Positions 1 through 64,000 of a stretch of DNA of 64,000 bases are shown piece by piece. The stretch spans positions 3,652,001 to 3,716,000 of the forward strand of contig NZ_CP047569.1 of assembly GCF_009903625.1 (NCBI RefSeq), written 5' to 3'. Below the pieces are notes generated by a model, which ran no database searches, was not told the origin of the DNA, and saw only the letters and a program-made list of their open reading frames with translations. Made by a program: the position numbers and the translations under genes. Position 1 is the first letter of the stretch. Each line of letters begins with the position of its first letter. Source of the DNA: Microbulbifer sp. ALW1. GTDB lineage: Bacteria > Pseudomonadota > Gammaproteobacteria > Pseudomonadales > Cellvibrionaceae.

Positions 1-800
1 CCTTGGCGCAATTGGCGATACTGACTCTCCAGTGCATCGCCGTGGGCTTGTGCCTGCCAGTCACGCAGCACCTGCGACCGGACACTGGCAAAATCCGCGC
101 TGGCCTGCGCGGTGTATTCCTCAACGAATACGAGATGCATGCCGTATTCTGAATGCACGGGCCCCACCCACTGTCCCCGAGGCTGGTCAAGCACCGCTTC
201 AGCGAATCCAGTACCCAGTTGTTTATTCACTTCTTCCAATGAGGCCTGAGTGAACTGTCGCGGCAACAAGTGACTGTCACCAGCGGTCGCCCATTTTTCT
301 CCATCGGCCAGCGCGGCAAGGGCCATCTCCGCATCCTGCTCAGGTTCAGCCCGTCGATCAACATTAAAATAAATCTGACGGAAGCTCAGCCGCGCCGGAA
401 GCTGGTAGCGATCCCCATTGTCCCGATAGAACTGCTGCAGTACTTCTGTTTCTGGCTCCACCGCGTTCACCAGATCCCGCGCGAGGAATTCCATTTTCAG
501 CCGCAGGCGCCGACGAATTACCGTATCGTCGGCTTCCAGGCCGAGTTTCAGGGCCTCGCGGTAAAGCACTTCCTCGCGCACGAGGTTGTCCACCAGCTTC
601 TGTATCTCCTCATCGCTCGGTGGGCGCTGCCAGCTTCGCTCAAACACTGCCGCAAGGTGCTCGATCCGGCTTGGCGTAATCACGATCTCTTCCGCGTCTG
701 CGTCACCGCCAAACAGGCCATCAATGGCGAACAGCAAGCCGCCAATCAAAGCGAAGTGCAGCAGGGGGTCGCGCAGCAATGGGACTTTTTTCAAATTCAT
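1..800 (-). CDS. Membrane-anchored PpiC-type (parvulin) peptidyl-prolyl isomerase, 3' end cut off
   Basis: About 266 residues are visible, beginning MNLKKVPLLRDP; the gene runs off the left edge of the window. A single hydrophobic segment near residues 13-25 suggests an inner-membrane anchor with the rest in the periplasm. A helical SurA-like N-terminal part (residues 30-110) is followed by a parvulin core; the stretch GPVHSEYGMHLVFVEE near residues 218-233 fits the PpiC consensus well. Such proteins isomerise X-Pro bonds and help exported proteins fold. The gene starts 39 bases after the DUF3604 stop on the same strand, so the two are probably co-transcribed and the isomerase may serve the exported hydrolases. 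The family assignment is firm; the client is inference. Confidence 0.85.
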   Translation of the reverse strand, partial: MNLKKVPLLRDPLLHFALIGGLLFAIDGLFGGDADAEEIVITPSRIEHLAAVFERSWQRPPSDEEIQKLVDNLVREEVLYREALKLGLEADDTVIRRRLRLKMEFLARDLVNAVEPETEVLQQFYRDNGDRYQLPARLSFRQIYFNVDRRAEPEQDAEMALAALADGEKWATAGDSHLLPRQFTQASLEEVNKQLGTGFAEAVLDQPRGQWVGPVHSEYGMHLVFVEEYTAQASADFASVRSQVLRDWQAQAHGDALESQYRQLRQ

Positions 801-839
801 ATCAACCACTCGATAACCGTCAACAACCCATTCGATAAA

Positions 840-2756
840 TTACCGCGCTTGCGGCGTGTACCAGATGGGCGAACTCCAGGCGCGCTCCTGAATCGATACC
901 GGAAGGTCTTCGCGGGGTTTACGCCCCAGTGCCTTGGCATCATAGGTGGACCAGCGCGGCGTTGGGATTTCCAGCACGCGCACGTAGTAGAAGGCGTGCT
1001 GCTGAGGCTGAAAATTATCGTCTCGCCATACCACCGACAGCTGAGCGTCTCCGATCTCGTTGGTGTAGGTAGCTGTAGACGGGTCGACAGTATTACCCAC
1101 CGGTGCCACCTTGCCGTCTGAATCGGCAACGCGGCCATCGGACAGGGCCACATCAAAAATCGCTTCGCGCTGTTCGCCATCTTCGACCCAGCCTTTCACC
1201 ACCTGAATACGATCCAGGTTTGCACCGGCACTGTCTTTCATGGCGCTGATCAGGAATACCGGCTTTTTACCGCCGCCTGCACTGGGCAAATCGCCACCCA
1301 TGGGCACGCCCGCGTCGTAAGCCTGTTGCAACCAGTCTGCTTTGCTGAGGGTGTCATCGCTAAAATCCCAGCCGCCGAAGAAACGCAGTTTCATGCGGGT
1401 GCCGGAGGTTGCATAGGTTTCCTTGCGCATCAACGCCGCGTAGATTGCCTCGCGAGTATTTTCAGGTGCCCACACGGCCGCGAGACCACCGGAGCTGAAC
1501 TCGCGTACACGGCGATTGTTGATGTCGTCACCGGGAAGCGGGCCGTCGAGGCGTTTCTCGGGTGTTGCTTCAAAAGCGAATTTGCCGGTGTGGTTGTCTT
1601 CCTCCACCGAGGCCGCTGCATTGTGGGTATCGGAATCGCCGATCAAACCGAATTTGTAGGGGTTGCCACGCCCGTCTGCGGCCATCGACAATCCATCGAG
1701 ATAAGCTTGCCGTGCGTAGCCGCCTTTCTTGTGCTCCGGCACCGCCGCGGTACTTGCGGACAGCAGGTAGTCCCACAGTTCAAAGCCGGCAAACTCGTCG
1801 TTCGGCGACAGCAGCGGATGGGTTTCCGAGGAACCCTTGATCTGGCTCACCTCGTACAGCGGCTCATTGGCGAGGCGCGCCTCAATGTATTCTGCCGACA
1901 GCGGCTCACCGTCCGCGGTTACGGTGGGGAACATCAGGCCGTCACTGGCGTTGCCGTTGTGGCTGATTGCCAGCAACGTGGCGCCGTTGGCGCGGGCGCG
2001 GTCCATGTATTTCCAAAGGTCCTGCGGGTCTTCGGATTCATTGGTACTGAATGGCAGCTCCGGTACCCCTTTGGAAGATTCGAATACCACTACCCGATGC
2101 AGGTTGCGCATGTCCGGTGTGGAGGTCCATTCAAACGCGGGAAAGGTAGTGAATTTTCCCGGCTCATAGTATTCATCTGCAGTATCCACCACTTCCCGCC
2201 AGATCGGCTTCATGATGGAGGGATCAGCCAGTGCCGGATCGGCCTTGCCCGGGGACATGGTGTCCAACACCCGTGCGTAGGCATCGAACGCTACCTTCTT
2301 ATCCTTGGAAGTAATTTCACTGGCGATCGGCAGTTTGCTCGCGGGGTTATCCGGATCCTGCATTTTTTTGAATACGCCAAGGTATTCCGAGTGGTCGGAA
2401 ACCGCGTAAAAATCCAGCGGGCGCTTGATCTGCATCACCCCGGCAGCCGCCGCTGCGGGAATGGCTTCGCCCTTAGCCCAGCGGTAGGCGTCAGCCGGTG
2501 TGGTATTGGCGCCATTGGTCAGGGCATCGAAGGAATAACTGGTGTGAACGTGAAAATTTCCAAAGTAAACCTGTTTAGCGATAGCGGCCTCGTGTGCGTC
2601 ACCCGGGTTACTAACCGACAGCGCGGATTCTTCACCAGTTATCGCCTGTTCGGTTTCTCCTTTGCCCCCGGAAAGTTCGCTGTTGTTATTCGCCACCGGT
2701 TCACCACAGCCAGCCAGGCCAAGCACCAGTAGGCAGACACCAGAAATAAATCGCAT
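840..2756 (-). CDS. DUF3604 lipoprotein (PHP-like metal hydrolase), copy 1
   Basis: The product has 638 residues and opens with a lipoprotein signal (MRFISGVCLLVLGLAGC, lipobox Cys17), so it should be lipidated and exported. From residue 64 it has the DUF3604 signature: YFGNFHVHTSYSFDA (H69, H71), then AVSDHSEYLG (D121, H122), ISHNGN and GDSDTH. These resemble the metal-binding motifs of the PHP phosphoesterase superfamily. It ends in SSPIWYTPQAR, nearly identical to the tails of the two other DUF3604 proteins in this window. A minus-strand terminator at 2815-2846 separates it from the upstream cupin operon, so it probably has its own promoter and runs on into the parvulin gene. The substrate is unknown; phosphoester hydrolysis is inferred from the motifs only. 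Confidence 0.88.
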   Translation of the reverse strand: MRFISGVCLLVLGLAGCGEPVANNNSELSGGKGETEQAITGEESALSVSNPGDAHEAAIAKQVYFGNFHVHTSYSFDALTNGANTTPADAYRWAKGEAIPAAAAAGVMQIKRPLDFYAVSDHSEYLGVFKKMQDPDNPASKLPIASEITSKDKKVAFDAYARVLDTMSPGKADPALADPSIMKPIWREVVDTADEYYEPGKFTTFPAFEWTSTPDMRNLHRVVVFESSKGVPELPFSTNESEDPQDLWKYMDRARANGATLLAISHNGNASDGLMFPTVTADGEPLSAEYIEARLANEPLYEVSQIKGSSETHPLLSPNDEFAGFELWDYLLSASTAAVPEHKKGGYARQAYLDGLSMAADGRGNPYKFGLIGDSDTHNAAASVEEDNHTGKFAFEATPEKRLDGPLPGDDINNRRVREFSSGGLAAVWAPENTREAIYAALMRKETYATSGTRMKLRFFGGWDFSDDTLSKADWLQQAYDAGVPMGGDLPSAGGGKKPVFLISAMKDSAGANLDRIQVVKGWVEDGEQREAIFDVALSDGRVADSDGKVAPVGNTVDPSTATYTNEIGDAQLSVVWRDDNFQPQQHAFYYVRVLEIPTPRWSTYDAKALGRKPREDLPVSIQERAWSSPIWYTPQAR

Positions 2757-2814
2757 CTGTTTATCTCGTTATTTTTTTAGCGGGTTTGCCATTTGACTGC
2801 GCAAATGAAGCGTG

Positions 2815-2846
2815 AAAAAAGCGGCCTTTCCACCGGGAAAGACCGC
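2815..2846 (-). terminator. Intrinsic terminator of the cupin-SDR-ADH-TonB receptor unit
   Basis: Read on the minus strand, an 11-12 bp stem with one mismatch (GCGGTCTTTCC / GGAAAGGCCGC) is followed directly by TTTTTT. It lies 56 bases after the cupin stop and before the DUF3604 start, so it should end the upstream transcript. Confidence 0.85.
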
Positions 2847-2901
2847 AATACACAACAGCAAGGAAAGTTGCGTAAGGACGCTTACTTTCAAAGCAAGGCG
2901 A

Positions 2902-3408
2902 TTACTCGTCGGAGTAGCCGGCACCCACCGTCGGCTTGATATAACGCGGCACTACACCCTGAGCTTTTGCAGCTTCGCGAATCATCATTTCAATCCAACC
3001 AGCGTCCATAACATTCATGAACTCGTCGTTTTCGTCAAAATTGATATTGGCACCGGTCACCATCATGAAGGTGTCAGTCACTTCCGTGTTGCTTTCCGGA
3101 ACGTGCAGCTGGTGAATGGAACCGCCCGGCTCGTACAGGTAGCTGCCTGCGGTTTGCGGCTGATCCGGATATTCCACGTAATGCCAGCTGCCAGTCATGG
3201 TATACAGGTGTACGGCACCAGTATGGAAGTGCTTGGGCAAGGTGACACCCGCCTCAAACAACACACGCAATACCCAGACGCCATTCTCGGCATCCAGGAA
3301 ACAGGGATAGACATGCACGCCCGGCAATACATTACGAATTAGAGGAAGCTTGCTAGTGTCCAGGGTAAGCAGGGAGTCCTGCGGATGAATAGGCAGTGGA
3401 AGTACCAT
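2902..3408 (-). CDS. Cupin of the 2,4'-dihydroxyacetophenone dioxygenase (DAD) type
   Basis: The protein has 168 residues, no signal peptide, and is presumably cytoplasmic. It is a single-domain cupin: KHFHTGAVHLYTMTG (H60, H62 and possibly H67 as metal ligands) forms the first cupin motif, and EPGGSIHQLHVPE (H99/H102) the second. Overall length and pattern match the DAD-like cupin family, whose characterised member uses non-haem Fe to cleave the C-C bond of an aromatic hydroxyketone. The gene is last in the unit TonB receptor, alcohol dehydrogenase, SDR, cupin. That order suggests a ketone produced by the dehydrogenases could be its substrate. Family membership is well supported; the exact reaction is not. 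Confidence 0.8.
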   Translation of the reverse strand: MVLPLPIHPQDSLLTLDTSKLPLIRNVLPGVHVYPCFLDAENGVWVLRVLFEAGVTLPKHFHTGAVHLYTMTGSWHYVEYPDQPQTAGSYLYEPGGSIHQLHVPESNTEVTDTFMMVTGANINFDENDEFMNVMDAGWIEMMIREAAKAQGVVPRYIKPTVGAGYSDE

Positions 3409-3444
3409 AATATTTTCCTTTTATGCTCTGAGTGAGCTTCGGTT

Positions 3445-4425
3445 TTATGCTTGGGAGTAAGCCTGACGAATTTCCTGCATGGCTTCGTCCAGGGTGACAG
3501 TTGGCTGATACCCCAGGAGCTTTTGCGCTTTGCTCGCGTCAAAAATGCTTTCCACACCGGTCAGGCGGTAGGCCAGGCGCGTTACCGGAGGAGCCTTCTT
3601 TAACCCGAATAGATTGCCAAAAAATTCCAGAACCGGGGCCAGCACCCGCGCAACGCCATTGGGAATACTTTTTGGTTGCGGCAATGACAGTGTTTGCGAC
3701 AGCGCGTCGAGATATTGCTTCCAGGTCACGCCCTGGCCGTCGGAAATCACAAAAATTTCCCCGCTCTCGATGCCGTCTTTACTGCCGGCAAGGGTCATTG
3801 CGTTGACCAGGTTGCGTACATGCACCAGACCCGCGTCCCACTCGCCACTGCCCATCAGTGCCGGTTTTTTCTCGGACAGGAATTCATGGAAACGATTGAC
3901 CCACACACTGCCAACGCCATACACATTGGCCGGGCGGATAATCACCGCATTCAGACCGAGCTCGCGTACCGCTTGCAGCGTCACATCTTCCTGCTGTTGT
4001 TTGGCAAATTCGTAGCTGGAGGACGGTACACCGCGAGGTGTGGATTCGTCCAACCTGCCACTGCCCATGGCACTGGCAAATGCGGCGATACTGGTAGTGA
4101 CCACAAAGCGGGCATCCCACTTGAGTGCCAGTAAAATCGCCTGCTCGGTACCGCGCACGGTGATGTCTACGTGCTCCTGACGCGAGCCCCAATCGCTCAC
4201 TACCGCCGCCAGGTGAAAGATGGTGTCCACCGCACCAATTTCTTCGCTGACCGCATCGAGCTTTCGTACATCCCCGGTGACGGTGCGCACGCGATCGCCC
4301 CAGGATTGTGGTACAGGCTCGCCGGGCAACATCAGTGCGATCACATTGCAGCCTTGCTCGAGTAACTGCGCCACCAGGTGGCGGCCAATAAAGCCGCCGG
4401 CACCGGTTACAAATACATTTTTCAT
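3445..4425 (-). CDS. NAD(P)-dependent epimerase/dehydratase (3-beta-HSD-like extended SDR)
   Basis: The protein has 326 residues. The Rossmann motif TGAGGFIG is at residues 7-14 and the catalytic pair SYEFAK gives Y138 and K142, with a Thr/Ser stretch (VVTTSI) before it, so it is an intact extended short-chain dehydrogenase. The family includes sugar epimerases, dihydroflavonol reductases and 3-beta-hydroxysteroid dehydrogenases. Phrases such as HLAAVVSDWG and RGTEQAILLA fit the last group better than sugar epimerases. The gene starts 15 bases after the alcohol dehydrogenase stop and precedes the cupin, so it is probably in the same transcript. It likely oxidises a secondary alcohol or reduces a ketone of the imported compound; the substrate is unknown. 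Confidence 0.85.
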   Translation of the reverse strand: MKNVFVTGAGGFIGRHLVAQLLEQGCNVIALMLPGEPVPQSWGDRVRTVTGDVRKLDAVSEEIGAVDTIFHLAAVVSDWGSRQEHVDITVRGTEQAILLALKWDARFVVTTSIAAFASAMGSGRLDESTPRGVPSSSYEFAKQQQEDVTLQAVRELGLNAVIIRPANVYGVGSVWVNRFHEFLSEKKPALMGSGEWDAGLVHVRNLVNAMTLAGSKDGIESGEIFVISDGQGVTWKQYLDALSQTLSLPQPKSIPNGVARVLAPVLEFFGNLFGLKKAPPVTRLAYRLTGVESIFDASKAQKLLGYQPTVTLDEAMQEIRQAYSQA

Positions 4426-4440
4426 CGGAATTACCTCGAG

Positions 4441-5502
4441 TTACTCTGCATACACAAGTTCGCCCGCACGCCAAGGTTCAACAATGACCTTGATGTGGGA
4501 GTTGGGTTGCATCAGAGTCTTGAAAGCACCGGGCACACCATCGATACCCACGGTGCCGGTCCACAGTGCCTTCCAATTGACCTGGCCCTTGGCGATACGG
4601 TTGAGACACTCGGCAAACTCATCCGGTGTGTAGTAGTAGGTAAAGCGGATATCCATTTCCTTCACCAGTGCAAAGGCGAAGTTCACCGGTGTTTCCGCGG
4701 TGTGGACACCGGTCACTACGAGGCGGGCCTTAGGCGGTGCACGGCGAATAAACCCATCCAGCAGCGTGTGGATTCCCACACATTCAAAAATCACTACCTG
4801 GTTGTCACCGGCCAGTGCAGCGGCTTTCGCAACTTCGTCCTCACTGGTCGGATCGATCACCTCAGTGGCACCGAATTCCAGCGCCATTTCGCGACTGGAG
4901 GCCTGCGGGTCGGAAGCAACGATGTGTCGCACACCGCGCAGACGCAGTGCGGCGATGACCGCAAGCCCGATGGGGCCGCAGCCGGCAACAAGCGCCACCT
5001 CGTTTTCGCCAATGTCCGAGCGATTGACCGAGTGCAGGCCGACCGCGAGTGGCTCGGTGATTGCCGCCGCCTGCGGGGAAACCCCTTCCGGCAGTGGCAG
5101 CATCAGCGCTTCGTCGAGCAGGAAATATTCGGAATATGCACCGTTCACACCGGGGGTTACTCCAATACCCGCGCCGTTCTGGGACATCAGAATGGGCACG
5201 CTGGTGACCTTGGAGCCCACCGCCAGGGAACCTTGGGTTTCCGGCCCATAGGCCACGACCTCTGCACTGAATTCATGCCCGAGCATGATGTCCGGATTAA
5301 CTTCGAGTTCCGCCGGCATCAAGCCCATTTTTTTGTAGAGGTCGAATACTTCGTCGCTGTGACGAGTCAGGTGCAGGTCGGAGCCGCAGATTCCACAGGC
5401 GAGGGATTTCACCAGCACCTGCCCCGGTCCCGGTTGTGGAATGTCGACGGTTTCCAGCTGAATGGCGCCGTTGCGCAGCACCACGGATTCCATGGTTGGC
5501 AT
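4441..5502 (-). CDS. Zinc-type medium-chain alcohol dehydrogenase
   Basis: The protein has 353 residues. The catalytic zinc site is recognisable: CGICGSDLH (C36, C39) and GHEFSAEV (H76, E77). The NAD-binding Rossmann motif is GCGPIGLAVIA near residues 175-185. The usual structural-zinc lobe with four cysteines is absent; no cysteine occurs between residue 40 and about 170. It therefore belongs to the branch with a single zinc. It is the second gene after the TonB receptor, separated from it by a strong hairpin at 5549-5574, and is followed closely by the SDR and the cupin. The likely role is oxidation of an alcohol on the imported substrate. The family is certain; the substrate is unknown. 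Confidence 0.88.
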   Translation of the reverse strand: MPTMESVVLRNGAIQLETVDIPQPGPGQVLVKSLACGICGSDLHLTRHSDEVFDLYKKMGLMPAELEVNPDIMLGHEFSAEVVAYGPETQGSLAVGSKVTSVPILMSQNGAGIGVTPGVNGAYSEYFLLDEALMLPLPEGVSPQAAAITEPLAVGLHSVNRSDIGENEVALVAGCGPIGLAVIAALRLRGVRHIVASDPQASSREMALEFGATEVIDPTSEDEVAKAAALAGDNQVVIFECVGIHTLLDGFIRRAPPKARLVVTGVHTAETPVNFAFALVKEMDIRFTYYYTPDEFAECLNRIAKGQVNWKALWTGTVGIDGVPGAFKTLMQPNSHIKVIVEPWRAGELVYAE

Positions 5503-5548
5503 AATGTTTTCTCGAATTTATTTTTATGGTTGATGATGTCAAAGCGCA

Positions 5549-5574
5549 GCGACGGCGCGCAGGGGCGCCGTCGC
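5549..5574. repeat. Perfect 10-bp inverted repeat between TonB receptor and alcohol dehydrogenase genes
   Basis: GCGACGGCGC and GCGCCGTCGC flank a 6-base loop just after the TonB receptor stop. No long T-run follows on the minus strand, so it looks more like an mRNA-stabilising or attenuating intercistronic hairpin than a full terminator. It may set receptor transcript above that of the downstream enzymes. Confidence 0.6.
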
Positions 5575-5584
5575 CAGCATGCAA

Positions 5585-8164
5585 TTAATCACCCAGGGTG
5601 TAGCTGAACTTGACGTTCCAGGAGCGACCGGCCAGTGGCATGTAGTTATGCGCTCCGGCGAACAGCGGCACGTCGTTGATGTAATTGAAGTAATCGCGGT
5701 CGGTGAGGTTTTTCCCGGTCAGGGCGACCTGCCAGCTACCATCCACCGGCATAAAGATCAGACCGGCATTCACAAACGCCTTGCCCTGCTCCAGGCTGAT
5801 CGGATCCAGGTCGTCCGAGCGATAGGTATCGCTGTAGTAGTTGACCGCAAAATTCGAATTCAGCTCGTAGTTACCCAGCGGCAGGTAGTGACTGGCCGAG
5901 AGGGAGGCTGTGGTGTCCGGGGCATTCGCCGCCGGGCGACCGGACAGGTCATTGGTACCCGCAGCAGCACACAGCGCGTTGTTGTAACCCAGCGCCGCGC
6001 CCAGTTGGCCGGCGATATCACCCGCGGCACCTGCCGCCTGGTACAGCGCCTCGCGCTCCGACAGGAACTGCGCACTGGTACACGCCTGGTTGGGGAATTT
6101 GTCGTAGGAGAAATCCAGCAGGCCCAGCGCACCGGACAGAGTCAGGTTATCAGTCACCATCCAGCGGCCATCCACCTCGATTCCCTGGGAAGTGGCTTCC
6201 GCCGCATTCTGCACCTCGAAGGTGGTGTTACCGCTGAAGATTGCCGCCTGCAGGTCCTCGAAGCGGGTCTGGAATGCGGCAACATTCAGCTCCGCCGCAC
6301 CACCGAGCAGGGTCGACTTAAGACCGACTTCAAAGGAGGTAGCCTTCTCTTCTTCAAAGCTCACGTCTTCAGAGAAGGCGCCGTTGCCGCGGGTCGGGCT
6401 ACGCATGTAGAAGGAGTTGAAACCGCCCGCCTTGAAGCCAGTGGAGACCGTGGTGTACGCCATAACACTGTCATTCAGGTCGTACTGCAGGTTCACAGAC
6501 CAGGTGGGGCTGTTTTCCTTGCGCGTCATACCCGGGTCATTCGAGTTGAAGCTGTGGGTGGTGAATTCACCCACCGCACTGGACACCGCGGTTACCCAGG
6601 CCTGTTCGGTTGGGGTGGTATTGCGTTCGGCGAAGTCCACCGCATAAGTGGCCTTGTCTGCAGACTTCTCTTCACTGGTGTAACGCAGGCCGAGGGTCGT
6701 GCGGAAACTGTCGGTGATATGCCAGGTGCCCTGGGCAAAAGCACCCAGAGTATCGGTCTGCTGTTGCAGTTGGGCATAACGGCCCACGCCATCTGGTATG
6801 CCGTCAAATGCCGCCGCGGTGCCACAGGCATTTACCAGTCCGGCCGGACCGCCAAGCCCGATCACACCGGCACCGGTGGCAACCGCATCACCGCCGACAT
6901 AGAGTGAACCCAGGTCGCCGCCCATGGCGCCCACGCCAGCGGCACAGCCGCCCAGTAGCACCTGCTGCAGCACCGGGATATTGAACAGGGACAGACCGTC
7001 GACAGTCATGTCCTGCTGCTGCCAGTAGAGGCCCGTCATGTATTCGAAGTTGTCACCGGCGCTGCCACTGAAACGCACTTCCAGGCTGCTCTGGGAAAAG
7101 TCCTCGGTATCGTCAAAACGCAGGCCATCCAGCGGCGAATAGTCCGCATCCAGGTAGCGCTCGTAATCGTAGGCCGAGTGACCGGCAACGATATTGAGGG
7201 TGCCGGTATCCAGCTCGGTTTCACTCATTACCGTGAATTCGTTGTGACTACCCGACATTTTCTGGGTGGCGCCAAAATTCAGTACCGGGTTAGTGTTACC
7301 CATGCTGGTGACATCGGTACCCTCGATGGCACCCAGTGCCGCCAGCGGTCCAGCAACTTTGGTAGCGTGCGGGAAAGCGCCCATATCGAAGTCCGCACTT
7401 TCAGCAATTGCGGTAATAACGGTGCTGTCGGAAACATCCCACTCCAGGGTAGCACGGCCCATCAGCTCGTCACTGCGCGGATCGTTGGTATCGTAAAACT
7501 CGTTGTGCACCCAGCCTTTATCCATCTCCCGGGACAGCAACACCAGTCGACCGCGGACACCGTCGGCCAGCTCACCAGACACCATGCCTTCCAGTTCGCT
7601 CTGTTCGAACTCGGGGGTATAACTCGCGCTCAGTTTCGCGGTGAAGTCTTCGGTGGGGCGCGCGCTGGTGATATTCAGCGCACCGGCAACGGTGTTTTTT
7701 CCAAACAGAATACTCTGCGGACCGCGCAGTACTTCCACACGCTCCACATCCACAAACGCGAAACGGGACTGCGCCGCACGGCCGCGGTAAATGCCGTTTA
7801 CAAACGTACCCACGGACTGCTCAAAGCCGGCCTGCTCACCGGACTGCATACCGCGGATATTGATCTTGTCGGAAATGGAGCTCTTGGTAACCGACATGTT
7901 GGGGATGTATGCGGAAAAATCTTCGAAGCGTTCGATGCCCGCTTCCTGAATCGTCTCGCCGGACATGGCGGAAACCGATAGCGGCACGTCCTGCAGGGAC
8001 TGCTCGCGTTTCTGTGCGGTTACCGTCACGTTTTCCAGAACGCGACCATTGTTATCCTGGCGGTCACTTTCCGCAGTGGTTTGTGCCAGTGCGGGCATGT
8101 TGATCAGGGTGAAAATCAGACTGCTGAGAATTGTACGCTTGGTTTTGAGTTGTGACTCGATCAT
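5585..8164 (-). CDS. TonB-dependent outer-membrane receptor
   Basis: The protein has 859 residues. A signal peptide ends near LPALAQ-like residues (INMPALAQ, around residue 28), and a TonB-box-like VTVTAQKRE follows at about residues 46-54. The plug domain (about 55-165) contains NIRGM and VLRGPQSILFGKNTVAGALNI, and a 22-strand barrel ends in a terminal aromatic-containing strand (WNVKFSYTLGD). The plug resembles receptors common in sphingomonads and marine gammaproteobacteria that take up small hydrophobic or aromatic compounds more than SusC-type glycan receptors; I see no SusD partner. It is first in the minus-strand unit with ADH, SDR and cupin, and diverges from the AraC regulator gene. 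Import of the pathway substrate or a related ligand is inferred. Confidence 0.92.
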   Translation of the reverse strand: MIESQLKTKRTILSSLIFTLINMPALAQTTAESDRQDNNGRVLENVTVTAQKREQSLQDVPLSVSAMSGETIQEAGIERFEDFSAYIPNMSVTKSSISDKINIRGMQSGEQAGFEQSVGTFVNGIYRGRAAQSRFAFVDVERVEVLRGPQSILFGKNTVAGALNITSARPTEDFTAKLSASYTPEFEQSELEGMVSGELADGVRGRLVLLSREMDKGWVHNEFYDTNDPRSDELMGRATLEWDVSDSTVITAIAESADFDMGAFPHATKVAGPLAALGAIEGTDVTSMGNTNPVLNFGATQKMSGSHNEFTVMSETELDTGTLNIVAGHSAYDYERYLDADYSPLDGLRFDDTEDFSQSSLEVRFSGSAGDNFEYMTGLYWQQQDMTVDGLSLFNIPVLQQVLLGGCAAGVGAMGGDLGSLYVGGDAVATGAGVIGLGGPAGLVNACGTAAAFDGIPDGVGRYAQLQQQTDTLGAFAQGTWHITDSFRTTLGLRYTSEEKSADKATYAVDFAERNTTPTEQAWVTAVSSAVGEFTTHSFNSNDPGMTRKENSPTWSVNLQYDLNDSVMAYTTVSTGFKAGGFNSFYMRSPTRGNGAFSEDVSFEEEKATSFEVGLKSTLLGGAAELNVAAFQTRFEDLQAAIFSGNTTFEVQNAAEATSQGIEVDGRWMVTDNLTLSGALGLLDFSYDKFPNQACTSAQFLSEREALYQAAGAAGDIAGQLGAALGYNNALCAAAGTNDLSGRPAANAPDTTASLSASHYLPLGNYELNSNFAVNYYSDTYRSDDLDPISLEQGKAFVNAGLIFMPVDGSWQVALTGKNLTDRDYFNYINDVPLFAGAHNYMPLAGRSWNVKFSYTLGD

Positions 8165-8436
8165 CGCTAGGCGTCCTCGTTTAGCGTTATTTTTATATGT
8201 GCCGGGAGTAACCGATCTGCTGCCGGCATGCCCTTAGTGCTACAGGAACGACTAGGAGAGTAATTGAGCCCGAATTATTCGGTTTGATTTTTTGGGACAA
8301 ACACTTTGCAAAACGGGACAGTGGCGATAAGCTCACTCATCGCGGCACCAGAGTTGTGCCACGATTGGCAAAAGCGGCGACAGACCGCAGGTCCATATAT
8401 CTAATAATGAATAATGAAGCGATGTGAGCCACGAGC
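8165..8436. promoter_or_regulatory. Divergent control region between TonB receptor and AraC-family regulator
   Basis: This 272-base region separates two divergent genes. It holds GGGACA at 8294-8299 and again at 8315-8320, in direct orientation and exactly 21 bp apart, the spacing typical for the two half-sites of an AraC-family protein. A 13-base palindrome CCGAAT-T-ATTCGG lies at 8270-8282 on the receptor side, and GGCAC-N7-GTGCC at 8344-8360. No promoter box can be assigned with certainty. Autoregulation plus activation of the receptor unit is the natural reading, as inference. Confidence 0.5.
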
Positions 8437-9438
8437 ATGACTGAATTCGTCAGAGCCGGGTCCCTCAATGGATATGATGAACTGGCAAGGAAGTTGGGCG
8501 CCAACCCGGTACAACTGCAGCGAGCCATCGGCTTGCCCACCAGCCAACTGCGCGACCCCGACAACCTGATCCCCTATGAGAAGCTCGGACAATTGCTGGA
8601 GCTAACCGCACGGGAAACCGGTACCGAAACCTTCGGCCTGCGCCTGGGCATGAGCCAGGGCTTGCGCGTGCTGGGGTTATTTGGCGCCTACATGTCCCGC
8701 CAGGACAGCGTGACCAGCGCACTCGCTGTAGGCAGCAAACACACCCACCTGCACGCCCAGGGGGCCATCCTCACCCTGAATCCCACTGAGCGGGCAGAGA
8801 CCGCGCTCAAGCTGGATATCCTGGTTGCCCAGCACGGTCGCTTTCCGCAATTGATGGCGCTCAGCATCGCGCTGGTTTACCAGCTGATACGGGATATGGC
8901 GGGCCACCAGTGGCATTCCAGCCGGGTTTTGTTCCGGCATCCGCCACCAGAGAAAGGGAAAGACTTTTACCAGCAAGCCTTTGCCTGTCCGGTAGAATTC
9001 AATGCCGAACACGATGGTTTTTTTATCGACCGCGAAACACTGGCCAAGAAGCCGCGCACACTAGAAGGACTGGTTAATGAAATTATTTTCAGCCAATTCG
9101 AACAGCTAAAAACGGACCCCAACAGCGACCTGACCCCGCTGGTAAAACACGCCATCCTCGGCTTGCTACCTACCGGAGACTGCAGCAAAACCAATGTTGC
9201 ACTCTGCTTGGGAATGCATCCGAAAAAACTGCAACGGGCGCTCGAATCCTCACAAACAAGTTTTCGATCACTCCTGGAAGAAACCCGCAAGGAAGTTGCC
9301 AAAACTGCAGTGTTCAAAAGCAGCATGCCACTCACCAGTATCGCGTTGAATCTCGGTTACGCGGATCTCGCCGTATTCAGCCGAAGCTTCCGCCGCTGGT
9401 TTGGCATACCGCCATCCATGGCCGAGGGCCGGCGATAG
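8437..9438 (+). CDS. AraC-family transcriptional regulator with arabinose-binding-like N-terminus
   Basis: The protein has 333 residues. The N-terminal part (about 20-200) matches the Arabinose_bd-type ligand domain of OruR/ArgR-like AraC proteins, including GLRLGMSQGLRVLGLFGAYM. The C-terminal part (about 235-333) is a double helix-turn-helix: GDCSKTNVALCLGMHPKKLQRAL and LTSIALNLGYADLAVFSRSFRRWFG. It diverges from the TonB receptor unit and is followed on the same strand by a sulfatase with its own AT-rich upstream region. It probably senses the imported compound or a breakdown product and activates the receptor/oxidation genes and perhaps the sulfatase. The fold is certain; the ligand and targets are inferred. 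Confidence 0.9.
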   Translation: MTEFVRAGSLNGYDELARKLGANPVQLQRAIGLPTSQLRDPDNLIPYEKLGQLLELTARETGTETFGLRLGMSQGLRVLGLFGAYMSRQDSVTSALAVGSKHTHLHAQGAILTLNPTERAETALKLDILVAQHGRFPQLMALSIALVYQLIRDMAGHQWHSSRVLFRHPPPEKGKDFYQQAFACPVEFNAEHDGFFIDRETLAKKPRTLEGLVNEIIFSQFEQLKTDPNSDLTPLVKHAILGLLPTGDCSKTNVALCLGMHPKKLQRALESSQTSFRSLLEETRKEVAKTAVFKSSMPLTSIALNLGYADLAVFSRSFRRWFGIPPSMAEGRR

Positions 9439-9472
9439 TCTTGAAAGAAAAACTTCCAGAAATAAGCTTCCG

Positions 9473-9605
9473 CTTTTTATTTAAAATTTGAATTATAAAT
9501 ACATAAATTTCGCATTTTTAGACAACCTGTATTACGCGCCCTAACACCTCCTGATCTAAGCTAACTAGCAGTCCTACAGCTGCAGTTCCGCATTAAATTC
9601 AGGAG
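9473..9605 (+). promoter_or_regulatory. AT-rich upstream region and Shine-Dalgarno of sulfatase 1
   Basis: Between the AraC gene and sulfatase 1 lies a markedly AT-rich stretch (9475-9530), unlike the GC-rich surroundings. It contains TATAAAT-like hexamers and could carry an UP-element plus promoter. AGGAG at 9601-9605 sits 7 bases before the TTG start at 9613 and decides that start. Confidence 0.5.
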
Positions 9606-9612
9606 TATTATT

Positions 9613-11124
9613 TTGGGAATTTTACGCAAGCAGTTTGCCTGTTTCGCTCTGCTGGCCGGGCTGGTAGCACCGGCGACACAGGCAGCAGAGAAACCCAACA
9701 TTCTCGCCATCATGGTGGATGACGTGGCCTCGATCTCATTGAGCGCTTATTCCCACGGCATGACCTACCCCACCCCCAATATCGATCGCATTGCCAACGA
9801 AGGCGCGCTATTTACCGATCACTACGCACAGCCGAGCTGTACCGCCGGCCGCGCCGCATTCTTCCTCGGGCAGTTGCCGGTGCGCTCCGGCCTGGCCACC
9901 GTAGGCCAGCCGGGCAACCCCCTGGGTATCGATGAAAAAGATCCCACCATGGCGGAGTTCCTGAAGGCACAGGGTTATATGACAGCCCAATATGGCAAAA
10001 ACCACCTGGGTGACCTGGATCAGCACCTGCCCACCAAACATGGCTTCGATGAGTTTTACGGCAACCTCTACCACCTGAACGTGTCCGAGGAACCGGAGCA
10101 GGAGGATTATCCGAAAGACGCGGAATTCAAAAAGAAATTTGGCCCGCGTGGGGTAATCGAGTCCTATGCCGACGGGAAAATCACGGATACCGGCCCGCTA
10201 ACCCGCAAGCGTATGGAAACCTTCGACGAGGAAGTCCTCGAGCGCAGCCTGAACTTTATGGAGAAGGCACAAAAGGCGGGTAAGCCATTTTTCATCTGGC
10301 ACAACACCAGTCGCATGCACGTCTATACCCACTTGAAGCCGGAAAGTCGTCACCTGGCAACCCAGATCAGCTCTGAAGACGACCTCTTCGGTAGTGGCCT
10401 GATTGAGCACGACGCGCAAATCGGCAAGTTGCTGGATAAGCTGGATGAGCTGGGAGTCGCTGACAACACCATTGTCATCTACACCACCGACAACGGCCCC
10501 GAGCAAAGTTCCTGGCCCGACGCCGGCACCACCGGGTTCCGCGGGGAGAAAATGACGACCTGGGAAGGCGGTGTGCGGGTACCTTTCCTGGTGCGCTGGC
10601 CCGGACACATTCCGCCCGGTCTCGCACTAAACGGCATTTCCTCTCACGAGGATGTGTTCCCGACGATTGCCGCGGCGCTCGGCGAACCGGATCTGCGTGG
10701 CAAGCTGATGAAATCGGACAAGGTGTATATCGATGGTGAGAACAACCTCGATTACTGGACCGGCAAGAGCAAGGAATCCGCGCGTAACAAGATCTTTTAT
10801 TACTACGAATCACAGCTAACCGCACTGCGCGTGGGTCCCTGGAAGATGCACTTCGCGACCAAGCCCGATGGCCTCTATTACGGCGATCTGGTTTTTCACA
10901 CCATGCCCAAGCTGTTCAACCTGCGCAAAGATCCGCTGGAGCACTACGACGGTGTCACCGGTTTCCATCAGATCATGCGTAAAAGCTGGGTGTTCCAGCC
11001 AGCGATCCAGATCCTGAACGAGCACCTGGCCACCTTTAAAAAATTTCCACCACGACATAAGTCCGCATCGCTGAATATCAACAAAGCGATTGAAGCCGCG
11101 ATGGAAACTCAGGAAAACCACTAA
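9613..11124 (+). CDS. Exported S1-family sulfatase 1 (CTAGR active-site motif)
   Basis: The protein has 503 residues. The start is TTG, supported by AGGAG 7 bases upstream and by the following signal peptide, which ends near ATQAAEKPN (about residue 25). Metal ligands DD are at residues 36-37. The formylglycine region is SCTAGRAAF with C76, so alanine replaces the usual proline two residues after the Cys. KNHLGD (about 129-134) and TTDNGP (291-296) are further alkaline-phosphatase-superfamily motifs. It should hydrolyse sulfate esters in the periplasm once C76 is converted to formylglycine. It is strongly similar to sulfatase 2 at 21473, both sharing GPLT(R/K)KRMET and KPFF(I/V)W. It stands alone between the AraC gene and a convergent cytochrome gene. 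The substrate is unknown. Confidence 0.88.
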   Translation: MGILRKQFACFALLAGLVAPATQAAEKPNILAIMVDDVASISLSAYSHGMTYPTPNIDRIANEGALFTDHYAQPSCTAGRAAFFLGQLPVRSGLATVGQPGNPLGIDEKDPTMAEFLKAQGYMTAQYGKNHLGDLDQHLPTKHGFDEFYGNLYHLNVSEEPEQEDYPKDAEFKKKFGPRGVIESYADGKITDTGPLTRKRMETFDEEVLERSLNFMEKAQKAGKPFFIWHNTSRMHVYTHLKPESRHLATQISSEDDLFGSGLIEHDAQIGKLLDKLDELGVADNTIVIYTTDNGPEQSSWPDAGTTGFRGEKMTTWEGGVRVPFLVRWPGHIPPGLALNGISSHEDVFPTIAAALGEPDLRGKLMKSDKVYIDGENNLDYWTGKSKESARNKIFYYYESQLTALRVGPWKMHFATKPDGLYYGDLVFHTMPKLFNLRKDPLEHYDGVTGFHQIMRKSWVFQPAIQILNEHLATFKKFPPRHKSASLNINKAIEAAMETQENH

Positions 11125-11142
11125 TCGCCCTTTCCACCCTCT

Positions 11143-11182
11143 AAAAAAAAGCGCAGCCACTTTCGGCCGCGCTTTTTGTTTT
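11143..11182. terminator. Bidirectional terminator between sulfatase 1 and octaheme cytochrome gene
   Basis: AAAAAGCGCAGCC and GGCCGCGCTTTTT form a 13-bp stem with one mismatch. An A-run lies on one side and a T-run on the other, between two convergent genes, so it can end both transcripts. Confidence 0.85.
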
Positions 11183-11196
11183 ACCTATTCCGCCGG

Positions 11197-13536
11197 CTAT
11201 TGCAGCTGCTGCTGATATTTTTGCGCCGCGGCTTCATTGCCCTGTTCGTGATGAATGGACGCCAGGGCCGACAAGATCTGTCGGTCGCCGGGGAATCGCT
11301 CCAACCCCTGTTCCAGTTCCTTAATCGCCTCTTTAGGCCTGCCCTGAGAATTCAGTGCTATGCCGTACACATACACGTAGCGCGGTGTTGCCGAGCTGGC
11401 GTGGGCCGAGACCCGCAACATTTCCACAGCTTCCGACATCTTTTTCTGCCGAACCAGGTTCAGCCCCAGGGTATGTTGAATCGGTGCCTTGTCGTAGGAA
11501 TTTTCCATCGCATTGCGCAACAGCCCCTCACTATCCGCCTCGCGGCCATTTGCACGATAAAGATCCGCGAGGTTGATCACCGCTGGGGTGTAGTAAGGCG
11601 CAAGTGCCACCGCCTGCTTCAACAGCCGCTCTGCCGCATTGAGATCCCCTTCCCGCCCGCGTAGCGACGCCAGGTTCACCAGGCTTTCCGGACGATCGCT
11701 GTTGAACTCCGCCGTTGCCACGGCGTCTGCCAGTCCCTGCTCATAACGCTTGCGCACTTCTTCCGGATACTGCACCAGTGGTGCGCCCGCCATGGCGCTG
11801 GCGGCGAGGGAGGCAGTGACCCGTTCGTCTTCGTACAGCAACGGAATGGCCAGTGCCGGACGCACCTGCTGTGGTATCTGATCCAGGGATTGAGCCAGTG
11901 CGAGATGTTGCAGCGCATCATCGCCCTGGGCAATTACCTGCAACACCTGCGCGCTGGTCTGCGACAGGTAGCGCGGCAAAAGGGAAATGGCCGTGGCGCG
12001 CACGATTTGCGGCTGTTTGTCATCCATCACCAGTTTCAGCAACTGGCTTTCCGCATCCGGCGCACCGATGCGCCCCGCGAACAGGGCCTCGCCATAATGC
12101 GGGTCGGGCTGACCAAATTTTTTCTCGAGCACCCCGGCGGCCCAGGCATTGGACTGATCGGTGTGACAACCGGTACAGGCATTGGGCGAACCGATGCTTT
12201 CCGAAAGATCCGGTCGCGGTACCCGGAAGCTGTGGTCGCGGCGCGCATCCACCTGCATATACACCTTGTCGGTCATATGACAGTTCACGCACTGCGCCCC
12301 TTCGCTGCCAACGGGGTGGAAGTGGTGGTCTGCGGTATCGAATTTTGCCGGCAAATGGCACTGGGCACAGACATCGTTGCCTTGCGCGCGCAACGCCAGG
12401 CTGTGGGGGTTATGGCAGTTGCTGCAGGTCACTCCGGCGGCGTGCATCTTGCTCTGCAGGAAGGATCCCCACACATATACTTCTTCATCGATCTGGCCAT
12501 CGGCGTGGTAAAGGCCGTCGCTCAACAATGCCGGTTGGAAGAAATCCAGGTAATCGTCATCGGGTTTCACGCCGGGATGCTGGGTGCCGCGGCGCGAGTG
12601 ACACTGGGCACACACGGGGATTTCCGTCTGGGTTTCCACGTCATTGGCAATGTGGGCAATACCGGTTTTGGTATCCATGGCCCAGCGCGCCTGGCGACGG
12701 CCGTCGTAGCGAAGATCAAAGCCCAGGTCCGCATCCGTTGCCCGCTGCTCTTCCGAACGAGCAGCCCATTCCAAGTGCTTCTTGCCCGGTCCGTGGCAGG
12801 ATTCACAACCCACATTGATCTCCGACCACTGGGTAGCGAAGGTCTGTGATGCCTGATCGTAGTTTTTGTGCAGGTTAGTCGAGTGGCAGTCTGCGCACTG
12901 GAAATTCCAGTTCTGGTTGATGCCGGTCCAATGGAGCGGATCGCCGGATTTGATTTCTTCGTCCGGGTAAAGGTGGAACCAGCGCTGGCCGCCCTCTTCT
13001 TTTGTGCGGGAGTCCCAGGAAAGACTCAACGCCTGCAGCCGCCCGCCGGGGAGTTCAATCAGGTACTGCTGCAACGGGTAGACGCCGAAGGTGTAGGCAA
13101 TGGGGAACTCCTGCAGCGCACCTTCGGCATTGTCTGTACGTACAAAGTATTTGCCGTCGCGCTGATAAAAGCTGGACTCAGTGCCGAAGTAATCGAATGT
13201 CGCGTTATCGAAATTCCCCACCACGGTTTCCGAATCCGGGGTTTTCATCGCCAGGTCGTGGTGGGATTTCTGCCAGTCGTCGAAGGCCTGCTGGTGGCAG
13301 CCAGCACAGGCCACTGCCCCGACATAGTCGGCACTGCCATCCGCATGTGGAGATTTCCCCGTTTTTGAGCGTTTCGACTGGCTCGATGCTGCCGCAGTAT
13401 CCCGCGCTGCTTTGGTGGCAGGCGTCGCAGGCGCGGCAACAGTGGGATTCTTACGCGCGACATCCTCTACCTCTGCATTTTTGTCACAGGCACTGATCAG
13501 CAATGCCACTAGCAGAAGGATGATCGAGGTGCGCAT
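11197..13536 (-). CDS. Octaheme c-type cytochrome lipoprotein with HEAT-like and TPR C-terminus
   Basis: The protein has 779 residues. A lipoprotein signal ends at Cys17 (LLISAC), followed by a low-complexity Ala/Thr linker to about residue 65. Eight CXXCH haem motifs begin at C77, C214, C244, C309, C371, C390, C416 and C454; none is CXXCK. The middle part (about 470-610) looks like HEAT-type helical pairs, and residues about 620-779 are TPR repeats. The haem part resembles cytochrome c-554/multihaem families. Proteins of this multihaem-plus-TPR design are found in marine bacteria without a settled function. It should be anchored in the periplasm or outer membrane and carry electrons, with TPRs for partner binding. 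It diverges from the MoxR/Bat operon and converges on sulfatase 1. Confidence 0.87.
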   Translation of the reverse strand: MRTSIILLLVALLISACDKNAEVEDVARKNPTVAAPATPATKAARDTAAASSQSKRSKTGKSPHADGSADYVGAVACAGCHQQAFDDWQKSHHDLAMKTPDSETVVGNFDNATFDYFGTESSFYQRDGKYFVRTDNAEGALQEFPIAYTFGVYPLQQYLIELPGGRLQALSLSWDSRTKEEGGQRWFHLYPDEEIKSGDPLHWTGINQNWNFQCADCHSTNLHKNYDQASQTFATQWSEINVGCESCHGPGKKHLEWAARSEEQRATDADLGFDLRYDGRRQARWAMDTKTGIAHIANDVETQTEIPVCAQCHSRRGTQHPGVKPDDDYLDFFQPALLSDGLYHADGQIDEEVYVWGSFLQSKMHAAGVTCSNCHNPHSLALRAQGNDVCAQCHLPAKFDTADHHFHPVGSEGAQCVNCHMTDKVYMQVDARRDHSFRVPRPDLSESIGSPNACTGCHTDQSNAWAAGVLEKKFGQPDPHYGEALFAGRIGAPDAESQLLKLVMDDKQPQIVRATAISLLPRYLSQTSAQVLQVIAQGDDALQHLALAQSLDQIPQQVRPALAIPLLYEDERVTASLAASAMAGAPLVQYPEEVRKRYEQGLADAVATAEFNSDRPESLVNLASLRGREGDLNAAERLLKQAVALAPYYTPAVINLADLYRANGREADSEGLLRNAMENSYDKAPIQHTLGLNLVRQKKMSEAVEMLRVSAHASSATPRYVYVYGIALNSQGRPKEAIKELEQGLERFPGDRQILSALASIHHEQGNEAAAQKYQQQLQ

Positions 13537-13656
13537 CTTGTCTCCGGATTATGGGTTTTATTGGCACCGAGTATAGCTTCTTGCGCCCGCTTCCTCAGCC
13601 TTCCGTCTGCTAGCGTTAATGAGGAACTTTGAATCGATGGCAGAAAAGGAAGCGCC

Positions 13657-14658
13657 ATGTCCGCACGGGAACAGATTGCAGCACTGGAACAAGGCATGGG
13701 CCGCGCCATCGTCGGCCAACGGGATGTGATTCGGCGCCTGATCATTGGCTTGCTGGCAAACGGTAACCTGCTGGTAGAGGGCCTGCCCGGGCTCGCAAAA
13801 ACCCGCGCCATCAAGGCGCTGGCGAAAAACTTGGAGGCAGATTTCAGTCGTATTCAGTTCACCCCGGACCTGCTGCCCGCCGATGTCACCGGCACCGATA
13901 TGCTCTACCGCGATGAACAGAAGTCGGAGTTCCGCTTTCACCCGGGTCCTATTTTCGCCAACATCGTGCTCGCCGATGAGATCAACCGCGCACCCGCCAA
14001 GGTGCAATCGGCGCTGCTGGAGGCGATGGAAGAGCGCCAGGTCACCGTAGCCGGAAAAACCCACAAGATGCCGCCGCTATTTATGGTGATGGCCACCCAG
14101 AATCCCATCGAGCAGGAAGGCACCTACCCGCTGCCAGAAGCGCAGATGGACCGCTTTCTGATGCATGTGCTGATCACCTATCCGCCAGTGGAAGATGAGG
14201 TGGAAGTGATCGAGCTGGTGCGCAGTGAAGAGATTACGGCCGCCAATCTCGCCAATACGGAATCCCTCTCATCGGACCCACAGCAAACGACAGAGGTGAT
14301 CTCACAACAAGCGGTGTTCGACGCCCGCCGTGAAATTGCCGCCATTCATGTCTCCGATTCCATGGCGCGCTATATCGCCGACCTGATTGAAGCCAGTCGT
14401 CACCCGGCCAAGTTGTCGGAAGAATTGGCACGCTGGATTGAAATCGGCGCCAGCCCACGGGGCTCCATCGCGCTGGATAAAGCCGGACGTACCAACGCCT
14501 GGCTGGAGGGGCGCGATTATGTAGACCCGCAGGATATTCACGCGGTGATTCACGACTGCCTGCGCCACCGTCTGGGACTGAGTTTTGAAGCCCAGGGAGA
14601 AGGCATCAGTGCCGACCGGGTGATCGACGAACTGCTGAAACTCGTCGCTCTGCCTTAA
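13657..14658 (+). CDS. MoxR-family AAA+ ATPase
   Basis: The protein has 333 residues. Walker A is GLPGLAKT (42-49) and Walker B VLADEINRAP (about 104-113); the sensor region ATQNPIEQEGTYPLPEAQMDRF is typical of MoxR proteins. Cytoplasmic MoxR ATPases act as chaperone-like assembly factors together with VWA-domain proteins. It is first of a tightly packed six-gene set (MoxR, DUF58, DUF4381, VWA, VWA-TPR, BatD) whose members mostly overlap by a few bases, so translational coupling is likely. The set resembles the Bacteroides aerotolerance (Bat) operon; the client is not known. It starts 120 bases from the divergent octaheme cytochrome gene. Confidence 0.93.
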   Translation: MSAREQIAALEQGMGRAIVGQRDVIRRLIIGLLANGNLLVEGLPGLAKTRAIKALAKNLEADFSRIQFTPDLLPADVTGTDMLYRDEQKSEFRFHPGPIFANIVLADEINRAPAKVQSALLEAMEERQVTVAGKTHKMPPLFMVMATQNPIEQEGTYPLPEAQMDRFLMHVLITYPPVEDEVEVIELVRSEEITAANLANTESLSSDPQQTTEVISQQAVFDARREIAAIHVSDSMARYIADLIEASRHPAKLSEELARWIEIGASPRGSIALDKAGRTNAWLEGRDYVDPQDIHAVIHDCLRHRLGLSFEAQGEGISADRVIDELLKLVALP

Positions 14659-14680
14659 TGCCTAAAGAGGCAGCCTGTCC

Positions 14681-15721
14681 ATGTTCAACTTCCAGATTCG
14701 AAATCGCAATCGCAGCCGGGCCGGCGTCACCACCGTCGCTGCAGCACAAACTGTCAAAGATCCACGTATTCATGTGGACCTGGCACACCTGCAGGCACTG
14801 GAAGGCCCCGCGCAAACCCTGAACCTACTGCCCCGTCAACCCGCCCGCAGCGTGCTTGCCGGGCGCCACGCCTCGCGGCTGCGCGGGCGCGGACTGAATT
14901 TTGAGGAGTTGCGGGAATACTGGCCCTCGGACGACGTGCGCTCCATCGACTGGAAAGTAACCGCGCGCACCGGCGAGCCCCACGTGCGCGTCTACAGTGA
15001 AGAGCGCGATCGCCCCGCCTTGATTGTGGTGGATCAGCGCATGTCCATGTTCTTCGGCACGCGCCACGCGATGAAATCGGTCACTGCCGCCGAGGCCGCA
15101 GCCCTCGCAGCCTTTGCCATTCTGAACCAGGACGATCGCGTGGGCGGTATCGTGGTACGCGACGAAGGGCTCTACACCCAGCGCCCCAAACGCAACCGCC
15201 GCGCCCTCACCCGCTTTCTCAACGAACTTGCACAGGCCAATCAACAACTGCACGCCGATGCCCGACCCGCCGACTCCACCTCACTGGACAGCGTCTTGCA
15301 GGCAGTGGCCAATATCGCCCGGCGCGATCACCTGGTACTGCTGATCAGCGATTTCGACGTGGTCGGCCCGGCCACCGAACGGCTGCTGAGCGGTATCGCA
15401 AAGCACAACGATGTGATTCTGGTACCGGTGGTTGACCCTACTGGCGAGGCGGTACCCAAGTCTCTGGTGAGTGCGATTTCCGATGGCGATTTGCAGGCCA
15501 CCCTGGATACCCGCAGCGCCGACACCCAGGTAGCCATGGATCAATTCAACCGCCAGCGCCGGCAAGTCATCAACGACTGGCACCTGCGCTACGGCCTGCC
15601 GGTCGCGCAACTGTCTACCGGGGAAGAGACACTTCCGCAGTTGCAGCGTCTGCTGGGATTGATTCCCCACCCGGCGAAACAGGCCGCGGGCCAAGCCCCG
15701 AAACAACCGGGCGAAGGTTGA
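14681..15721 (+). CDS. DUF58 protein of the MoxR/Bat operon
   Basis: The protein has 346 residues. The diagnostic DUF58 core is GRGLNFEELREYWPSDDVRSIDWKVTART (residues about 69-97), followed by a VWA-like fold with LIVVDQRMSM and LVLLISDFDVV. No membrane segment is apparent. DUF58 proteins almost always sit directly after moxR, as here (22-base gap), and are thought to act with MoxR and the membrane VWA proteins. Its stop codon touches the start of the next gene. Confidence 0.9.
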   Translation: MFNFQIRNRNRSRAGVTTVAAAQTVKDPRIHVDLAHLQALEGPAQTLNLLPRQPARSVLAGRHASRLRGRGLNFEELREYWPSDDVRSIDWKVTARTGEPHVRVYSEERDRPALIVVDQRMSMFFGTRHAMKSVTAAEAAALAAFAILNQDDRVGGIVVRDEGLYTQRPKRNRRALTRFLNELAQANQQLHADARPADSTSLDSVLQAVANIARRDHLVLLISDFDVVGPATERLLSGIAKHNDVILVPVVDPTGEAVPKSLVSAISDGDLQATLDTRSADTQVAMDQFNRQRRQVINDWHLRYGLPVAQLSTGEETLPQLQRLLGLIPHPAKQAAGQAPKQPGEG

Positions 15722-16306
15722 ATGCCAATGCAAGAAACGAAACCTACCCCCATACGGAACCCCGATCCGCAACCGCAAAACACAAACCCTGCTGCAGACG
15801 AAGAAACCCTGCCGGACATGATCGCGCAGCTGGTGCCGCCGCCGGAGCCACCCGCCATTTCCATGTTGCCGGCAACGCCACTGGCAAAAGGACTCTGCGC
15901 GCTAGTGGTACTGCTGCTGTTGTGGTTTATCTGGCGGTGCATACAGAGCTACCGCGCCAACGCCTATCGCCGCGCGGCCCTCGCCGAACTGCACCAGGCC
16001 GAGAGTGATGCCGCACTGATCGCAGAAATACTCCGCCGCACGGCGCTCGCTGCCTATCCGCGTGTAAAAGTTGCGGCACTTATCGGTGACGACTGGCTTC
16101 AGTTTCTTAACGCACACTACCCTGGCAATGCATTCGACGGCGACCTGGGCCACGCCCTATTACAGAGTCCATACCGGACAACCACCACAGAGCAAACCGC
16201 TGCGCTGAGCCAGGCCGTTCAGGACTGGATTCGCCAGCACAAGGTTGTAGCGCCCAGCAGGCACCGCCTGGGCTCGCCACGAAAAACTGTCGAGGCCGCA
16301 CCGTGA
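15722..16306 (+). CDS. DUF4381 membrane protein of the MoxR/Bat operon
   Basis: The protein has 194 residues. A proline-rich N-terminus is followed by one transmembrane segment (LCALVVLLLLWFIW, about residues 58-71) and a helical domain with LAAYPRVKVAALIGDDWLQFLN, typical of DUF4381. It begins immediately after the DUF58 stop and overlaps the following VWA gene by 4 bases. It is probably a small inner-membrane component of the MoxR-VWA complex. An in-frame second ATG two codons downstream is an equally possible start. Confidence 0.85.
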   Translation: MPMQETKPTPIRNPDPQPQNTNPAADEETLPDMIAQLVPPPEPPAISMLPATPLAKGLCALVVLLLLWFIWRCIQSYRANAYRRAALAELHQAESDAALIAEILRRTALAAYPRVKVAALIGDDWLQFLNAHYPGNAFDGDLGHALLQSPYRTTTTEQTAALSQAVQDWIRQHKVVAPSRHRLGSPRKTVEAAP

Positions 16307-17310
16307 TCGATTTTGCCGCGCCCTGGGCGTTTTTATTGCTGCCGCTGCCACTGCTGGTTTGGAAACTCGCACCGGCCCACCGCGAACAGGTGCGCGCTTT
16401 GCGAGTCCCCTTCTTTCAGCAACTGGTAGAGGCCATCGGCATCAAACCCGGTTCCGGCGCGGTAGTGCTCGACCGCAGTCGCTGGCAGTGGCTGTTGGGC
16501 GCATTGATCTGGGCCTTGATCGTCACCGCCCTGGCGCGGCCGGAATACGAGGGCGATGCGGTGACACTACAGAAGCCGGCGCGGGACCTGATTGTCGCAG
16601 TGGATATTTCCGGCTCCATGGAGCAGGTGGATTTTGTCGCCAGCAACGGTGAAACAATGGAGCGCCTCGCCGGGGTTAAACGTGTACTCAAACCATTCCT
16701 GGAAAGGCGTGAAGGTGAACGTGTCGCGCTGATCGTCTTCGGCACCAAGGCGTTTGTGCAGGCCCCGCTGACCACCGACCTGGATACCCTGCTGGAACTG
16801 CTGCAGCAGACCGATGTGGGTATGGCCGGCCCACACACCGCGCTGGGCGACGCCATCGGCCTCGCCATCCGCCAGTTTGAAAGCAGCGAAGTGGAACAGC
16901 GCCTGCTGATTTTATTGAGTGACGGCAGCGACACCGCCAGCACCATGAGTCCGGTAAATGCCGCCGCCATAGCCGCCCAACGCCAGGTAAAAATTCTCAC
17001 CATCGGTGTGGGCGATCCCGACAGTGCAGAAAAAGAAAATCGCGTGGATGTGGACACCTTAACGGCCATTGCCAAACGCACCGGCGGCGAATTCTATTTC
17101 GCCAATGACGAAAAAGCCCTGGCCGCCGTCTATGCCCAGATCGACAAGCTGGCGCCGAAAATGGTCGACAGCGAAACCTACCGTCCCCACCACTCCCTGG
17201 CCTACTGGCCCATGGGCATTGCGCTGCTACTGGGTCTGCTGGCACTTGCCAGTCAACTAATTCGCAGCAGAGCCTTCCGTAGCTCAATCCAAACTGAGGC
17301 GGCCTCATGA
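16303..17310 (+). CDS. BatA-like VWA-domain inner-membrane protein
   Basis: The protein has 335 residues. Two N-terminal hydrophobic segments (about 7-20 and 63-77) and one near the C-terminus (about 304-320) anchor a VWA domain. The MIDAS motif is intact: DISGS (101-105), a Thr in PHTALGDAIG and LLSDGSD. This is the BatA arrangement, with the metal-binding domain exposed in the periplasm or cytoplasm between membrane anchors. It overlaps both neighbours by 4 bases, which argues for coupled translation and stoichiometric assembly with the next VWA/TPR protein. Confidence 0.9.
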   Translation: MIDFAAPWAFLLLPLPLLVWKLAPAHREQVRALRVPFFQQLVEAIGIKPGSGAVVLDRSRWQWLLGALIWALIVTALARPEYEGDAVTLQKPARDLIVAVDISGSMEQVDFVASNGETMERLAGVKRVLKPFLERREGERVALIVFGTKAFVQAPLTTDLDTLLELLQQTDVGMAGPHTALGDAIGLAIRQFESSEVEQRLLILLSDGSDTASTMSPVNAAAIAAQRQVKILTIGVGDPDSAEKENRVDVDTLTAIAKRTGGEFYFANDEKALAAVYAQIDKLAPKMVDSETYRPHHSLAYWPMGIALLLGLLALASQLIRSRAFRSSIQTEAAS

Positions 17311-18968
17311 GTGGCCTGCTCGACGCTTTCGCGCAATTTCACTTCCTGCGACCGGTGTGGTTGCTGTTGCTGCTGCCAACCGTGCTGCTGTGGTGGCATT
17401 TTCGCCGCGACCGCCGCAGTGACGCCGAAACCAGCGCTCAAATCGCCCCGCACCTGGCACGGGCACTCACCGTGGGCGAGCACACACAACGCCATTTCAA
17501 ACCTGTGGACCTTATCGCCCTGCTGCTCGCACTGCTGACCCTGGGCACCGCCGGCCCCAGCTGGACACTCCTGCCGGATCCGTTGATGGCAAAAACCACA
17601 CCGCTGGTGGTGGTGCTGAAAGTCAGCGACAGCATGACGGAAAAAGACGTACCGCCTGAACGCCTTGCCCGCGCCAAACAGAAAATACTCGACTTGCAGG
17701 AAACCCGCGACGGCGCGCCCACCGCCCTCGTCGCCTACGCGGGCAGCGCCCACCGCGTGGTGCCTTTGACGGAAGACCAGGCGCTGCTGCGTCCCTACCT
17801 CGAAGGACTCAGTCCCGAAGTGATGCCGATCCCCGGAGACAACGCCACCGCGGCACTGAAACTAGCGGAGCAGATACTGGCCAAGGATGAAACACCCGGC
17901 GGCATCCTGTTTCTGCTGGACAACCTGAGCGAGGACGATGCCAACACCATGTCCCAGCGCACGGAAAAGAATGGCCTCGGTTTTCTGCTGGTTGCACCGG
18001 GCAACGAAAGCGGCGGCGCTGTTGCCAAGGTGCGCAATGCGAGAGTGGAGCGGGTGACCCCGGACAAGAGCGACCTGCGTGCACTCAACCGCTATTTCGA
18101 CAACGCTTTCCGCCAGGCACTGGCTTCCGACAAAAACCTGCAGTGGGAGGACCGCGGCTGGTGGTTGGCCTGGCCCGCCGCTTTACTGGCACTGTTGTGG
18201 TTCCGCCGCGGTTGGGCCCTATCGCAAAGGGCGGTTTCCACCGGTTCCGGACTCGTTCTATTTTTCCTGTTTATACAGGGCTACCCCGGAAACAGCCTTG
18301 CCCAGAATGCGGTTACCGCGGACGCCCTTCCCGATACGCCGAACAGCCACAGCTTGCTCGGCCTGCTACTGACACCGGATCAACAGGGTCAGTGGTTCAG
18401 CTTCCGGCAAAATTATCGCCGCGCCGCGGCCAGCTTTCAGGATCAGTACCGCAAGGGATACGCGCTCTATCAGGCCGGGCAATTTGAAGATGCCGCCAAT
18501 CAACTCGCCGAGGTGAACACCCCGGAAGCCACCTTTACCCGCGGCATGGCGATGGCCAAAACCGGTCAGTACGAAGGCGCCGTCGCGGCTTTTGAGCAGG
18601 TGTTGCAACTCGACCCGGAATTTCCCGGTGCACAAGAGAACCTGGCGCTGACCAAGAAAATCATCGCTTACATGAAAGATGCCCGCGGCGAGGAGGAAGA
18701 AGAATTACAGGCGGCCGACGATGGCGAGGAATCTGACTTCGAGCCCCCGGAGCAAGAATTCCAGGAACAGGAAAAGGCAACAAAAGACAAGCCGGTCAGT
18801 GCAGACCAGTGGATGTCCACCCTCGACACCGGCACCAGTGAATATCTGAAGCAGCGCTTTGCGGCCGAGGCCGCCGGTGGCAACAGTAATACCGGCAGCA
18901 ACATCGATACCGCTACCAAAAACAACACCGGTAACAATAATCAAAATGCGGAGGAGAATCGCCCATGA
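17307..18968 (+). CDS. BatB/BatC-like fusion: membrane VWA domain plus TPR and acidic tail
   Basis: The protein has 553 residues. The N-terminal part has two membrane segments (about 14-30 and 68-82) and a VWA domain. Its first MIDAS strand reads LKVSDSM, with Lys105 where an Asp normally stands, so metal binding is probably lost or altered. Further membrane segments lie near 285-300 and 315-328. TPR repeats occupy about 375-460, and the C-terminus is Glu/Gln-rich and then Asn/Thr-rich, as in BatC. It thus combines the roles of separate BatB and BatC proteins. It overlaps both the upstream VWA gene and the downstream BatD gene by 4 bases. Confidence 0.87.
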   Translation: MSGLLDAFAQFHFLRPVWLLLLLPTVLLWWHFRRDRRSDAETSAQIAPHLARALTVGEHTQRHFKPVDLIALLLALLTLGTAGPSWTLLPDPLMAKTTPLVVVLKVSDSMTEKDVPPERLARAKQKILDLQETRDGAPTALVAYAGSAHRVVPLTEDQALLRPYLEGLSPEVMPIPGDNATAALKLAEQILAKDETPGGILFLLDNLSEDDANTMSQRTEKNGLGFLLVAPGNESGGAVAKVRNARVERVTPDKSDLRALNRYFDNAFRQALASDKNLQWEDRGWWLAWPAALLALLWFRRGWALSQRAVSTGSGLVLFFLFIQGYPGNSLAQNAVTADALPDTPNSHSLLGLLLTPDQQGQWFSFRQNYRRAAASFQDQYRKGYALYQAGQFEDAANQLAEVNTPEATFTRGMAMAKTGQYEGAVAAFEQVLQLDPEFPGAQENLALTKKIIAYMKDARGEEEEELQAADDGEESDFEPPEQEFQEQEKATKDKPVSADQWMSTLDTGTSEYLKQRFAAEAAGGNSNTGSNIDTATKNNTGNNNQNAEENRP

Positions 18969-20221
18969 AGCGATGCGCCTACTCGTTACAGTTCTGGCTG
19001 CTGATCTGGCTGCTGTTCTGGCTGATTGGCAGCACTCTGGCCACAGCCGCAGAGTCGCCGCAGATAGACTATAAATTGTCGGAAGAGAAGGCGGTTCCCG
19101 GTCAGTCGATCTCCCTGTTCGTCACTATCCTGGTGCCCACCTGGCTGACCCAGCCACCGGATTTTCCGGAGTTCGACCAGCCCAATCTCTCGGTCACCCT
19201 TCCGGGGCGCTCATCCCTCGCGGTCAGTCGGGTCATCGACGGCGACACCTGGTCGGGTGTAACCCGCGAATACCTGATCGTCCCCCTGGCACCGGGTACC
19301 TACCGCCTCCCCGCTGGGGAAATCAAGGTGACCTACAAAAATCCCGAAGGCGACGGCGATTTACACAGTGCACTCAAACTGGCGCCGCCCCCCATTGCGG
19401 TCACCACGCCAAAAGGTGCGGAGGGACTGAGCCCGTTTATCGCCGCCCGGGACCTGACACTCGCTCAGGAGATCGACGGTGAACCGGAACAGCTGCGTGC
19501 AGGCGATGCCTTTTCCCGTAGCGTCACCGCTACCATTGAAGGCTCCACGGTGATGTTTATCCCGCAGTTGCTGGATAGCCACGCACCAGAGGGGCTCGCC
19601 GCCTACGCCGATGCCCACAAAGCCGAAGACAAAACCGATTCCCGCACCGACGAGACTACGGGCATCCGCAGCGAACGCATGACCTATGTGGCGGAAAGCG
19701 GCGTGCGTGGCACCCTGCCCGCCATCACCCTGCAGTGGTATGACCTGGACGATGGCCAGATCAAAACCAGCAGCGTGGACGCCATAAAAGTCCATGCCCG
19801 CGGCCCCAGCGCACTCGCGGGCACCAGCCTGTGGGAAAAACTTCTCATCCTCACTGGCGCAGCCCTGTTGATGTGGCTGCTGTGGCGATGGGCCATGCCC
19901 AGAATTCACGAGTACCAGACCGAGCGCACCCGACGTGCGGAAGCCAGTGGGTTAGCCGCCTGGCAGCGTCTATACACTGCCTGCAATGCACAGGATTACG
20001 CTGCAGTTTTACAAGCCGCTCACGAGTTTCGCCAGCGGGCACCAGCGGCGGCGCAGTCCTTGCAGCCGGCCCTGCTGACACTGGGTGCCATGCAATACGG
20101 TGATACCCCGGCCAGTGTTTCCTGTGCCGCCGCCTGGCATCAGCTGACCCAGGCCATCGAGTCACTGCGCCCCGATGCCGCCCGCATCCAGCGCATACCG
20201 CTCCCCCCGCTGAATCCGTGA
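18965..20221 (+). CDS. BatD-like protein, last gene of the MoxR/Bat operon
   Basis: The protein has 418 residues. A signal peptide (about 1-30, ending ATAAES) is followed by a BatD beta-rich ectodomain, a transmembrane helix LLILTGAALLMWLLWRW (about 291-307) and a cytoplasmic helical tail. BatD proteins accompany MoxR/VWA proteins in this order. The large periplasmic domain suggests a role with exported clients. No strong terminator follows; a 5-bp stem with TTTT at 20229-20244 is only a weak candidate. Confidence 0.85.
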   Translation: MKRCAYSLQFWLLIWLLFWLIGSTLATAAESPQIDYKLSEEKAVPGQSISLFVTILVPTWLTQPPDFPEFDQPNLSVTLPGRSSLAVSRVIDGDTWSGVTREYLIVPLAPGTYRLPAGEIKVTYKNPEGDGDLHSALKLAPPPIAVTTPKGAEGLSPFIAARDLTLAQEIDGEPEQLRAGDAFSRSVTATIEGSTVMFIPQLLDSHAPEGLAAYADAHKAEDKTDSRTDETTGIRSERMTYVAESGVRGTLPAITLQWYDLDDGQIKTSSVDAIKVHARGPSALAGTSLWEKLLILTGAALLMWLLWRWAMPRIHEYQTERTRRAEASGLAAWQRLYTACNAQDYAAVLQAAHEFRQRAPAAAQSLQPALLTLGAMQYGDTPASVSCAAAWHQLTQAIESLRPDAARIQRIPLPPLNP

Positions 20222-20251
20222 CAGAACCAACGCGTCAGCGTTTTCATCTGC

Positions 20252-20299
20252 CGTTACACACTTCTTTACATACGTCTTTACACACTTCTTTACAGCTGA
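20252..20299. repeat. Four 12-bp iterons upstream of the HAD-sulfatase operon
   Basis: Four consecutive 12-base units start at 20252, 20264, 20276 and 20288, each with the core TTTACA or GTTACA; units 1 and 3 also share CACACTT. They lie 77-124 bases before the HAD gene start. Equal spacing of about one helical turn suggests a head-to-tail protein-binding site. The binding protein is unknown. Confidence 0.65.
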
Positions 20300-20375
20300 G
20301 GCGGGAAAATCCGTCTAAGGTAAATGAAGGCGGCGTTATATACGCCACATCCTCGAGCAGTAAAGAGGAACATCT

Positions 20376-21383
20376 ATGCAGATGCATGTCCGGATAACGC
20401 ACTGGCTCGCCGCGAGCCTGGTCTTTATTTGTCTGATAGCCACTGCTTCGGCGCGCGCCGCGGATCCATTACCTTCCTGGAACGACGGGCCGACCAAAGA
20501 AGCGATCCTAGGGTTCGTGGAAAAGGTCACAAAGGCCGGATCGCCGGACTTTGTGCCGGAAAACCAGCGCATTGCCACCTTCGATAACGATGGCAATCTT
20601 TGGGCTGAGCAACCGGTTTATTTCCAATTGATCTATGCCCTGGATCAAGTCAAAAAAATGGCACCCCAGCATCCGGAGTGGAAAACCGAGGAACCGTTTG
20701 CCTCCATTCTCAAAGGCGACACCAAAAAGGTCATGGCCAGCGGCAAGGAGGGGCTGATGAAAATCCTCGCCGCCACCCATGCCAATATGACCGCGGAAGG
20801 GTTTCAAACGAACGTGGCCAGCTGGCTCAAAACCGCACGCCACCCCAAGACCAATCGCCCCTACAACGAAATGATCTACCAGCCCATGCTGGAGCTGCTC
20901 GACTACCTGCGTGCAAAAGGATTTAAAACGTTCATCGTCTCCGGCGGTGGGGTGGATTTTATGCGGGTGTTTGCGGAACAGGCCTATGGAATTCCACCGG
21001 ATCAGGTGGTCGGCTCCAGTCTGAAAGCCAAATACGAAGTGCGCGACGGCAAGCCCGTCATCATCAAACTGCCGGAAATCAATCTGGTGGATGACAAGGA
21101 GGGCAAGCCGGTAGGCATTCACCAGTACATCGGCCAGCGGCCCATTTTTGCCTCGGGCAACTCCGACGGAGACTATCAAATGCTGGAGTGGACCACTGCC
21201 GGTGACGGCCCACGTTTCGGCATCATCCTGCACCATACCGATGGCAAGCGGGAGTGGGCCTATGATCGCGATTCCCACATCGGACAACTGAACAAAGGAC
21301 TCGATGACGCCGGTAAAAAAGGCTGGACGGTAATCGATATGCAGAAAGACTGGAAAGTGGTTTTTCCCTTTAACGCTCAATAA
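20376..21383 (+). CDS. Exported HAD-family phosphatase (phosphoserine-phosphatase-like)
   Basis: The protein has 335 residues. A signal peptide (about 1-29, ASARAAD) is followed by HAD motif I TFDNDGNLW (nucleophile and acid Asp near residues 66 and 68), motif II FIVSGGGVDF and motif III/IV FASGNSDGDYQML. The cap is helical, as in phosphoserine-phosphatase-like HADs. It should remove phosphate from a small molecule in the periplasm. It starts 154 bases after batD, behind the four 12-bp iterons, and is followed 89 bases later by sulfatase 2; the pair probably forms one operon. A phosphatase with a sulfatase suggests that the substrate carries both ester types, or that there are two related substrates. 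That link is inference. Confidence 0.86.
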   Translation: MQMHVRITHWLAASLVFICLIATASARAADPLPSWNDGPTKEAILGFVEKVTKAGSPDFVPENQRIATFDNDGNLWAEQPVYFQLIYALDQVKKMAPQHPEWKTEEPFASILKGDTKKVMASGKEGLMKILAATHANMTAEGFQTNVASWLKTARHPKTNRPYNEMIYQPMLELLDYLRAKGFKTFIVSGGGVDFMRVFAEQAYGIPPDQVVGSSLKAKYEVRDGKPVIIKLPEINLVDDKEGKPVGIHQYIGQRPIFASGNSDGDYQMLEWTTAGDGPRFGIILHHTDGKREWAYDRDSHIGQLNKGLDDAGKKGWTVIDMQKDWKVVFPFNAQ

Positions 21384-21472
21384 ACCAGAGCCCCATGAAT
21401 CACCGCCCTGAACTTCATCCCTACACCAAACCCACGCAACAGCGTCGCCATCGGAAAATCCCGGAGGATTTT

Positions 21473-23041
21473 ATGAAACGACTTTCAATACGCCGTTTAC
21501 TCAAAGTGCCAATTTCGCTCACCGCCGCCGCCCTGCTGACGGTCTTCCATGGTGCGGCACAGGCACAGGAAAAGCCCAATATCCTGGTGATCTGGGGCGA
21601 TGATATCGGGGTGTGGAATATCAGCGCCAACAGCAAAGGCATGATGGGATATAAAACCCCCAATATTGATCGGATTGCCAAAGAGGGCCTCGGCTTTACC
21701 GACTACTACGGCCAGCAGTCCTGTACGGCCGGGCGCGCCGCTTTTATGGGCGGCAATGTGCCGGTGCGTACCGGCATGACCAAGGTAGGACTTCCAGGTG
21801 CTAAAGAAGGCTGGCAAAAATCCGACGTTACCATCGCTGCGGTGATGAAAAGTCTCGGCTACGCCACCGGCCAGTTTGGCAAAAACCACTTTGGTGACCG
21901 CGACGAACATTTGCCCACCAATCACGGCTTCGACGTATTTTTCGGTAACCTGTATCACCTAAATGCGGAAGAAGAACCGGAAAATCGTGACTACCCGAAA
22001 GATCCGGAGTTTCGCAAGAAGTTTGGCCCACGGGGTGTGGTAAAGGCCACCGCCGATGGCAAGATCGAGGATACCGGCCCGCTGACCAAGAAGCGCATGG
22101 AAACCATCGATGAAGAGACTCTGGCCGCGGCCATGGACTTTATCAAGCAACAGGCCAATGCCGGAAAACCCTTTTTCGTCTGGTGGAATGCCACCCGTAT
22201 GCATTTCCGCACCCACGTGAAGGAAGAACATAAAGGCCTGTCTGGTCCTACCGGCAACGAGTACCAGGACGGCATGGTCGAACACGATATGCACGTCGGC
22301 AAACTGCTCGATCTGCTGGATGAGTTGAAAATTGCCGACAACACCATTGTGTTCTATTCCACCGACAACGGCCCGCACTTCAACACCTGGCCCGATGCCG
22401 GCACCACCATCTTCCGCAGCGAGAAAAACTCCAACTGGGAAGGCGCCTACCGGGTACCCGCGTTTGTGCGCTGGCCGGGTAAATTCCCTGCCGGGAAAGT
22501 GCTGAACGGCATCGTCTCTCACGAGGACTGGCTGCCCACCTTTGCCGCTGCCGGTGGTAACCCGGATATCAAGAATCAATTGTTGAAAGGTACCAAGCTG
22601 ATCGGCCGCACCTACAAAAACTATATCGATGGCTACAACCAGCTGGACTATCTCACCGGTAAAACGGAAGAGTCTCCCCGTCACGAGTTCATTTATGTGA
22701 ACGACGACGGCCAGATTGTGGCCATGCGTTACGATGCCTGGAAAGCGGTCTTCCTGGAAAACCGCGGCAAGGCATTCGGCGTGTGGATGGAGCCCTTCAC
22801 CGAACTGCGAGTGCCGCTGATTTTCAACCTGCGCCGCGATCCCTTCGAGCGCGCCCAGCACAATGCCAACACCTACTACGACTGGTTACTGGAACGGGCG
22901 TTTGTGCTGGTACCCTTGCAGCAGATGGCCGCGAAATTCCTGAAAACCATGGAAGAGTATCCACCCAGCCAGACACCCGGCTCCTTTAACCTCAAGAAGA
23001 TTGAGGAGCAGCTGAGATCAGGCGCTGCGCATAGTAACTAG
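21473..23041 (+). CDS. Exported S1-family sulfatase 2 (CTAGR motif)
   Basis: The protein has 522 residues from the ATG at 21473. This start is chosen over an in-frame ATG at 21395 because GGAGG lies 5 bases upstream and the signal peptide MKRLSIRR...AAQAQ begins here. DD metal ligands are at residues 43-44. The formylglycine motif is SCTAGRAAF with C84, again Ala in place of Pro. KNHFGD and STDNGP follow. It is a close paralogue of sulfatase 1: the segments around GPRGVV, DTGPLTKKRMET and AGKPFFVWWN match almost residue for residue. It follows the HAD phosphatase and ends at the bidirectional terminator shared with the convergent sulfatase/DUF3604 operon. Confidence 0.9.
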   Translation: MKRLSIRRLLKVPISLTAAALLTVFHGAAQAQEKPNILVIWGDDIGVWNISANSKGMMGYKTPNIDRIAKEGLGFTDYYGQQSCTAGRAAFMGGNVPVRTGMTKVGLPGAKEGWQKSDVTIAAVMKSLGYATGQFGKNHFGDRDEHLPTNHGFDVFFGNLYHLNAEEEPENRDYPKDPEFRKKFGPRGVVKATADGKIEDTGPLTKKRMETIDEETLAAAMDFIKQQANAGKPFFVWWNATRMHFRTHVKEEHKGLSGPTGNEYQDGMVEHDMHVGKLLDLLDELKIADNTIVFYSTDNGPHFNTWPDAGTTIFRSEKNSNWEGAYRVPAFVRWPGKFPAGKVLNGIVSHEDWLPTFAAAGGNPDIKNQLLKGTKLIGRTYKNYIDGYNQLDYLTGKTEESPRHEFIYVNDDGQIVAMRYDAWKAVFLENRGKAFGVWMEPFTELRVPLIFNLRRDPFERAQHNANTYYDWLLERAFVLVPLQQMAAKFLKTMEEYPPSQTPGSFNLKKIEEQLRSGAAHSN

Positions 23042-23058
23042 CGGATAATCCCGCAGAA

Positions 23059-23088
23059 AAAAAGCCCGCACAACTGTGCGGGCTTTTT
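23059..23088. terminator. Perfect bidirectional terminator between two sulfatase operons
   Basis: AAAAAGCCCGCAC-AACT-GTGCGGGCTTTTT is a perfect 13-bp stem with a 4-base loop. A-rich and T-rich arms lie on both sides, between convergent genes, so it should stop transcription in both directions. Confidence 0.95.
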
Positions 23089-23108
23089 CATTCAACCGAT
23101 TCCCCGAG

Positions 23109-24911
23109 TCAGTTCCCGGTGGGCAATGGAATCTTGACACCCTCCTTCTCAAGCTGCTCCCGCACCCACTTAAAGCGCTGGTAACCACTGATCGTGATTG
23201 GCCCGGTGTATGTTTCACTCTGGAGTTTACGTGGTGGGTATTTGACGTAGGTCTTGACGAGGTCTTCGACCTCTTTACTGATCGTCACCATGGTCCAGGT
23301 GCGTTCGGTAAAGTTATTCATAAACAGGTCGTACCGCTCCTGGGGATCCTGCCACAAATCAAACACCTGAGGCACAGTGGCAACATACTTGGATTCGCCT
23401 TTCCAGCCCAGGTTAGTGTCTACCGCCATGCCACCGGTATGTGCTCCATCGTCACCACGCAGATTGAACACCGCCTTGTAATTGCCCACGCGCGCGGCAC
23501 CGGGTGACAGCTCGTCCTCGGTAAAGTAGAACCAGGATGTGCGCGCGCTCTTGCCGCTTCCAGTCAGTAACGGCGTCATATCAACACTGTCAAAAATAAT
23601 GGGCTGACCCTCGCGGTCCTGGCTCGGCAGCTGTACATCCGCGACCGAGGCGAAGGTAGCCATCAGGTCGAGACCGCCGGCAATATCATGGTTTCGCACG
23701 TTGGCCTTGATTTTCCCCGGCCAGACCGCGATCGCCGGTACGCGGTTGCCGCCCTCACGCACCGTACCTTTGGTGCCGCGAAATGGCGTATAACCCGCAT
23801 CCGGGAAAACATCCTGCCAAGCACCGTTGTCCACGGTGTAAAACACCAGGGTATTTTTATCCAGTCCCAGCTCCCGAAGCTTGTCCATGACATGGCCGAT
23901 ACGGGTATCCAGCTCCACCACCGCATCGGCGTACTTGGACTTGGACATGGATGTGTGCTTGAACTCCGGTGCCGGCATATTCGGCTGGTGGTTCTTCATG
24001 AAGTTGATATTGATAAAGAACGGCGTGCCCGGGTCTTTCGCCGCATCTTCCAGGAACTCGAGACCGGATTTCTCTACATAGCTGTCAACGAACGGCAACC
24101 CAACCACACCTTTACCCGGCGTATTGTCGTACTGGCCATTTACTTTCCAGTCTTCCCTGGCGGTTTCTCCCGCATTACCGGAAAGAGATCCCTTGGTAAC
24201 CTGTTTGAACATCGCCCTCAGTTTCGGATCCATGTCCGGGAACCAGGTGGGGTCAGCATAGGTGTAGGCATTCGCGTGATACAGGAACGCATGCTTCATC
24301 ACATCGTAACCCTGGGCATTGGGCAGGGCATAATCAGATTCTCCCAGGTGCCACTTACCGGTGAAATACGTTTTGTAACCCGCAGTTTTCAACACAGACG
24401 CCAAGGTCCATTCCGCCTTGGGGAGACCGCCACCCTGCCCCTGGAATGCCACTGTCGTCATCCCGCTGCGATTGGGAATACGACCCGTCTGAATGGCTGC
24501 GCGGCCGGGTGTGCAGCTGGGTTGCGCATAAAACGAAAAGAAGGTCATGCCTTCAGCTGCCATGCGGTCAATATTTGGGGTCGGCATTCCGCGCCCCTCT
24601 CCACCACCATAGGGGCCAAGATCACCGTAGCCGGTATCGTCAGAAACGATCAGCAGAATATTGGGCTTGCCACTGGTGGAATTCGTGCGTGTGGTGGTTG
24701 GCACCGATTGGTTTGGCGCTGTCTGACTCGGCGCCTGCTGACTCATATCATCAGGATTTGATTGTGTGACGACGGGAGGCGGTGTCTGATCCTGTTGGGG
24801 ATCGGCAACCGCCTGTGCTACGACCGGCAGACTTACTGCAATCTGTGAATCATCCTCGCTGCATCCGGTCAAAGCCAGAAGTACCAGGAACCCTGCAAAT
24901 TGGAAACGCAT
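23109..24911 (-). CDS. Lipoprotein S1-family sulfatase 3 (canonical CTPGR)
   Basis: The protein has 600 residues. The lipobox LTGC places lipidated Cys17, followed by a Gln/Pro/Thr-rich linker to about residue 82. The sulfatase domain starts at KPNILLIVSDDTGYG (DD 91-92). The formylglycine motif is SCTPGRAAI with C133, the canonical C-X-P-X-R. The motifs GKWHLGE and YTVDNGAWQDVFPD follow. It should hydrolyse sulfate esters while tethered to a membrane surface. It is the last gene of the five-gene minus-strand operon and lies 41 bases from the upstream sulfatase 4. GAGG is present just before the ATG. Substrate unknown. Confidence 0.9.
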   Translation of the reverse strand: MRFQFAGFLVLLALTGCSEDDSQIAVSLPVVAQAVADPQQDQTPPPVVTQSNPDDMSQQAPSQTAPNQSVPTTTRTNSTSGKPNILLIVSDDTGYGDLGPYGGGEGRGMPTPNIDRMAAEGMTFFSFYAQPSCTPGRAAIQTGRIPNRSGMTTVAFQGQGGGLPKAEWTLASVLKTAGYKTYFTGKWHLGESDYALPNAQGYDVMKHAFLYHANAYTYADPTWFPDMDPKLRAMFKQVTKGSLSGNAGETAREDWKVNGQYDNTPGKGVVGLPFVDSYVEKSGLEFLEDAAKDPGTPFFININFMKNHQPNMPAPEFKHTSMSKSKYADAVVELDTRIGHVMDKLRELGLDKNTLVFYTVDNGAWQDVFPDAGYTPFRGTKGTVREGGNRVPAIAVWPGKIKANVRNHDIAGGLDLMATFASVADVQLPSQDREGQPIIFDSVDMTPLLTGSGKSARTSWFYFTEDELSPGAARVGNYKAVFNLRGDDGAHTGGMAVDTNLGWKGESKYVATVPQVFDLWQDPQERYDLFMNNFTERTWTMVTISKEVEDLVKTYVKYPPRKLQSETYTGPITISGYQRFKWVREQLEKEGVKIPLPTGN

Positions 24912-24952
24912 GATGACCTCTTAGTGTTTTTCAAATCTTCCGAACTATTCCG

Positions 24953-27403
24953 CTACTTCATTTCCACCACGACCTTTTGAATCTCACCGGTAAACGCATT
25001 TGGCGGCTCATATTCATGGGTTACCGGCTGTCCGGTATCTTCGCCAATACCGAAGGTATCGATACCAAAACGTCCGGCAACGGTCTCGGGTACTTCTCCG
25101 GTGGCGACCGTCTCGCCGTTGACCTTGAGCGCCAGTTTCGCCGCGCCACCGGGCTTTTCGCCCTGGTAATCGAAGTCCACCTCAATAGTCGCGTCACCGG
25201 AAACGGCTTTGTCACCTTTCAAAGTGGTGTGCTTTTCAAAAAAGTTGTAATCAAATACCGGTACGCCGCTATCCAGATACAACACTAGCCCGGCGGCCAC
25301 GCCACCTACGGCCAGGATCACCCCTTCGGTCTTGGCACCCTCGGATTTCACATTCGCGGTCAGGGTCCAGGAAGCGTTCTTCATGGAAGGGCCGGCCACT
25401 TCGGGAATACGGACAGCGCCCGGGTAATAGGTGTAGATTTTTGAATCGGGAATGGCACCCGGCACCGGTGGCTTGGGCATACCCAGCCGGCCCGCACCGC
25501 GGTCGTCCATCGGATACACCTCGTTGTCCTGTGCAGCCTGATCAAACTTTTGCTTCAGTTCGGCGAGCTTGTCAGGATTCTCCGCGGCGAGGTTATTGGC
25601 CTCGGAGAAATCCTCGTTAAGGTTATAGAGTTCCCACTCGTCTTTCTCCCAATTGCCCGGGGCCAGATCCTGGCGCCAGGGCAGCGTATGCTGCGCGTTT
25701 GCCTTCCAGCCATCGGCATACATGGAGCGGTTGCTGAATACCTCGAAGTATTGCTCGCCACGCCCGCTAAATTGCGGGTCACTGAAACTGGCGAGGAACG
25801 ACTTGCCCACCAGCGGCTTCTGCTCGATACCGTTGACCGTATCCGGCATGGGTACATTGGCGGCTTCCAGAATGGTGGGTACCACGTCTACAAGATGCAG
25901 AAAGGCGACCCGCGGTTGGTCATCGTGTTTGATCTTGGCGGGCCAGCGGATCACCATCGGGTTGCGGGTACCACCCAGATGTGAGGCAACCTGCTTAACC
26001 CACTGGAACGGCGTATTGCCCGCCCAGGCCCAGCCGACCGGGTAATGGGGTTCCGATTCCGGCCCGCCCAGCTTGTCGAGATTTTCCAGGATTTCGTCCA
26101 GGGTCGTCGGCAAGCCGTTCAGGTTTTTAATTTCATTCATGGTGCCGTCGGGCCCACCCTCTGCGGATGCGCCATTGTCACCAACGATGTAGATCACCAG
26201 CGTGTTGTCGGCATCGGGTAATTCATCCACCGCATCAATAAGACGCCCTACTTCGTGGTCGGTAAAGGCAAAGTAACCGGCAAAGTTTTCAAACAGCGCG
26301 TTGTAGGCTTTCTTCTGGTCATTACTCAGGCTATCCCACGCGGGCACCCACTCCGGCCGCTCCGTCAGTTTGGTATCGGCGGGAATAATGCCCATTTTCT
26401 TTTGCTGCTCGAACACCTCCTCACGGTATTTATCCCAGCCCATGTCGAACTTGCCCTTGAACTTTTCACGCCACTCTGCGGTGACATGGTGGGGTGCGTG
26501 CATGGCCCCCGGGGCGAAGTACATAAAGAAGGGTTTATCCGGGGCAACGGACTTGGCAAACTTCATGCGGGCGATGGCGCGGTCGGTCATGTCGGTCATG
26601 AAGTGGTAGCCCTCTTCCGGGGACTTATCCGGCTCCACCGGCACGGTGTTCTCAAACAGCACCGGATAATACTGGTGCGTTTCACCAGCGTTGAATCCAT
26701 AGAAATAATCAAAGCCGAGCCCCGTCGGCCAGCGATCGAAGGGGCCGGATACCGTCGCTTCCCAGTCCGGGGTATTGTGGTTCTTGCCATACCACCAGGT
26801 GCTGTAGCCGTTATCTTTCAAGATTTCAGCAATAGTGGCGGTGCTTTTCGGAATATAGGCCGAATAGCTGGGAAAGCCCGTTGCCCACTCCATCAGGAAA
26901 CCACTGCCCGACTGGTGATGGTTGCGCCCGGTCAACAGCGCCGCGCGCGACGGGCCGCAGATCGCCGTGGTATGGAAGCGGTTATAGCGCAGCCCCTGTG
27001 CGGCCAGCTCATCCAGATTGGGTGTGGGGATCAGCCCACCGAAGGTGGACGTTTGGCCAAAGCCGACGTCATCCAGAAGAATGACGATCACATTGGGCGC
27101 GCCCTTAGGTGCGGTGGGAACCTGTTGCCAGCTGGATTCGGATTCCTTGTAGGTCTTGCCGATCTTGCCTTCAAACGGTGACAGGTCATTGGGCAGATTT
27201 TTCCGGTCCGGCCAGGAAGCGCTGTCGGACGCCACCGAGCTGCTCGCTGATTTATCGTCAACAACGGCAATCGGTTTTGCATCCTCGCTGATCGCGCTTT
27301 TCGGCGCCTGCGTATCTGACGCCGGTGGCGCGGCATCTCGAGAGCAACCGGCTACTGCGAGGGACAACGCCAGTACCGACAAAGCGGCAGAAAAAAATTT
27401 CAT
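24953..27403 (-). CDS. Large lipoprotein arylsulfatase 4 (AslA/AtsD-like, CGPSR)
   Basis: The protein has 816 residues from the ATG at 27403. This start is preferred to 27478 because AAGGAAGG lies upstream and the lipoprotein signal [10 protein letters not shown]...AVAGC (Cys20) begins here. A low-complexity linker reaches about residue 75. The sulfatase domain has [10 protein letters not shown] (DD 111-112) and the formylglycine motif [13 protein letters not shown] with C149. It matches the large arylsulfatase type known from mycobacteria and many soil and marine bacteria, ending in an extra beta-rich domain (about 640-816) not found in the other sulfatases here. It lies between DUF3604 copy 2 (81-base gap) and sulfatase 3 (41-base gap), in one transcript. 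Confidence 0.9.
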
Positions 27404-27484
27404 CACAGTTATCCTTCCTTGGATTTTTTCTGGCTCATTCAGGGAATCTGAACAATACCAGGCTATACAACCATCCAAACAAGC

Positions 27485-29473
27485 TTACGGCGTATACCAG
27501 ATCGGCGATGACCAGGCGCGCTGGCGAATGGTCTTGGGTAATTCCTCGGGATGCTCAACGCCGGCCTTTTTCGCGTCGTACATACTCCAACGGCACACCG
27601 GATTTTCCAGCACGCGGGCGTAGTAAAAGGCATGTTCTGCCGGGTCAAAGTCAGGATCCGTCCAGGTGGCCGCCAGTTGCGCGTCACCTTTGTCGGAGCT
27701 GATGGAGCAGTCTTCCAGATTAACGGTGGCGCCGTTGTCGGGGCACTGATGCGTTTTGGGATCCGGCTTTGCGCCGTCAGAGCAAGCGACGTCATAGGTC
27801 ATTTCTTCCAGCTTGTCGTCCGCTGTGCGCCAGCCCTTGATGATTTGCAAACGAGCCAATGGAGCACTGTTGGGGTCCCGTTGCGCCCACAACATCAGCG
27901 TCGGCGCCTTGCCTTCCGGAGCTTCACCCAGATCGCCGCCCTGGGGCACACCACTCTGGTAACCAATTTCTACCCAATTGTTTTTCGTAGCCATGTCAGC
28001 GGGAAAACCGTAACCGGCGAACATCCGGATCTTGGTACGGGTACCACTGGTACCGAAGGTTTCCTTACGGTATAGCGCGTCCCAGATGCCCTCGCGTGTA
28101 TTGCTTTCGGCCCAGACGCCCGCAATCCCGCCCGGGTTGTATAGCTTGGTAGGGTCGTCCTCGGCCTTCAGGCCCATCGCGAGTGCTGTAGGGTTCGGCT
28201 TGAGTCCCAGGCGTACTTCTGGAGCGCCGTCGTTATTGGCGTAATGCCCCTCGAAATCACTCTCGGTGGTATCACTGGGGGTACCGTTGTGGTTGTCGGT
28301 GGAGGCGATGATGCCCTGCTTGAACGGATTTACTCCCATCTTCGCCTGGTGACGCAGACCAAATATCAGGCCATTGCGCACTAATCCGTAGTCGTTGGTG
28401 CAGCCGGCAGTGTTTTCGCCCTCACATTTTGGGAACACCATTTCAAAGTTACAGGCCTCGTCCGTGGTCATGATCCCGGTCTGGCACTCGGAGTTGCCCT
28501 TCACCTGCATAACCTCTACCAGACGATCCATGCGTTCACGACGCTCGACAATGTCCTGAGTCCACTCGGAGCCGTCACTATTTTTTCCCCAGTAGAGGCG
28601 CCCCCAGTAAAAGTTCGGGTTGTGGGGAATGGTCAGCACCTGGCATTCTCCAGTGCAATTGGTTTCCAGCCATTTATGCAGCTCTTCTCCGGTACCCTCA
28701 AACGCAGAAAACACCGTTTTCGGTACCTTGGCACTGCGGAAAATGACATTGCGGTGCATCATGCCGCCACCGCCCTCCGGCGCGTTGGCGGAAAATTCGA
28801 ACGCGACCAGGGATGTGAACTTGCCCGGTTCGTAGTTTTCAGCCGCCGCCTGCTGAATGCGGCCCCAGGGGCCGGTCACCGCGTCCACGCAGGTTTTGCC
28901 ATCTTCGCCGCACAGATCCGCAAGACGCTTGGCCGGCGACTTTGAGATACCTGCGAATATTTCCTCGAAATATTTGATCTCGTTCGCACGCATCCCCTTA
29001 CAGGTTTCCGTGTCGTAACCTTTCATTTCCGGGTTGGTGCAGATTTCGTATTCACCCAACGCCTCCGCATGATCGGTAATGGCGACAAAGTCCAGGGGCG
29101 AAATGATCTTCTTCTCCACACCGGTGGGCAGCTTTATCGTCTCCCCCTTGGCAAAGCGATAAGCCATAAAAGGGTCATTCAGGGCATTGCCGAAGATATA
29201 GGCATCCAATGAATAAGCCGTATGGATGTGAAGCTCGCCGAAGTAGGCGTCACGCAGTGGATTAGTGGGCACCTCGCTGCTGCCCCCTGCCTTGTTTACC
29301 GGAGTCGTCGTGGCGTCTGTCGGTATCGGCGTATCATTCGTTTCAGCGGTTTCGACGCTTTCAACCTCTGCCGTAGCATCCAGCCCGATTGATTCTTCCA
29401 CTTTTTTGGGATCAGATTTATTGCTACAAGCGCCTAGTAAAAGCACCGCCAGAACGCAGATGCTGTATCGCAC
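27485..29473 (-). CDS. DUF3604 lipoprotein (PHP-like metal hydrolase), copy 2
   Basis: The protein has 662 residues. The lipobox LLGAC gives Cys16, with an acidic Thr/Glu linker to about residue 72. PHP-like motifs: FGELHIHTAYSLDA (H82, H84), AITDHAEALGEYE (D134, H135), TIPHNPN and ASTDNHNG. It has a longer insert with several cysteines (CTNPEMKGYDTETC, CGEDGKTC, CTGEC) that could form disulfides outside the cytoplasm. The C-terminus is RAWSSPIWYTP. It sits between DUF3604 copy 3 and sulfatase 4. Metal-dependent hydrolysis, probably of a phosphoester, is inferred from the superfamily; the substrate is unknown. Confidence 0.88.
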   Translation of the reverse strand: MRYSICVLAVLLLGACSNKSDPKKVEESIGLDATAEVESVETAETNDTPIPTDATTTPVNKAGGSSEVPTNPLRDAYFGELHIHTAYSLDAYIFGNALNDPFMAYRFAKGETIKLPTGVEKKIISPLDFVAITDHAEALGEYEICTNPEMKGYDTETCKGMRANEIKYFEEIFAGISKSPAKRLADLCGEDGKTCVDAVTGPWGRIQQAAAENYEPGKFTSLVAFEFSANAPEGGGGMMHRNVIFRSAKVPKTVFSAFEGTGEELHKWLETNCTGECQVLTIPHNPNFYWGRLYWGKNSDGSEWTQDIVERRERMDRLVEVMQVKGNSECQTGIMTTDEACNFEMVFPKCEGENTAGCTNDYGLVRNGLIFGLRHQAKMGVNPFKQGIIASTDNHNGTPSDTTESDFEGHYANNDGAPEVRLGLKPNPTALAMGLKAEDDPTKLYNPGGIAGVWAESNTREGIWDALYRKETFGTSGTRTKIRMFAGYGFPADMATKNNWVEIGYQSGVPQGGDLGEAPEGKAPTLMLWAQRDPNSAPLARLQIIKGWRTADDKLEEMTYDVACSDGAKPDPKTHQCPDNGATVNLEDCSISSDKGDAQLAATWTDPDFDPAEHAFYYARVLENPVCRWSMYDAKKAGVEHPEELPKTIRQRAWSSPIWYTP

Positions 29474-29515
29474 AGTAACACCTCATTTAACTAATATTTT
29501 TTCGGGCAACGTGAA

Positions 29516-31504
29516 TCAAGGGGTATACCAAATAGGGCTGGAGAAGGCGCGCTCTTGCTGAACCATAGGCACCTTTTTATCCATCTCAATCTTGTTTCTC
29601 ACCTTGTCGTACAGGGTCCAGCGGGGCGTGGGAATCTGTAGTACCCGCACGTAATACACAGCTTTATGCGCGGGATTGAACTCTTTGTCTTCGAAGTAAC
29701 CGATTAACTGCGCATCGCCGATATCATCGGTGTACTTAGCGGTTTTCTTGTCTACCGTAGTACCCACATGCTGGATATGACCCTGGCTGTCCAGCTTGCG
29801 ATTGCCCGACCACTTCACGTTGTAGACTTTTTCGTGGGTGTTTCCACTGCCATCCACCCAGCCTTTGATAATTTGAATACGATCCAGGTTTGCGCCTTGC
29901 GGGTCTTTCATGGCGGCAACGAGGAATTTGATTCGCTTGGTACCCTTATCGCCTTTCAGTTTGCCCCCCATTGGGACGCCTTTTTCATAACCGCGTTTGA
30001 CCATATCCGCTTCGGCATCTTCCGGGCTGAAATCGAAACCACCGAAAAAGCGCAGGGTCATACGTGGGCCAGTGGTGGCAAACGTCTCCTTGCGCATCAT
30101 GGCGTCCCAGATGGCTTCACGGGTATTTTCAGCCGCCCAGACCCCCATACTGCCGGAAGCCGCCATTTCCCAGCCCATGTAGACGTCGGTCGGCCCACTT
30201 AACAGGGGGAAGTCCCAACGGGTCTTGTTGCTGGGCTCAAGGGTTTTGAACTTGCCAAAGAAATTGTCGTCGTCCGGTGTGGACAAACCCGTGTGGGTAT
30301 CTGTGCCGGCATTGGCACCGTACTGGAAGGGGTTGGTTCCGAGTTTATCTTCAAGCCGCATACCGGCCTTGAGGGCCGGGCGCCAGTATTCATATTTGAA
30401 CGAGCCCGGTGGTTTGGGTTTTAAAATCAGATTGCCGCGGTCCCACAGATCCCAGTCGGAAAACTCGTCTTCCGGTGACAGGCTGGGATGGGATTCACTC
30501 TGCCCCTTGATCTGGGTGACTTCATACAGTGGCTCGTAGCGCGCGCGCATTTCCGCCCACTCTTTGGTCATGGGCGAGCCATCGAAACGCTTCTCCTCAA
30601 ACATACGGCCATTGGACATATTGCCGTTGTGGGGAATGGCCAGCACCCGGCCACCGGTCTTGTCTTCGTAGGCTTTCATCCAGGCCCAGAGCTTTTCCGG
30701 GTCCTGGGTTTCGAAGGTGGTCAGAGGGAGTAAACTGCGGGTTTTACTGGCATCGTCACGGAAGATCACGTTGCGGTGCAAGTTGTCGCCACCATCCGCA
30801 TTCACCGTCCATTCGTAGGCGATAAATGTGGTGAACTCACCGGGCTTATTGTACTTCTCGGCGGCATCAACGGTTTTCTCCCAGGCCGACTTCATCCACT
30901 TGGGGTCCATCACTTCCTTCGGTAACTTGCCTTCCGATTGCAGCACAATCAGCTCACTCTTGGCGTCCGCCGCCTTTTTTTCATCGCCGGAATTGAGAGC
31001 CTCGTTCCAGCGCTTCAGCGTCGGGTCCGCCATCATTTCCGGATTACCGGCTATGAGCTCATTGATTACGCCCATACCATCGGAATGGTCGGTAATCATG
31101 AACCAGTCATAAGGCCGACTGAGCCTGGTCGGGAGGCCAGTATTGGATTTCACTTCTTCGCCCAGGGCAAACCGATAGGCATCTTCCGGTGAGAGAATGG
31201 CACCATCCATTCCCGCATCGGCAGACCAGCCGGTGTGTACATGAGTATCGCCAAAATACGCCTCGGTCGGGTAAGACGTATTGGTCGGCCGCGAAGTCCG
31301 GGACGACGGCGCCGCTTCGGGCATAGGCGCCTTGCCTGTCGTGTCCGACACGGGGCCATCCGCGGTACCCAGTTCCTCGTCCACCAGGGTCCCACCTTTC
31401 CCGCCCGAAGCGTCATTCGCGGCCTGGTCTTCGCGATCTCCGCCACACGCCGACAGTGCAATGACCGCCACCAATACGGATAAAGACAAACCGTGCTTGT
31501 TCAT
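29516..31504 (-). CDS. DUF3604 lipoprotein (PHP-like metal hydrolase), copy 3
   Basis: The protein has 662 residues. The lipobox IALSAC gives Cys20. PHP-like motifs: FGDTHVHTGWSADA (H88, H90), MITDHSDGMG (D139, H140), AIPHNGN and AGTDTHTG. The C-terminus is RAFSSPIWYTP. It is closer to copy 1 than to copy 2: both have QIKG-S-E(T/S)HP followed by LSP-DEF, and DRIQ(V/I)-KGWV. It is second in the five-gene operon, 105 bases after sulfatase 5 and 42 before copy 2. The three copies are divergent enough to act on different substrates or positions. Confidence 0.88.
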   Translation of the reverse strand: MNKHGLSLSVLVAVIALSACGGDREDQAANDASGGKGGTLVDEELGTADGPVSDTTGKAPMPEAAPSSRTSRPTNTSYPTEAYFGDTHVHTGWSADAGMDGAILSPEDAYRFALGEEVKSNTGLPTRLSRPYDWFMITDHSDGMGVINELIAGNPEMMADPTLKRWNEALNSGDEKKAADAKSELIVLQSEGKLPKEVMDPKWMKSAWEKTVDAAEKYNKPGEFTTFIAYEWTVNADGGDNLHRNVIFRDDASKTRSLLPLTTFETQDPEKLWAWMKAYEDKTGGRVLAIPHNGNMSNGRMFEEKRFDGSPMTKEWAEMRARYEPLYEVTQIKGQSESHPSLSPEDEFSDWDLWDRGNLILKPKPPGSFKYEYWRPALKAGMRLEDKLGTNPFQYGANAGTDTHTGLSTPDDDNFFGKFKTLEPSNKTRWDFPLLSGPTDVYMGWEMAASGSMGVWAAENTREAIWDAMMRKETFATTGPRMTLRFFGGFDFSPEDAEADMVKRGYEKGVPMGGKLKGDKGTKRIKFLVAAMKDPQGANLDRIQIIKGWVDGSGNTHEKVYNVKWSGNRKLDSQGHIQHVGTTVDKKTAKYTDDIGDAQLIGYFEDKEFNPAHKAVYYVRVLQIPTPRWTLYDKVRNKIEMDKKVPMVQQERAFSSPIWYTP

Positions 31505-31609
31505 TTTTTAGCTTCCCTAGCAAAAGAATCTTTAAATAACTTTGCCTCGAACTGATGCCAGTAACGGGGCAGAAAATTACGCTGTAAATGGGTGTCCAGC
31601 GATCACACG

Positions 31610-33145
31610 CTAACGCTGCTGATGCGCCAGTGAATTGATCAGCTTACTGACCTCGTCGACCTGCACCGACATACTCTCCTGCACCGGCGGAAACTCCTGG
31701 AAACTTTTGACAAATTTCTGAATCTCCCCAGCGGCTGGCCCCGATGTCCAGCTGCGGTTTTCCGCCCACTCGTCGTAGCCGCGCGCATCGATGAAACGTT
31801 CAAACGGGTCGAGTTTCAGGTTGATAATATAGGGCGTGGTTAAGGGTATCTGGCTGGCACGGAACCACTCTTCCTGATCGATAAACAGAAACTTCCAGTC
31901 GCCATGCCGCATACCATGAAAGGTAGTTTCGGTGAAGTAGAAGAATTCCTTACGCTTCGTTTTTCCTTGTTTCAACAGTATGTCGGTCTGGTCGTAGCCA
32001 TCGAGATGCACCTTGAAGTTTTTGTCGCCAACCTTGGCGCCTGACAGCAACTTTTCTTTGATGTTGCTCTCGCCAACAATGGACAGGATGGTGGGAACCC
32101 AGTCTTCCATCGCCATAAATTCACCGGCGGAAACACCGGCGGGGATGTGCCCTTTCCAGCTCACGAGCATGGGAACACGAAAGCCGCCTTCCCAGCCACC
32201 GACACCTTTTTCTCCGTGGAACGGCTGATTGCCACCATCCGGCCAGGAATTCGACGCGGCGCCGTTGTCAGTGGAGAACATCACCAGGGTGTTGTCTGCC
32301 ACGCCAAGCTCGTCCAGCAAATCCAGCAACTCGCCGACGATATCATCCAGTTCCATCATGCCGTCGGCGTAGATGCCGTAGCCGCTTTTTCCCTGATACT
32401 TCTTGTTCAGATTCGTCCGGTAGTGCATGCGCGTTGTGTTGTGCCTCACAAAAAATGGCTTTCCGGCTTTGACCGACTCGGTAATAAAACGCTTGGATTG
32501 TTCGAGCACTTCCCAGTCGAGATTGCGCTGGCGCTCCTGACCCCAGGCGCCCATGTCCTCGATTTGCTGCTTGCCATCGGACTGTGCCTTGGCGTGCACA
32601 ACCCCACGCATTTTCAGCCCGTACTGCTTTTGTATTGCCGGGTCTTTCGGGTAATCGTATTGCTCGGGATATTCACCCGCATTCAGGTGATAGAGAATGC
32701 CAAAGAATTCATCAAACCCGTGCGCCGTTGGCAGGTGCTCATCCCGGTCACCCAGGTGGTTTTTTCCGAATTGGCCAGTGACATAACCGTGTGGCTTGAG
32801 CAGCTCCGCCATCGTCGGTGTCTCAGCTTTGATGCCCTGTTCGGCGCCAGGCAGACCAACGGTACTGAGACCGATCCGCATGGGATACCGACCGGTAATA
32901 AACGACGCCCGCCCTGCGGTGCAGGACGCATGGGCATAGTGATCCATGAAAATCATGCCGTCTTTGGCAATGCGATCGATATTAGGGGTCGAGCCTCCCA
33001 TCATTCCGCGGTGGTAGGCGCTGACATTCCACATACCAATATCATCACCCCAGATAATGAGTATATTGGGCTTTTCCGCGGCACTGACGACCAGTGCCGC
33101 CACGCACAGATAGAGGGCGGCTACACACTGGCACAATGTTTTCAT
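31610..33145 (-). CDS. Exported S1-family sulfatase 5 (CTAGR motif), first gene of the five-gene operon
   Basis: The protein has 511 residues. A signal peptide (about 1-22) ends before AEKPNILIIWGDDIG (DD 34-35). The formylglycine motif is SCTAGRASFITGR with C75, with Ala at the Pro position. KNHLGD and STDNGAASNSWPDGGNQPFHGEKGVGGWEGG follow. It is related to sulfatases 1 and 2, sharing the WNVSA..RGMMG region, PKDP and AGKPFFVRHNTTRMH. It is the promoter-proximal gene of the run sulfatase 5, DUF3604-3, DUF3604-2, sulfatase 4, sulfatase 3. The 237-base gap to the divergent CDF gene should hold its promoter. Confidence 0.9.
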   Translation of the reverse strand: MKTLCQCVAALYLCVAALVVSAAEKPNILIIWGDDIGMWNVSAYHRGMMGGSTPNIDRIAKDGMIFMDHYAHASCTAGRASFITGRYPMRIGLSTVGLPGAEQGIKAETPTMAELLKPHGYVTGQFGKNHLGDRDEHLPTAHGFDEFFGILYHLNAGEYPEQYDYPKDPAIQKQYGLKMRGVVHAKAQSDGKQQIEDMGAWGQERQRNLDWEVLEQSKRFITESVKAGKPFFVRHNTTRMHYRTNLNKKYQGKSGYGIYADGMMELDDIVGELLDLLDELGVADNTLVMFSTDNGAASNSWPDGGNQPFHGEKGVGGWEGGFRVPMLVSWKGHIPAGVSAGEFMAMEDWVPTILSIVGESNIKEKLLSGAKVGDKNFKVHLDGYDQTDILLKQGKTKRKEFFYFTETTFHGMRHGDWKFLFIDQEEWFRASQIPLTTPYIINLKLDPFERFIDARGYDEWAENRSWTSGPAAGEIQKFVKSFQEFPPVQESMSVQVDEVSKLINSLAHQQR

Positions 33146-33382
33146 TATTACCTCTGAAGAACATTAAATTTATTGAAGGCCTTCCGGAATCCGGCTGAAG
33201 GAAGTATAGGCACCGAATATTCCCCCAACGGTTAATTGGCGGCGAAGGCTCTCCTTTTGAAAATAGGATAAAGTTTCAGGGCTTCTATAATCAGCTGTCG
33301 CCAAGAGACCGCGAAATACGATAATTTGGGCACTGTTTTCGAACATCAGTGATCACCACTCAGCCAGCATTAAGGGGAAACC
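33146..33382. promoter_or_regulatory. Divergent intergenic region, sulfatase operon versus CDF exporter
   Basis: This 237-base gap between divergent starts must hold both promoters. I see AT-rich patches near 33150-33175 and 33262-33290 but no repeat or operator that I can assign. Confidence 0.35.
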
Positions 33383-34501
33383 ATGGCTCAGGGTTCAAAG
33401 AAAGCCGTTCTATACGCCATTTGTGTCAACGCAATCATCACCGTCTTGAAAGGAATTGCCGCAATGGCCACTCATTCCGCGGCAATGATGAACGAAGCGG
33501 TACACAGCCTGATGGACACCCTCAACCAGGTGTTCCTGTTGATCGGCCTCAAACGCGGCAGCCAGCCCGCCGATACGCAGTACGCCTTCGGGCACGGCCA
33601 GAAGAAATACCTGTGGAACCTGTGGAGCGCCATCGGCCTTTTTTCCATCGGCTGTGGCCTCGGTCTCGCCCATGCCTGGCACGCCTGGCACAATCTGGGA
33701 CACATCCAACGCCCCGAAGCCATATCCGTGTTCGGCATGGAAATTGCGCCTATCTGGATTTCAGCGGTGGTGCTGGTCATCGCCTTCCTGCTGGAAGGTT
33801 ATGTGTTAATGGTGGCAGGGAAAGAATTTCTCTCGCGCATGCGTGCGGAAGGTAAGCGCAACCCCTTCCGCTACCTCGCCGATGCCGATGACCCGACACT
33901 AATTGCCGTACTGCTGGAGGATTCCATCGCAGTGACCGGGGTGATTCTTGCCGCCACCGGTATCGGCATGACCCAGTCTACCGGCAACCCTATGTGGGAT
34001 ATCGGCTTCTCTGTATTGATTGCCCTGATGCTCGGGTTTACCGCGATCTTTCTCGGAAAGATCAATATGCGCTACCTCACCAATATTCGCGATAAGGACG
34101 CCGAGCGCGCCTTCCATGACATCGTCAAACATCATCGCGAGGTAGAGCGCTATCACGACCTGCGTTCGGTGATCGTCGACGACACCCACACCGTGGTCGT
34201 GGCGGAAGTTGAACTGCGGGAAGAAGTATTGATGCGGGATATGCGGGAGCGGATTAGCAATCACGAGCGCCAGCTCCTGGAGCGAGTGCCGGAACACCGG
34301 CGCACCGGGGCCGTACTGGAATATGCGGAGACCCGCGCAATTGTGCAGGCGACACTGGAGGCAACCGAAGAGCTGATTGATGAGCTGGAAACCGAATTGA
34401 AACAGCGCTGCCCCAGGGTTTTCCATCTCACGATTGAAATTGACGGCATAGCGCCACCGTCGAAACTGGACAACCCGCAGCAATTAAACGAGGGACTGTG
34501 A
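33383..34501 (+). CDS. Cation diffusion facilitator (CDF) family transporter
   Basis: The protein has 372 residues and several predicted membrane helices. The CDF signature is HSAAMMNEAVHSLMDTLNQ, with H41 and D45 in the HxxxD metal site of helix II. A second metal-site helix with LLEDSIAVTGVI (Asp in LEDS) follows near residue 177. The C-terminal cytoplasmic domain (about 235-372) is longer than usual and ends with a Glu-rich helical part. CDF proteins export Zn, Fe, Mn or Co by proton antiport. GGGGAAACC lies before the ATG. It is monocistronic and not obviously linked to the sulfatase genes except by divergence. The metal cannot be told from sequence. Confidence 0.9.
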   Translation: MAQGSKKAVLYAICVNAIITVLKGIAAMATHSAAMMNEAVHSLMDTLNQVFLLIGLKRGSQPADTQYAFGHGQKKYLWNLWSAIGLFSIGCGLGLAHAWHAWHNLGHIQRPEAISVFGMEIAPIWISAVVLVIAFLLEGYVLMVAGKEFLSRMRAEGKRNPFRYLADADDPTLIAVLLEDSIAVTGVILAATGIGMTQSTGNPMWDIGFSVLIALMLGFTAIFLGKINMRYLTNIRDKDAERAFHDIVKHHREVERYHDLRSVIVDDTHTVVVAEVELREEVLMRDMRERISNHERQLLERVPEHRRTGAVLEYAETRAIVQATLEATEELIDELETELKQRCPRVFHLTIEIDGIAPPSKLDNPQQLNEGL

Positions 34502-34540
34502 GGCTCCACCGATACGCTATGGATGCCTCAATAAAATGAC

Positions 34541-34563
34541 AGTGCCGGCTTCAGGCCGGCGCT
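34541..34563. terminator. Candidate hairpin between CDF and TfoX genes
   Basis: GCCGGC-TTCAG-GCCGGC lies between the convergent ends. Only a weak T-rich tail (CTATTT) follows, so termination is plausible but not strong. Confidence 0.4.
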
Positions 34564-34885
34564 ATTTCGGCGGTAACGAACCGGCAAATTCCACGCCTTT
34601 ATTTACCCAACCATTCAGGTCTTCGACAATCGCATCTTCTTCGACATAGACCATGCCTTTGAGGGGTCTGCCGGTGTAATCCATTGGACGTGTGTAGCGC
34701 TCACCCAGTGCATCCTGGTAGTTGTCTGGCCCCACCCGGACCATCAGTTCTTCGCCCACCACACCACAGGCCATATTGCCGTTGAGCATAAAGGCCAGGC
34801 CACCGAACATCTGCTTTTCACTCAGGCCATCGCTCTCTTTCAGCAGGTAGCGCACTTTCTTCGCCAGCTCTTCGTTGTAAGCCAT
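34562..34885 (-). CDS. TfoX N-terminal domain protein
   Basis: The protein has 107 residues, all of them a TfoX-N domain: LLKESDGLSEKQMFGGLAFMLNGNMACGVVGEELMVRVGP, with the GLAFMLNGNM core, and PLKGMVYVEED. It lacks the TfoX C-terminal domain, as do many short bacterial members. Full TfoX/Sxy regulates competence, but stand-alone TfoX-N proteins have no established role. Its ATG overlaps the stop of the upstream small gene by one base, so the two are co-transcribed. Length is usual for the stand-alone form. Confidence 0.88.
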   Translation of the reverse strand: MAYNEELAKKVRYLLKESDGLSEKQMFGGLAFMLNGNMACGVVGEELMVRVGPDNYQDALGERYTRPMDYTGRPLKGMVYVEEDAIVEDLNGWVNKGVEFAGSLPPK

Positions 34886-35124
34886 TACTCACTCCTTCCT
34901 TTATAAATTCTGTCGTGGAAAATCAGGCAGCCGGTGCCGCACCGGGTTTTCGGGTGCAGGTTCAAATAGGCTTGGATAGGTTCGCGTGCGCAGGTGTAGC
35001 AGGTGTATAGGGAGATGTAATTCTTCTGACTGGCAAAATCGTTGTGCAACGCCTGAATACGCTCACTACGCTTGGGAGGGAGCAGGCTAATATACTCAGC
35101 AAGTAGTTGCGGAATCTGCGCCAT
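34885..35124 (-). CDS. Small Cys-containing hypothetical protein coupled to the TfoX-N gene
   Basis: The product has 79 residues and no recognised family. It contains CYTC near residues 42-45 and CGTGC near 62-66, which could bind one metal ion. No signal peptide or membrane segment is apparent. The stop codon overlaps the start of the TfoX-N gene by one base, strong support for real translation and coupling. No clear Shine-Dalgarno precedes the chosen ATG, so the start is uncertain. Confidence 0.6.
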   Translation of the reverse strand: MAQIPQLLAEYISLLPPKRSERIQALHNDFASQKNYISLYTCYTCAREPIQAYLNLHPKTRCGTGCLIFHDRIYKGRSE

Positions 35125-35255
35125 GCGAGAAAATTTTTTGCCATTATCGTTGTAAGTGTAGCAAAGAATATGAAAGGCGCCGGCTGGCAGGAGATTTTCT
35201 CCCCTACCCGCTATCCGGCCAGGTCATTGACGGGGTTATGAGCCGCTAACGGCGG

Positions 35256-36017
35256 TCAATCGAGCATTTCCAGGCGGCCGCCATTGAGGTGATACATGGC
35301 GCCGACAATCTTGAGCTTGCCCTCTTTCTCCAGCGCAGAGAGGATTTCGCTCTCATCGCGGATTTCATTCATCGCCCGGCGTACATTGCTGGCCGCGACC
35401 AGGTCGACAAACTCGTCATTCTTGCTGCTACGGTCACCGTCATAGGCGGTGGCCTTTACCGCTGGTTTGATTTCATCCAGCAACTGGGTGAGCTTGCCCA
35501 TTTTTACACCATCAATGGCGCCTTTCACTGCGCCACAGGCGGTATGCCCCATCACCAGAATCACCTTGGCACCAGCCGCCGCGCAGGCAAACTCGAGGCT
35601 GCCAACCACATCGTCATTACAGATATTGCCGGCCACCCGGGTATTGAAGGATTCACCCAGCCCCATATCCAGCAGTATTTCAGCCGGCGTCCGCGAGTCG
35701 ATACAGCTGAGAATGGCCGCTGCCGGATATTGCCCGGTGGCACTGGCGCGCTTCTGGGCCAGATAATCGTGCTGCTGCATTTTGCCATTGCGAAAGCGTT
35801 CGTTGCCCTGCTTCAGCATTTGAATCACGTCGTCTGGGCTCATGGCATCGCGCGCCTCTTTACTCAGCGCCGCGGCGTAGCTCACTCCGGAAAAGCCCGT
35901 AAGCCCGACACCGGCAGCCATGCCCACTGCGCCAGCGCCGAGCGCGGCTTTTAACAGGCCTCGTCGGGAAGTATCCGGTGACTGGCTGGAATGCGTTTCC
36001 GTGGGTTTTCTGTTCAT
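35256..36017 (-). CDS. Tat-exported beta-class carbonic anhydrase
   Basis: The protein has 253 residues. The N-terminus is a Tat signal: SRRGLLKAALGAG with twin Arg 18-19, and a long hydrophobic stretch to about residue 50. The beta-carbonic anhydrase core has zinc ligands C105, H158 and C161 and the Asp/Arg dyad in SCIDSR (D107, R109), followed by HTACGAVKGA. The enzyme interconverts CO2 and bicarbonate. Tat export implies that it folds with zinc in the cytoplasm and works in the periplasm. It is alone on the minus strand, with the desaturase gene 116 bases upstream. The assignment is firm; the physiological role is open. Confidence 0.92.
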   Translation of the reverse strand: MNRKPTETHSSQSPDTSRRGLLKAALGAGAVGMAAGVGLTGFSGVSYAAALSKEARDAMSPDDVIQMLKQGNERFRNGKMQQHDYLAQKRASATGQYPAAAILSCIDSRTPAEILLDMGLGESFNTRVAGNICNDDVVGSLEFACAAAGAKVILVMGHTACGAVKGAIDGVKMGKLTQLLDEIKPAVKATAYDGDRSSKNDEFVDLVAASNVRRAMNEIRDESEILSALEKEGKLKIVGAMYHLNGGRLEMLD

Positions 36018-36133
36018 GCTTCGCCTCGTCTACAAAGCTCGTATACAAAGAAGGATATTACCGGCCTCGGCGGCGGCACTCCTTTGAGCGTAGACGATTC
36101 TGGCGTCATTGAGCCCCATTCAAGGAACTTGCC

Positions 36134-37288
36134 TCAACCATCAGATCCGCGAGACTTGAACAACGCCCGCACCGGATACAACAGCTGTCCGAGATAACTG
36201 CGGGGCAGGCGCACGGTGGTCCCATACTCTGCAGGCCAGTGCTGCTCAGGCATGTGGTAGGTATTAAAAAGACGATCAAACAACACCGTATGCGCGGAAT
36301 AATTGGTATCGATGGCGGGCTTTTCCGAGCTGTGGTGCCAGTGGTGGAATTGCGGCGTGACGAAAATGTATTTCAGGGGACCGAAGGAAAACCGCAGGTT
36401 ACTGTGAATCAAAATCGCCTGCAGTGCTGCAAAGGCAACGTAGATATCCAGTGCCGCCTGGCCTGCGCCCAACAGGTACAGAGGTACCATTACCATCGCA
36501 CGCTCGGAAAAGACCTGGATAAAATGCCCTCGTGATCCGGCCAACCAGTCCATGCTCTCTACCGAGTGGTGCACCGCGTGCACCGGCCAGAGCACGCGTA
36601 CCTCGTGATACAGACGATGTTCCCAGTAAAGTACAAAATCGGCGCAGATGATGATCAAACAGACCTGCAGCAATACCGGCACAGACTGCACCGCTTGTTG
36701 CACACTCTCACTCACCGCCCAGTGGAAATGACTGGCATGGTAGTTGCCATAAATCAGGATGGCGGAAATCATCAGGTGATTGAAACAGAAATAAAAAAGG
36801 TCCAGCCCCCACTCGTCCCGCAAAATCACCTGGTTACGGTATTTGGGGAACAGCTTCTCCAGCGTCATGAACACAGCAACCGAACCAAGAAAGGCAAGGA
36901 TCAGCCAGTCAATCCCCAGTGACAGACGCACCGGTTCCACCGGCCCCACAGGAATATCGTAGCCACCAAACACAAAACCCAGCGACGTCAGCGCGATGCC
37001 AGCGAGGCCCAGCCGTTTGTGACGGTTAAGGAACAAGGTCAGCAAGCCGAAAAACAGGGAAAAGTACATGCCGTACTTGAGGACCTGCTGAAGAAAGGCC
37101 GCATCGTAAACCTGGCGCAATTCAATCGTAGTGAGATAAGCCGGATAGCGGTAAGCCAGCACCGCCAGCAAGCTCAAAACTCCGAGTGTTACTGACAGGT
37201 ATCCACTGATTTTTCCTTCCCCCCAGCGAAATTCACTGCTTCGATCCAGTGGAACCCGCCGCTTCCGGTATTGATATTCTGCTTCCAT
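36134..37288 (-). CDS. Sterol desaturase/fatty acid hydroxylase family membrane protein
   Basis: The protein has 384 residues and about seven hydrophobic segments. The di-iron histidine boxes are HRLYH (224-228), HAVHH (237-241) and HHWHH (315-319), the arrangement of the fatty acid hydroxylase superfamily. Such enzymes use O2 to hydroxylate or desaturate lipids in the membrane. An N-terminal extension of about 130 residues with membrane helices precedes the core. Bacterial members act on fatty acids, sterol-like or ether lipids; the substrate here is unknown. It is a single gene divergent from the PQQ-type dehydrogenase gene. Confidence 0.88.
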   Translation of the reverse strand: MEAEYQYRKRRVPLDRSSEFRWGEGKISGYLSVTLGVLSLLAVLAYRYPAYLTTIELRQVYDAAFLQQVLKYGMYFSLFFGLLTLFLNRHKRLGLAGIALTSLGFVFGGYDIPVGPVEPVRLSLGIDWLILAFLGSVAVFMTLEKLFPKYRNQVILRDEWGLDLFYFCFNHLMISAILIYGNYHASHFHWAVSESVQQAVQSVPVLLQVCLIIICADFVLYWEHRLYHEVRVLWPVHAVHHSVESMDWLAGSRGHFIQVFSERAMVMVPLYLLGAGQAALDIYVAFAALQAILIHSNLRFSFGPLKYIFVTPQFHHWHHSSEKPAIDTNYSAHTVLFDRLFNTYHMPEQHWPAEYGTTVRLPRSYLGQLLYPVRALFKSRGSDG

Positions 37289-37442
37289 CAGACGTCCCTG
37301 TTTGAATATGACTTTTCGAATTGCGCGAGATAGTACTACCGAGCTGTGATGCGATACCAGTTTGCTACTTAACAGCCAACGGAAGATGGTTTAAGTTCTG
37401 CCCCCCTGATAGTTCGACAAGAATGATTGAGTAGCCCGCCGT

Positions 37443-39065
37443 ATGAACACGCCCCGATTTTTCGCCAGCAGCCAGGCAATTCGCCTGGGCGCCATCTTAC
37501 TGAGCATCCTGGCACTTCCCCTCACGGCTACGGCCGCATTCGCCACCGGCTATCAACCGCTAGGCCAGACGTGCGATGGGTTGCCTCAACTCCCCGTCGG
37601 CACCATGCCGGGCACCTGCCTCGGGCTACTGGCAGGCACCGACTCCGGAGATGCCTTTATCAAGCCCCGCAAAGCTCTGGAGCTCCCCGAAGGTAACCAA
37701 ATTCTGGTTACTGACATGGGCGGCTGGGGCGGGGGTAAAGGCATCCTCTGGCTGCTTGAATACAAAGAAGACGGTTATAGACAGCGGAAACACACGCGCA
37801 AACTCATTACCGGAATGAACCTGCCCCACGACATCAAGCTCGGCCCTGACGGACTGATTTACGTGGGTGAAGCCAATCAAATTACCCGCTTCCAGCTTCA
37901 GGGTGACCAAGTGATCCAGCGGGAAACGGTAATCGATGGCCTGCCCTACACCGCCGGCGACCACCTGCACCCACTGACCAGTTTTGTCTTCCTGCCCGGC
38001 GGCGACCTTCTGGTAAACGCGGGCTCGAAAACCGATGACTGCGGCCTGAGTTCCGAACAACAAACCTGTAGCGAACTCAACACCACAGGTCTTCGCCGCT
38101 ATCGCTATCAGGCAGAGCGCAACCAGTGGGCCGGTGACTTCACGCTGTATGCCACTGGCCTACGCAATTCCATGGCCCTGGTGGTACACCCCAGCGGTAC
38201 CGTACTGCAGGGAGAAAACAGCACAGACTTTAAAGACGCCGAGGAGCCCTATGAAGAAATCAATGTAATCCAGCCTGGCGGTTTCTACGGCTGGCCTTAC
38301 TGTTTCAACCGGCGGTTGAGCGTCGGTAAAGACAGCGCGCACTGTGATCGCCCGGACTACGTCGAGCCCTACAGCCTGATGCCTCCCCACGTGGCCCCCC
38401 TGGATATGCTGTATTACGACGGTGATTTACTGCCCTCGTTAAAAAATCAATTACTGGTCAGCTGGCACGGCTATCGGGTGGTGGGTAACAGACTGGTCAG
38501 CTACGCGACTTCCTCCGACGGGCTGCCGCAACTGACGGAGCGGGTTACGTTCAATCGCGATCCCATCGCCCCCGCGCAGGTATTCACCCAACACACCATG
38601 GCCCCCCGCGGCGGCTCCAGTGCCGATGCGCAGCACCAGGAAGTGATTGGCCGATGGAATAAGGTCGATGGATTGCGACCGGAAGGCGCGCCCGTCGGCT
38701 TGCTGCAACTGAAAGACGGCTCGCTGCTGATCGTCGATGACAAAAACGCGGCGCTATTGCGCCTCTCCCGCGGGGAAGCCTATACGGGAGTCAGCCAACA
38801 ACAGCAGCTTGCACAGATCGACGGAATACATTTCGACGGGGCGACACGGCAGCTGCTGCTGAACAATTGCACCGGTTGTCACCTGGAGCTGCAGGGGAAC
38901 CCTGGAGAACTGCTCAACCGGATTGACGGTTGGCTGCAGAAAAAAGACGGCGCGACGCTGCTGGAGCAAAAACTGACCAGCGACTCCGGGTTTATGCCAC
39001 CCACCGGCAAGCTGAATCGTCGCGATATTGCGACCATCCTTTCGTCATTGAATAAAGACGATTGA
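37443..39065 (+). CDS. Periplasmic PQQ-dependent sugar dehydrogenase-like protein with C-terminal cytochrome c
   Basis: The protein has 540 residues. A signal peptide (about 1-34, TATAAFATG) leads to a six-bladed propeller of the soluble glucose/L-sorbosone dehydrogenase type: MNLPHDIKLGPDGLIYVGEAN, LPGGDLLVNAGSKTD, GENSTDF, GGFYGWPYCFNR and SWHGYR. A C-terminal mono-haem cytochrome domain has CTGCH (476-480) and a likely axial Met518 in SGFMPPTGKL. The propeller would oxidise an aldose or other alcohol and hand electrons to the fused cytochrome. It is monocistronic and ends at a strong terminator convergent with purL. The sugar specificity cannot be told. Confidence 0.86.
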   Translation: MNTPRFFASSQAIRLGAILLSILALPLTATAAFATGYQPLGQTCDGLPQLPVGTMPGTCLGLLAGTDSGDAFIKPRKALELPEGNQILVTDMGGWGGGKGILWLLEYKEDGYRQRKHTRKLITGMNLPHDIKLGPDGLIYVGEANQITRFQLQGDQVIQRETVIDGLPYTAGDHLHPLTSFVFLPGGDLLVNAGSKTDDCGLSSEQQTCSELNTTGLRRYRYQAERNQWAGDFTLYATGLRNSMALVVHPSGTVLQGENSTDFKDAEEPYEEINVIQPGGFYGWPYCFNRRLSVGKDSAHCDRPDYVEPYSLMPPHVAPLDMLYYDGDLLPSLKNQLLVSWHGYRVVGNRLVSYATSSDGLPQLTERVTFNRDPIAPAQVFTQHTMAPRGGSSADAQHQEVIGRWNKVDGLRPEGAPVGLLQLKDGSLLIVDDKNAALLRLSRGEAYTGVSQQQQLAQIDGIHFDGATRQLLLNNCTGCHLELQGNPGELLNRIDGWLQKKDGATLLEQKLTSDSGFMPPTGKLNRRDIATILSSLNKDD

Positions 39066-39108
39066 TCGCACGCACAAACTGAAATCTGGCAAACATTTCT
39101 GCAGATAC

Positions 39109-39140
39109 AAAAAAACCGCTCATCAGAGCGGTTTTTTTTT
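39109..39140. terminator. Bidirectional terminator between PQQ-type dehydrogenase and purL
   Basis: AAAAAAACCGCTC-ATCA-GAGCGGTTTTTTTTT has a 6-bp GC core extended by A/T pairing and a 9-T tail. It lies between convergent genes. Confidence 0.93.
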
Positions 39141-39165
39141 GTTTTATGCCGACATGGATCTGTGA

Positions 39166-42100
39166 TCAGTCGACAAATACCCGCGCGTTGCGGAACAGGC
39201 GCATCCAGCCGGAATCCTCCTGCCAGTCGTCCGGGTGCCAGCTGTTGCTGACCGCACGGGCGACGCGCTCCGGGTGCGGCATCATGATGGTGACGCGACC
39301 GTCTTCGGAACACAGAGAGGTAATACCGTTGACCGAGCCGTTGGGGTTGGCCGGGTAGGTTTCGGTAATCTGCTGGTTGTTGTTCAGGAAACGCATGGCG
39401 ATAGTGCCGGATTTTTCACAGGCCTCCAGCGCTTTCTGGTCTGCAAATTCCACACGGCCTTCACCGTGGGCCACCGCCACCGGCATGTAGGAACCGGCCA
39501 TGCCCTTGAACAGTACCGACGGGGATTCTTCCACGCCCACTAACGCAAAGCGCGCTTCGTACTGCTCGGACAGGTTGCGCACAAAGCGCGGCCAGTGATC
39601 GGCACCCGGGATCAATTCCTTGATCACGGAGAACATCTGACAGCCGTTGCACACGCCGAGACCGAAGGTGTCCTTGCGGTTGAAGAAGCCTTCAAACTGA
39701 TCGCGAGCGCGGTCGTTGAACAGGATGGTTTTGGCCCAACCTTCACCGGCACCCAGCACGTCACCGTAAGAGAAGCCACCACAACCCACCAGACCCTTGA
39801 ACTGGTCCAGTTCGACACGGCCACTGAGGATATCGCTCATGTGCACGTCGACGGCGTTGAAGCCGGCGCGGTGGAAGGAATGTGCCATTTCCACCTGGCT
39901 GTTGACGCCCTGCTCCCGCAGGATGGCAATCTTCGGACGCACACCTTTCTTGATATAAGGTGCCGCGATGTCCTCGTTGATGTCGTAGCTCAGGCTTACC
40001 GACAGGCCCGGGTCCTGCTGTGCCGTCTTGGCAATGGCATCGAACTCCTGCTTGGCACAGTCGGCGTTATCGCGCAGGGACTGGATGCGGTAGCTGGTCT
40101 CAGACCAGATCTGCTGCAGCTCAGCGCGCTTGCGGTTGAAGATCTGCTTGCCGTTACGGGTAATGCGCAGCTGCTCTTTGTCGTTCAGTTCACCGATCTG
40201 GTGGGCGGGAACACCCACCGCCGCAAAACGCATCACCAGCATTTCCGCTTCCGACGCCGGTACCTGCAGTACCGCACCCAGCTCTTCGTTAAACAGCGCG
40301 GCAATAGGATCGTCACCCAGGTCGAAGACTTCCACATCGACACCCACACGGCCGGCAAAGCTCATTTCCGCCAGGGTGGCGAACAGGCCGCCGTCGGCGC
40401 GGTCGTGGTAGGCAATGACTTTTTCTTCTTCCAGCAACTGCTGCATGACTTCGAAGAAGGCTTTTAAGCGTTTGGCGTCATCCAGGTCAGCGGGCTTGTC
40501 GCCCAGCTCGTTGTATACCTGCGCCAGGCAGGAGGCGCCGAGGCGGTTTTTACCCGCACCAAGGTCCACCAGGATCAACTCGCTCTCGCCTTTCTTGGTG
40601 CGGCGCAGTTGCGGGGTCACCACTTTGCGCACATCCGATACCGGCGAGAAGGCAGAAATTACCAGCGACATAGGCGCGGTAACGGCCTTGTCTGCACCAC
40701 CGTCGTTCCAGGCGGTACGCATGGACATGGAGTCTTTGCCGACCGGGATGGTGATATTCAGGTCCGGGCACAGCTCCATACCGACCGCTTCCACGGTGCG
40801 GTACAGTTTTTCTTCCTCGCCCGGGTGGCCGGCGGCGCACATCCAGTTGGCGGAAAGTTTGATGTCGGACAGCTGCTTGATCGGGGTACAGGCGATGTTG
40901 GTGATGGCTTCACCCACCGCCAAGCGACCGGACGCGGGGGCATCCAGCAGCGCTACCGGGGTGCGCTCACCCATGGACATGGCTTCGCCCTTGGTGCTGT
41001 CGTAGGCCACGGTGGTCACGGCGCAGTCTGCTACCGGCACCTGCCAGGGGCCAACCATCTGATCTCGGCTCACCTGGCCAGTTACGGTACGGTCGCCGAT
41101 CGTAATCAGGAAGTTCTTGCTGGCCACGGTGGGCAGGCGCAGTACGCGCTCGGCGGCTTCGTTCAGGTCGATGTTGCTGGTATCGAACGCCGTGGTCGCT
41201 ACCTCTACCTTGCTCGCCTCGCGGTGCATTTTCGGCGGCTTGCCGAACAGCACGGACATCGGCAGGTCTACCGGCTTGGCATCCAGTTGCTTGTCATTCA
41301 GGGTCAGGTGTTTCTCGCTGGTGGCCTCACCCACAACAGCGAAAGGCGCGCGCTCGCGCTCGCAGATCTGCTGGAAGCGCTCCAGGTCGCCCGGCATCAC
41401 GGCCAGAACGTAGCGTTCCTGGGATTCGTTACACCAGATTTCCAGCGGGCTCATGCCCGGCTCGTCAGAAGGCACATTGCGCAGCTCGAAGTTGCCACCG
41501 GTGCCGCCGTCTTTTACCAGCTCCGGGAAGGCATTGGACAGGCCGCCGGCGCCCACATCGTGAATGAAGGCGATCGGGTTCTTGGCACCCAGCTGCCAGC
41601 ACTGGTCGATGACCTCCTGACAACGGCGCTCGATTTCCGGGTTCTGGCGCTGTACCGAGGCAAAGTCCAGATCTTCCGAGCTGGAGCCGCTGGCCATACT
41701 GGAAGCGGCACCACCACCCAGGCCGATCAGCATCGCCGGGCCACCCAGCACAATCAGCTTGGCACCGGGCTGGAATTCAGGCTTGTCGACATGCTCTTCG
41801 CGGATGTTGCCGTAGCCACCGGCCAGCATGATCGGCTTGTGGTAGCCGCGGCGCTCGCCATTGAAGTCTTCCTCGAAGGTACGGAAGTAACCACAGATGT
41901 TGGGGCGACCAAATTCGTTGTTGAAGGCGGCACCACCGATGGGACCTTCGATCATGATGTCCAGCGCGGTCACAATGCGCTCTGGCTTGCCGTAGTTCAC
42001 TTCCCAGGGCTGCAGGTAGCCCGGGATCTGCAGGTTAGACACGGTAAAGCCGGTCAGGCCCACTTTGGGCTTGGAGCCACGGCCCACAGCGCCCTCGTCA

Positions 42101-43044
42101 CGGATTTCACCGCCGGCACCGGTGCCAGCACCGGAGAATGGCGCAATGGCAGTCGGATGGTTGTGGGTTTCCACCTTCATTAATAGATGGATGGCTTCCT
42201 GGCTGAATCCGTACTCTTTGGTTTCCGGATCGGGATAGAAGCGCCCAGCCTCGTGACCGACCACCACCGCGGCGTTATCCGCGTAGGCAGACAGCACGTC
42301 CTCGCCACCCAGGCGGTAGGTGTTCTTGATCATGCCGAACAGGGAGTGCGGCATCTCTTCGCCGTCGATAGTCCAGCTGGCATTGAAGATCTTGTGACGG
42401 CAGTGCTCGGAGTTCGCCTGGGCGAACATCATCAACTCCACGTCGGTGGGGTTGCGCTCCAGCTCTTCAAAGCTGGTCATCAGGTAATCGATTTCGTCGT
42501 CGGCCAGGGCCAGGCCCAGGCTGACATTGGCGCCTTCCAGCGCCTCGCGACCGCCTTCCAGGATGTCCACACTGCCCATGGGGCGTGCATCTTCCACTTG
42601 GAACAGTTGTTCCGCCTGTTCGAGCGTACCGTAAACGCTCTCCACCATGCGGTCGTGCAATGCAGCCGCCAGCTCGCCCCATTCAGCCTCGGTTAATTTG
42701 ACACCGGTAATGTAGTAGGCAAGACCCCGCTCCAGGCGGTGGATCTGGGTCAGGCCCGCGTTGTGCGCAATATCCGTGGCCTTGGAGGACCAGGGTGAAA
42801 TGGTGCCCGGACGGGGCACTACCAGCAGCAGCGCGCCTTCCGGCTGGTGCTTCTCCTCGGTGGGGCCGTACTGCAGCAGGCGCTCCAGCAGCACCTGATC
42901 TTTTTTGCCGAGTTTTTCACTGTCGGCAAAGTGCACGAATTCGGCGTACACGTCAGCAATGGCAGGCTGCAGCGCGCGAAGTTGAGTAAGGAGTTTTTGA
43001 TGGCGAAATTTCGACAGTGCAGGAGCACCACGCAGAACTAGCAT
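39166..43044 (-). CDS. purL: Phosphoribosylformylglycinamidine synthase (FGAM synthase), single-chain
   Basis: The protein has 1292 residues from the ATG at 43044. This start matches the E. coli protein ([11 protein letters not shown] near the N-terminus); an in-frame ATG 17 codons upstream is unlikely. Domains in order: N-terminal PurS-like domain, linker, two AIRS-like synthase halves (for example [19 protein letters not shown] and DGGAD...MSLV), and a C-terminal class I glutamine amidotransferase with the catalytic Cys in [12 protein letters not shown] and a His in MMPHPERV. It converts FGAR and glutamine to FGAM with ATP in purine synthesis. It is a single gene, as usual in gammaproteobacteria. 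Confidence 0.98.
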
Positions 43045-43602
43045 CGCGGGAGTAGGCCTCTTCTCTGGATTTGAGCACCTGTGGGGCGGCAGCATTCGGG
43101 CTATGGCCGATCAATGCAAGGTCTAGAAAAAGGTCTAGAGAGTACCGCACAGGGACTGAAGGGTATCGTGAGCGCGCGCATTGTACCTGAAGCACCGCCG
43201 CTCCAACACTGCCATTAGTGCAGTAAAGATGAAGGCGCTCCCACTGACCACCTCTAGGGACTATTTCAGTGTCGCGGATTACCCCTTAGACACTCCAGAG
43301 ACAAGGTGGAGAATGCCCTGGGCCCGAAGCAAAACAGGCGCGATCTACTACACTTAACTGGTCAAAACAAGCCGACCGTTCACAAAGTATCAGACGACAG
43401 TAACAAGAAATTAGTCAGAGCAACGGGGTTTAAGGTAAAATTGCCGCGCTTTTGACCCAAGCCTGCGTAAATAATAGACAGCGCAGCTTTAGCCGGGGGT
43501 GGCAATGGAGCCGCAACCCACGGGAAACAACGCCTGCAGCCGAACTTCCTCTTCGCTGGGGCAATGACAATAAAGCAAAGAACGGACTCGAGGGACCAAC
43601 TT
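43045..43602. promoter_or_regulatory. Long purL-mltF divergent intergenic region
   Basis: These 558 bases contain no convincing gene; short open frames here lack Shine-Dalgarno sites and family resemblance. A 10-base direct repeat, AAGGTCTAGA, occurs at 43118-43127 and 43130-43139, about 75-95 bases upstream of purL. I find no PurR-like palindrome. Promoters for both flanking genes are expected, but no boxes can be assigned reliably. Confidence 0.4.
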
Positions 43603-45081
43603 ATGATCATGAAAAGCCGACTGTTGCGATACAGCCGCCGCCTGCTGAAAGGTGCGGCGCTGGCCTGTTGTGCTTCTCTGTTGGTGGCCAGCAAGGCGCC
43701 TAGCCTGCTGGAGCAGGTCAAAGTATCCGGTAAGCTGGTGGTACTTTCGCAGAATGGCCCAACGACCTACTTCGAAGACGCCAACGGTAATTACACCGGT
43801 TTTGAATACGGCATGCTCAAGGCCTTTGCCAAGGAACTGGGCGTAAAGCTGGAAATCCGCGACGTCCATGACCTGAGCCACCTGTTCCGGGAACTCGAAA
43901 ACCCCGAATCCGGCGCCCACTTGGCCGCCGCGGGTCTGACGGTTACCCCGGAGCGCCGCGCCCAGGTACGCTTTGCCCCCTCCTATTTTGAAATTCGCCA
44001 GCAGGTCATCTACCGCCTGGGCGAGTCTCGTCCGCGCAGTGTTGCCGATCTGGCGGATAAAAATATCGCGGTGATTGCCGGCAGTGCCCACGCGGAACAG
44101 TTGCGTAAACTCTCGCACCGCTACCCGGACCTGACCTGGGAAGAGATATCCGATGTGGACGCCATGGAACTGGTGGAAATGGTGCACGAGGGCAAATACC
44201 ACTACGCGATCGTAGACTCCAATGCCTATGCGGTGCACCGCGGCCTCTACCCCAATACCCACATCGCCTTCAACCTGACCCAGTTCCAGCCGGTCTCCTG
44301 GGCCTTTCCCCGGGGCGACGACGACAGCCTCTACCGCGCAGCGCGCAATTTCATGCTGCGCGCCAATACCAGCGGCCTGGTCGCCGAGCTGCGGGAGCTG
44401 TATTTCGGCCATGTGAGCAAGATGAATGTGGGCGGCGCCCAGACCTTTGCCCAGCTGACCCGGGATCGCCTGCCAAACTGGCGCGAAGAGCTGCAGAAGG
44501 CCGCCGACAAGTATGAACTGGACTGGGAGCTGCTGGCGGCCCTGAGCTACCAGGAGTCCCACTGGAACCCTCGCGCCAAATCCCCTACCGGGGTGCGCGG
44601 CCTGATGATGCTGACCCGGGCTACCGCGCGGGAGATGGGCGTCAACCGCCTGGACCCCATCGAAAGTATCGACGGCGGCGCGCGCTACTTTGTGCAGGTA
44701 CGCGACAAAATCCCCGAGCGTATCCGCGAACCGGACCGCACCTGGATGGCGCTGGCCGCCTACAACATCGGCTACGGTCACCTTGAAGACGCGCGGGTGC
44801 TGACCCAGAAGCTGGGTGGAAACGCCGATCGCTGGTCCGACGTGCGCGACAACCTGCCGCTGCTGGCCAAGCGCCAGCACTACAAACACCTGAAGCACGG
44901 CTATGCCCGCGGCTGGGAACCGGTCACTTACGTGCAGAATATCCGCCACTATCAGGCGCTCCTGACCTGGACCAGCCGGATCGAGGAGCAGCGCCTCGCA
45001 GCCGCCGCCGCCAATGACGATGGTGAATCCCTGGCGGATGCGCCCCTGGCCGAGGCCAGCGGAGCTGCCCCGGCGCTCTGA
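43603..45081 (+). CDS. mltF: Membrane-bound lytic murein transglycosylase F
   Basis: The protein has 492 residues from the ATG at 43603, which has GAGGG 8 bases upstream; an in-frame ATG at 43564 is less likely. A short signal or anchor (about 1-35) is followed by a solute-binding-protein-like domain (about 40-265: GKLVVLSQNGPTTYFED, GFEYGMLKAFAKELG). An SLT lytic transglycosylase domain comes next, with the catalytic Glu in SYQESHWNP and motifs GVRGLMMLT and AAYNIGYGH. It cleaves peptidoglycan glycan strands non-hydrolytically at the outer membrane. The Arg- and Ala-rich C-terminus is variable. Divergent from purL, the classic mltF position in gammaproteobacteria. Confidence 0.95.
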   Translation: MIMKSRLLRYSRRLLKGAALACCASLLVASKAPSLLEQVKVSGKLVVLSQNGPTTYFEDANGNYTGFEYGMLKAFAKELGVKLEIRDVHDLSHLFRELENPESGAHLAAAGLTVTPERRAQVRFAPSYFEIRQQVIYRLGESRPRSVADLADKNIAVIAGSAHAEQLRKLSHRYPDLTWEEISDVDAMELVEMVHEGKYHYAIVDSNAYAVHRGLYPNTHIAFNLTQFQPVSWAFPRGDDDSLYRAARNFMLRANTSGLVAELRELYFGHVSKMNVGGAQTFAQLTRDRLPNWREELQKAADKYELDWELLAALSYQESHWNPRAKSPTGVRGLMMLTRATAREMGVNRLDPIESIDGGARYFVQVRDKIPERIREPDRTWMALAAYNIGYGHLEDARVLTQKLGGNADRWSDVRDNLPLLAKRQHYKHLKHGYARGWEPVTYVQNIRHYQALLTWTSRIEEQRLAAAAANDDGESLADAPLAEASGAAPAL

Positions 45082-45113
45082 TCAGTACAGCTACTCTACC
45101 TACCCTACCTACG

Positions 45114-45141
45114 AAAACAGGCGGCCTTGGCCGCCTGTTTT
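45114..45141. terminator. Perfect hairpin terminator between mltF and arabinanase genes
   Basis: AAAACAGGCGGCC-TT-GGCCGCCTGTTTT is a perfect 13-bp stem lying 32 bases after mltF and 21 bases from the convergent arabinanase stop. Confidence 0.9.
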
Positions 45142-45162
45142 ACGTTTAACTCCCACAGAAAT

Positions 45163-47070
45163 TCAGTCGGAATTGATCCCCCATACCGCCGTGCCATCCC
45201 CGGACAGGGCAGAGAAAGTGACCTCATAGCGGTACCGCACCTGGTTCCACTGCCTGGACACCACCCCCTGATAGCTGACGCCGTTCAGGGTCAGGGTGAC
45301 GGCTCGGGTCACTTCGTTGTAAATCCAGCTGCCAGACTGGGCACCGCTGATGCTGCCACCAGCGTTCAACTGGATATTGCTGGACCCTTTGATACTGGCG
45401 GTAATGTCCTTGCCGTGATTGACCAGCTGATAGCTGCCGGGTATTTCGCTCGCGTATACCGCCTCAAGCTGTTCCCGGGTGCGGCCCGAATTGCTGCCAT
45501 CGACCTTTTCCGCATAGCGCAGCGGCGCCACCACCGGCCAGCCCGCATCATTGATAAAGAACTCGTGCACCCGCACCTCGTGCTCTTCACCACGGTTGGG
45601 GAAGCGGGTGTGGAAGAAGATAAAGTACTGCCCCGTGTCCTCCTTGCGATAGGCAGAGTTGTGCCCCGGGGATACGTACCCCAGCTGGTTATTACTGTTG
45701 GCAAACAGGTAATTACCCATCAACTTGACCCCGTGCGGCGCAATACTGGCATCGTCAAATATGCTCCCCGCGGCACCTTTGACGCTGGCCATATCGGTAC
45801 CACTAGCGTCGTAGTAGGGGCCGTCAGGTCTGGTCGCGCGGGCAACCCGGATGTTGTAACCGCCGTCCGCCGCCAGGCCGCCGTAGCTTACAAACATGTA
45901 GTAGTAACCGGTGTCCGGGGCATACAGGGTATAGGCCGCCTCAATACGGGCGTGATTACCACCCATCAGATGCTTGCCATAACCCTGCCCGGCATAGGGA
46001 AAACCAGTCGCAGGATTGAGCTCCATGATAAAAATGCCGCCGGAATAAGAGCCGTAGGTCATCCACAAACGATTGTCGGCACTGCGAAACACCACCGGGT
46101 CCACCACATTGGGATGCACCGTCGCATCGTAAACGGCGCCGTCCTCGCTGGCCTCGCCCCACATACCCGACTTCAGGAAAATACCGCGATCGCTGTAAGG
46201 CCCCTCGATACTGGAAGACGCCGCAATGCCCATGGCAGACCGGGGAGAATCGCCGCGGCAGGCGTTGTAGAACATCAGGTACTCACCGTTCATCTGAATC
46301 ACATCCGGTGCCCACAGGGTGCTGGTCTGCGCCCAGCTCAGGGCCTCGGAAAGCTCAGAGGTCACATCATTGAACAGCGGGTTATTCGCAAACACCCCAT
46401 CGGCCACCCGCTCCCAACTGGTGAGATAACTGGAGCGCGCAGCACTCAGGTGCGAGCCAAATACGTAGTACTGATTATTGGCACGGATCACCGATGGATC
46501 GTGCACCGCAATATTGCCGAAACTGGGGCTGGCGTAATTGATGGACTCAGGTTGGCTGGATTTGAGCAGGTTCAGGGACCACAGCTGGGCATCGCCTCCC
46601 CACCAGGACCACTGACCAATATTGGCGCCATCACTGGTATCCCAGTTGAGCAAATCCAGTGCCTTGCCGGAGTGCTTGTTGATCAGCGAAAAATACCCGT
46701 TGCCCCGGTCAATGATGGTCCAGGTCTGGGTGTTTCCGCCCCAGTAGGCCCACTGGGCGATATTGGCACCGTCGCTGGTATCAAAGTTGTACACCTCCAT
46801 CGCCAGGCCGCTGTGGGCATTGATCACCGAGTAATCGTCACCGCTGATATGGGTAATCACCCATTGCTGGGTGGCATGGCCGTTGCCCGGCCACTGGTTG
46901 ATGTTGGCACCATTGGCGGTGTCGCCATTTCCCACTTCAACCAGCTTGCCACTGTGTTTGGAAACAATGGAATAGGTACCGTTTTCGATCATCGCGTTGG
47001 CACTGGTACTGATACCCAGGCCGAATACGACCATAAGCGAGCATGCTCGCCACAGTTGTTTTAAAGACAT
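45163..47070 (-). CDS. Secreted GH43 arabinanase with N-terminal ricin-type (CBM13-like) domain
   Basis: The protein has 635 residues from the ATG at 47070 (GAGG just upstream); the in-frame ATG at 47133 lacks a signal. A signal peptide (1-26, STSANA) is followed by a ricin beta-trefoil (about 27-170) with three repeats ending QQW, QTW and QLW. The GH43 five-bladed propeller starts near residue 183: base Asp191 in VHDPSVI, the second Asp in VVDPVVF and the acid Glu in HARIEAAY. A C-terminal beta domain (about 530-635) follows. The likely activity is endo-1,5-alpha-arabinan hydrolysis outside the cell. It is a single gene with no nearby sugar transporter. Confidence 0.9.
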   Translation of the reverse strand: MSLKQLWRACSLMVVFGLGISTSANAMIENGTYSIVSKHSGKLVEVGNGDTANGANINQWPGNGHATQQWVITHISGDDYSVINAHSGLAMEVYNFDTSDGANIAQWAYWGGNTQTWTIIDRGNGYFSLINKHSGKALDLLNWDTSDGANIGQWSWWGGDAQLWSLNLLKSSQPESINYASPSFGNIAVHDPSVIRANNQYYVFGSHLSAARSSYLTSWERVADGVFANNPLFNDVTSELSEALSWAQTSTLWAPDVIQMNGEYLMFYNACRGDSPRSAMGIAASSSIEGPYSDRGIFLKSGMWGEASEDGAVYDATVHPNVVDPVVFRSADNRLWMTYGSYSGGIFIMELNPATGFPYAGQGYGKHLMGGNHARIEAAYTLYAPDTGYYYMFVSYGGLAADGGYNIRVARATRPDGPYYDASGTDMASVKGAAGSIFDDASIAPHGVKLMGNYLFANSNNQLGYVSPGHNSAYRKEDTGQYFIFFHTRFPNRGEEHEVRVHEFFINDAGWPVVAPLRYAEKVDGSNSGRTREQLEAVYASEIPGSYQLVNHGKDITASIKGSSNIQLNAGGSISGAQSGSWIYNEVTRAVTLTLNGVSYQGVVSRQWNQVRYRYEVTFSALSGDGTAVWGINSD

Positions 47071-47495
47071 ATAAGCCTCGTCGCTATTTATTATTTGGAC
47101 CAGACTGCACGTCGGGAATCGACGCTTGGCCACAGGGGAGCCAGGTGGGAACCACGATGAATATCATCCCGGAAATGGCGTATTTTTTATTGTTGTGTAC
47201 CTGCTCGACACCGGGCCTACAGACGGCCTCGGAGCCAGCGAGCAGTTTTATAATACAATATCACCTAATAAACAAACGACGTATTCACTTCCCCTCCACA
47301 GCAAATTGCAATTGCGACCCAGCACGCAATCCTGTGACGCCGGCGCGACAGCCATACCTCGCTCTGGTATCACTTACCCGATTGCGCCCGCCCACCCCGC
47401 TACAGAGAGCGTGCAAGTCGCGCAATTCCTCCTATGCTTATTTTCATTGGCCCAATCAATTTCGCGCCAGCAGCAAAACATCACCTGGAGTATTT
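47071..47495. other. Intergenic region without a convincing gene
   Basis: The 425 bases between the arabinanase gene and the small lipoprotein gene are AT-rich around 47180-47290, where promoters for both divergent genes are likely (for example TATAATAC near 47249). The open frame on the plus strand here is an upstream extension of the small lipoprotein frame without a start site. I see no repeat or RNA structure. Confidence 0.4.
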
Positions 47496-47957
47496 ATGGT
47501 TCGTCCCCTTTTGATCGCCGCTGTCCTGTCCACTCTCCTGTCCTCTCTTCTGTCGACCGGCTGCAGCCGACAATCCGACACCCATGACCCGGACCACTCC
47601 ACGAACAAAACCCCGCAAACCGAAACCGAGGTACGCGAGGAAGTCATCGTGGACGAGTCCACCGCCCCTCCGGCAACATCCCCCGAGACGAGCGAGAACC
47701 TGAGCGGTGAAAACCCGAACAGCGAAGGTCAGTTAATTTGTAATGCGGAATGGTTCGAGTGGGTGAATGGCCAGCTGATGACCCGCTATAGAGAAGCAAT
47801 CGCCGAGCAGTATCCGGATGGCATGCCTTCCGTGGGAAGCCAGGAATGGTTTATCGCCGCTGACAAGCTCACCGGTGGCGACGGCGCCCACGGCCCCGAC
47901 GGCGGCAGCGACGAATGGTGCTTTATGATGCAACAGCGCCTGGGGAGTAGCGACTAA
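47496..47957 (+). CDS. Small lipoprotein of unknown function
   Basis: The protein has 153 residues from the ATG at 47496, supported by GGAG 5 bases upstream and a lipoprotein signal (LLSTGC, Cys23). A polar Thr/Glu/Pro-rich linker (about 24-80) leads to a small C-terminal domain with two Cys (LICNAEWFEWVNG and DEWCFMMQQ) and a Gly/Asp-rich loop GGDGAHGPDGG. I do not recognise the family. It precedes the PepSY-like gene and D-lactate dehydrogenase gene on the same strand with short gaps. Confidence 0.75.
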   Translation: MVRPLLIAAVLSTLLSSLLSTGCSRQSDTHDPDHSTNKTPQTETEVREEVIVDESTAPPATSPETSENLSGENPNSEGQLICNAEWFEWVNGQLMTRYREAIAEQYPDGMPSVGSQEWFIAADKLTGGDGAHGPDGGSDEWCFMMQQRLGSSD

Positions 47958-48005
47958 CGCCAACATCAGTTGCGTTTTGTTTCATTGAATACAAGAGTGA
48001 ATAGC

Positions 48006-48287
48006 ATGAAGAACGTCAAAAATTCACTGCTCGCCGTCACCCTCAGCAGCTTCGCCATGGTGGGTGCTGGACAGGCCAGCGCCAAAGATGAATTGCCGCC
48101 ACCCGGTGCGATGGCACTCTCGGTGCTACTGACCAAACTGGAGCAACAGGGCTTTACCCCAATCGTCGACGCCTCCCTGGACAAGGGGCGCTGGGAGATT
48201 GAAGCCTATAAAGAAGGCAAAAAGTGGGAGCTGGAGGTAGACCCGAATAGCGGGGAAATCCTTGAATCAAAAATCGACAATGACTGA
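48006..48287 (+). CDS. Small secreted PepSY-domain protein
   Basis: The protein has 93 residues from the ATG at 48006, chosen because a signal peptide starts here (MKNVKNSLLAV...GQASAKDE). The mature part is a single PepSY-like unit: LTKLEQQGFTPIVDASLDKGRWEIEAYKEGKKWELEVDPNSGEIL, matching the usual pattern up to the final strand. PepSY proteins are thought to bind or inhibit other proteins outside the cytoplasm. It ends 18 bases before the D-lactate dehydrogenase start, so the two may share a transcript. Confidence 0.8.
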   Translation: MKNVKNSLLAVTLSSFAMVGAGQASAKDELPPPGAMALSVLLTKLEQQGFTPIVDASLDKGRWEIEAYKEGKKWELEVDPNSGEILESKIDND

Positions 48288-48305
48288 CCGACAACAATAC
48301 GATGC

Positions 48306-50075
48306 ATGACGCAATCCACCCAGATCAAAACTGAAAGCCGCGCGCTGCTCCAGACCCTGGAGCAGCTGATCGGTAGCGACGCAGTCGTCACCGACCCGCA
48401 ACGCAACGAGCACTACCGCAAAGGTTTCCGCTCCGGTGAGGGGCCGGCACTGGCTGTGGTATTTCCGCGGCATTTGTTTGACCTGTGGCAGGTATTGCAG
48501 GCCTGCGTGGATGTCGGTGCAATCATCATCATGCAAGCCGCCAACACCGGCTTGACCGAAGGCTCCACCCCCAGCGGTTCCGACTACGACCGCGACCTGG
48601 TGATCATCAATACACTGCAGATGAACGCCATCCACCTGCTGGGCGAAGGCAACCACAGAGGTGAGCAGATTGTCGCCCTTCCCGGCGCCACGCTGCACGG
48701 TCTGGAAAAACGCCTCGTACCTCTTAAACGCGCCCCCCATTCGGAAATCGGCTCTTCCTGTATCGGCGCTTCCATTGTTGGCGGTATTGCAAACAATTCT
48801 GGCGGCGCCCTGTGCCAGCGCGGACCGGCTTACACCGAACTGGCCGTCTATGCGCAGGTGGACAAATCCGGGCAACTGCAACTCATTAACAATCTCGGGA
48901 TTGCATTGGGAAATTCCCCGCAGGAAATACTCACTAACCTCGAACGCGGCACTTTTTCTACTGCAGTAACGCCCGACACAGTGCCGCCCTACTCTGAAAC
49001 AAACCCGAAGCCGCGCATGGCGTCGGACGGGGAGTACATTGAACGCATCCGCAATATTGATGCAGACACCCCCGCGCGCTTCAATGCCGACCCGCGGCGA
49101 TTGTTTGAAGCCAGCGGCTGCGCCGGCAAGCTGGCGGTGTTCGCCGTGCGGCTGGATACATTTCCGGTTCCCGAACGTACCCAGACGTTTTATATCGGCA
49201 GTAACAGCCCGGCGGTCTTCGCCCGCCTGCGTCGCGGGTTACTCAGTGAATTACCACAGCTACCAGTACTCGGCGAATACCTGCACCGGGATATGTTTGA
49301 CCTGGCGGCGACTTACGGCAAAGACAGCTTCTATATCATCGAGAAACTCGGCACCGGAAGAATGCCGCAGTTTTTCAACATCAAGGGGCGTATGGATGCC
49401 TGGCTGGAAAAGCGCCGTTTCCTGCCGCGCTTTTTCAGCGACCGTCTGTTGCAGAAGCTCAGCCGCTTGCTACCCCAGCACCTGCCAGAGCGCATGCTGG
49501 CGTATCGCGACCAATACGAGCATCACCTGATTCTGAAAGTGGCGGATCCGGGTATCGAAAGTACGCAACAGTGGCTGCAGAATTTCTTTGCCGGGAGTCA
49601 AAATCTGGGCGCCTTTTTCAATTGCAATGAGGAGGAGGCGCGCAAGGCCATGCTGCACCGCTTTGTCTCTGCCGGTGCCGCCATGCGCTATCAGTCGATT
49701 CACGAAAAAACCGTGGGGGAGTTACTGCCGCTGGACATCGCCCTGCGACGCAATGATTTGGACTGGCAGGAGCAACTGCCTGCGAACATTGCCGATCAGC
49801 TGGAACAGCGGCTCTACTACGGCCACTTCCTCTGCCATGTGTTCCACCAGGATTACGTCCTGAAGAAAGACGCAGACCCGAAGGCGGTCAAACAGGCCAT
49901 GCTGGCGCTACTGGACCAGCGTGGCGCCTGCTACCCGGCAGAACACAATGTGGGGCACCTGTATCAGGCGCCGGATGCCCAGCGGGATTTTTTTGAGCGG
50001 CTGGACCCCACCAACACCTTCAACCCGGGTATCGGCAAGACCGATAAAACCCGGCGTTGCTGCAACTGCGGCTAG
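48306..50075 (+). CDS. dld: Quinone-dependent D-lactate dehydrogenase
   Basis: The protein has 589 residues. An FAD-binding (PCMH-type) domain includes QAANTGLTEGSTPSG and SSCIGASIVGGIANNSGGALCQRGPAYTE. The C-terminal half is the membrane-associated D-lactate dehydrogenase domain, with HHLILKVAD and a terminal AEHNVGHLYQAPDAQRDFFERLDPTNTFNPGIGKT. Length is close to the E. coli enzyme (571). It oxidises D-lactate to pyruvate and reduces quinone at the inner membrane, allowing growth on lactate. The end is convergent with the DUF6702 gene. Confidence 0.93.
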   Translation: MTQSTQIKTESRALLQTLEQLIGSDAVVTDPQRNEHYRKGFRSGEGPALAVVFPRHLFDLWQVLQACVDVGAIIIMQAANTGLTEGSTPSGSDYDRDLVIINTLQMNAIHLLGEGNHRGEQIVALPGATLHGLEKRLVPLKRAPHSEIGSSCIGASIVGGIANNSGGALCQRGPAYTELAVYAQVDKSGQLQLINNLGIALGNSPQEILTNLERGTFSTAVTPDTVPPYSETNPKPRMASDGEYIERIRNIDADTPARFNADPRRLFEASGCAGKLAVFAVRLDTFPVPERTQTFYIGSNSPAVFARLRRGLLSELPQLPVLGEYLHRDMFDLAATYGKDSFYIIEKLGTGRMPQFFNIKGRMDAWLEKRRFLPRFFSDRLLQKLSRLLPQHLPERMLAYRDQYEHHLILKVADPGIESTQQWLQNFFAGSQNLGAFFNCNEEEARKAMLHRFVSAGAAMRYQSIHEKTVGELLPLDIALRRNDLDWQEQLPANIADQLEQRLYYGHFLCHVFHQDYVLKKDADPKAVKQAMLALLDQRGACYPAEHNVGHLYQAPDAQRDFFERLDPTNTFNPGIGKTDKTRRCCNCG

Positions 50076-50111
50076 CCCCACCCAAAGCTCCAGTCCCGGC
50101 CTGAACGTTTG

Positions 50112-50612
50112 CTACAACTCGAACGTAACCTGGCTGGAACCCGGCTTCAACGTATAGCTTTCCGTTTTGCCATCGCGGGTCACGTTTACCGTATTGACCT
50201 GATCCCGTTCGATTTCCATCAGCATGGATTGCGACAGTTTCAATGTTTTCCCCTGCACTTCCGCCAGGGGAATTTCCTGGTACACCCACACATCGTGCAC
50301 ATCGGACTCCATACCCACCCACTTGGGTTTCAGGCGCGCGCCGTCGGCGGTCCCCAGCTGGAAGCGGTCATTCACGTAGGCTTCCATCTGCTTCTGGGCA
50401 TCCGTCATTTCCTTACTGGCGCTGAGGGACAGGGCGCGCTCGATATCCGCCACGAAAAAGCGGTGAGAGATTTCCAGGGATTGGGTGCGCTCATTGACCG
50501 AAAGCTCGGTTATCCCGAAATGGTAACGGTGGGCCTCGGCGTTGGCCGTCAGCAGTAACAGCGACAACACCCAAAAGCCAAAGTGCAACAAGCGGCTATT
50601 TCCGTATTGCAT
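50112..50612 (-). CDS. DUF6702-type secreted protein
   Basis: The protein has 166 residues from the ATG at 50612, supported by GAGG upstream and a signal peptide (MQYGNSRLL...NAEAHRYHFG). The pattern AHRYHFGITELSVNERTQSLEISHRFFVADIERAL fits DUF6702, a family usually encoded beside M1 aminopeptidases, as here. It lies 118 bases after the M1 gene on the same strand. No catalytic motif is visible; the role is unknown, but linkage suggests cooperation with the peptidase. Confidence 0.8.
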   Translation of the reverse strand: MQYGNSRLLHFGFWVLSLLLLTANAEAHRYHFGITELSVNERTQSLEISHRFFVADIERALSLSASKEMTDAQKQMEAYVNDRFQLGTADGARLKPKWVGMESDVHDVWVYQEIPLAEVQGKTLKLSQSMLMEIERDQVNTVNVTRDGKTESYTLKPGSSQVTFEL

Positions 50613-50730
50613 GATTGATACCTCAAAATTACACAGGTGCGGAAAGGACACGGCCTGTGCGATGGATTATGAGTTTAAGGAGAGTATGGGGTGACCGGAA
50701 CGGCCACCCCGAATGGTCGATCGACGGAAA

Positions 50731-53106
50731 TCAGTCTTCCTTAAGCTCGACTTCCCAGTCCTTCATCAGGTTGCGGGCTTCTTCATCCTTGAACAGCTCC
50801 AGGCGGGACTTGATGATACGGCGCGGGAAATAGTTGTTTTCCACATCGGTATCGGCCGTTTCCCAGTTGGGATCCAGCACCACGGACTTCAATACTTTGT
50901 CTTTGCCGCGCACCAGCATTTTGGACGTCTTCTGGGCATTGCGCGTCCAGATTTCTGCCGGGATACGCAGGGTTTCGCTGCTGCCGTCCTCATAGTCCAG
51001 CTTCAGGATCAGCGGCATCACCAGGCCACCGATATTGCTGAAGTCCAGCACGTAAACGTTGCTCTCCACCTTCAGCAGGTCTTTTTCCCAATCCTTGAGA
51101 CCTTCGACCATACCCTGGTACTTGTTGCGGTCAGCATTGGATACATCGAACTCGTCGTGCTCGTTATAGAAATCCGACAGTTCCGGCTTGCCGTCCACGA
51201 TACGGGTCAGGTTATTCGCACGGTTTTTACGCTTGGTAACCGTTTCCGGCTCCCGCTCGAACTGGTCACGTTTCCACGGATTTTCGATTTCCGGGTTCTT
51301 GGTGCCTACGTTGTAGTGCTTCACCCCGTCCAGGCTGATATCCACGTGGTCAGTGGTGTAGAACCAGCCGCGCCAGAACCAGTCCAGATCCATGCCGGAC
51401 GCATCTTCCATGGTGCGGAAGAAATCCGCCGGCATCGGGCGTTTGAACTTCCAGCGCTGGGCGTATTCGCGGAAGGCGAAATCGAACAGCTCACGGCCCA
51501 TGATAGATTCGCGCAGGATATTCAGCGCAGTAGCAGGCTTGCCGTAGGCGTTATTGCCGAACTGCAGAATGGATTCCGAATTGGTCATGATCGGAACCTG
51601 GTTCTCGCTCTTCATGTAATCCACAATCTTGCGCGCATCGCCGCGACGGGAAGGATATTTTTCTTCCCACTCCTGCTCCGCCAGGAACTGTACGTAGGTG
51701 TTCAGGCCTTCGTCCATCCAGGTCCACTGGCGCTCATCGGAGTTCACAATCATCGGGTAGTAGTTGTGGCCTACCTCGTGAATGATGACGGAGATCAGGC
51801 CGTATTTGGTGCGGCGGGAATAGGTGCGCTTCTCGCGATCCTCTTCATCGATCTCCGGACGCGGACCGTTGAAGGTGATCATCGGGTATTCCATACCGCC
51901 CACAGGGCCGTTTACGGAAATGGAGGTCGGATAGGGGTAATCGAAGCTGTAGCGGTTGTACACATCCATGGTGTGGATGATGGACTCGGTGGAATACTTG
52001 TCCCACAGGGGCGTGCCTTCTTCCGGGTAGAAGGACATCGCCATGGTGTCGGTGCCGCCCTTCTTGTAACCCTGGGCATCCCACAGGAACTTACGCGAGG
52101 AAGCCCAGGCGAAGTCACGCACATTTTCCGCTTCAAACACCCAGGTCTTGCGGCCGCTGGCGCGATCTTTTTCGTTTTCCAGCGCTTCTTCTTTGGTGAC
52201 GATCATCACCGGCTTCTTCGCGGTACGCGCTTTTTCCAGGCGCGCACGCTGCTGGCGGGTCAGTACATCGCCCGGATTCTGCAGTACACCGGTGGAGGCA
52301 ACAATATGGTCTGCGGGGACCTCGATGGCCACGCGGTAGTCGCCAAACTCCAGCGCAAACTCTCCGCGACCGAGGAACTGCTTGTTCTGCCAGCCGCTGA
52401 CATCGTTGTAGGCGGCCATGCGCGGGAACCACTGCGCAATCTCATACAGGTAGTTGCCATCGCGCTCGAAGAACTCGTAGCCGGAACGGCCACCCAGGGC
52501 CTTCTGCTCGATGATGTTGTATTCCCAGTCCACCCGGAAAGACACACTGTCGCCAGACTTCAGCGGTTGCGGCAGGTCGATGCGCATTCCGGTATCGACG
52601 ATGGTGTGGCGCAGGTCGCGGCCCTTGGCATCCGCAACTTTGGTGATCTGGTAGCCACCATCAAATTCTGCGGAAACCACTTCGCGACGGAAGCTGCCGA
52701 AAGGAATGGTATCCGGGGCAATAGACTCCACATCTACCGGTGCCGCCAGGTTGCCGGAAGAATTCGGCTTGAAGCGGTTCTGGTCCAGCTGCAGCCACAG
52801 GTAGCGCAGGGTATCCGGGGAGTTGTTCTGGTAAGTGATGGTCTCGGACGCGGTGATGCGCTGCTTGTCATCGTCCAGGGAGACTTTGATGTCGTAGTCT
52901 GCCTGCTGCTGCCAGTAGGCGTGGCCCGGGGCACCGGACGCGGCGCGGTAGGTATTCGGGGTAGGCAGCAGCTCTTCCAACTGTCGGAACTTGTCACCGG
53001 TGACATTGAGGGGGTCAGCGGCCAGTGCCACAGTGCTGACACTGATGCCGATACCGACATTGACGAAGACCGCTCCAAGGCGGCGGCAGATCGAAATTAC
53101 GTTCAT
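50731..53106 (-). CDS. Periplasmic M1-family metallopeptidase
   Basis: The protein has 791 residues from the ATG at 53106. This start is chosen because a signal peptide (about 1-30, TVALAADP) follows; the longer frame upstream has none. The zinc site is HEVGHN (H443, H447) with E466 in WMDEGLNT, so HExxH-x18-E is intact. A GxMEN-like GGMEYPMI precedes it. The N-terminal beta domain and long C-terminal part are typical of secreted bacterial M1 enzymes. It likely cleaves N-terminal residues from peptides. Upstream of DUF6702. Confidence 0.92.
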   Translation of the reverse strand: MNVISICRRLGAVFVNVGIGISVSTVALAADPLNVTGDKFRQLEELLPTPNTYRAASGAPGHAYWQQQADYDIKVSLDDDKQRITASETITYQNNSPDTLRYLWLQLDQNRFKPNSSGNLAAPVDVESIAPDTIPFGSFRREVVSAEFDGGYQITKVADAKGRDLRHTIVDTGMRIDLPQPLKSGDSVSFRVDWEYNIIEQKALGGRSGYEFFERDGNYLYEIAQWFPRMAAYNDVSGWQNKQFLGRGEFALEFGDYRVAIEVPADHIVASTGVLQNPGDVLTRQQRARLEKARTAKKPVMIVTKEEALENEKDRASGRKTWVFEAENVRDFAWASSRKFLWDAQGYKKGGTDTMAMSFYPEEGTPLWDKYSTESIIHTMDVYNRYSFDYPYPTSISVNGPVGGMEYPMITFNGPRPEIDEEDREKRTYSRRTKYGLISVIIHEVGHNYYPMIVNSDERQWTWMDEGLNTYVQFLAEQEWEEKYPSRRGDARKIVDYMKSENQVPIMTNSESILQFGNNAYGKPATALNILRESIMGRELFDFAFREYAQRWKFKRPMPADFFRTMEDASGMDLDWFWRGWFYTTDHVDISLDGVKHYNVGTKNPEIENPWKRDQFEREPETVTKRKNRANNLTRIVDGKPELSDFYNEHDEFDVSNADRNKYQGMVEGLKDWEKDLLKVESNVYVLDFSNIGGLVMPLILKLDYEDGSSETLRIPAEIWTRNAQKTSKMLVRGKDKVLKSVVLDPNWETADTDVENNYFPRRIIKSRLELFKDEEARNLMKDWEVELKED

Positions 53107-53314
53107 GAGGTGGCGCCATTCACACTTATAATGATAAATAGCGCGCCATTTTAGCAGCCAAGCCGTGACCGTCGATTCAGCCACCTGCAGGTCAACGTAC
53201 CAGGGGCTCACCTTGTCCCATTGCCCATAGCGGCAATTATCAGCACTAACCCCATTTGGAATCCGGGTAACCCCACCCTATCAATGGCCTGATAAAGGCA
53301 ATTTGGGGAATACC

Positions 53315-53758
53315 ATGCGGTTTGCCAGCAGGAGTCTGATACCCGGCATTCAGAAACCCGGGAATCACAGAAAGCGCCAGCTACTGGCACTTGTCGCCGC
53401 ACTCGCCGCGAGCAGTGCACTGGCCCAGCAACCGGGGCCCTTTACGGCCAACGACTTCCAGTTTTCGAGCCCCTCGGGGCAGCGGCAAATCCCCCCTCAC
53501 CTGTACGGCCCCGACCTGGACGGCGGCACCCCGTCGGAAATCGCCCTCAGCGCTGGTATGGTTCGCACACGCCTGCAAAAACTGGGCTTTCACTCGTTTA
53601 GCAACATCTACTTCCGCAACGGCTACTGGAATGTGGTCGCCTACCACGGCAATAAAAAACGCCAGCTTACGGTGCACCCGGAAACTGGCGTTTTGCGTTC
53701 CGACAAACCCTACTGCAACAACCGCTGTAACCGCTACCAGATCAGTGACGAGTTCTGA
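53315..53758 (+). CDS. Small secreted PepSY-like protein
   Basis: The protein has 147 residues from the ATG at 53315, with GGGGA 5 bases upstream. An arginine-rich N-terminus is followed by a signal segment (LLALVAALAASSALAQ, about residues 24-39). The C-terminal half reads VRTRLQKLGFHSFSNIYFRNGYWNVVAYHGNKKRQLTVHPETGVLRSD, similar in layout to a PepSY domain, and then a Cys-containing tail CNNRCNRY. It is convergent with the M42-like peptidase gene and unlinked to other genes. Function unknown. Confidence 0.75.
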   Translation: MRFASRSLIPGIQKPGNHRKRQLLALVAALAASSALAQQPGPFTANDFQFSSPSGQRQIPPHLYGPDLDGGTPSEIALSAGMVRTRLQKLGFHSFSNIYFRNGYWNVVAYHGNKKRQLTVHPETGVLRSDKPYCNNRCNRYQISDEF

Positions 53759-53773
53759 GTAGCAATCAGGCCA

Positions 53774-54829
53774 CTAGCCGTCCGCGGCAATAGCCACCAG
53801 CAGATCGCTGAAGGCACTGTTGGCCGCAATGGACGCCGACTCCTGCATGGTGTGGTAGCCGGTGGTGGGAATCTGCAAAGTGGTGCCCTGCACAAACCCG
53901 GCAGAGGCGGAAACGATCCGCCCCAATTCGGTACTGCCGAGGGATTGCGGCTCCTGCCCCTCGGCCACCGCCATTCGGTTTTGCGCCTCGATATAAGTGT
54001 CTTTGTAGCTGTAACTGATGCCCTGCGATTCGCACAGGGCCGCCAGGCGCTCGGTGGTCTCTGTGTGGAAAGTCGCGTTGGCGTCCCGCCGGCGAAGAAC
54101 CACCTGCTGCTCGTCTGCACTGTCCCGATCCGGATAGGGACTGGTATCCACCACGATCAGTTTTTCAGTACCGCCGTTAAAGCGCCGGAACCATTCCAGC
54201 AGGTAGCGCCAGCTACTGCCGGACTCTTCCTGAGCGGTAAAAAATGCAGTGCCCTGGAAGCCGAGGGCGTAGAGATGCACCAGGTGCGCGGCGGTCAGCA
54301 CGTTATCCAGTTGGGCGCTCAGGATGCCGTCGGCAATTTTAAGGCGATCGGTAAAGGCCACCGGGGTACCCGCAACCACATGTTCCAGCCCCGCCACTTC
54401 AAAAATCAGGTTGTTGCGGTAACCACACACATAAGCGCGGCGGATGGTGCCGGAACCAAAGTAGGAACCGGACCAGGGCTCATAGGCGGTCACCGACACG
54501 CCCTGAAAGCGGTCGACGATTTTCGTCATCAGCTTTTCAGATACGGAGTTGCCCAGCAGGTCCGAACGGCGCCCGGACACAAAGGCGGCGTACTGGAATT
54601 CATTGGGGCCGGTGCAGATCAGGCCGTGGCGATCGATATGCGCGGAGAATTTGGCACTGTGCGGGCGCTGCCCCTGGGCAACCAGAAGCCCCTCGTACCA
54701 GGTGACGTGCGCCCCGCGCTCCTCCAGCTCCCGCTGTAATACCCGGAAAAAAGAGTGCTCGGCGCCCACCACACTGGGGCTGCGCACCAGCAGTTTGAGC
54801 AAATCGATAAACTGTTCAGACTGTTGCAT
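53774..54829 (-). CDS. M42/M20-like metallopeptidase
   Basis: The protein has 351 residues from the ATG at 54829; the open frame extends much further upstream, but that part overlaps the alpha/beta hydrolase gene and lacks family resemblance. Metal-site motifs in order: SAHIDRHG, SAQLDNVL, TAQEESGS (the Glu pair), VVDTSPY and GYHTMQES near the C-terminus. That is the layout of dinuclear-zinc M42 aminopeptidases/endoglucanase-M type proteins. No signal peptide, so cytoplasmic. It follows the alpha/beta hydrolase gene by 77 bases on the same strand and may be co-transcribed. Confidence 0.85.
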   Translation of the reverse strand: MQQSEQFIDLLKLLVRSPSVVGAEHSFFRVLQRELEERGAHVTWYEGLLVAQGQRPHSAKFSAHIDRHGLICTGPNEFQYAAFVSGRRSDLLGNSVSEKLMTKIVDRFQGVSVTAYEPWSGSYFGSGTIRRAYVCGYRNNLIFEVAGLEHVVAGTPVAFTDRLKIADGILSAQLDNVLTAAHLVHLYALGFQGTAFFTAQEESGSSWRYLLEWFRRFNGGTEKLIVVDTSPYPDRDSADEQQVVLRRRDANATFHTETTERLAALCESQGISYSYKDTYIEAQNRMAVAEGQEPQSLGSTELGRIVSASAGFVQGTTLQIPTTGYHTMQESASIAANSAFSDLLVAIAADG

Positions 54830-54906
54830 AGCTGTGCATTTCTCCACGCCGAACCGCCGGCGGTTTCGGCGCGAGTATAGCCAGCAAAAACCACTGCCTG
54901 CGACTG

Positions 54907-55983
54907 TTATTTGAGCTGACGCTGCAGAAAATCCGCGACCCGCTCGGCCGTGGGATTGAACCAGGGCTGGAACAACCAGAACGGGTGCGGCGAGTCGTCG
55001 TGCGTCACCACTTCGCTGGGGATATCGTGCACAGCAAGCCGCGCGATGTACTGGTCCCGACCGGCGTGAAAGCGCGGATGACTGCTGTTGATAAACAGCG
55101 TTGGTGGCGAGCCCGCGCCGGCGTATTCCAGCGGCGATGCCTGCCGCCACAGATCCGGCACCTCTTCAAAGCGCCCGCCAAACCAGGCGCCAGCCGCGGA
55201 CGGGTTTTTGCGCGGATCATTTTCGAATTTCAACGCCATGGGCGTAATGAAGCTGACAACGCCATCCAGGTTGACGATCGCCTGTACGGAATCACGGCCC
55301 CGGCTCGGTACGGTGGCGAAGGCCTCCATCCCCGGCGTCACCCCCACCAGGGTCGCCATCTGCGCCCCGGACGAAGCCCCGAGCACCGCAATGCGCGCGG
55401 GATCAATGCCGTACTTGTCAGCGTTGAGACGCAGCCAGCCGAGGGCAGACTTCAGATCCTGCATGCCAGCCGGATATTGGGCCTCCAGAGAAAGCCGGTA
55501 CTCCACCGTGGCGGTAACGAAGCCCCGATTTGCCAAGTAGATCGCCATGGGCTCCTGCAAGGTGCGATTGCCCGAGCGCCAGCCACCGCCGTGAACCAGC
55601 AATACCGCCGGCTGCAAGGCCGCCCCCACCGAAGGCAGAAACAGATCCAGGTGCAGGGCCCGCTCATCGGATTCAATCCGCCGGTATACCAGGTTGCGCC
55701 GTACCTGAGTGCCTGCTGCCGGCTCTACCCGGGCAATCTCAATCGCCGGATACTGCTTATGCGCCTTTGCAAAGGCCGAATTTACGTTGAACGAATCATC
55801 CACCGGAAAGCGCTTCCCGGCGCTCGCCACAGGCGGCAGCAGGAGCAGAACCAGCAGCAGGGCAATCACCGGCAAGGTGCTCCACTGAAGCACGAGTCTC
55901 CAGCAAAAAGGGGACTGCTGCAGTACCGGCGGCTCTGCCGGGCAATGCCCCGGGGAATTGGCTCTGAGACTGCATTCAGGCAA
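54907..55983 (-). CDS. Exported alpha/beta hydrolase (BD-FAE/carboxylesterase-like)
   Basis: The protein has 358 residues. A hydrophobic N-terminal segment (about 32-52, VIALLLVLLLLPPVASA) acts as a signal or anchor. The catalytic layout is the oxyanion motif VHGGGWRSGN, nucleophile Ser in GASSGAQ, and probable Asp/His near the C-terminus (SSHPRFHAGRDQ and HDDSPHPFW). The GGGW and SSGAQ forms match the BD-FAE/feruloyl-esterase-like branch. It should hydrolyse an ester at the cell envelope. The substrate is unknown; the operon partner is the M42-like peptidase. Confidence 0.87.
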   Translation of the reverse strand: MPECSLRANSPGHCPAEPPVLQQSPFCWRLVLQWSTLPVIALLLVLLLLPPVASAGKRFPVDDSFNVNSAFAKAHKQYPAIEIARVEPAAGTQVRRNLVYRRIESDERALHLDLFLPSVGAALQPAVLLVHGGGWRSGNRTLQEPMAIYLANRGFVTATVEYRLSLEAQYPAGMQDLKSALGWLRLNADKYGIDPARIAVLGASSGAQMATLVGVTPGMEAFATVPSRGRDSVQAIVNLDGVVSFITPMALKFENDPRKNPSAAGAWFGGRFEEVPDLWRQASPLEYAGAGSPPTLFINSSHPRFHAGRDQYIARLAVHDIPSEVVTHDDSPHPFWLFQPWFNPTAERVADFLQRQLK

Positions 55984-56212
55984 GACTCGCCCTCCTTCTA
56001 CCTATAGCTACCTATAGCGCCGCCGCTATCGGCGGAGCGCTCAACGACCAGAAACCGGTAAACCATCGCAAATACCGGCCTTACCAAAAACGCGTAAACG
56101 CCGATATTAACACAGCAAAAGCGCCGCAAAGACCGCCACTATCGCGCCAAATCGCGGCCCGTCCCCATTGCCACTGGGCGCCACTGCTACTATTACGCCG
56201 CGGCGCCTCTTT

Positions 56213-56234
56213 TAATGGTTAATTAATGGTTAAT
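56213..56234 (+). repeat. Perfect 11-bp tandem repeat upstream of the cyd operon
   Basis: TAATGGTTAAT occurs twice without a gap, 15 bases before the cydP ATG. It covers the expected Shine-Dalgarno area or an operator. The 265-base gap upstream holds no gene and no FNR box (TTGAT-N4-ATCAA) that I can see. Confidence 0.6.
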
Positions 56235-56248
56235 CTGGCGGGTACACC

Positions 56249-56503
56249 ATGACGCTCTCCGACCGTCGCCTGGTGATCGAACTCGGCGCGGTTCTGATCA
56301 TCAAGCTTGCTCTGATCACCTTGATCAAAATCCATTACTTCAGTCCGGATCCCGAGCAGGCGGCCCCCGTCCCGGCGCACTTTTTCCCCCGATCGATTGA
56401 AGAGTCGGCAGAGTCCACAGTACCGGTAATCGAAACGACGACCAAAACAAGCAACAGCAATACCCAAGGCCAAAACACGGATCGCCATGACAAGGAGCGT
56501 TAA
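56249..56503 (+). CDS. cydP: Cytochrome bd oxidase small subunit CydP-like
   Basis: The protein has 84 residues: one N-terminal membrane helix (LVIELGAVLIIKLALITLIKIHYF, about 9-32) and a polar tail rich in Thr/Asn/Glu. Size, layout and position directly upstream of cydA match the small CydP family described for proteobacterial bd oxidases. Its stop is immediately followed by the GTG start of cydA, so translation is coupled. Confidence 0.8.
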   Translation: MTLSDRRLVIELGAVLIIKLALITLIKIHYFSPDPEQAAPVPAHFFPRSIEESAESTVPVIETTTKTSNSNTQGQNTDRHDKER

Positions 56504-58078
56504 GTGATCGATGAAGCCGTTGTCGACTTATCCCGGCTGCAGTTTGCCCTCACGGCCCTGTACCACTTTCTCTTTGTGCCCCTCACCCTCGGGCTGTCCT
56601 TCCTGCTGGCCATCATGGAGTCCTGCTATGTCCTGACGGGTAAAACCATCTACCGGGACATGACCAAGTTCTGGGGCAAGCTGTTCGGCATCAATTTTGC
56701 GCTGGGCGTCACCACCGGGCTGACCATGGAATTCCAGTTCGGGACCAACTGGAGTTATTACTCCCACTATGTGGGGGATATTTTCGGGGTTCCGCTGGCC
56801 ATTGAAGGACTGATGGCCTTTTTCCTGGAATCCACCTTTATCGGCCTGTTCTTTTTTGGCTGGGATCGATTAACCAAGGTGCAACACCTGATCTGCACCT
56901 GGCTGGTGGCCATCGGCTCCAATCTGTCGGCGCTGTGGATTCTGATCGCCAATGGCTGGATGCAGCACCCCATCGGCGCGGAGTTCAATTTCGAATCCAT
57001 GCGTATGGAACTGGCGAGCTTCAGCGATGTGCTGTTCAACCCTGTGGCACAGGTGAAGTTTGTGCATACAGTGGCCGCGGGTTATGTCACTGGCGCCATG
57101 TTTGTGCTCAGCGTGTCTTCTTACTATCTACTGAGAAAACGGGACATTCCCTTCGCCCGCCGCTCCTTTGCGGTGGCGGCGAGCTTCGGGCTGGCATCCA
57201 TCCTGTCCGTGATCGTGCTGGGTGACGAAAGCGGCTATACCGTGGGGGATGTACAGAAGGTCAAACTCGCCGCGGTAGAGGCCGAATGGGAAACCCAGAC
57301 GCCGCCGGCGTCTTTCACCCTGTTTGCCCTTCCGGACCAAGAGGAAAAGAAAAACCACTGGGAAATCAAAATTCCCTGGGCGCTGGGCCTGATCGCCACC
57401 CGCTCCCTCAGTGAGGAAGTGGTCGGTTTCGACCGCATCATTCCAGAAAATGAAAAACGGATTCGCCGCGGCATGCAGGCCTATGCCCTGCTCGAGCAAT
57501 TACGCGGCGGAGACACGAGCCAGGAAACCAGAAATGCCTTTGCCGACCTGCAGTACGACCTCGGCTATGGCCTGCTGTTAAAGCGTTATACAGAAAATAT
57601 TACCGACGCCACCGACGAGCAAATCCAGCAGGCCGCCGAGCATTCGATTCCCAGAGTGGCACCGATGTTCTGGACCTTCCGCATTATGGTGGGGGCCGGG
57701 TTTGTCATGCTGTTCGTGTTTATCGCCGCCTTTATTCAATCCGCCCGCCACCGCAGCGCCGGCAGCCGTGCAGTGCTCTACGCCTGCCTCTGGTCACTGC
57801 CGCTGCCCTGGATTGCCGCCGAGTGCGGCTGGATAGTAGCGGAATACGGGCGCCAACCCTGGTCCATCGCCGAGGTGTTGCCTACCTATATGTCGGCATC
57901 GTCCATCAGCCGTGGTGAAGTGATCGGCAGCCTCACGGCAATCATTGCGTTCTACACGGCCCTGGCCGTGGTGGAGATCTACCTGATGCTGCGCTTTACC
58001 CGGCTCGGCCCTTCGAGCCTTGGCACCGGCAAATACCACTTTGAAACACCGGCAAAAAAGCCGCCGCTACAGGCCTGA
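56504..58078 (+). CDS. cydA: Cytochrome bd ubiquinol oxidase subunit I
   Basis: The protein has 524 residues and starts with GTG; GGAG lies 6 bases upstream within cydP. It has about nine membrane helices, haem-ligand His in [16 protein letters not shown], and a long Q-loop, including [23 protein letters not shown], followed by the E. coli-like ATRSLSEEV region. That length (524 versus 522 in E. coli) shows the long-Q-loop type. Subunit I binds haems b558, b595 and d and oxidises quinol in microaerobic respiration. Confidence 0.97.
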
Positions 58079-58097
58079 CGCAGCAAGGGGATTCGCC

Positions 58098-59231
58098 ATG
58101 GATTACGAGACGCTGAAACTCATCTGGTGGGCACTGATCGGGGTATTGCTGATCGGCTTCGCAGTCACCGACGGATTCGACATGGGTGTGGGCATGCTAC
58201 TGCGGGTGATCGGCAAAACCGACATGGACCGGCGTGTCATGATCAATACCGTAGGCCCGCACTGGGAAGGCAACCAAGTGTGGTTTGTCACCGCTGGCGG
58301 CGCCATTTTCGCCGCTTGGCCAATGGTGTATGCGGCCGCGTTTTCAGGGCTCTATACCGCGCTGATCATTACTTTGTGCGCGCTCTTCTTTCGCCCAGTA
58401 GGCTTTGATTACCGCTCCAAGGTCGACGACCCGCGCTGGCGCAACATGTGGGACTGGGGGCTGACCATTGGCGGCCTGGTACCACCACTGATTTTTGGCG
58501 TCGCTTTCGGCAACTTGATGCTGGGTTTGCCATTTGAACTGGATAGCCTGCTGCGCCCCAGTTATCACGGTTCCTTCTGGGCATTGCTGACGCCCTTTGC
58601 ACTGATTTGCGGTCTGTTGTCGGTGGCTATGCTGGCGATGCACGGCGGCACCTGGCTGCAGATGAAAACCCGCGGCCTGTTGCACACCCGAGCCCAGAGA
58701 GTGACCCAGCTTTGCGCCCTCGCGGTGATCGTGCTGTTCCTGCTGGCCGGTATCTGGCTGCTGCTCGGTATCGACGGTATGCACATCGTCGACAGCAAAC
58801 CCCTGGGGGATAAAATCAATCCGTTGATGAAAACCGTGGCTTACGGAAATAGCGGCTGGCAAGCCAACTATCAGGCGTTCCCGCTGCTTTGGATGATTCC
58901 CGTGCTGGGTGTTCTGATGGCCGCCGCCACCTGGCTTTGCTCCCGAAGTGAAAGTCCGCTGGCGTTTGTTGCCAGCGCCCTGAGTATTACCTGCATCATC
59001 CTCACCGCCGGTATTGCCCTGTTTCCCTTTGTCATGCCCTCTTCCCGCGATCCCAATGTGAGCCTCACCATGTGGGATGCCACCTCCAGTGAACTCACTC
59101 TGGGGCTGATGTTTGCGGCCGCGGTCATCTTTATACCCATCATTCTGCTCTACAACATCTGGTGCTACCGCAAGATGTTCGGGCGGGTCACCAGGGAATA
59201 TATCGAAGACAACTCTCACAGCAGTTATTGA
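58098..59231 (+). CDS. cydB: Cytochrome bd ubiquinol oxidase subunit II
   Basis: The protein has 377 residues from the ATG at 58098, 19 bases after cydA; the open frame begins further upstream, but MDYETLKLIWW is the normal CydB start. Typical motifs: DGFDMGVGMLLRVIGKTD, GPHWEGNQVWFVTAGGAIFAAWP and TMWDATSS. It is a polytopic partner of CydA, sharing haem/ubiquinol function. Confidence 0.97.
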   Translation: MDYETLKLIWWALIGVLLIGFAVTDGFDMGVGMLLRVIGKTDMDRRVMINTVGPHWEGNQVWFVTAGGAIFAAWPMVYAAAFSGLYTALIITLCALFFRPVGFDYRSKVDDPRWRNMWDWGLTIGGLVPPLIFGVAFGNLMLGLPFELDSLLRPSYHGSFWALLTPFALICGLLSVAMLAMHGGTWLQMKTRGLLHTRAQRVTQLCALAVIVLFLLAGIWLLLGIDGMHIVDSKPLGDKINPLMKTVAYGNSGWQANYQAFPLLWMIPVLGVLMAAATWLCSRSESPLAFVASALSITCIILTAGIALFPFVMPSSRDPNVSLTMWDATSSELTLGLMFAAAVIFIPIILLYNIWCYRKMFGRVTREYIEDNSHSSY

Positions 59232-59293
59232 ACGCAGCTACTGGCAGCTACTTAGAAGAAATCGCGCGACAAGCGCATCGAGGAGAGAATCAC

Positions 59294-59416
59294 ATGTGGT
59301 ATTTCGCGTGGATACTGGGGGTTATGCTGGCCTGCTCGTTTGCCGTGGTGAACGCCCTGTGGCTGGAGGTGACCGAAGATATGGACCGCCGCGAGACAGA
59401 ATTTGAATCCGAATAA
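59294..59416 (+). CDS. cydX: Cytochrome bd oxidase small subunit CydX
   Basis: The protein has 40 residues: MWYFAWILGVMLACSFAVVN, then ALWLEVTEDMDRRE, the typical CydX single helix with Trp-Tyr N-terminus. AGGAG lies 9 bases before the ATG. It stabilises the haem centres of CydAB. It lies 62 bases after cydB, and its end overlaps the next frame. Confidence 0.95.
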   Translation: MWYFAWILGVMLACSFAVVNALWLEVTEDMDRRETEFESE

Positions 59417-59726
59417 CTTCAAAAATGAGGAATGGAGTCCCACGGAAAACCCCGCCGCTCCACCATCCATGAAAGCGCTGAGAATCGCCACATTTATTGC
59501 GGCATTACTGGTCAGTCTGCTGATCACTTTCTGGCCGCCACTGCTGTACAAAAGCGGCCAGGCACCGAGCCACAGCCTGACCAGCCTGTTACTGCTGGGG
59601 CTCTGTGTCGGAGTCGTTTACGGTTCCGGAATACTCAGCAAGACCCCGCGCAACTGGCAACTCGGCTGCGCCCTGCTCGCGTGGGTCTCACTGCTGGTGA
59701 TCGGCTGGCTGGCACTGCCCGGTTGA
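59403..59726 (+). CDS. cyd operon YbgE-like membrane protein
   Basis: Up to 107 residues with three hydrophobic segments. LLLLGLCVGVVYGSGILSKTPRNWQLG resembles the LLMWAVCAGVIHGVGF region of E. coli YbgE, and the position after cydX is the same. The TTG at 59403 overlaps cydX by 14 bases; an ATG at 59469 (85 residues) is the main alternative, and neither has a clear Shine-Dalgarno. The role in bd oxidase biogenesis is not established. Confidence 0.7.
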   Translation: MNPNNFKNEEWSPTENPAAPPSMKALRIATFIAALLVSLLITFWPPLLYKSGQAPSHSLTSLLLLGLCVGVVYGSGILSKTPRNWQLGCALLAWVSLLVIGWLALPG

Positions 59727-59748
59727 AAGCAATTGCCAGCCATGTGAG

Positions 59749-61158
59749 TCAGTGCTCCGCCTCGCCCTTGTCCGTCTGGAGCGACTCCTCAATCGGCGCC
59801 CGCCGCAGAATCATAAACCCTGAAATACCGGCAATAATCGAGGCCAAGAGCACACCGGCCTTGGCCTGAATCAACATCTCCAGCTCACCTTCAAAGGCCA
59901 GCTCGGCAATAAAGATCGACATGGTGAAGCCGATACCACCCAGAAAAGCCACACCGATGATGTGGTGAAAGGTTGCCGACTTGGGCAGTTCGCCCCAGCC
60001 CATCTTCCAGCCAATCCAGGTCGCCCCCACAATACCGATCAGCTTGCCAAACACCAGACCACAGATCACACCCAGGGTTAACGGGTTGAACACGGCCTCA
60101 GTACTGGTAAAGCTGTCGATGGGCAGCCCGGCATTGGCCAGAGCAAATATCGGCACCACGATAAATGCCACCGGCGTGTGCAGCCGTGTCTCCATCCGCT
60201 GCAGCGGCGACTGCACCAGGTGAATACCATTGTCCAACGCGGTCACCCGCGCCCGCAGGGCATCGTTGGCGATGATCTTGTCGCCGGGGCGGAAACAGCG
60301 GTCGAAGCTGCGGATGATGTCTTTCACAAAGGTACTGAACGCAACGGGATCGTATTTCGGCCGCGCGGGAATAGCCATGGCGGTAATCACCCCCGCCAGC
60401 GTGGCATGGACGCCAGTGACGTAGAGCGCGTACCAGAGCAGGATCCCCACAAAGATATAACCAGCCGCCCGGCGCACACCAGCAACCTTGAGCAGCCAGA
60501 GCACACCTACCAAGGCGCAGGCGGCAATCAGGGCCGTCGTATTGACGCTCTCGGTATACCACACCGCGATCACGATAATCGCTCCGAGGTCGTCCACGAT
60601 CGCCAGCGCCACCAGAAAAGTCACTACCGCTCGCGGTACCCGATTCCCCAGGATGGCGATACAACCCACGGCGAAGGCAATATCCGTGGCCATGGGAATA
60701 CCCCAGCCACGCTCTGACGGCGTGCCGCCATTCAGCAAAAAGAAAATAAACGCCGGCACCACCATACCGCCAATGGCGGCCATCACCGGTAAAACCGCGT
60801 GTTTCAGCTCCGACAGCTCCCCCACCAAGAACTCTCGCTTGAGCTCAAGTCCCACCAACAGGAAGAAGATGGCCATCAGGCCATCGTTGATCCAGTGGTG
60901 AAAGGTCATCGACAACGACCAGTCGCCAAAGTTGTAACTGACCGGCAGGTGCAGCAGGTGCTTGTACCACTCCTGCCAGGGGGAGTTGGCAATGATCATC
61001 GCCAGCACGGCGCACGCCATCAGCAGCAGGCCACTGCTGCTCTGGCGGTGTATGAATTCTTCAAAGGGCGTAACCAGACGGCCAAACGCGTTTTCCAGCG
61101 GGGCTTCAAATACCTTGCCCTTGCGTATCCTGAACTTGCTCAGCACATTTTTTGCCAT
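59749..61158 (-). CDS. nhaA: Na+/H+ antiporter NhaA
   Basis: The protein has 469 residues, longer than E. coli NhaA (388) because of an N-terminal extension (FRIRKGKVFEAPLENAFGRL) and a loop near 270-310. Core motifs are present: ASSGLLLM-like SSGLLLMACAVLAM, VALAIVDDLGAIIVIA with the paired Asp of the ion site, and GIGFTMSIFIAELAF near the end. It exchanges protons for sodium at the inner membrane. A single gene, convergent with ybgE-like and divergent from the TlyA-type gene. Confidence 0.96.
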   Translation of the reverse strand: MAKNVLSKFRIRKGKVFEAPLENAFGRLVTPFEEFIHRQSSSGLLLMACAVLAMIIANSPWQEWYKHLLHLPVSYNFGDWSLSMTFHHWINDGLMAIFFLLVGLELKREFLVGELSELKHAVLPVMAAIGGMVVPAFIFFLLNGGTPSERGWGIPMATDIAFAVGCIAILGNRVPRAVVTFLVALAIVDDLGAIIVIAVWYTESVNTTALIAACALVGVLWLLKVAGVRRAAGYIFVGILLWYALYVTGVHATLAGVITAMAIPARPKYDPVAFSTFVKDIIRSFDRCFRPGDKIIANDALRARVTALDNGIHLVQSPLQRMETRLHTPVAFIVVPIFALANAGLPIDSFTSTEAVFNPLTLGVICGLVFGKLIGIVGATWIGWKMGWGELPKSATFHHIIGVAFLGGIGFTMSIFIAELAFEGELEMLIQAKAGVLLASIIAGISGFMILRRAPIEESLQTDKGEAEH

Positions 61159-61336
61159 CTAACCCCAACTCCTGTTATTCACTTCGGCTATGAAATTTTC
61201 CAATTCCCGACCCCCGGGGGGAAGATTTGCAACGCCGGTCGCGGAATCTTCCCTGTTTGGAGGCCAGAGGTTAGCATGGCAGGCATTCCCACCTCCACGA
61301 CCGTCAAACCCTCGACCGTAAACTATAGTGCCAACC

Positions 61337-62089
61337 ATGACCCGTCTCGACCTGTTATTAGTCCAGCAACAACTGGCAAGTTCCCGCACCCACGCCCGCA
61401 AACTGGTGGATGCCGGCCGGGTGCTGCTGCGTGACGGCCACAGCTGGCGGCCGGCAACCAAGGCCAGCCAGTCGCTCAGTGAAGATACCCAGCTCAAGGT
61501 CGAGCCACTACCGGAAGACCAGTATGTTTCCCGCGCCGGCCTGAAATTGGCGGGCATTCTCGATCACACAGGGCTGAGTCCTGCGGGGTGGAACGCACTG
61601 GATGTAGGCTGCTCTACTGGCGGATTTAGCGACTGTCTTCTGCAGCGCGGCGCGGAGCAAGTTGTGGGAATCGACGTGGGCCACGACCAGCTGGCCAAGC
61701 CCCTGCGCCTGGACCCGCGCATGCATTTGTTTGAAGGCATTAACGCCCGCCACCTGACCGCAGAACAGATTTCGCCCTTCGCCGATCACGGCTTTGACGC
61801 CATTGTCATGGATGTTTCGTTTATATCCCAGGCACTGATACTCCCCCAGCTCCCTCCCCTGCTGAAAAGTGGCGGTCATTTACTGAGCCTGGTAAAGCCA
61901 CAGTTTGAAGTGGGACCAGAAGGTATCGGCAAGGGCGGACTGGTACGTGACCCTGCGCTTTACCAAGGGGTTCAGGAAAAAATTTGTGCGCTCTGTGCGC
62001 AACTGGGGCTGACCATCAGGGACTACATCGAAAGCCCCATCAAAGGTGGCGACGGCAACAGGGAGTTTCTGCTCTGGGCGCAGAAATAA
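61337..62089 (+). CDS. TlyA-type rRNA (cytidine-2'-O)-methyltransferase
   Basis: The protein has 250 residues from the ATG at 61337; a GTG three codons upstream is an alternative. An N-terminal S4 RNA-binding domain (RLDLLLVQQQLASSRTHARKLVDAGRV, about 3-62) precedes an FtsJ/TlyA methyltransferase domain: YVSRAGLKL, ALDVGCSTGGFSDCLLQRGA (SAM site), VMDVSFIS and VKPQFEVG. Members methylate 16S/23S rRNA or act as hemolysin A-like proteins by name only. A single gene divergent from nhaA. Confidence 0.92.
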   Translation: MTRLDLLLVQQQLASSRTHARKLVDAGRVLLRDGHSWRPATKASQSLSEDTQLKVEPLPEDQYVSRAGLKLAGILDHTGLSPAGWNALDVGCSTGGFSDCLLQRGAEQVVGIDVGHDQLAKPLRLDPRMHLFEGINARHLTAEQISPFADHGFDAIVMDVSFISQALILPQLPPLLKSGGHLLSLVKPQFEVGPEGIGKGGLVRDPALYQGVQEKICALCAQLGLTIRDYIESPIKGGDGNREFLLWAQK

Positions 62090-62105
62090 GTGACGGAAAA
62101 ATGGC

Positions 62106-62333
62106 CTACAGGATCGTTTCCAGCTTGGCTTTAAAGCCCGTTCTGGCGACCTCTGTGGGTGACGTACGACGCATGGGTCGCAGAACCAGGTTGCCCTGGC
62201 AGTTCGGGCAGATAGAACGCAGCTCTTCTACACAGCTTGGACAGAAGGTGCACTCGTAAGAGCAGATAAAGGCTTGATCGGAAAGGCCGAGCTTTGCGCT
62301 GCAACGTTCGCAGGCAGATTTCATCTTCAGCAT
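62106..62333 (-). CDS. DUF1272 zinc-ribbon-like protein
   Basis: The protein has 75 residues with cysteine pairs CERC, CSYECTFCPSC and CPNC, giving a compact treble-clef/zinc-ribbon of the DUF1272 family. AGAAGG lies 6 bases before the ATG. The function of the family is unknown. The upstream region contains a 14-bp direct repeat. Confidence 0.88.
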   Translation of the reverse strand: MLKMKSACERCSAKLGLSDQAFICSYECTFCPSCVEELRSICPNCQGNLVLRPMRRTSPTEVARTGFKAKLETIL

Positions 62334-62358
62334 TTTGATCCTTCTAGACTACTTACCA

Positions 62359-62389
62359 GATAACTCTGGGGGCTTGATAACTCTGGGGG
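62359..62389. repeat. 14-bp direct repeat upstream of the DUF1272 gene
   Basis: GATAACTCTGGGGG occurs at 62359-62372 and 62376-62389 (17-base period), 26-56 bases upstream of the DUF1272 ATG. It lies where a promoter or operator would be expected. The rest of the 259-base gap up to the pterin dehydratase gene holds nothing I recognise. Confidence 0.6.
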
Positions 62390-62592
62390 TCGAAAACTCT
62401 GCGTGTGAGCTGAACCGCCAATGACCTCTTGGCATTCAACATCTCACACCGACTGCCAGGTACTTACTCCCAAAAGCAAGCGCCCCACAAACAAGCGACT
62501 TCTGAACAAGCGCTACACCGCATCCATTAAACCGCAAGGGTACGGCGTGCGTTTTGACGAAATCTGGGAGTACAACGCCAGAAGTTGTCAGC

Positions 62593-62937
62593 TTATTCTG
62601 CGTCTACCTGCTTGTCGGTACGCGCAGCCATAATGAAGTCGTTCTTGTGCAGGCCGCCCGCCTCGTGACTCCACCAGGTGACTGTCACCTTGCCCCACTC
62701 AGTGAGCAGCGCCGGGTGATGCCCCACTTCTTCCGCGATTTCACCCACGCGATTGGTAAACGCCAGCGCCTGCTTGAAATTGCGGAACTTGAAGACCCGC
62801 TCAAGCTGCATGACGCCATCACGGACCTCCGGGGTCCAGTCGGGGATTTCCCGGATCAGCGCCGCCAGTTCCTCATCGGAAACCAGTGGTGCATCGGCCC
62901 TGCAGGCTTCACAGGCCTGAGCTGCGAGTTCTGTCAT
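62593..62937 (-). CDS. phhB: 4a-hydroxytetrahydrobiopterin dehydratase
   Basis: The protein has 114 residues from the ATG at 62937 (GGAG 6 bases upstream); the open frame extends to 62994 without support. The family core is [33 protein letters not shown], with the paired His and the W(S/T)H..GGL motif. It dehydrates the pterin carbinolamine formed by aromatic amino acid hydroxylases, or serves as a dimerisation cofactor. No phhA lies in the window. Confidence 0.92.
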
Positions 62938-63137
62938 ACCTGACTCCTCTAACATACAGATTTCAGTGGATTGAATCGTGGCACTCGGCCACAAATTCCG
63001 GTTTTGCCACTTTAGCGGCCACCCGGATGTGAAACAAGGCGACGTGGATCACACAAAATAATTGCCGGATCAAGCGATAACTATAAGTCGACTGTGCTAG
63101 TTTTTGGCCATATCCCCTTACAAATTTGAGAGTGAAA

Positions 63138-64000
63138 ATGAAGCAACTGCTGACCGTGCTGGTAGCGTCGATAGCCCTGAGCGCCTGCGGCGAGAAAAAC
63201 CCGGAACCCGGCGACTCCCCTGCCCAAGACGCCGGCATCAATAGCCTGTCTTCCTCTCCCGCCACGGCTGGCGCAAATACCACCGATAGTGCAGCAGCAC
63301 CAAAGGCTCCAGCCGGCACAGCTGGAAAAGTGACCGCTGAACAGAAAACGTTCCAGGGCCTGAGCAATCAGATGGTCGAGCGCATGTGGCATCTTTTCCC
63401 CTCGTGGGCGATCAGCAACGGTTACTATCAGGTCGCAGAAATACTGGAAGCCCCGGACACCAATTACCGCCGCCGGGTCGTCAGCTTCGCTCGGGACTAC
63501 CTCAACCAGTTCTCACGTATCAATCCAGAGAAGCTCGATAGTAATGCCCGGTCCGACCTGGCGTTGATCAACAATTTTCTGAATGAAACCATCTGGAAAA
63601 TCAACGAATTCAAATCGCACGAGTGGGACCCGGCCAATTACAACGTGTCCCACGGATTCGCCCTGATACTCAACACGGAATACGCACCACTAGAAGACCG
63701 CCTGCGCAGCTTCAGTAATCGCATGCAGTCTATCCCCGCTTACTACAGCGCTGCCTCTAAATCCCTGAAGAATCCTGCCTCGCCACAGCTGATACTGGCG
63801 ATTCAGCAGAACGAGGGCGCCCAATCGGTGTTCGGACCGGAACTGGAGAAAACGCTGCAGGAAAGCAGTTTGTCCGACAATGAAAAGGAACTATTCCTAT
63901 CGAGACTGAAAAGCAGTCGCGCTGCGATCGACGACTACATCACCTACCTGCAAACCCTGCACGCGAAAATGGAAAAGGCAGACAGCTTTCACGATTTTCG
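63138..64000 (+). CDS. DUF885 family lipoprotein, 3' end cut off
   Basis: About 287 residues are visible before the window ends. A lipoprotein signal (VASIALSAC, Cys17) is followed by an Ala/Pro/Ser-rich linker (about 20-65) and the start of a DUF885 domain: QMVERMWHLFPSWAISNGYY, LINNFLNETIWKINEFKSHEW, and LEDRLRSFSNRMQSIPAYYSAA. DUF885 proteins are predicted zinc-peptidase-like with an HExxH further downstream, which would lie beyond this window. Divergent from phhB. Confidence 0.85.
   Translation, partial: MKQLLTVLVASIALSACGEKNPEPGDSPAQDAGINSLSSSPATAGANTTDSAAAPKAPAGTAGKVTAEQKTFQGLSNQMVERMWHLFPSWAISNGYYQVAEILEAPDTNYRRRVVSFARDYLNQFSRINPEKLDSNARSDLALINNFLNETIWKINEFKSHEWDPANYNVSHGFALILNTEYAPLEDRLRSFSNRMQSIPAYYSAASKSLKNPASPQLILAIQQNEGAQSVFGPELEKTLQESSLSDNEKELFLSRLKSSRAAIDDYITYLQTLHAKMEKADSFHDF

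Follow-up and report, generated by a model that had tools for sequence, protein, structure and literature searches.

An apparently composite sulfatase locus in Microbulbifer sp. ALW1 and the joint recurrence of its sulfatase with HAD hydrolase, MoxR/Bat and eight-heme cytochrome genes

The main finding of this analysis is the joint recurrence of an exported S1-type sulfatase (S1b), an exported HAD hydrolase, an eight-heme cytochrome c and a MoxR/Bat operon, which the initial annotation of the window (64,000 nucleotides, positions 3,652,001 to 3,716,000 of NZ_CP047569.1) had missed. The region containing these genes does not look like one system but like three or more modules that share a chromosomal location. 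Module 1 seems to comprise sulfatase S1b, the HAD hydrolase, MoxR/Bat and the eight-heme cytochrome-TPR lipoprotein, module 2 DUF3604, a peptidyl-prolyl isomerase and HupE/UreJ, also on rhizobial plasmids, and module 3 the AraC-linked receptor/ADH/SDR/cupin operon.

Gene content of the locus

Using Pfam, we recovered at their places all genes listed in the initial annotation, i.e. five S1 sulfatases, three DUF3604 proteins, the TonB/ADH/SDR/cupin unit, AraC, HAD, the eight-heme cytochrome and MoxR/Bat (Table 1). The sulfatases, DUF3604 proteins and HAD had been described as exported, and signal peptides or lipoboxes are visible by eye in these and in the cytochrome. All five sulfatases combine PF00884 with the formylglycine motif C-x-[PA]-x-R (CTAGR in three, CTPGR and CGPSR in one each). 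Ten island proteins scanned against NCBIfam matched no family above cut-off. Five of the ten PF00884 matches in the genome (nine above cut-off) and three of its four DUF3604 genes fall within this 33-kb portion of the 4.68-Mb genome, a clustering that is more than chance.

The reported absence of glycosidases, lyases and SusD was borne out, as none of the 21 scanned proteins of 840-33145 matches GH, PL or SusD families in Pfam, and the single TonB receptor is the sole item there related to the usual components of a polysaccharide locus (glycosidase or lyase, SusC/SusD). The left end of the window (base 1) is artificial and the operon continues beyond it. Genes for FMO, acyl-CoA ligase and FadL are located within about 17 kb left of the window, and the window together with the DNA left of it contains SDR genes, two Cupin_7 genes and FadL/TodX.

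Table 1. Features of the locus; module numbers are those proposed in the text.
Feature	Position	Strand	Evidence	Remarks
Peptidyl-prolyl isomerase (PpiC, Rotamase_2)	1..809	-	Pfam, L230:5919-6809	C-terminal end left of window; module 2
HupE_UreJ_2	left of window, after peptidyl-prolyl isomerase gene		Pfam	
DUF3604a lipoprotein	840..2756	-	PF12228, E 1.6e-222	module 2
Cupin_7 protein	2902..3408	-	PF12973	module 3
Extended SDR (Epimerase, also 3Beta_HSD match)	3445..4425	-	Pfam	module 3
Zinc-type alcohol dehydrogenase (ADH)	4441..5502	-	PF00107/PF08240	module 3
TonB-dependent receptor	5585..8164	-	PF00593/PF07715	module 3
AraC regulator with Arabinose_bd domain	8437..9438	+	PF12625/PF12833	divergent from receptor operon
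Sulfatase S1a (CTAGR)	9613..11124	+	PF00884	51% identity to S1b
Eight-heme cytochrome c + TPR lipoprotein	11197..13536	-	Pfam, 8 CXXCH	module 1
MoxR AAA+ ATPase	13657..14658	+	PF07726	module 1
DUF58 protein	14681..15721	+	PF01882	module 1
DUF4381 protein	15722..16306	+	PF14316	module 1
VWA membrane protein	16303..17310	+	PF00092	DISGS, MIDAS-like by eye; module 1
VWA + TPR membrane protein	17307..18968	+	PF13519 and TPR	module 1
BatD-like protein	18965..20221	+	PF13584 at threshold (24.2 vs 24.1 bits) and operon position	
Exported HAD hydrolase	20376..21383	+	PF12710; like PDB 4ovy, E 2.4e-126	module 1
Sulfatase S1b (CTAGR)	21395..23041	+	PF00884	widely conserved; module 1
Sulfatase S1c lipoprotein (CTPGR)	23109..24911	-	PF00884	
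Sulfatase S1d (CGPSR)	24953..27478	-	PF00884	best PDB matches 7all and 4cxk/1hdh arylsulfatases
DUF3604b lipoprotein	27485..29473	-	PF12228, E 2.1e-191	
DUF3604c lipoprotein	29516..31504	-	PF12228, E 4e-228	
Sulfatase S1e (CTAGR)	31610..33145	-	PF00884	48% identity to S1b
CDF cation transporter	33383..34501	+	PF01545	right-hand border gene

Recurrence of the S1b module across phyla

From at least 568 S1b loci in the collection we kept 80, and 79 non-Microbulbifer loci, which represent several phyla, were scored for partners within 10 kb of S1b. HAD was present at 28 loci, MoxR at 25 and the cytochrome at 24; 46 loci had at least one of the three, 25 at least two and six all three. The corresponding counts in 40 control neighbourhoods of DUF3604 were 0, 0 and 1. 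Partners shared the strand of S1b in 28/28 (HAD), 24/25 (MoxR) and 17/24 cases (cytochrome). Distance matrices correlated with that of S1b at 0.40 for HAD (n=29), 0.55 for MoxR (n=26) and 0.72 for the cytochrome (n=24), each with p 0.0005 uncorrected for species relatedness. None of the three partners was seen near 33 of the 79 loci; in 29 of these 79 the available sequence is less than 20 kb long, and 15 of the 50 longer ones had no partner.

Across the 80 loci, 79 ORFs match S1b and 75 of them have the CTAGR motif, and all eight CXXCH motifs of the cytochrome are invariant in the 24 aligned homologues (window protein included). Homologues of S1b up to 81.6% identical reside on Sinorhizobium plasmids and close ones in plant-associated and soil bacteria; for one S1b plasmid (L241) the annotation, which is incomplete, lists no such partner. 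DUF4381 was absent from two of five S1b-bearing genomes searched, the methylotroph-named Methyloceanibacter L104 and Hyphomicrobium L105. Searches of the open-licence PMC literature listed no description of an S1b–HAD–MoxR/Bat–cytochrome module, and the excerpt of PMC12175321 shows no such cluster.

We tentatively propose, as a speculation more apt to fail than to hold, that these genes constitute an undescribed, horizontally spread system, in which an exported formylglycine sulfatase would have MoxR/Bat as its dedicated maturase (e.g. for Ca2+ loading) and the cytochrome would link the pathway to respiration; the system would then parallel the methanol dehydrogenase cluster, with a sulfatase as the enzyme. 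If true, the recurrence of an operon that combines a MoxR-VWA machine with an eight-heme cytochrome would provide a testable client for MoxR/Bat systems, and organosulfate use would be tied to respiration.

Sulfatase maturation and comparison with MoxR/Bat systems

S1 sulfatases are generally regarded as requiring the formylglycine-forming enzyme only. Four PF03781 matches in the genome are candidate maturation enzymes. Near S1b, an FGE-like cluster was found in 7 of the 80 loci (5 by motif) and an anSME-like one in 4 (1 by motif), both named by eye. The idea that cytochrome and Bat replace the formylglycine enzyme was dropped because of these FGE- or anSME-like ORFs near some S1b genes, for whose recognition clustering, visual inspection and motifs were used rather than Pfam.

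Bat operons are associated with aerotolerance. The operon in the window resembles them in the order of its genes, MoxR, DUF58, DUF4381, VWA, VWA/TPR and BatD, all in one operon with BatD just at the curated threshold, but it is an island-specific copy adjoining a sulfatase, and another strong DUF4381 match is located elsewhere in the genome. The mxa cluster plays a part in Ca2+ loading, a role on which a literature search gave nothing. Like the MoxR-VWA maturation systems (mox/mxa, NorQD), the module places a MoxR AAA+ ATPase and VWA proteins next to an enzyme and a cytochrome c; it differs from them in that this enzyme is a sulfatase accompanied by HAD and that its cytochrome carries eight hemes and TPR. 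Excerpts of published work present MoxR as important for methanol dehydrogenase activation (PMC3893208) and connect NorQD with metal insertion (PMC13036017), and the excerpt of PMC9976466 has nothing on methanol dehydrogenase.

Variation of the site within Microbulbifer

DUF3604 occurs in 38 of 47 same-genus genomes, from which we fetched 18 loci; they were picked by DUF3604c, so its presence in 18/18 reflects the selection. HAD and the cytochrome were found in 16 of these loci, S1b in 15 and Bat in 10; the island TonB receptor, as well as the whole AraC-linked receptor/ADH/SDR/cupin operon, was found in four. The locus is positioned between the CDF transporter, which adjoins it in 15/18 relatives, and PLD/FadL genes. 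Its core at this site is HAD, the eight-heme cytochrome-TPR and an S1 sulfatase, and a compact form, FadL-cytochrome-HAD-S1b-CDF, occurs in a genome lacking DUF3604 (L236). Some Microbulbifer species have a second, island-specific Bat operon; Bat is absent at 6 of the 16 loci with HAD and cytochrome, five with S1b (G011, G013, G024, G035, G042) and one without it (G017).

The initial annotation had considered the genes as one system and named independent inheritance in relatives as a check. This check went partly against it, as the whole block is kept in 4/18 same-genus loci and beyond the genus its parts are each distributed differently; the one-system claim was not supported. The best explanation, to which we give about even chances, is a composite, variable Microbulbifer locus that would act on a small molecule of hydrophobic or amphiphilic nature, removing its sulfate and probably also phosphate or other groups and then oxidising the freed alcohol. 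It is possible, although somewhat unlikely, that the CDF–PLD/FadL site merely gathers exported hydrolase genes with no common substrate, the sulfatases serving mainly for sulfate gain. Such a site would agree with the gene content between the borders, which differs greatly among species, and with the separate distribution of modules 1 and 2, but it agrees less well with four records from outside Microbulbifer (L113, L119, L202 and L218) in which S1b adjoins DUF3604, and with the repeated, variously arranged presence of AraC, cupin and SDR genes at the site. NZ_CP021813 carries both S1b and DUF3604, with their best places far apart.

Substrate and proposed pathway

Regarding the substrate, a hydrophobic sulfate ester fits best. 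The earlier suggestion of uptake, ester removal and subsequent oxidation of a small molecule is in line with the TonB receptor, ADH, SDRs, two Cupin_7 proteins, FMO, acyl-CoA ligase and FadL/TodX, which fit a hydrophobic one, while the FMO, ligase and FadL genes left of the window may be part of another pathway. In the composite locus, FadL and the TonB receptor would carry the molecule across the outer membrane, the exported sulfatases, HAD and DUF3604 proteins would strip groups from it outside the cytoplasm, and ADH, SDR, FMO and acyl-CoA ligase would carry out oxidation and activation of what remains. The cytochrome might accept electrons from a periplasmic step and MoxR/Bat might fold or metal-load an exported client, either S1b or the cytochrome. 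The mymA-type operon is mycobacterial and has a VirS-type regulator. The window and the region left of it share with it an AraC regulator with Arabinose_bd, FMO, SDR, zinc ADH and acyl-CoA ligase, but here the genes are spread over separate units and the comparison is one of gene content.

The use of steroid or sterol sulfates, in which a sulfatase would free the 3-beta-hydroxyl for oxidation by a cholesterol oxidase or 3-beta-HSD-like SDR, is improbable. It is suggested by the 3Beta_HSD match of the island SDR, by the PDB matches of S1b, which include a steryl-sulfatase, and by a cholesterol-oxidase-like GMC protein encoded within this locus in the relatives G002 and G020 (570 residues, of which 71-566 match PDB 1b8s with E 2.2e-70). 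However, close copies of the GMC protein occur in 2 of 37 Microbulbifer genomes (own genome included) and no match to it was found in this genome, whose match to KshA, an enzyme of 9,10-seco steroid degradation, is partial and marginal (22 bits against a cut-off of 23.3, or 23.4 bits once neighbouring pieces are added). The steroid-like substrate named initially is weakened by the missing oxidase match and the marginal KshA, and full steroid catabolism was not adopted for this genome. Searches of the open-licence PMC literature on steroid sulfatases and on Microbulbifer with sulfatase and steroid listed no description of the module.

Use of sulfated algal poly- or oligosaccharides such as fucoidan without local glycosidases, with S1b as a carbohydrate sulfatase like PsFucS1, is very improbable: PsFucS1 (S1_13, 7aj0; Ca2+-dependent according to an excerpt of PMC8484680) is the best PDB match of S1b and S1c, and GH43, GH3 and GH5 genes exist in the wider neighbourhood (the nearest glycosidase seen being the GH43 protein at 45163-47133), but S1b resembles PsFucS1 to a modest degree (198.5 bits across 469 residues), no fucoidan-type genes were seen around S1b, and its close homologues belong to plant-associated and soil bacteria. 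A polysaccharide locus was rejected on gene content, which agrees with the initial view that this is not a normal locus of that kind.

DUF3604 neighbourhoods

DUF3604-PPIase-HupE/UreJ is a separate operon type. Homologues of PpiC and/or HupE were found in 16 of the 40 DUF3604 neighbourhoods, always in the orientation of the closest DUF3604 gene, and DUF3604 is annotated with PpiC/HupE on both rhizobial DUF3604 plasmids opened. The metal motif of PHP-superfamily metallohydrolases is HxH, DH, E, H, H, DxH, and the His/Asp/Glu residues of a PHP-like pattern are invariant in six aligned DUF3604 proteins. An hhalign comparison of DUF3604 with the PHP alignment was in register at motifs I-II with E 0.027 and a probability of just 1.8% (four controls, E 0.11-0.59). 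Neither Pfam nor Foldseek (model pLDDT 66.6) matched DUF3604 to PHP, the pairwise alignment did not score above shuffles, and the fold search gave no match at E 0.001 or better. The name DUF3604 was found in the open-licence PMC literature in PMC11925237 alone, where the excerpt, apparently a table row, only lists a DUF3604 protein. The DUF3604–PPIase–HupE/UreJ operon offers a testable setting for this family.

Content and setting of the island

The region is a composite locus, and its novel part is module 1, which comprises the sulfatase S1b, an exported HAD protein, a MoxR/Bat operon and an eight-heme cytochrome-TPR lipoprotein. In the open-licence literature searched we found no description of this module; one may exist elsewhere. 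The window covers bases 3652001-3716000 of one 4.68-Mb contig, and each gene class that the initial annotation had placed in the 33-kb island was recovered at its position. The island holds 5 of the 10 PF00884-type sulfatase matches of the genome (nine genome matches were over the cut-off) and 3 of its 4 DUF3604 genes, and C-x-[PA]-x-R is kept in 5/5 island sulfatases. The reported absence of glycosidases, lyases and SusD was upheld, as none of the 21 island proteins scanned matched GH, PL or SusD families.

Coordinates of features in the window and in own-genome DNA to its left
Feature	Position	Strand	Remark
Sulfatase S1b	window 21395-23041	+	module 1
CDF cation transporter gene	window 33383-34501	+	right border of island
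GH43 with ricin-type lectin domains	window 45163-47133	-	beyond island
Cytochrome bd oxidase subunits I and II	window 56504-59231	+	
S8 protease gene	L233:9573-13346	+	flanked by acyl-CoA ligase and FMO genes

The receptor-ADH-SDR-cupin-DUF3604a operon extends past the left end of the window to a PpiC isomerase and then HupE_UreJ_2 (own-genome DNA L230, L233). Beyond these lie a second AraC, a Cupin_7, an extended SDR, a short-chain SDR and an acyl-CoA ligase; farther left are the genes for the S8 protease, an FMO-like monooxygenase and proteins of the PLD and FadL/TodX types, with FadL about 17 kb from the window. The stretches fetched from relatives showed no S8 protease; several of them stop short of that place.

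Module 1 outside Microbulbifer

The alignment search with S1b returned at least 568 related stretches; the analysis used the best 80, and 79 of these are non-Microbulbifer. Near S1b in these 79 loci from the best 80 we found HAD (28), MoxR (25), VWA (24), cytochrome (24), DUF58 (23) and BatD (17). Of the trio HAD, MoxR and cytochrome, 46 of the 79 loci had one or more, 25 had two or more and 6 had all three; for the 50 loci of at least 20 kb from the same best 80, the numbers were 35, 21 and 6. The control set, made up of 40 neighbourhoods of DUF3604 genes (20 kb at most) and not of random sulfatase loci, contained no HAD, no MoxR and one cytochrome. Within the best 80, HAD shared the strand of S1b in 28/28 cases, MoxR in 24/25 and cytochrome in 17/24, and partner-bearing records came from Pseudomonas, Vibrio, Shewanella, Rhodobacteraceae, Rhizobium, Bosea, Echinicola and Rubritalea. 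Near S1b in the 79 loci, no homologue of the cupin, SDR, ADH or AraC was found; AraC2 occurred in one locus and the TonB receptor in two.

The partner distance matrices of module 1 were correlated in the best 80 stretches, which fits common inheritance and also species relatedness. Among the matches listed, the closest relatives of the window MoxR are Rhodobacterales copies (69-74 %), and those of S1b are in other records (at most 79 % outside the genus); module 1 may therefore be a mosaic. S1b homologues are present in 205 plasmid records. On S. medicae pMl3, a MoxR-like AAA–DUF58–DUF4381–VWA–VWA–BatD operon starts some 7 kb away from S1b and in the same orientation; on plasmid L241, whose annotation is incomplete, the 25 kb displayed carry no annotated partner.

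Conservation within the genus

DUF3604 was found in 38 of 47 same-genus genomes, and 18 DUF3604c loci fetched from the 38 were compared. DUF3604c is present in 18/18 because it was the selection criterion. HAD and cytochrome occur in 16 of these loci, S1b in 15 (the G042 copy, on L075, is split in two pieces), Bat in 10 and S1e in 9. The island receptor, S1d and DUF3604b were found in four (G002, G038, G020 and G015), and the receptor/ADH/SDR/cupin operon was likewise intact in 4/18. The whole block, the conservation of which was the check proposed initially, is kept in 4 of the 18 same-genus loci. The CDF gene adjoins the locus in 15/18, with PLD and/or FadL at the opposite end in 11/18 (the four full-block stretches stop before that point). 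In both G042 and G044, a separate DUF3604 frame carries one stop.

Eight of the nine DUF3604-less genomes were examined for the CDF gene and three had it, in the arrangements FadL–cytochrome–HAD–S1b–CDF, FadL–PLD–cytochrome–HAD–S1c–FMO–CDF and an almost empty PLD–AraC–CDF. In Microbulbifer guangxiensis (L103), S1b is 86 % identical, the level of same-genus genomes, and the CDF, HAD and cytochrome neighbours are alike. In another genus of the family (L206), a receptor with 51 % identity occurs together with an AraC gene and a DUF3604 gene.

DUF3604 neighbourhoods

PpiC and/or HupE homologues were found in 16 of the 40 DUF3604 neighbourhoods (34 outside the genus), always in the orientation of the closest DUF3604; the strict all-same-strand count is 15, as L227 carries another DUF3604 on the opposite strand. 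DUF3604, peptidylprolyl isomerase and HupE/UreJ are consecutive on both rhizobial plasmids opened from 77 matching records (L239 and L240, one conjugative and one non-mobilizable). DUF3604 matches, some of them weak, occurred in 23 of the 229 genomes from the class, own included. DUF3604 may be a PHP-type metallohydrolase: a PHP-like pattern of His, Asp and Glu is invariant in the aligned proteins, and hhalign places motifs I-II in register (E 0.027, at a probability of only 1.8 %). Pfam, Foldseek and pairwise alignment did not support this assignment.

Possible substrate and possible role of the Bat operon

Our direct evidence is at the level of gene content, order and co-occurrence. The substrate would be taken up through FadL and the TonB receptor, lose its ester outside the cytoplasm, be oxidised by ADH/SDR/FMO and be activated by the acyl-CoA ligase. 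A sterol-type alcohol is possible, because a GMC oxidoreductase matching cholesterol oxidase structures occupies the homologous locus in G002 (L047/L091) and G020 (L057/L092), the only relatives with a GMC gene near S1b among the 37 Microbulbifer genomes searched. A sugar sulfate is also possible, since the best PDB match of S1b and S1c is PsFucS1. Degradation of steroid rings is not well supported, because the own genome gave a marginal KshA match and no cholesterol oxidase match.

The excerpts consulted describe MoxR systems as important in methanol dehydrogenase activation (PMC3893208) and in metal insertion into NO reductase (PMC13036017), and PsFucS1 as Ca2+-dependent (PMC8484680). By analogy with these, one guess is that S1b is the client of MoxR/Bat; the cytochrome could equally well be that client. 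Six Bat-less Microbulbifer loci argue against a strict need for Bat, although the other Bat copy of the genome could stand in there. The DUF4381 search had no hit in 2 of the 5 S1b-bearing genomes examined; of 58 relatives, 56 gave a match. In Bat-bearing islands, the island DUF4381 is a second strong copy in the genome; with the Bat-less islands of G011, G013, G017, G024 and G035, the single strong copy lies outside the island.
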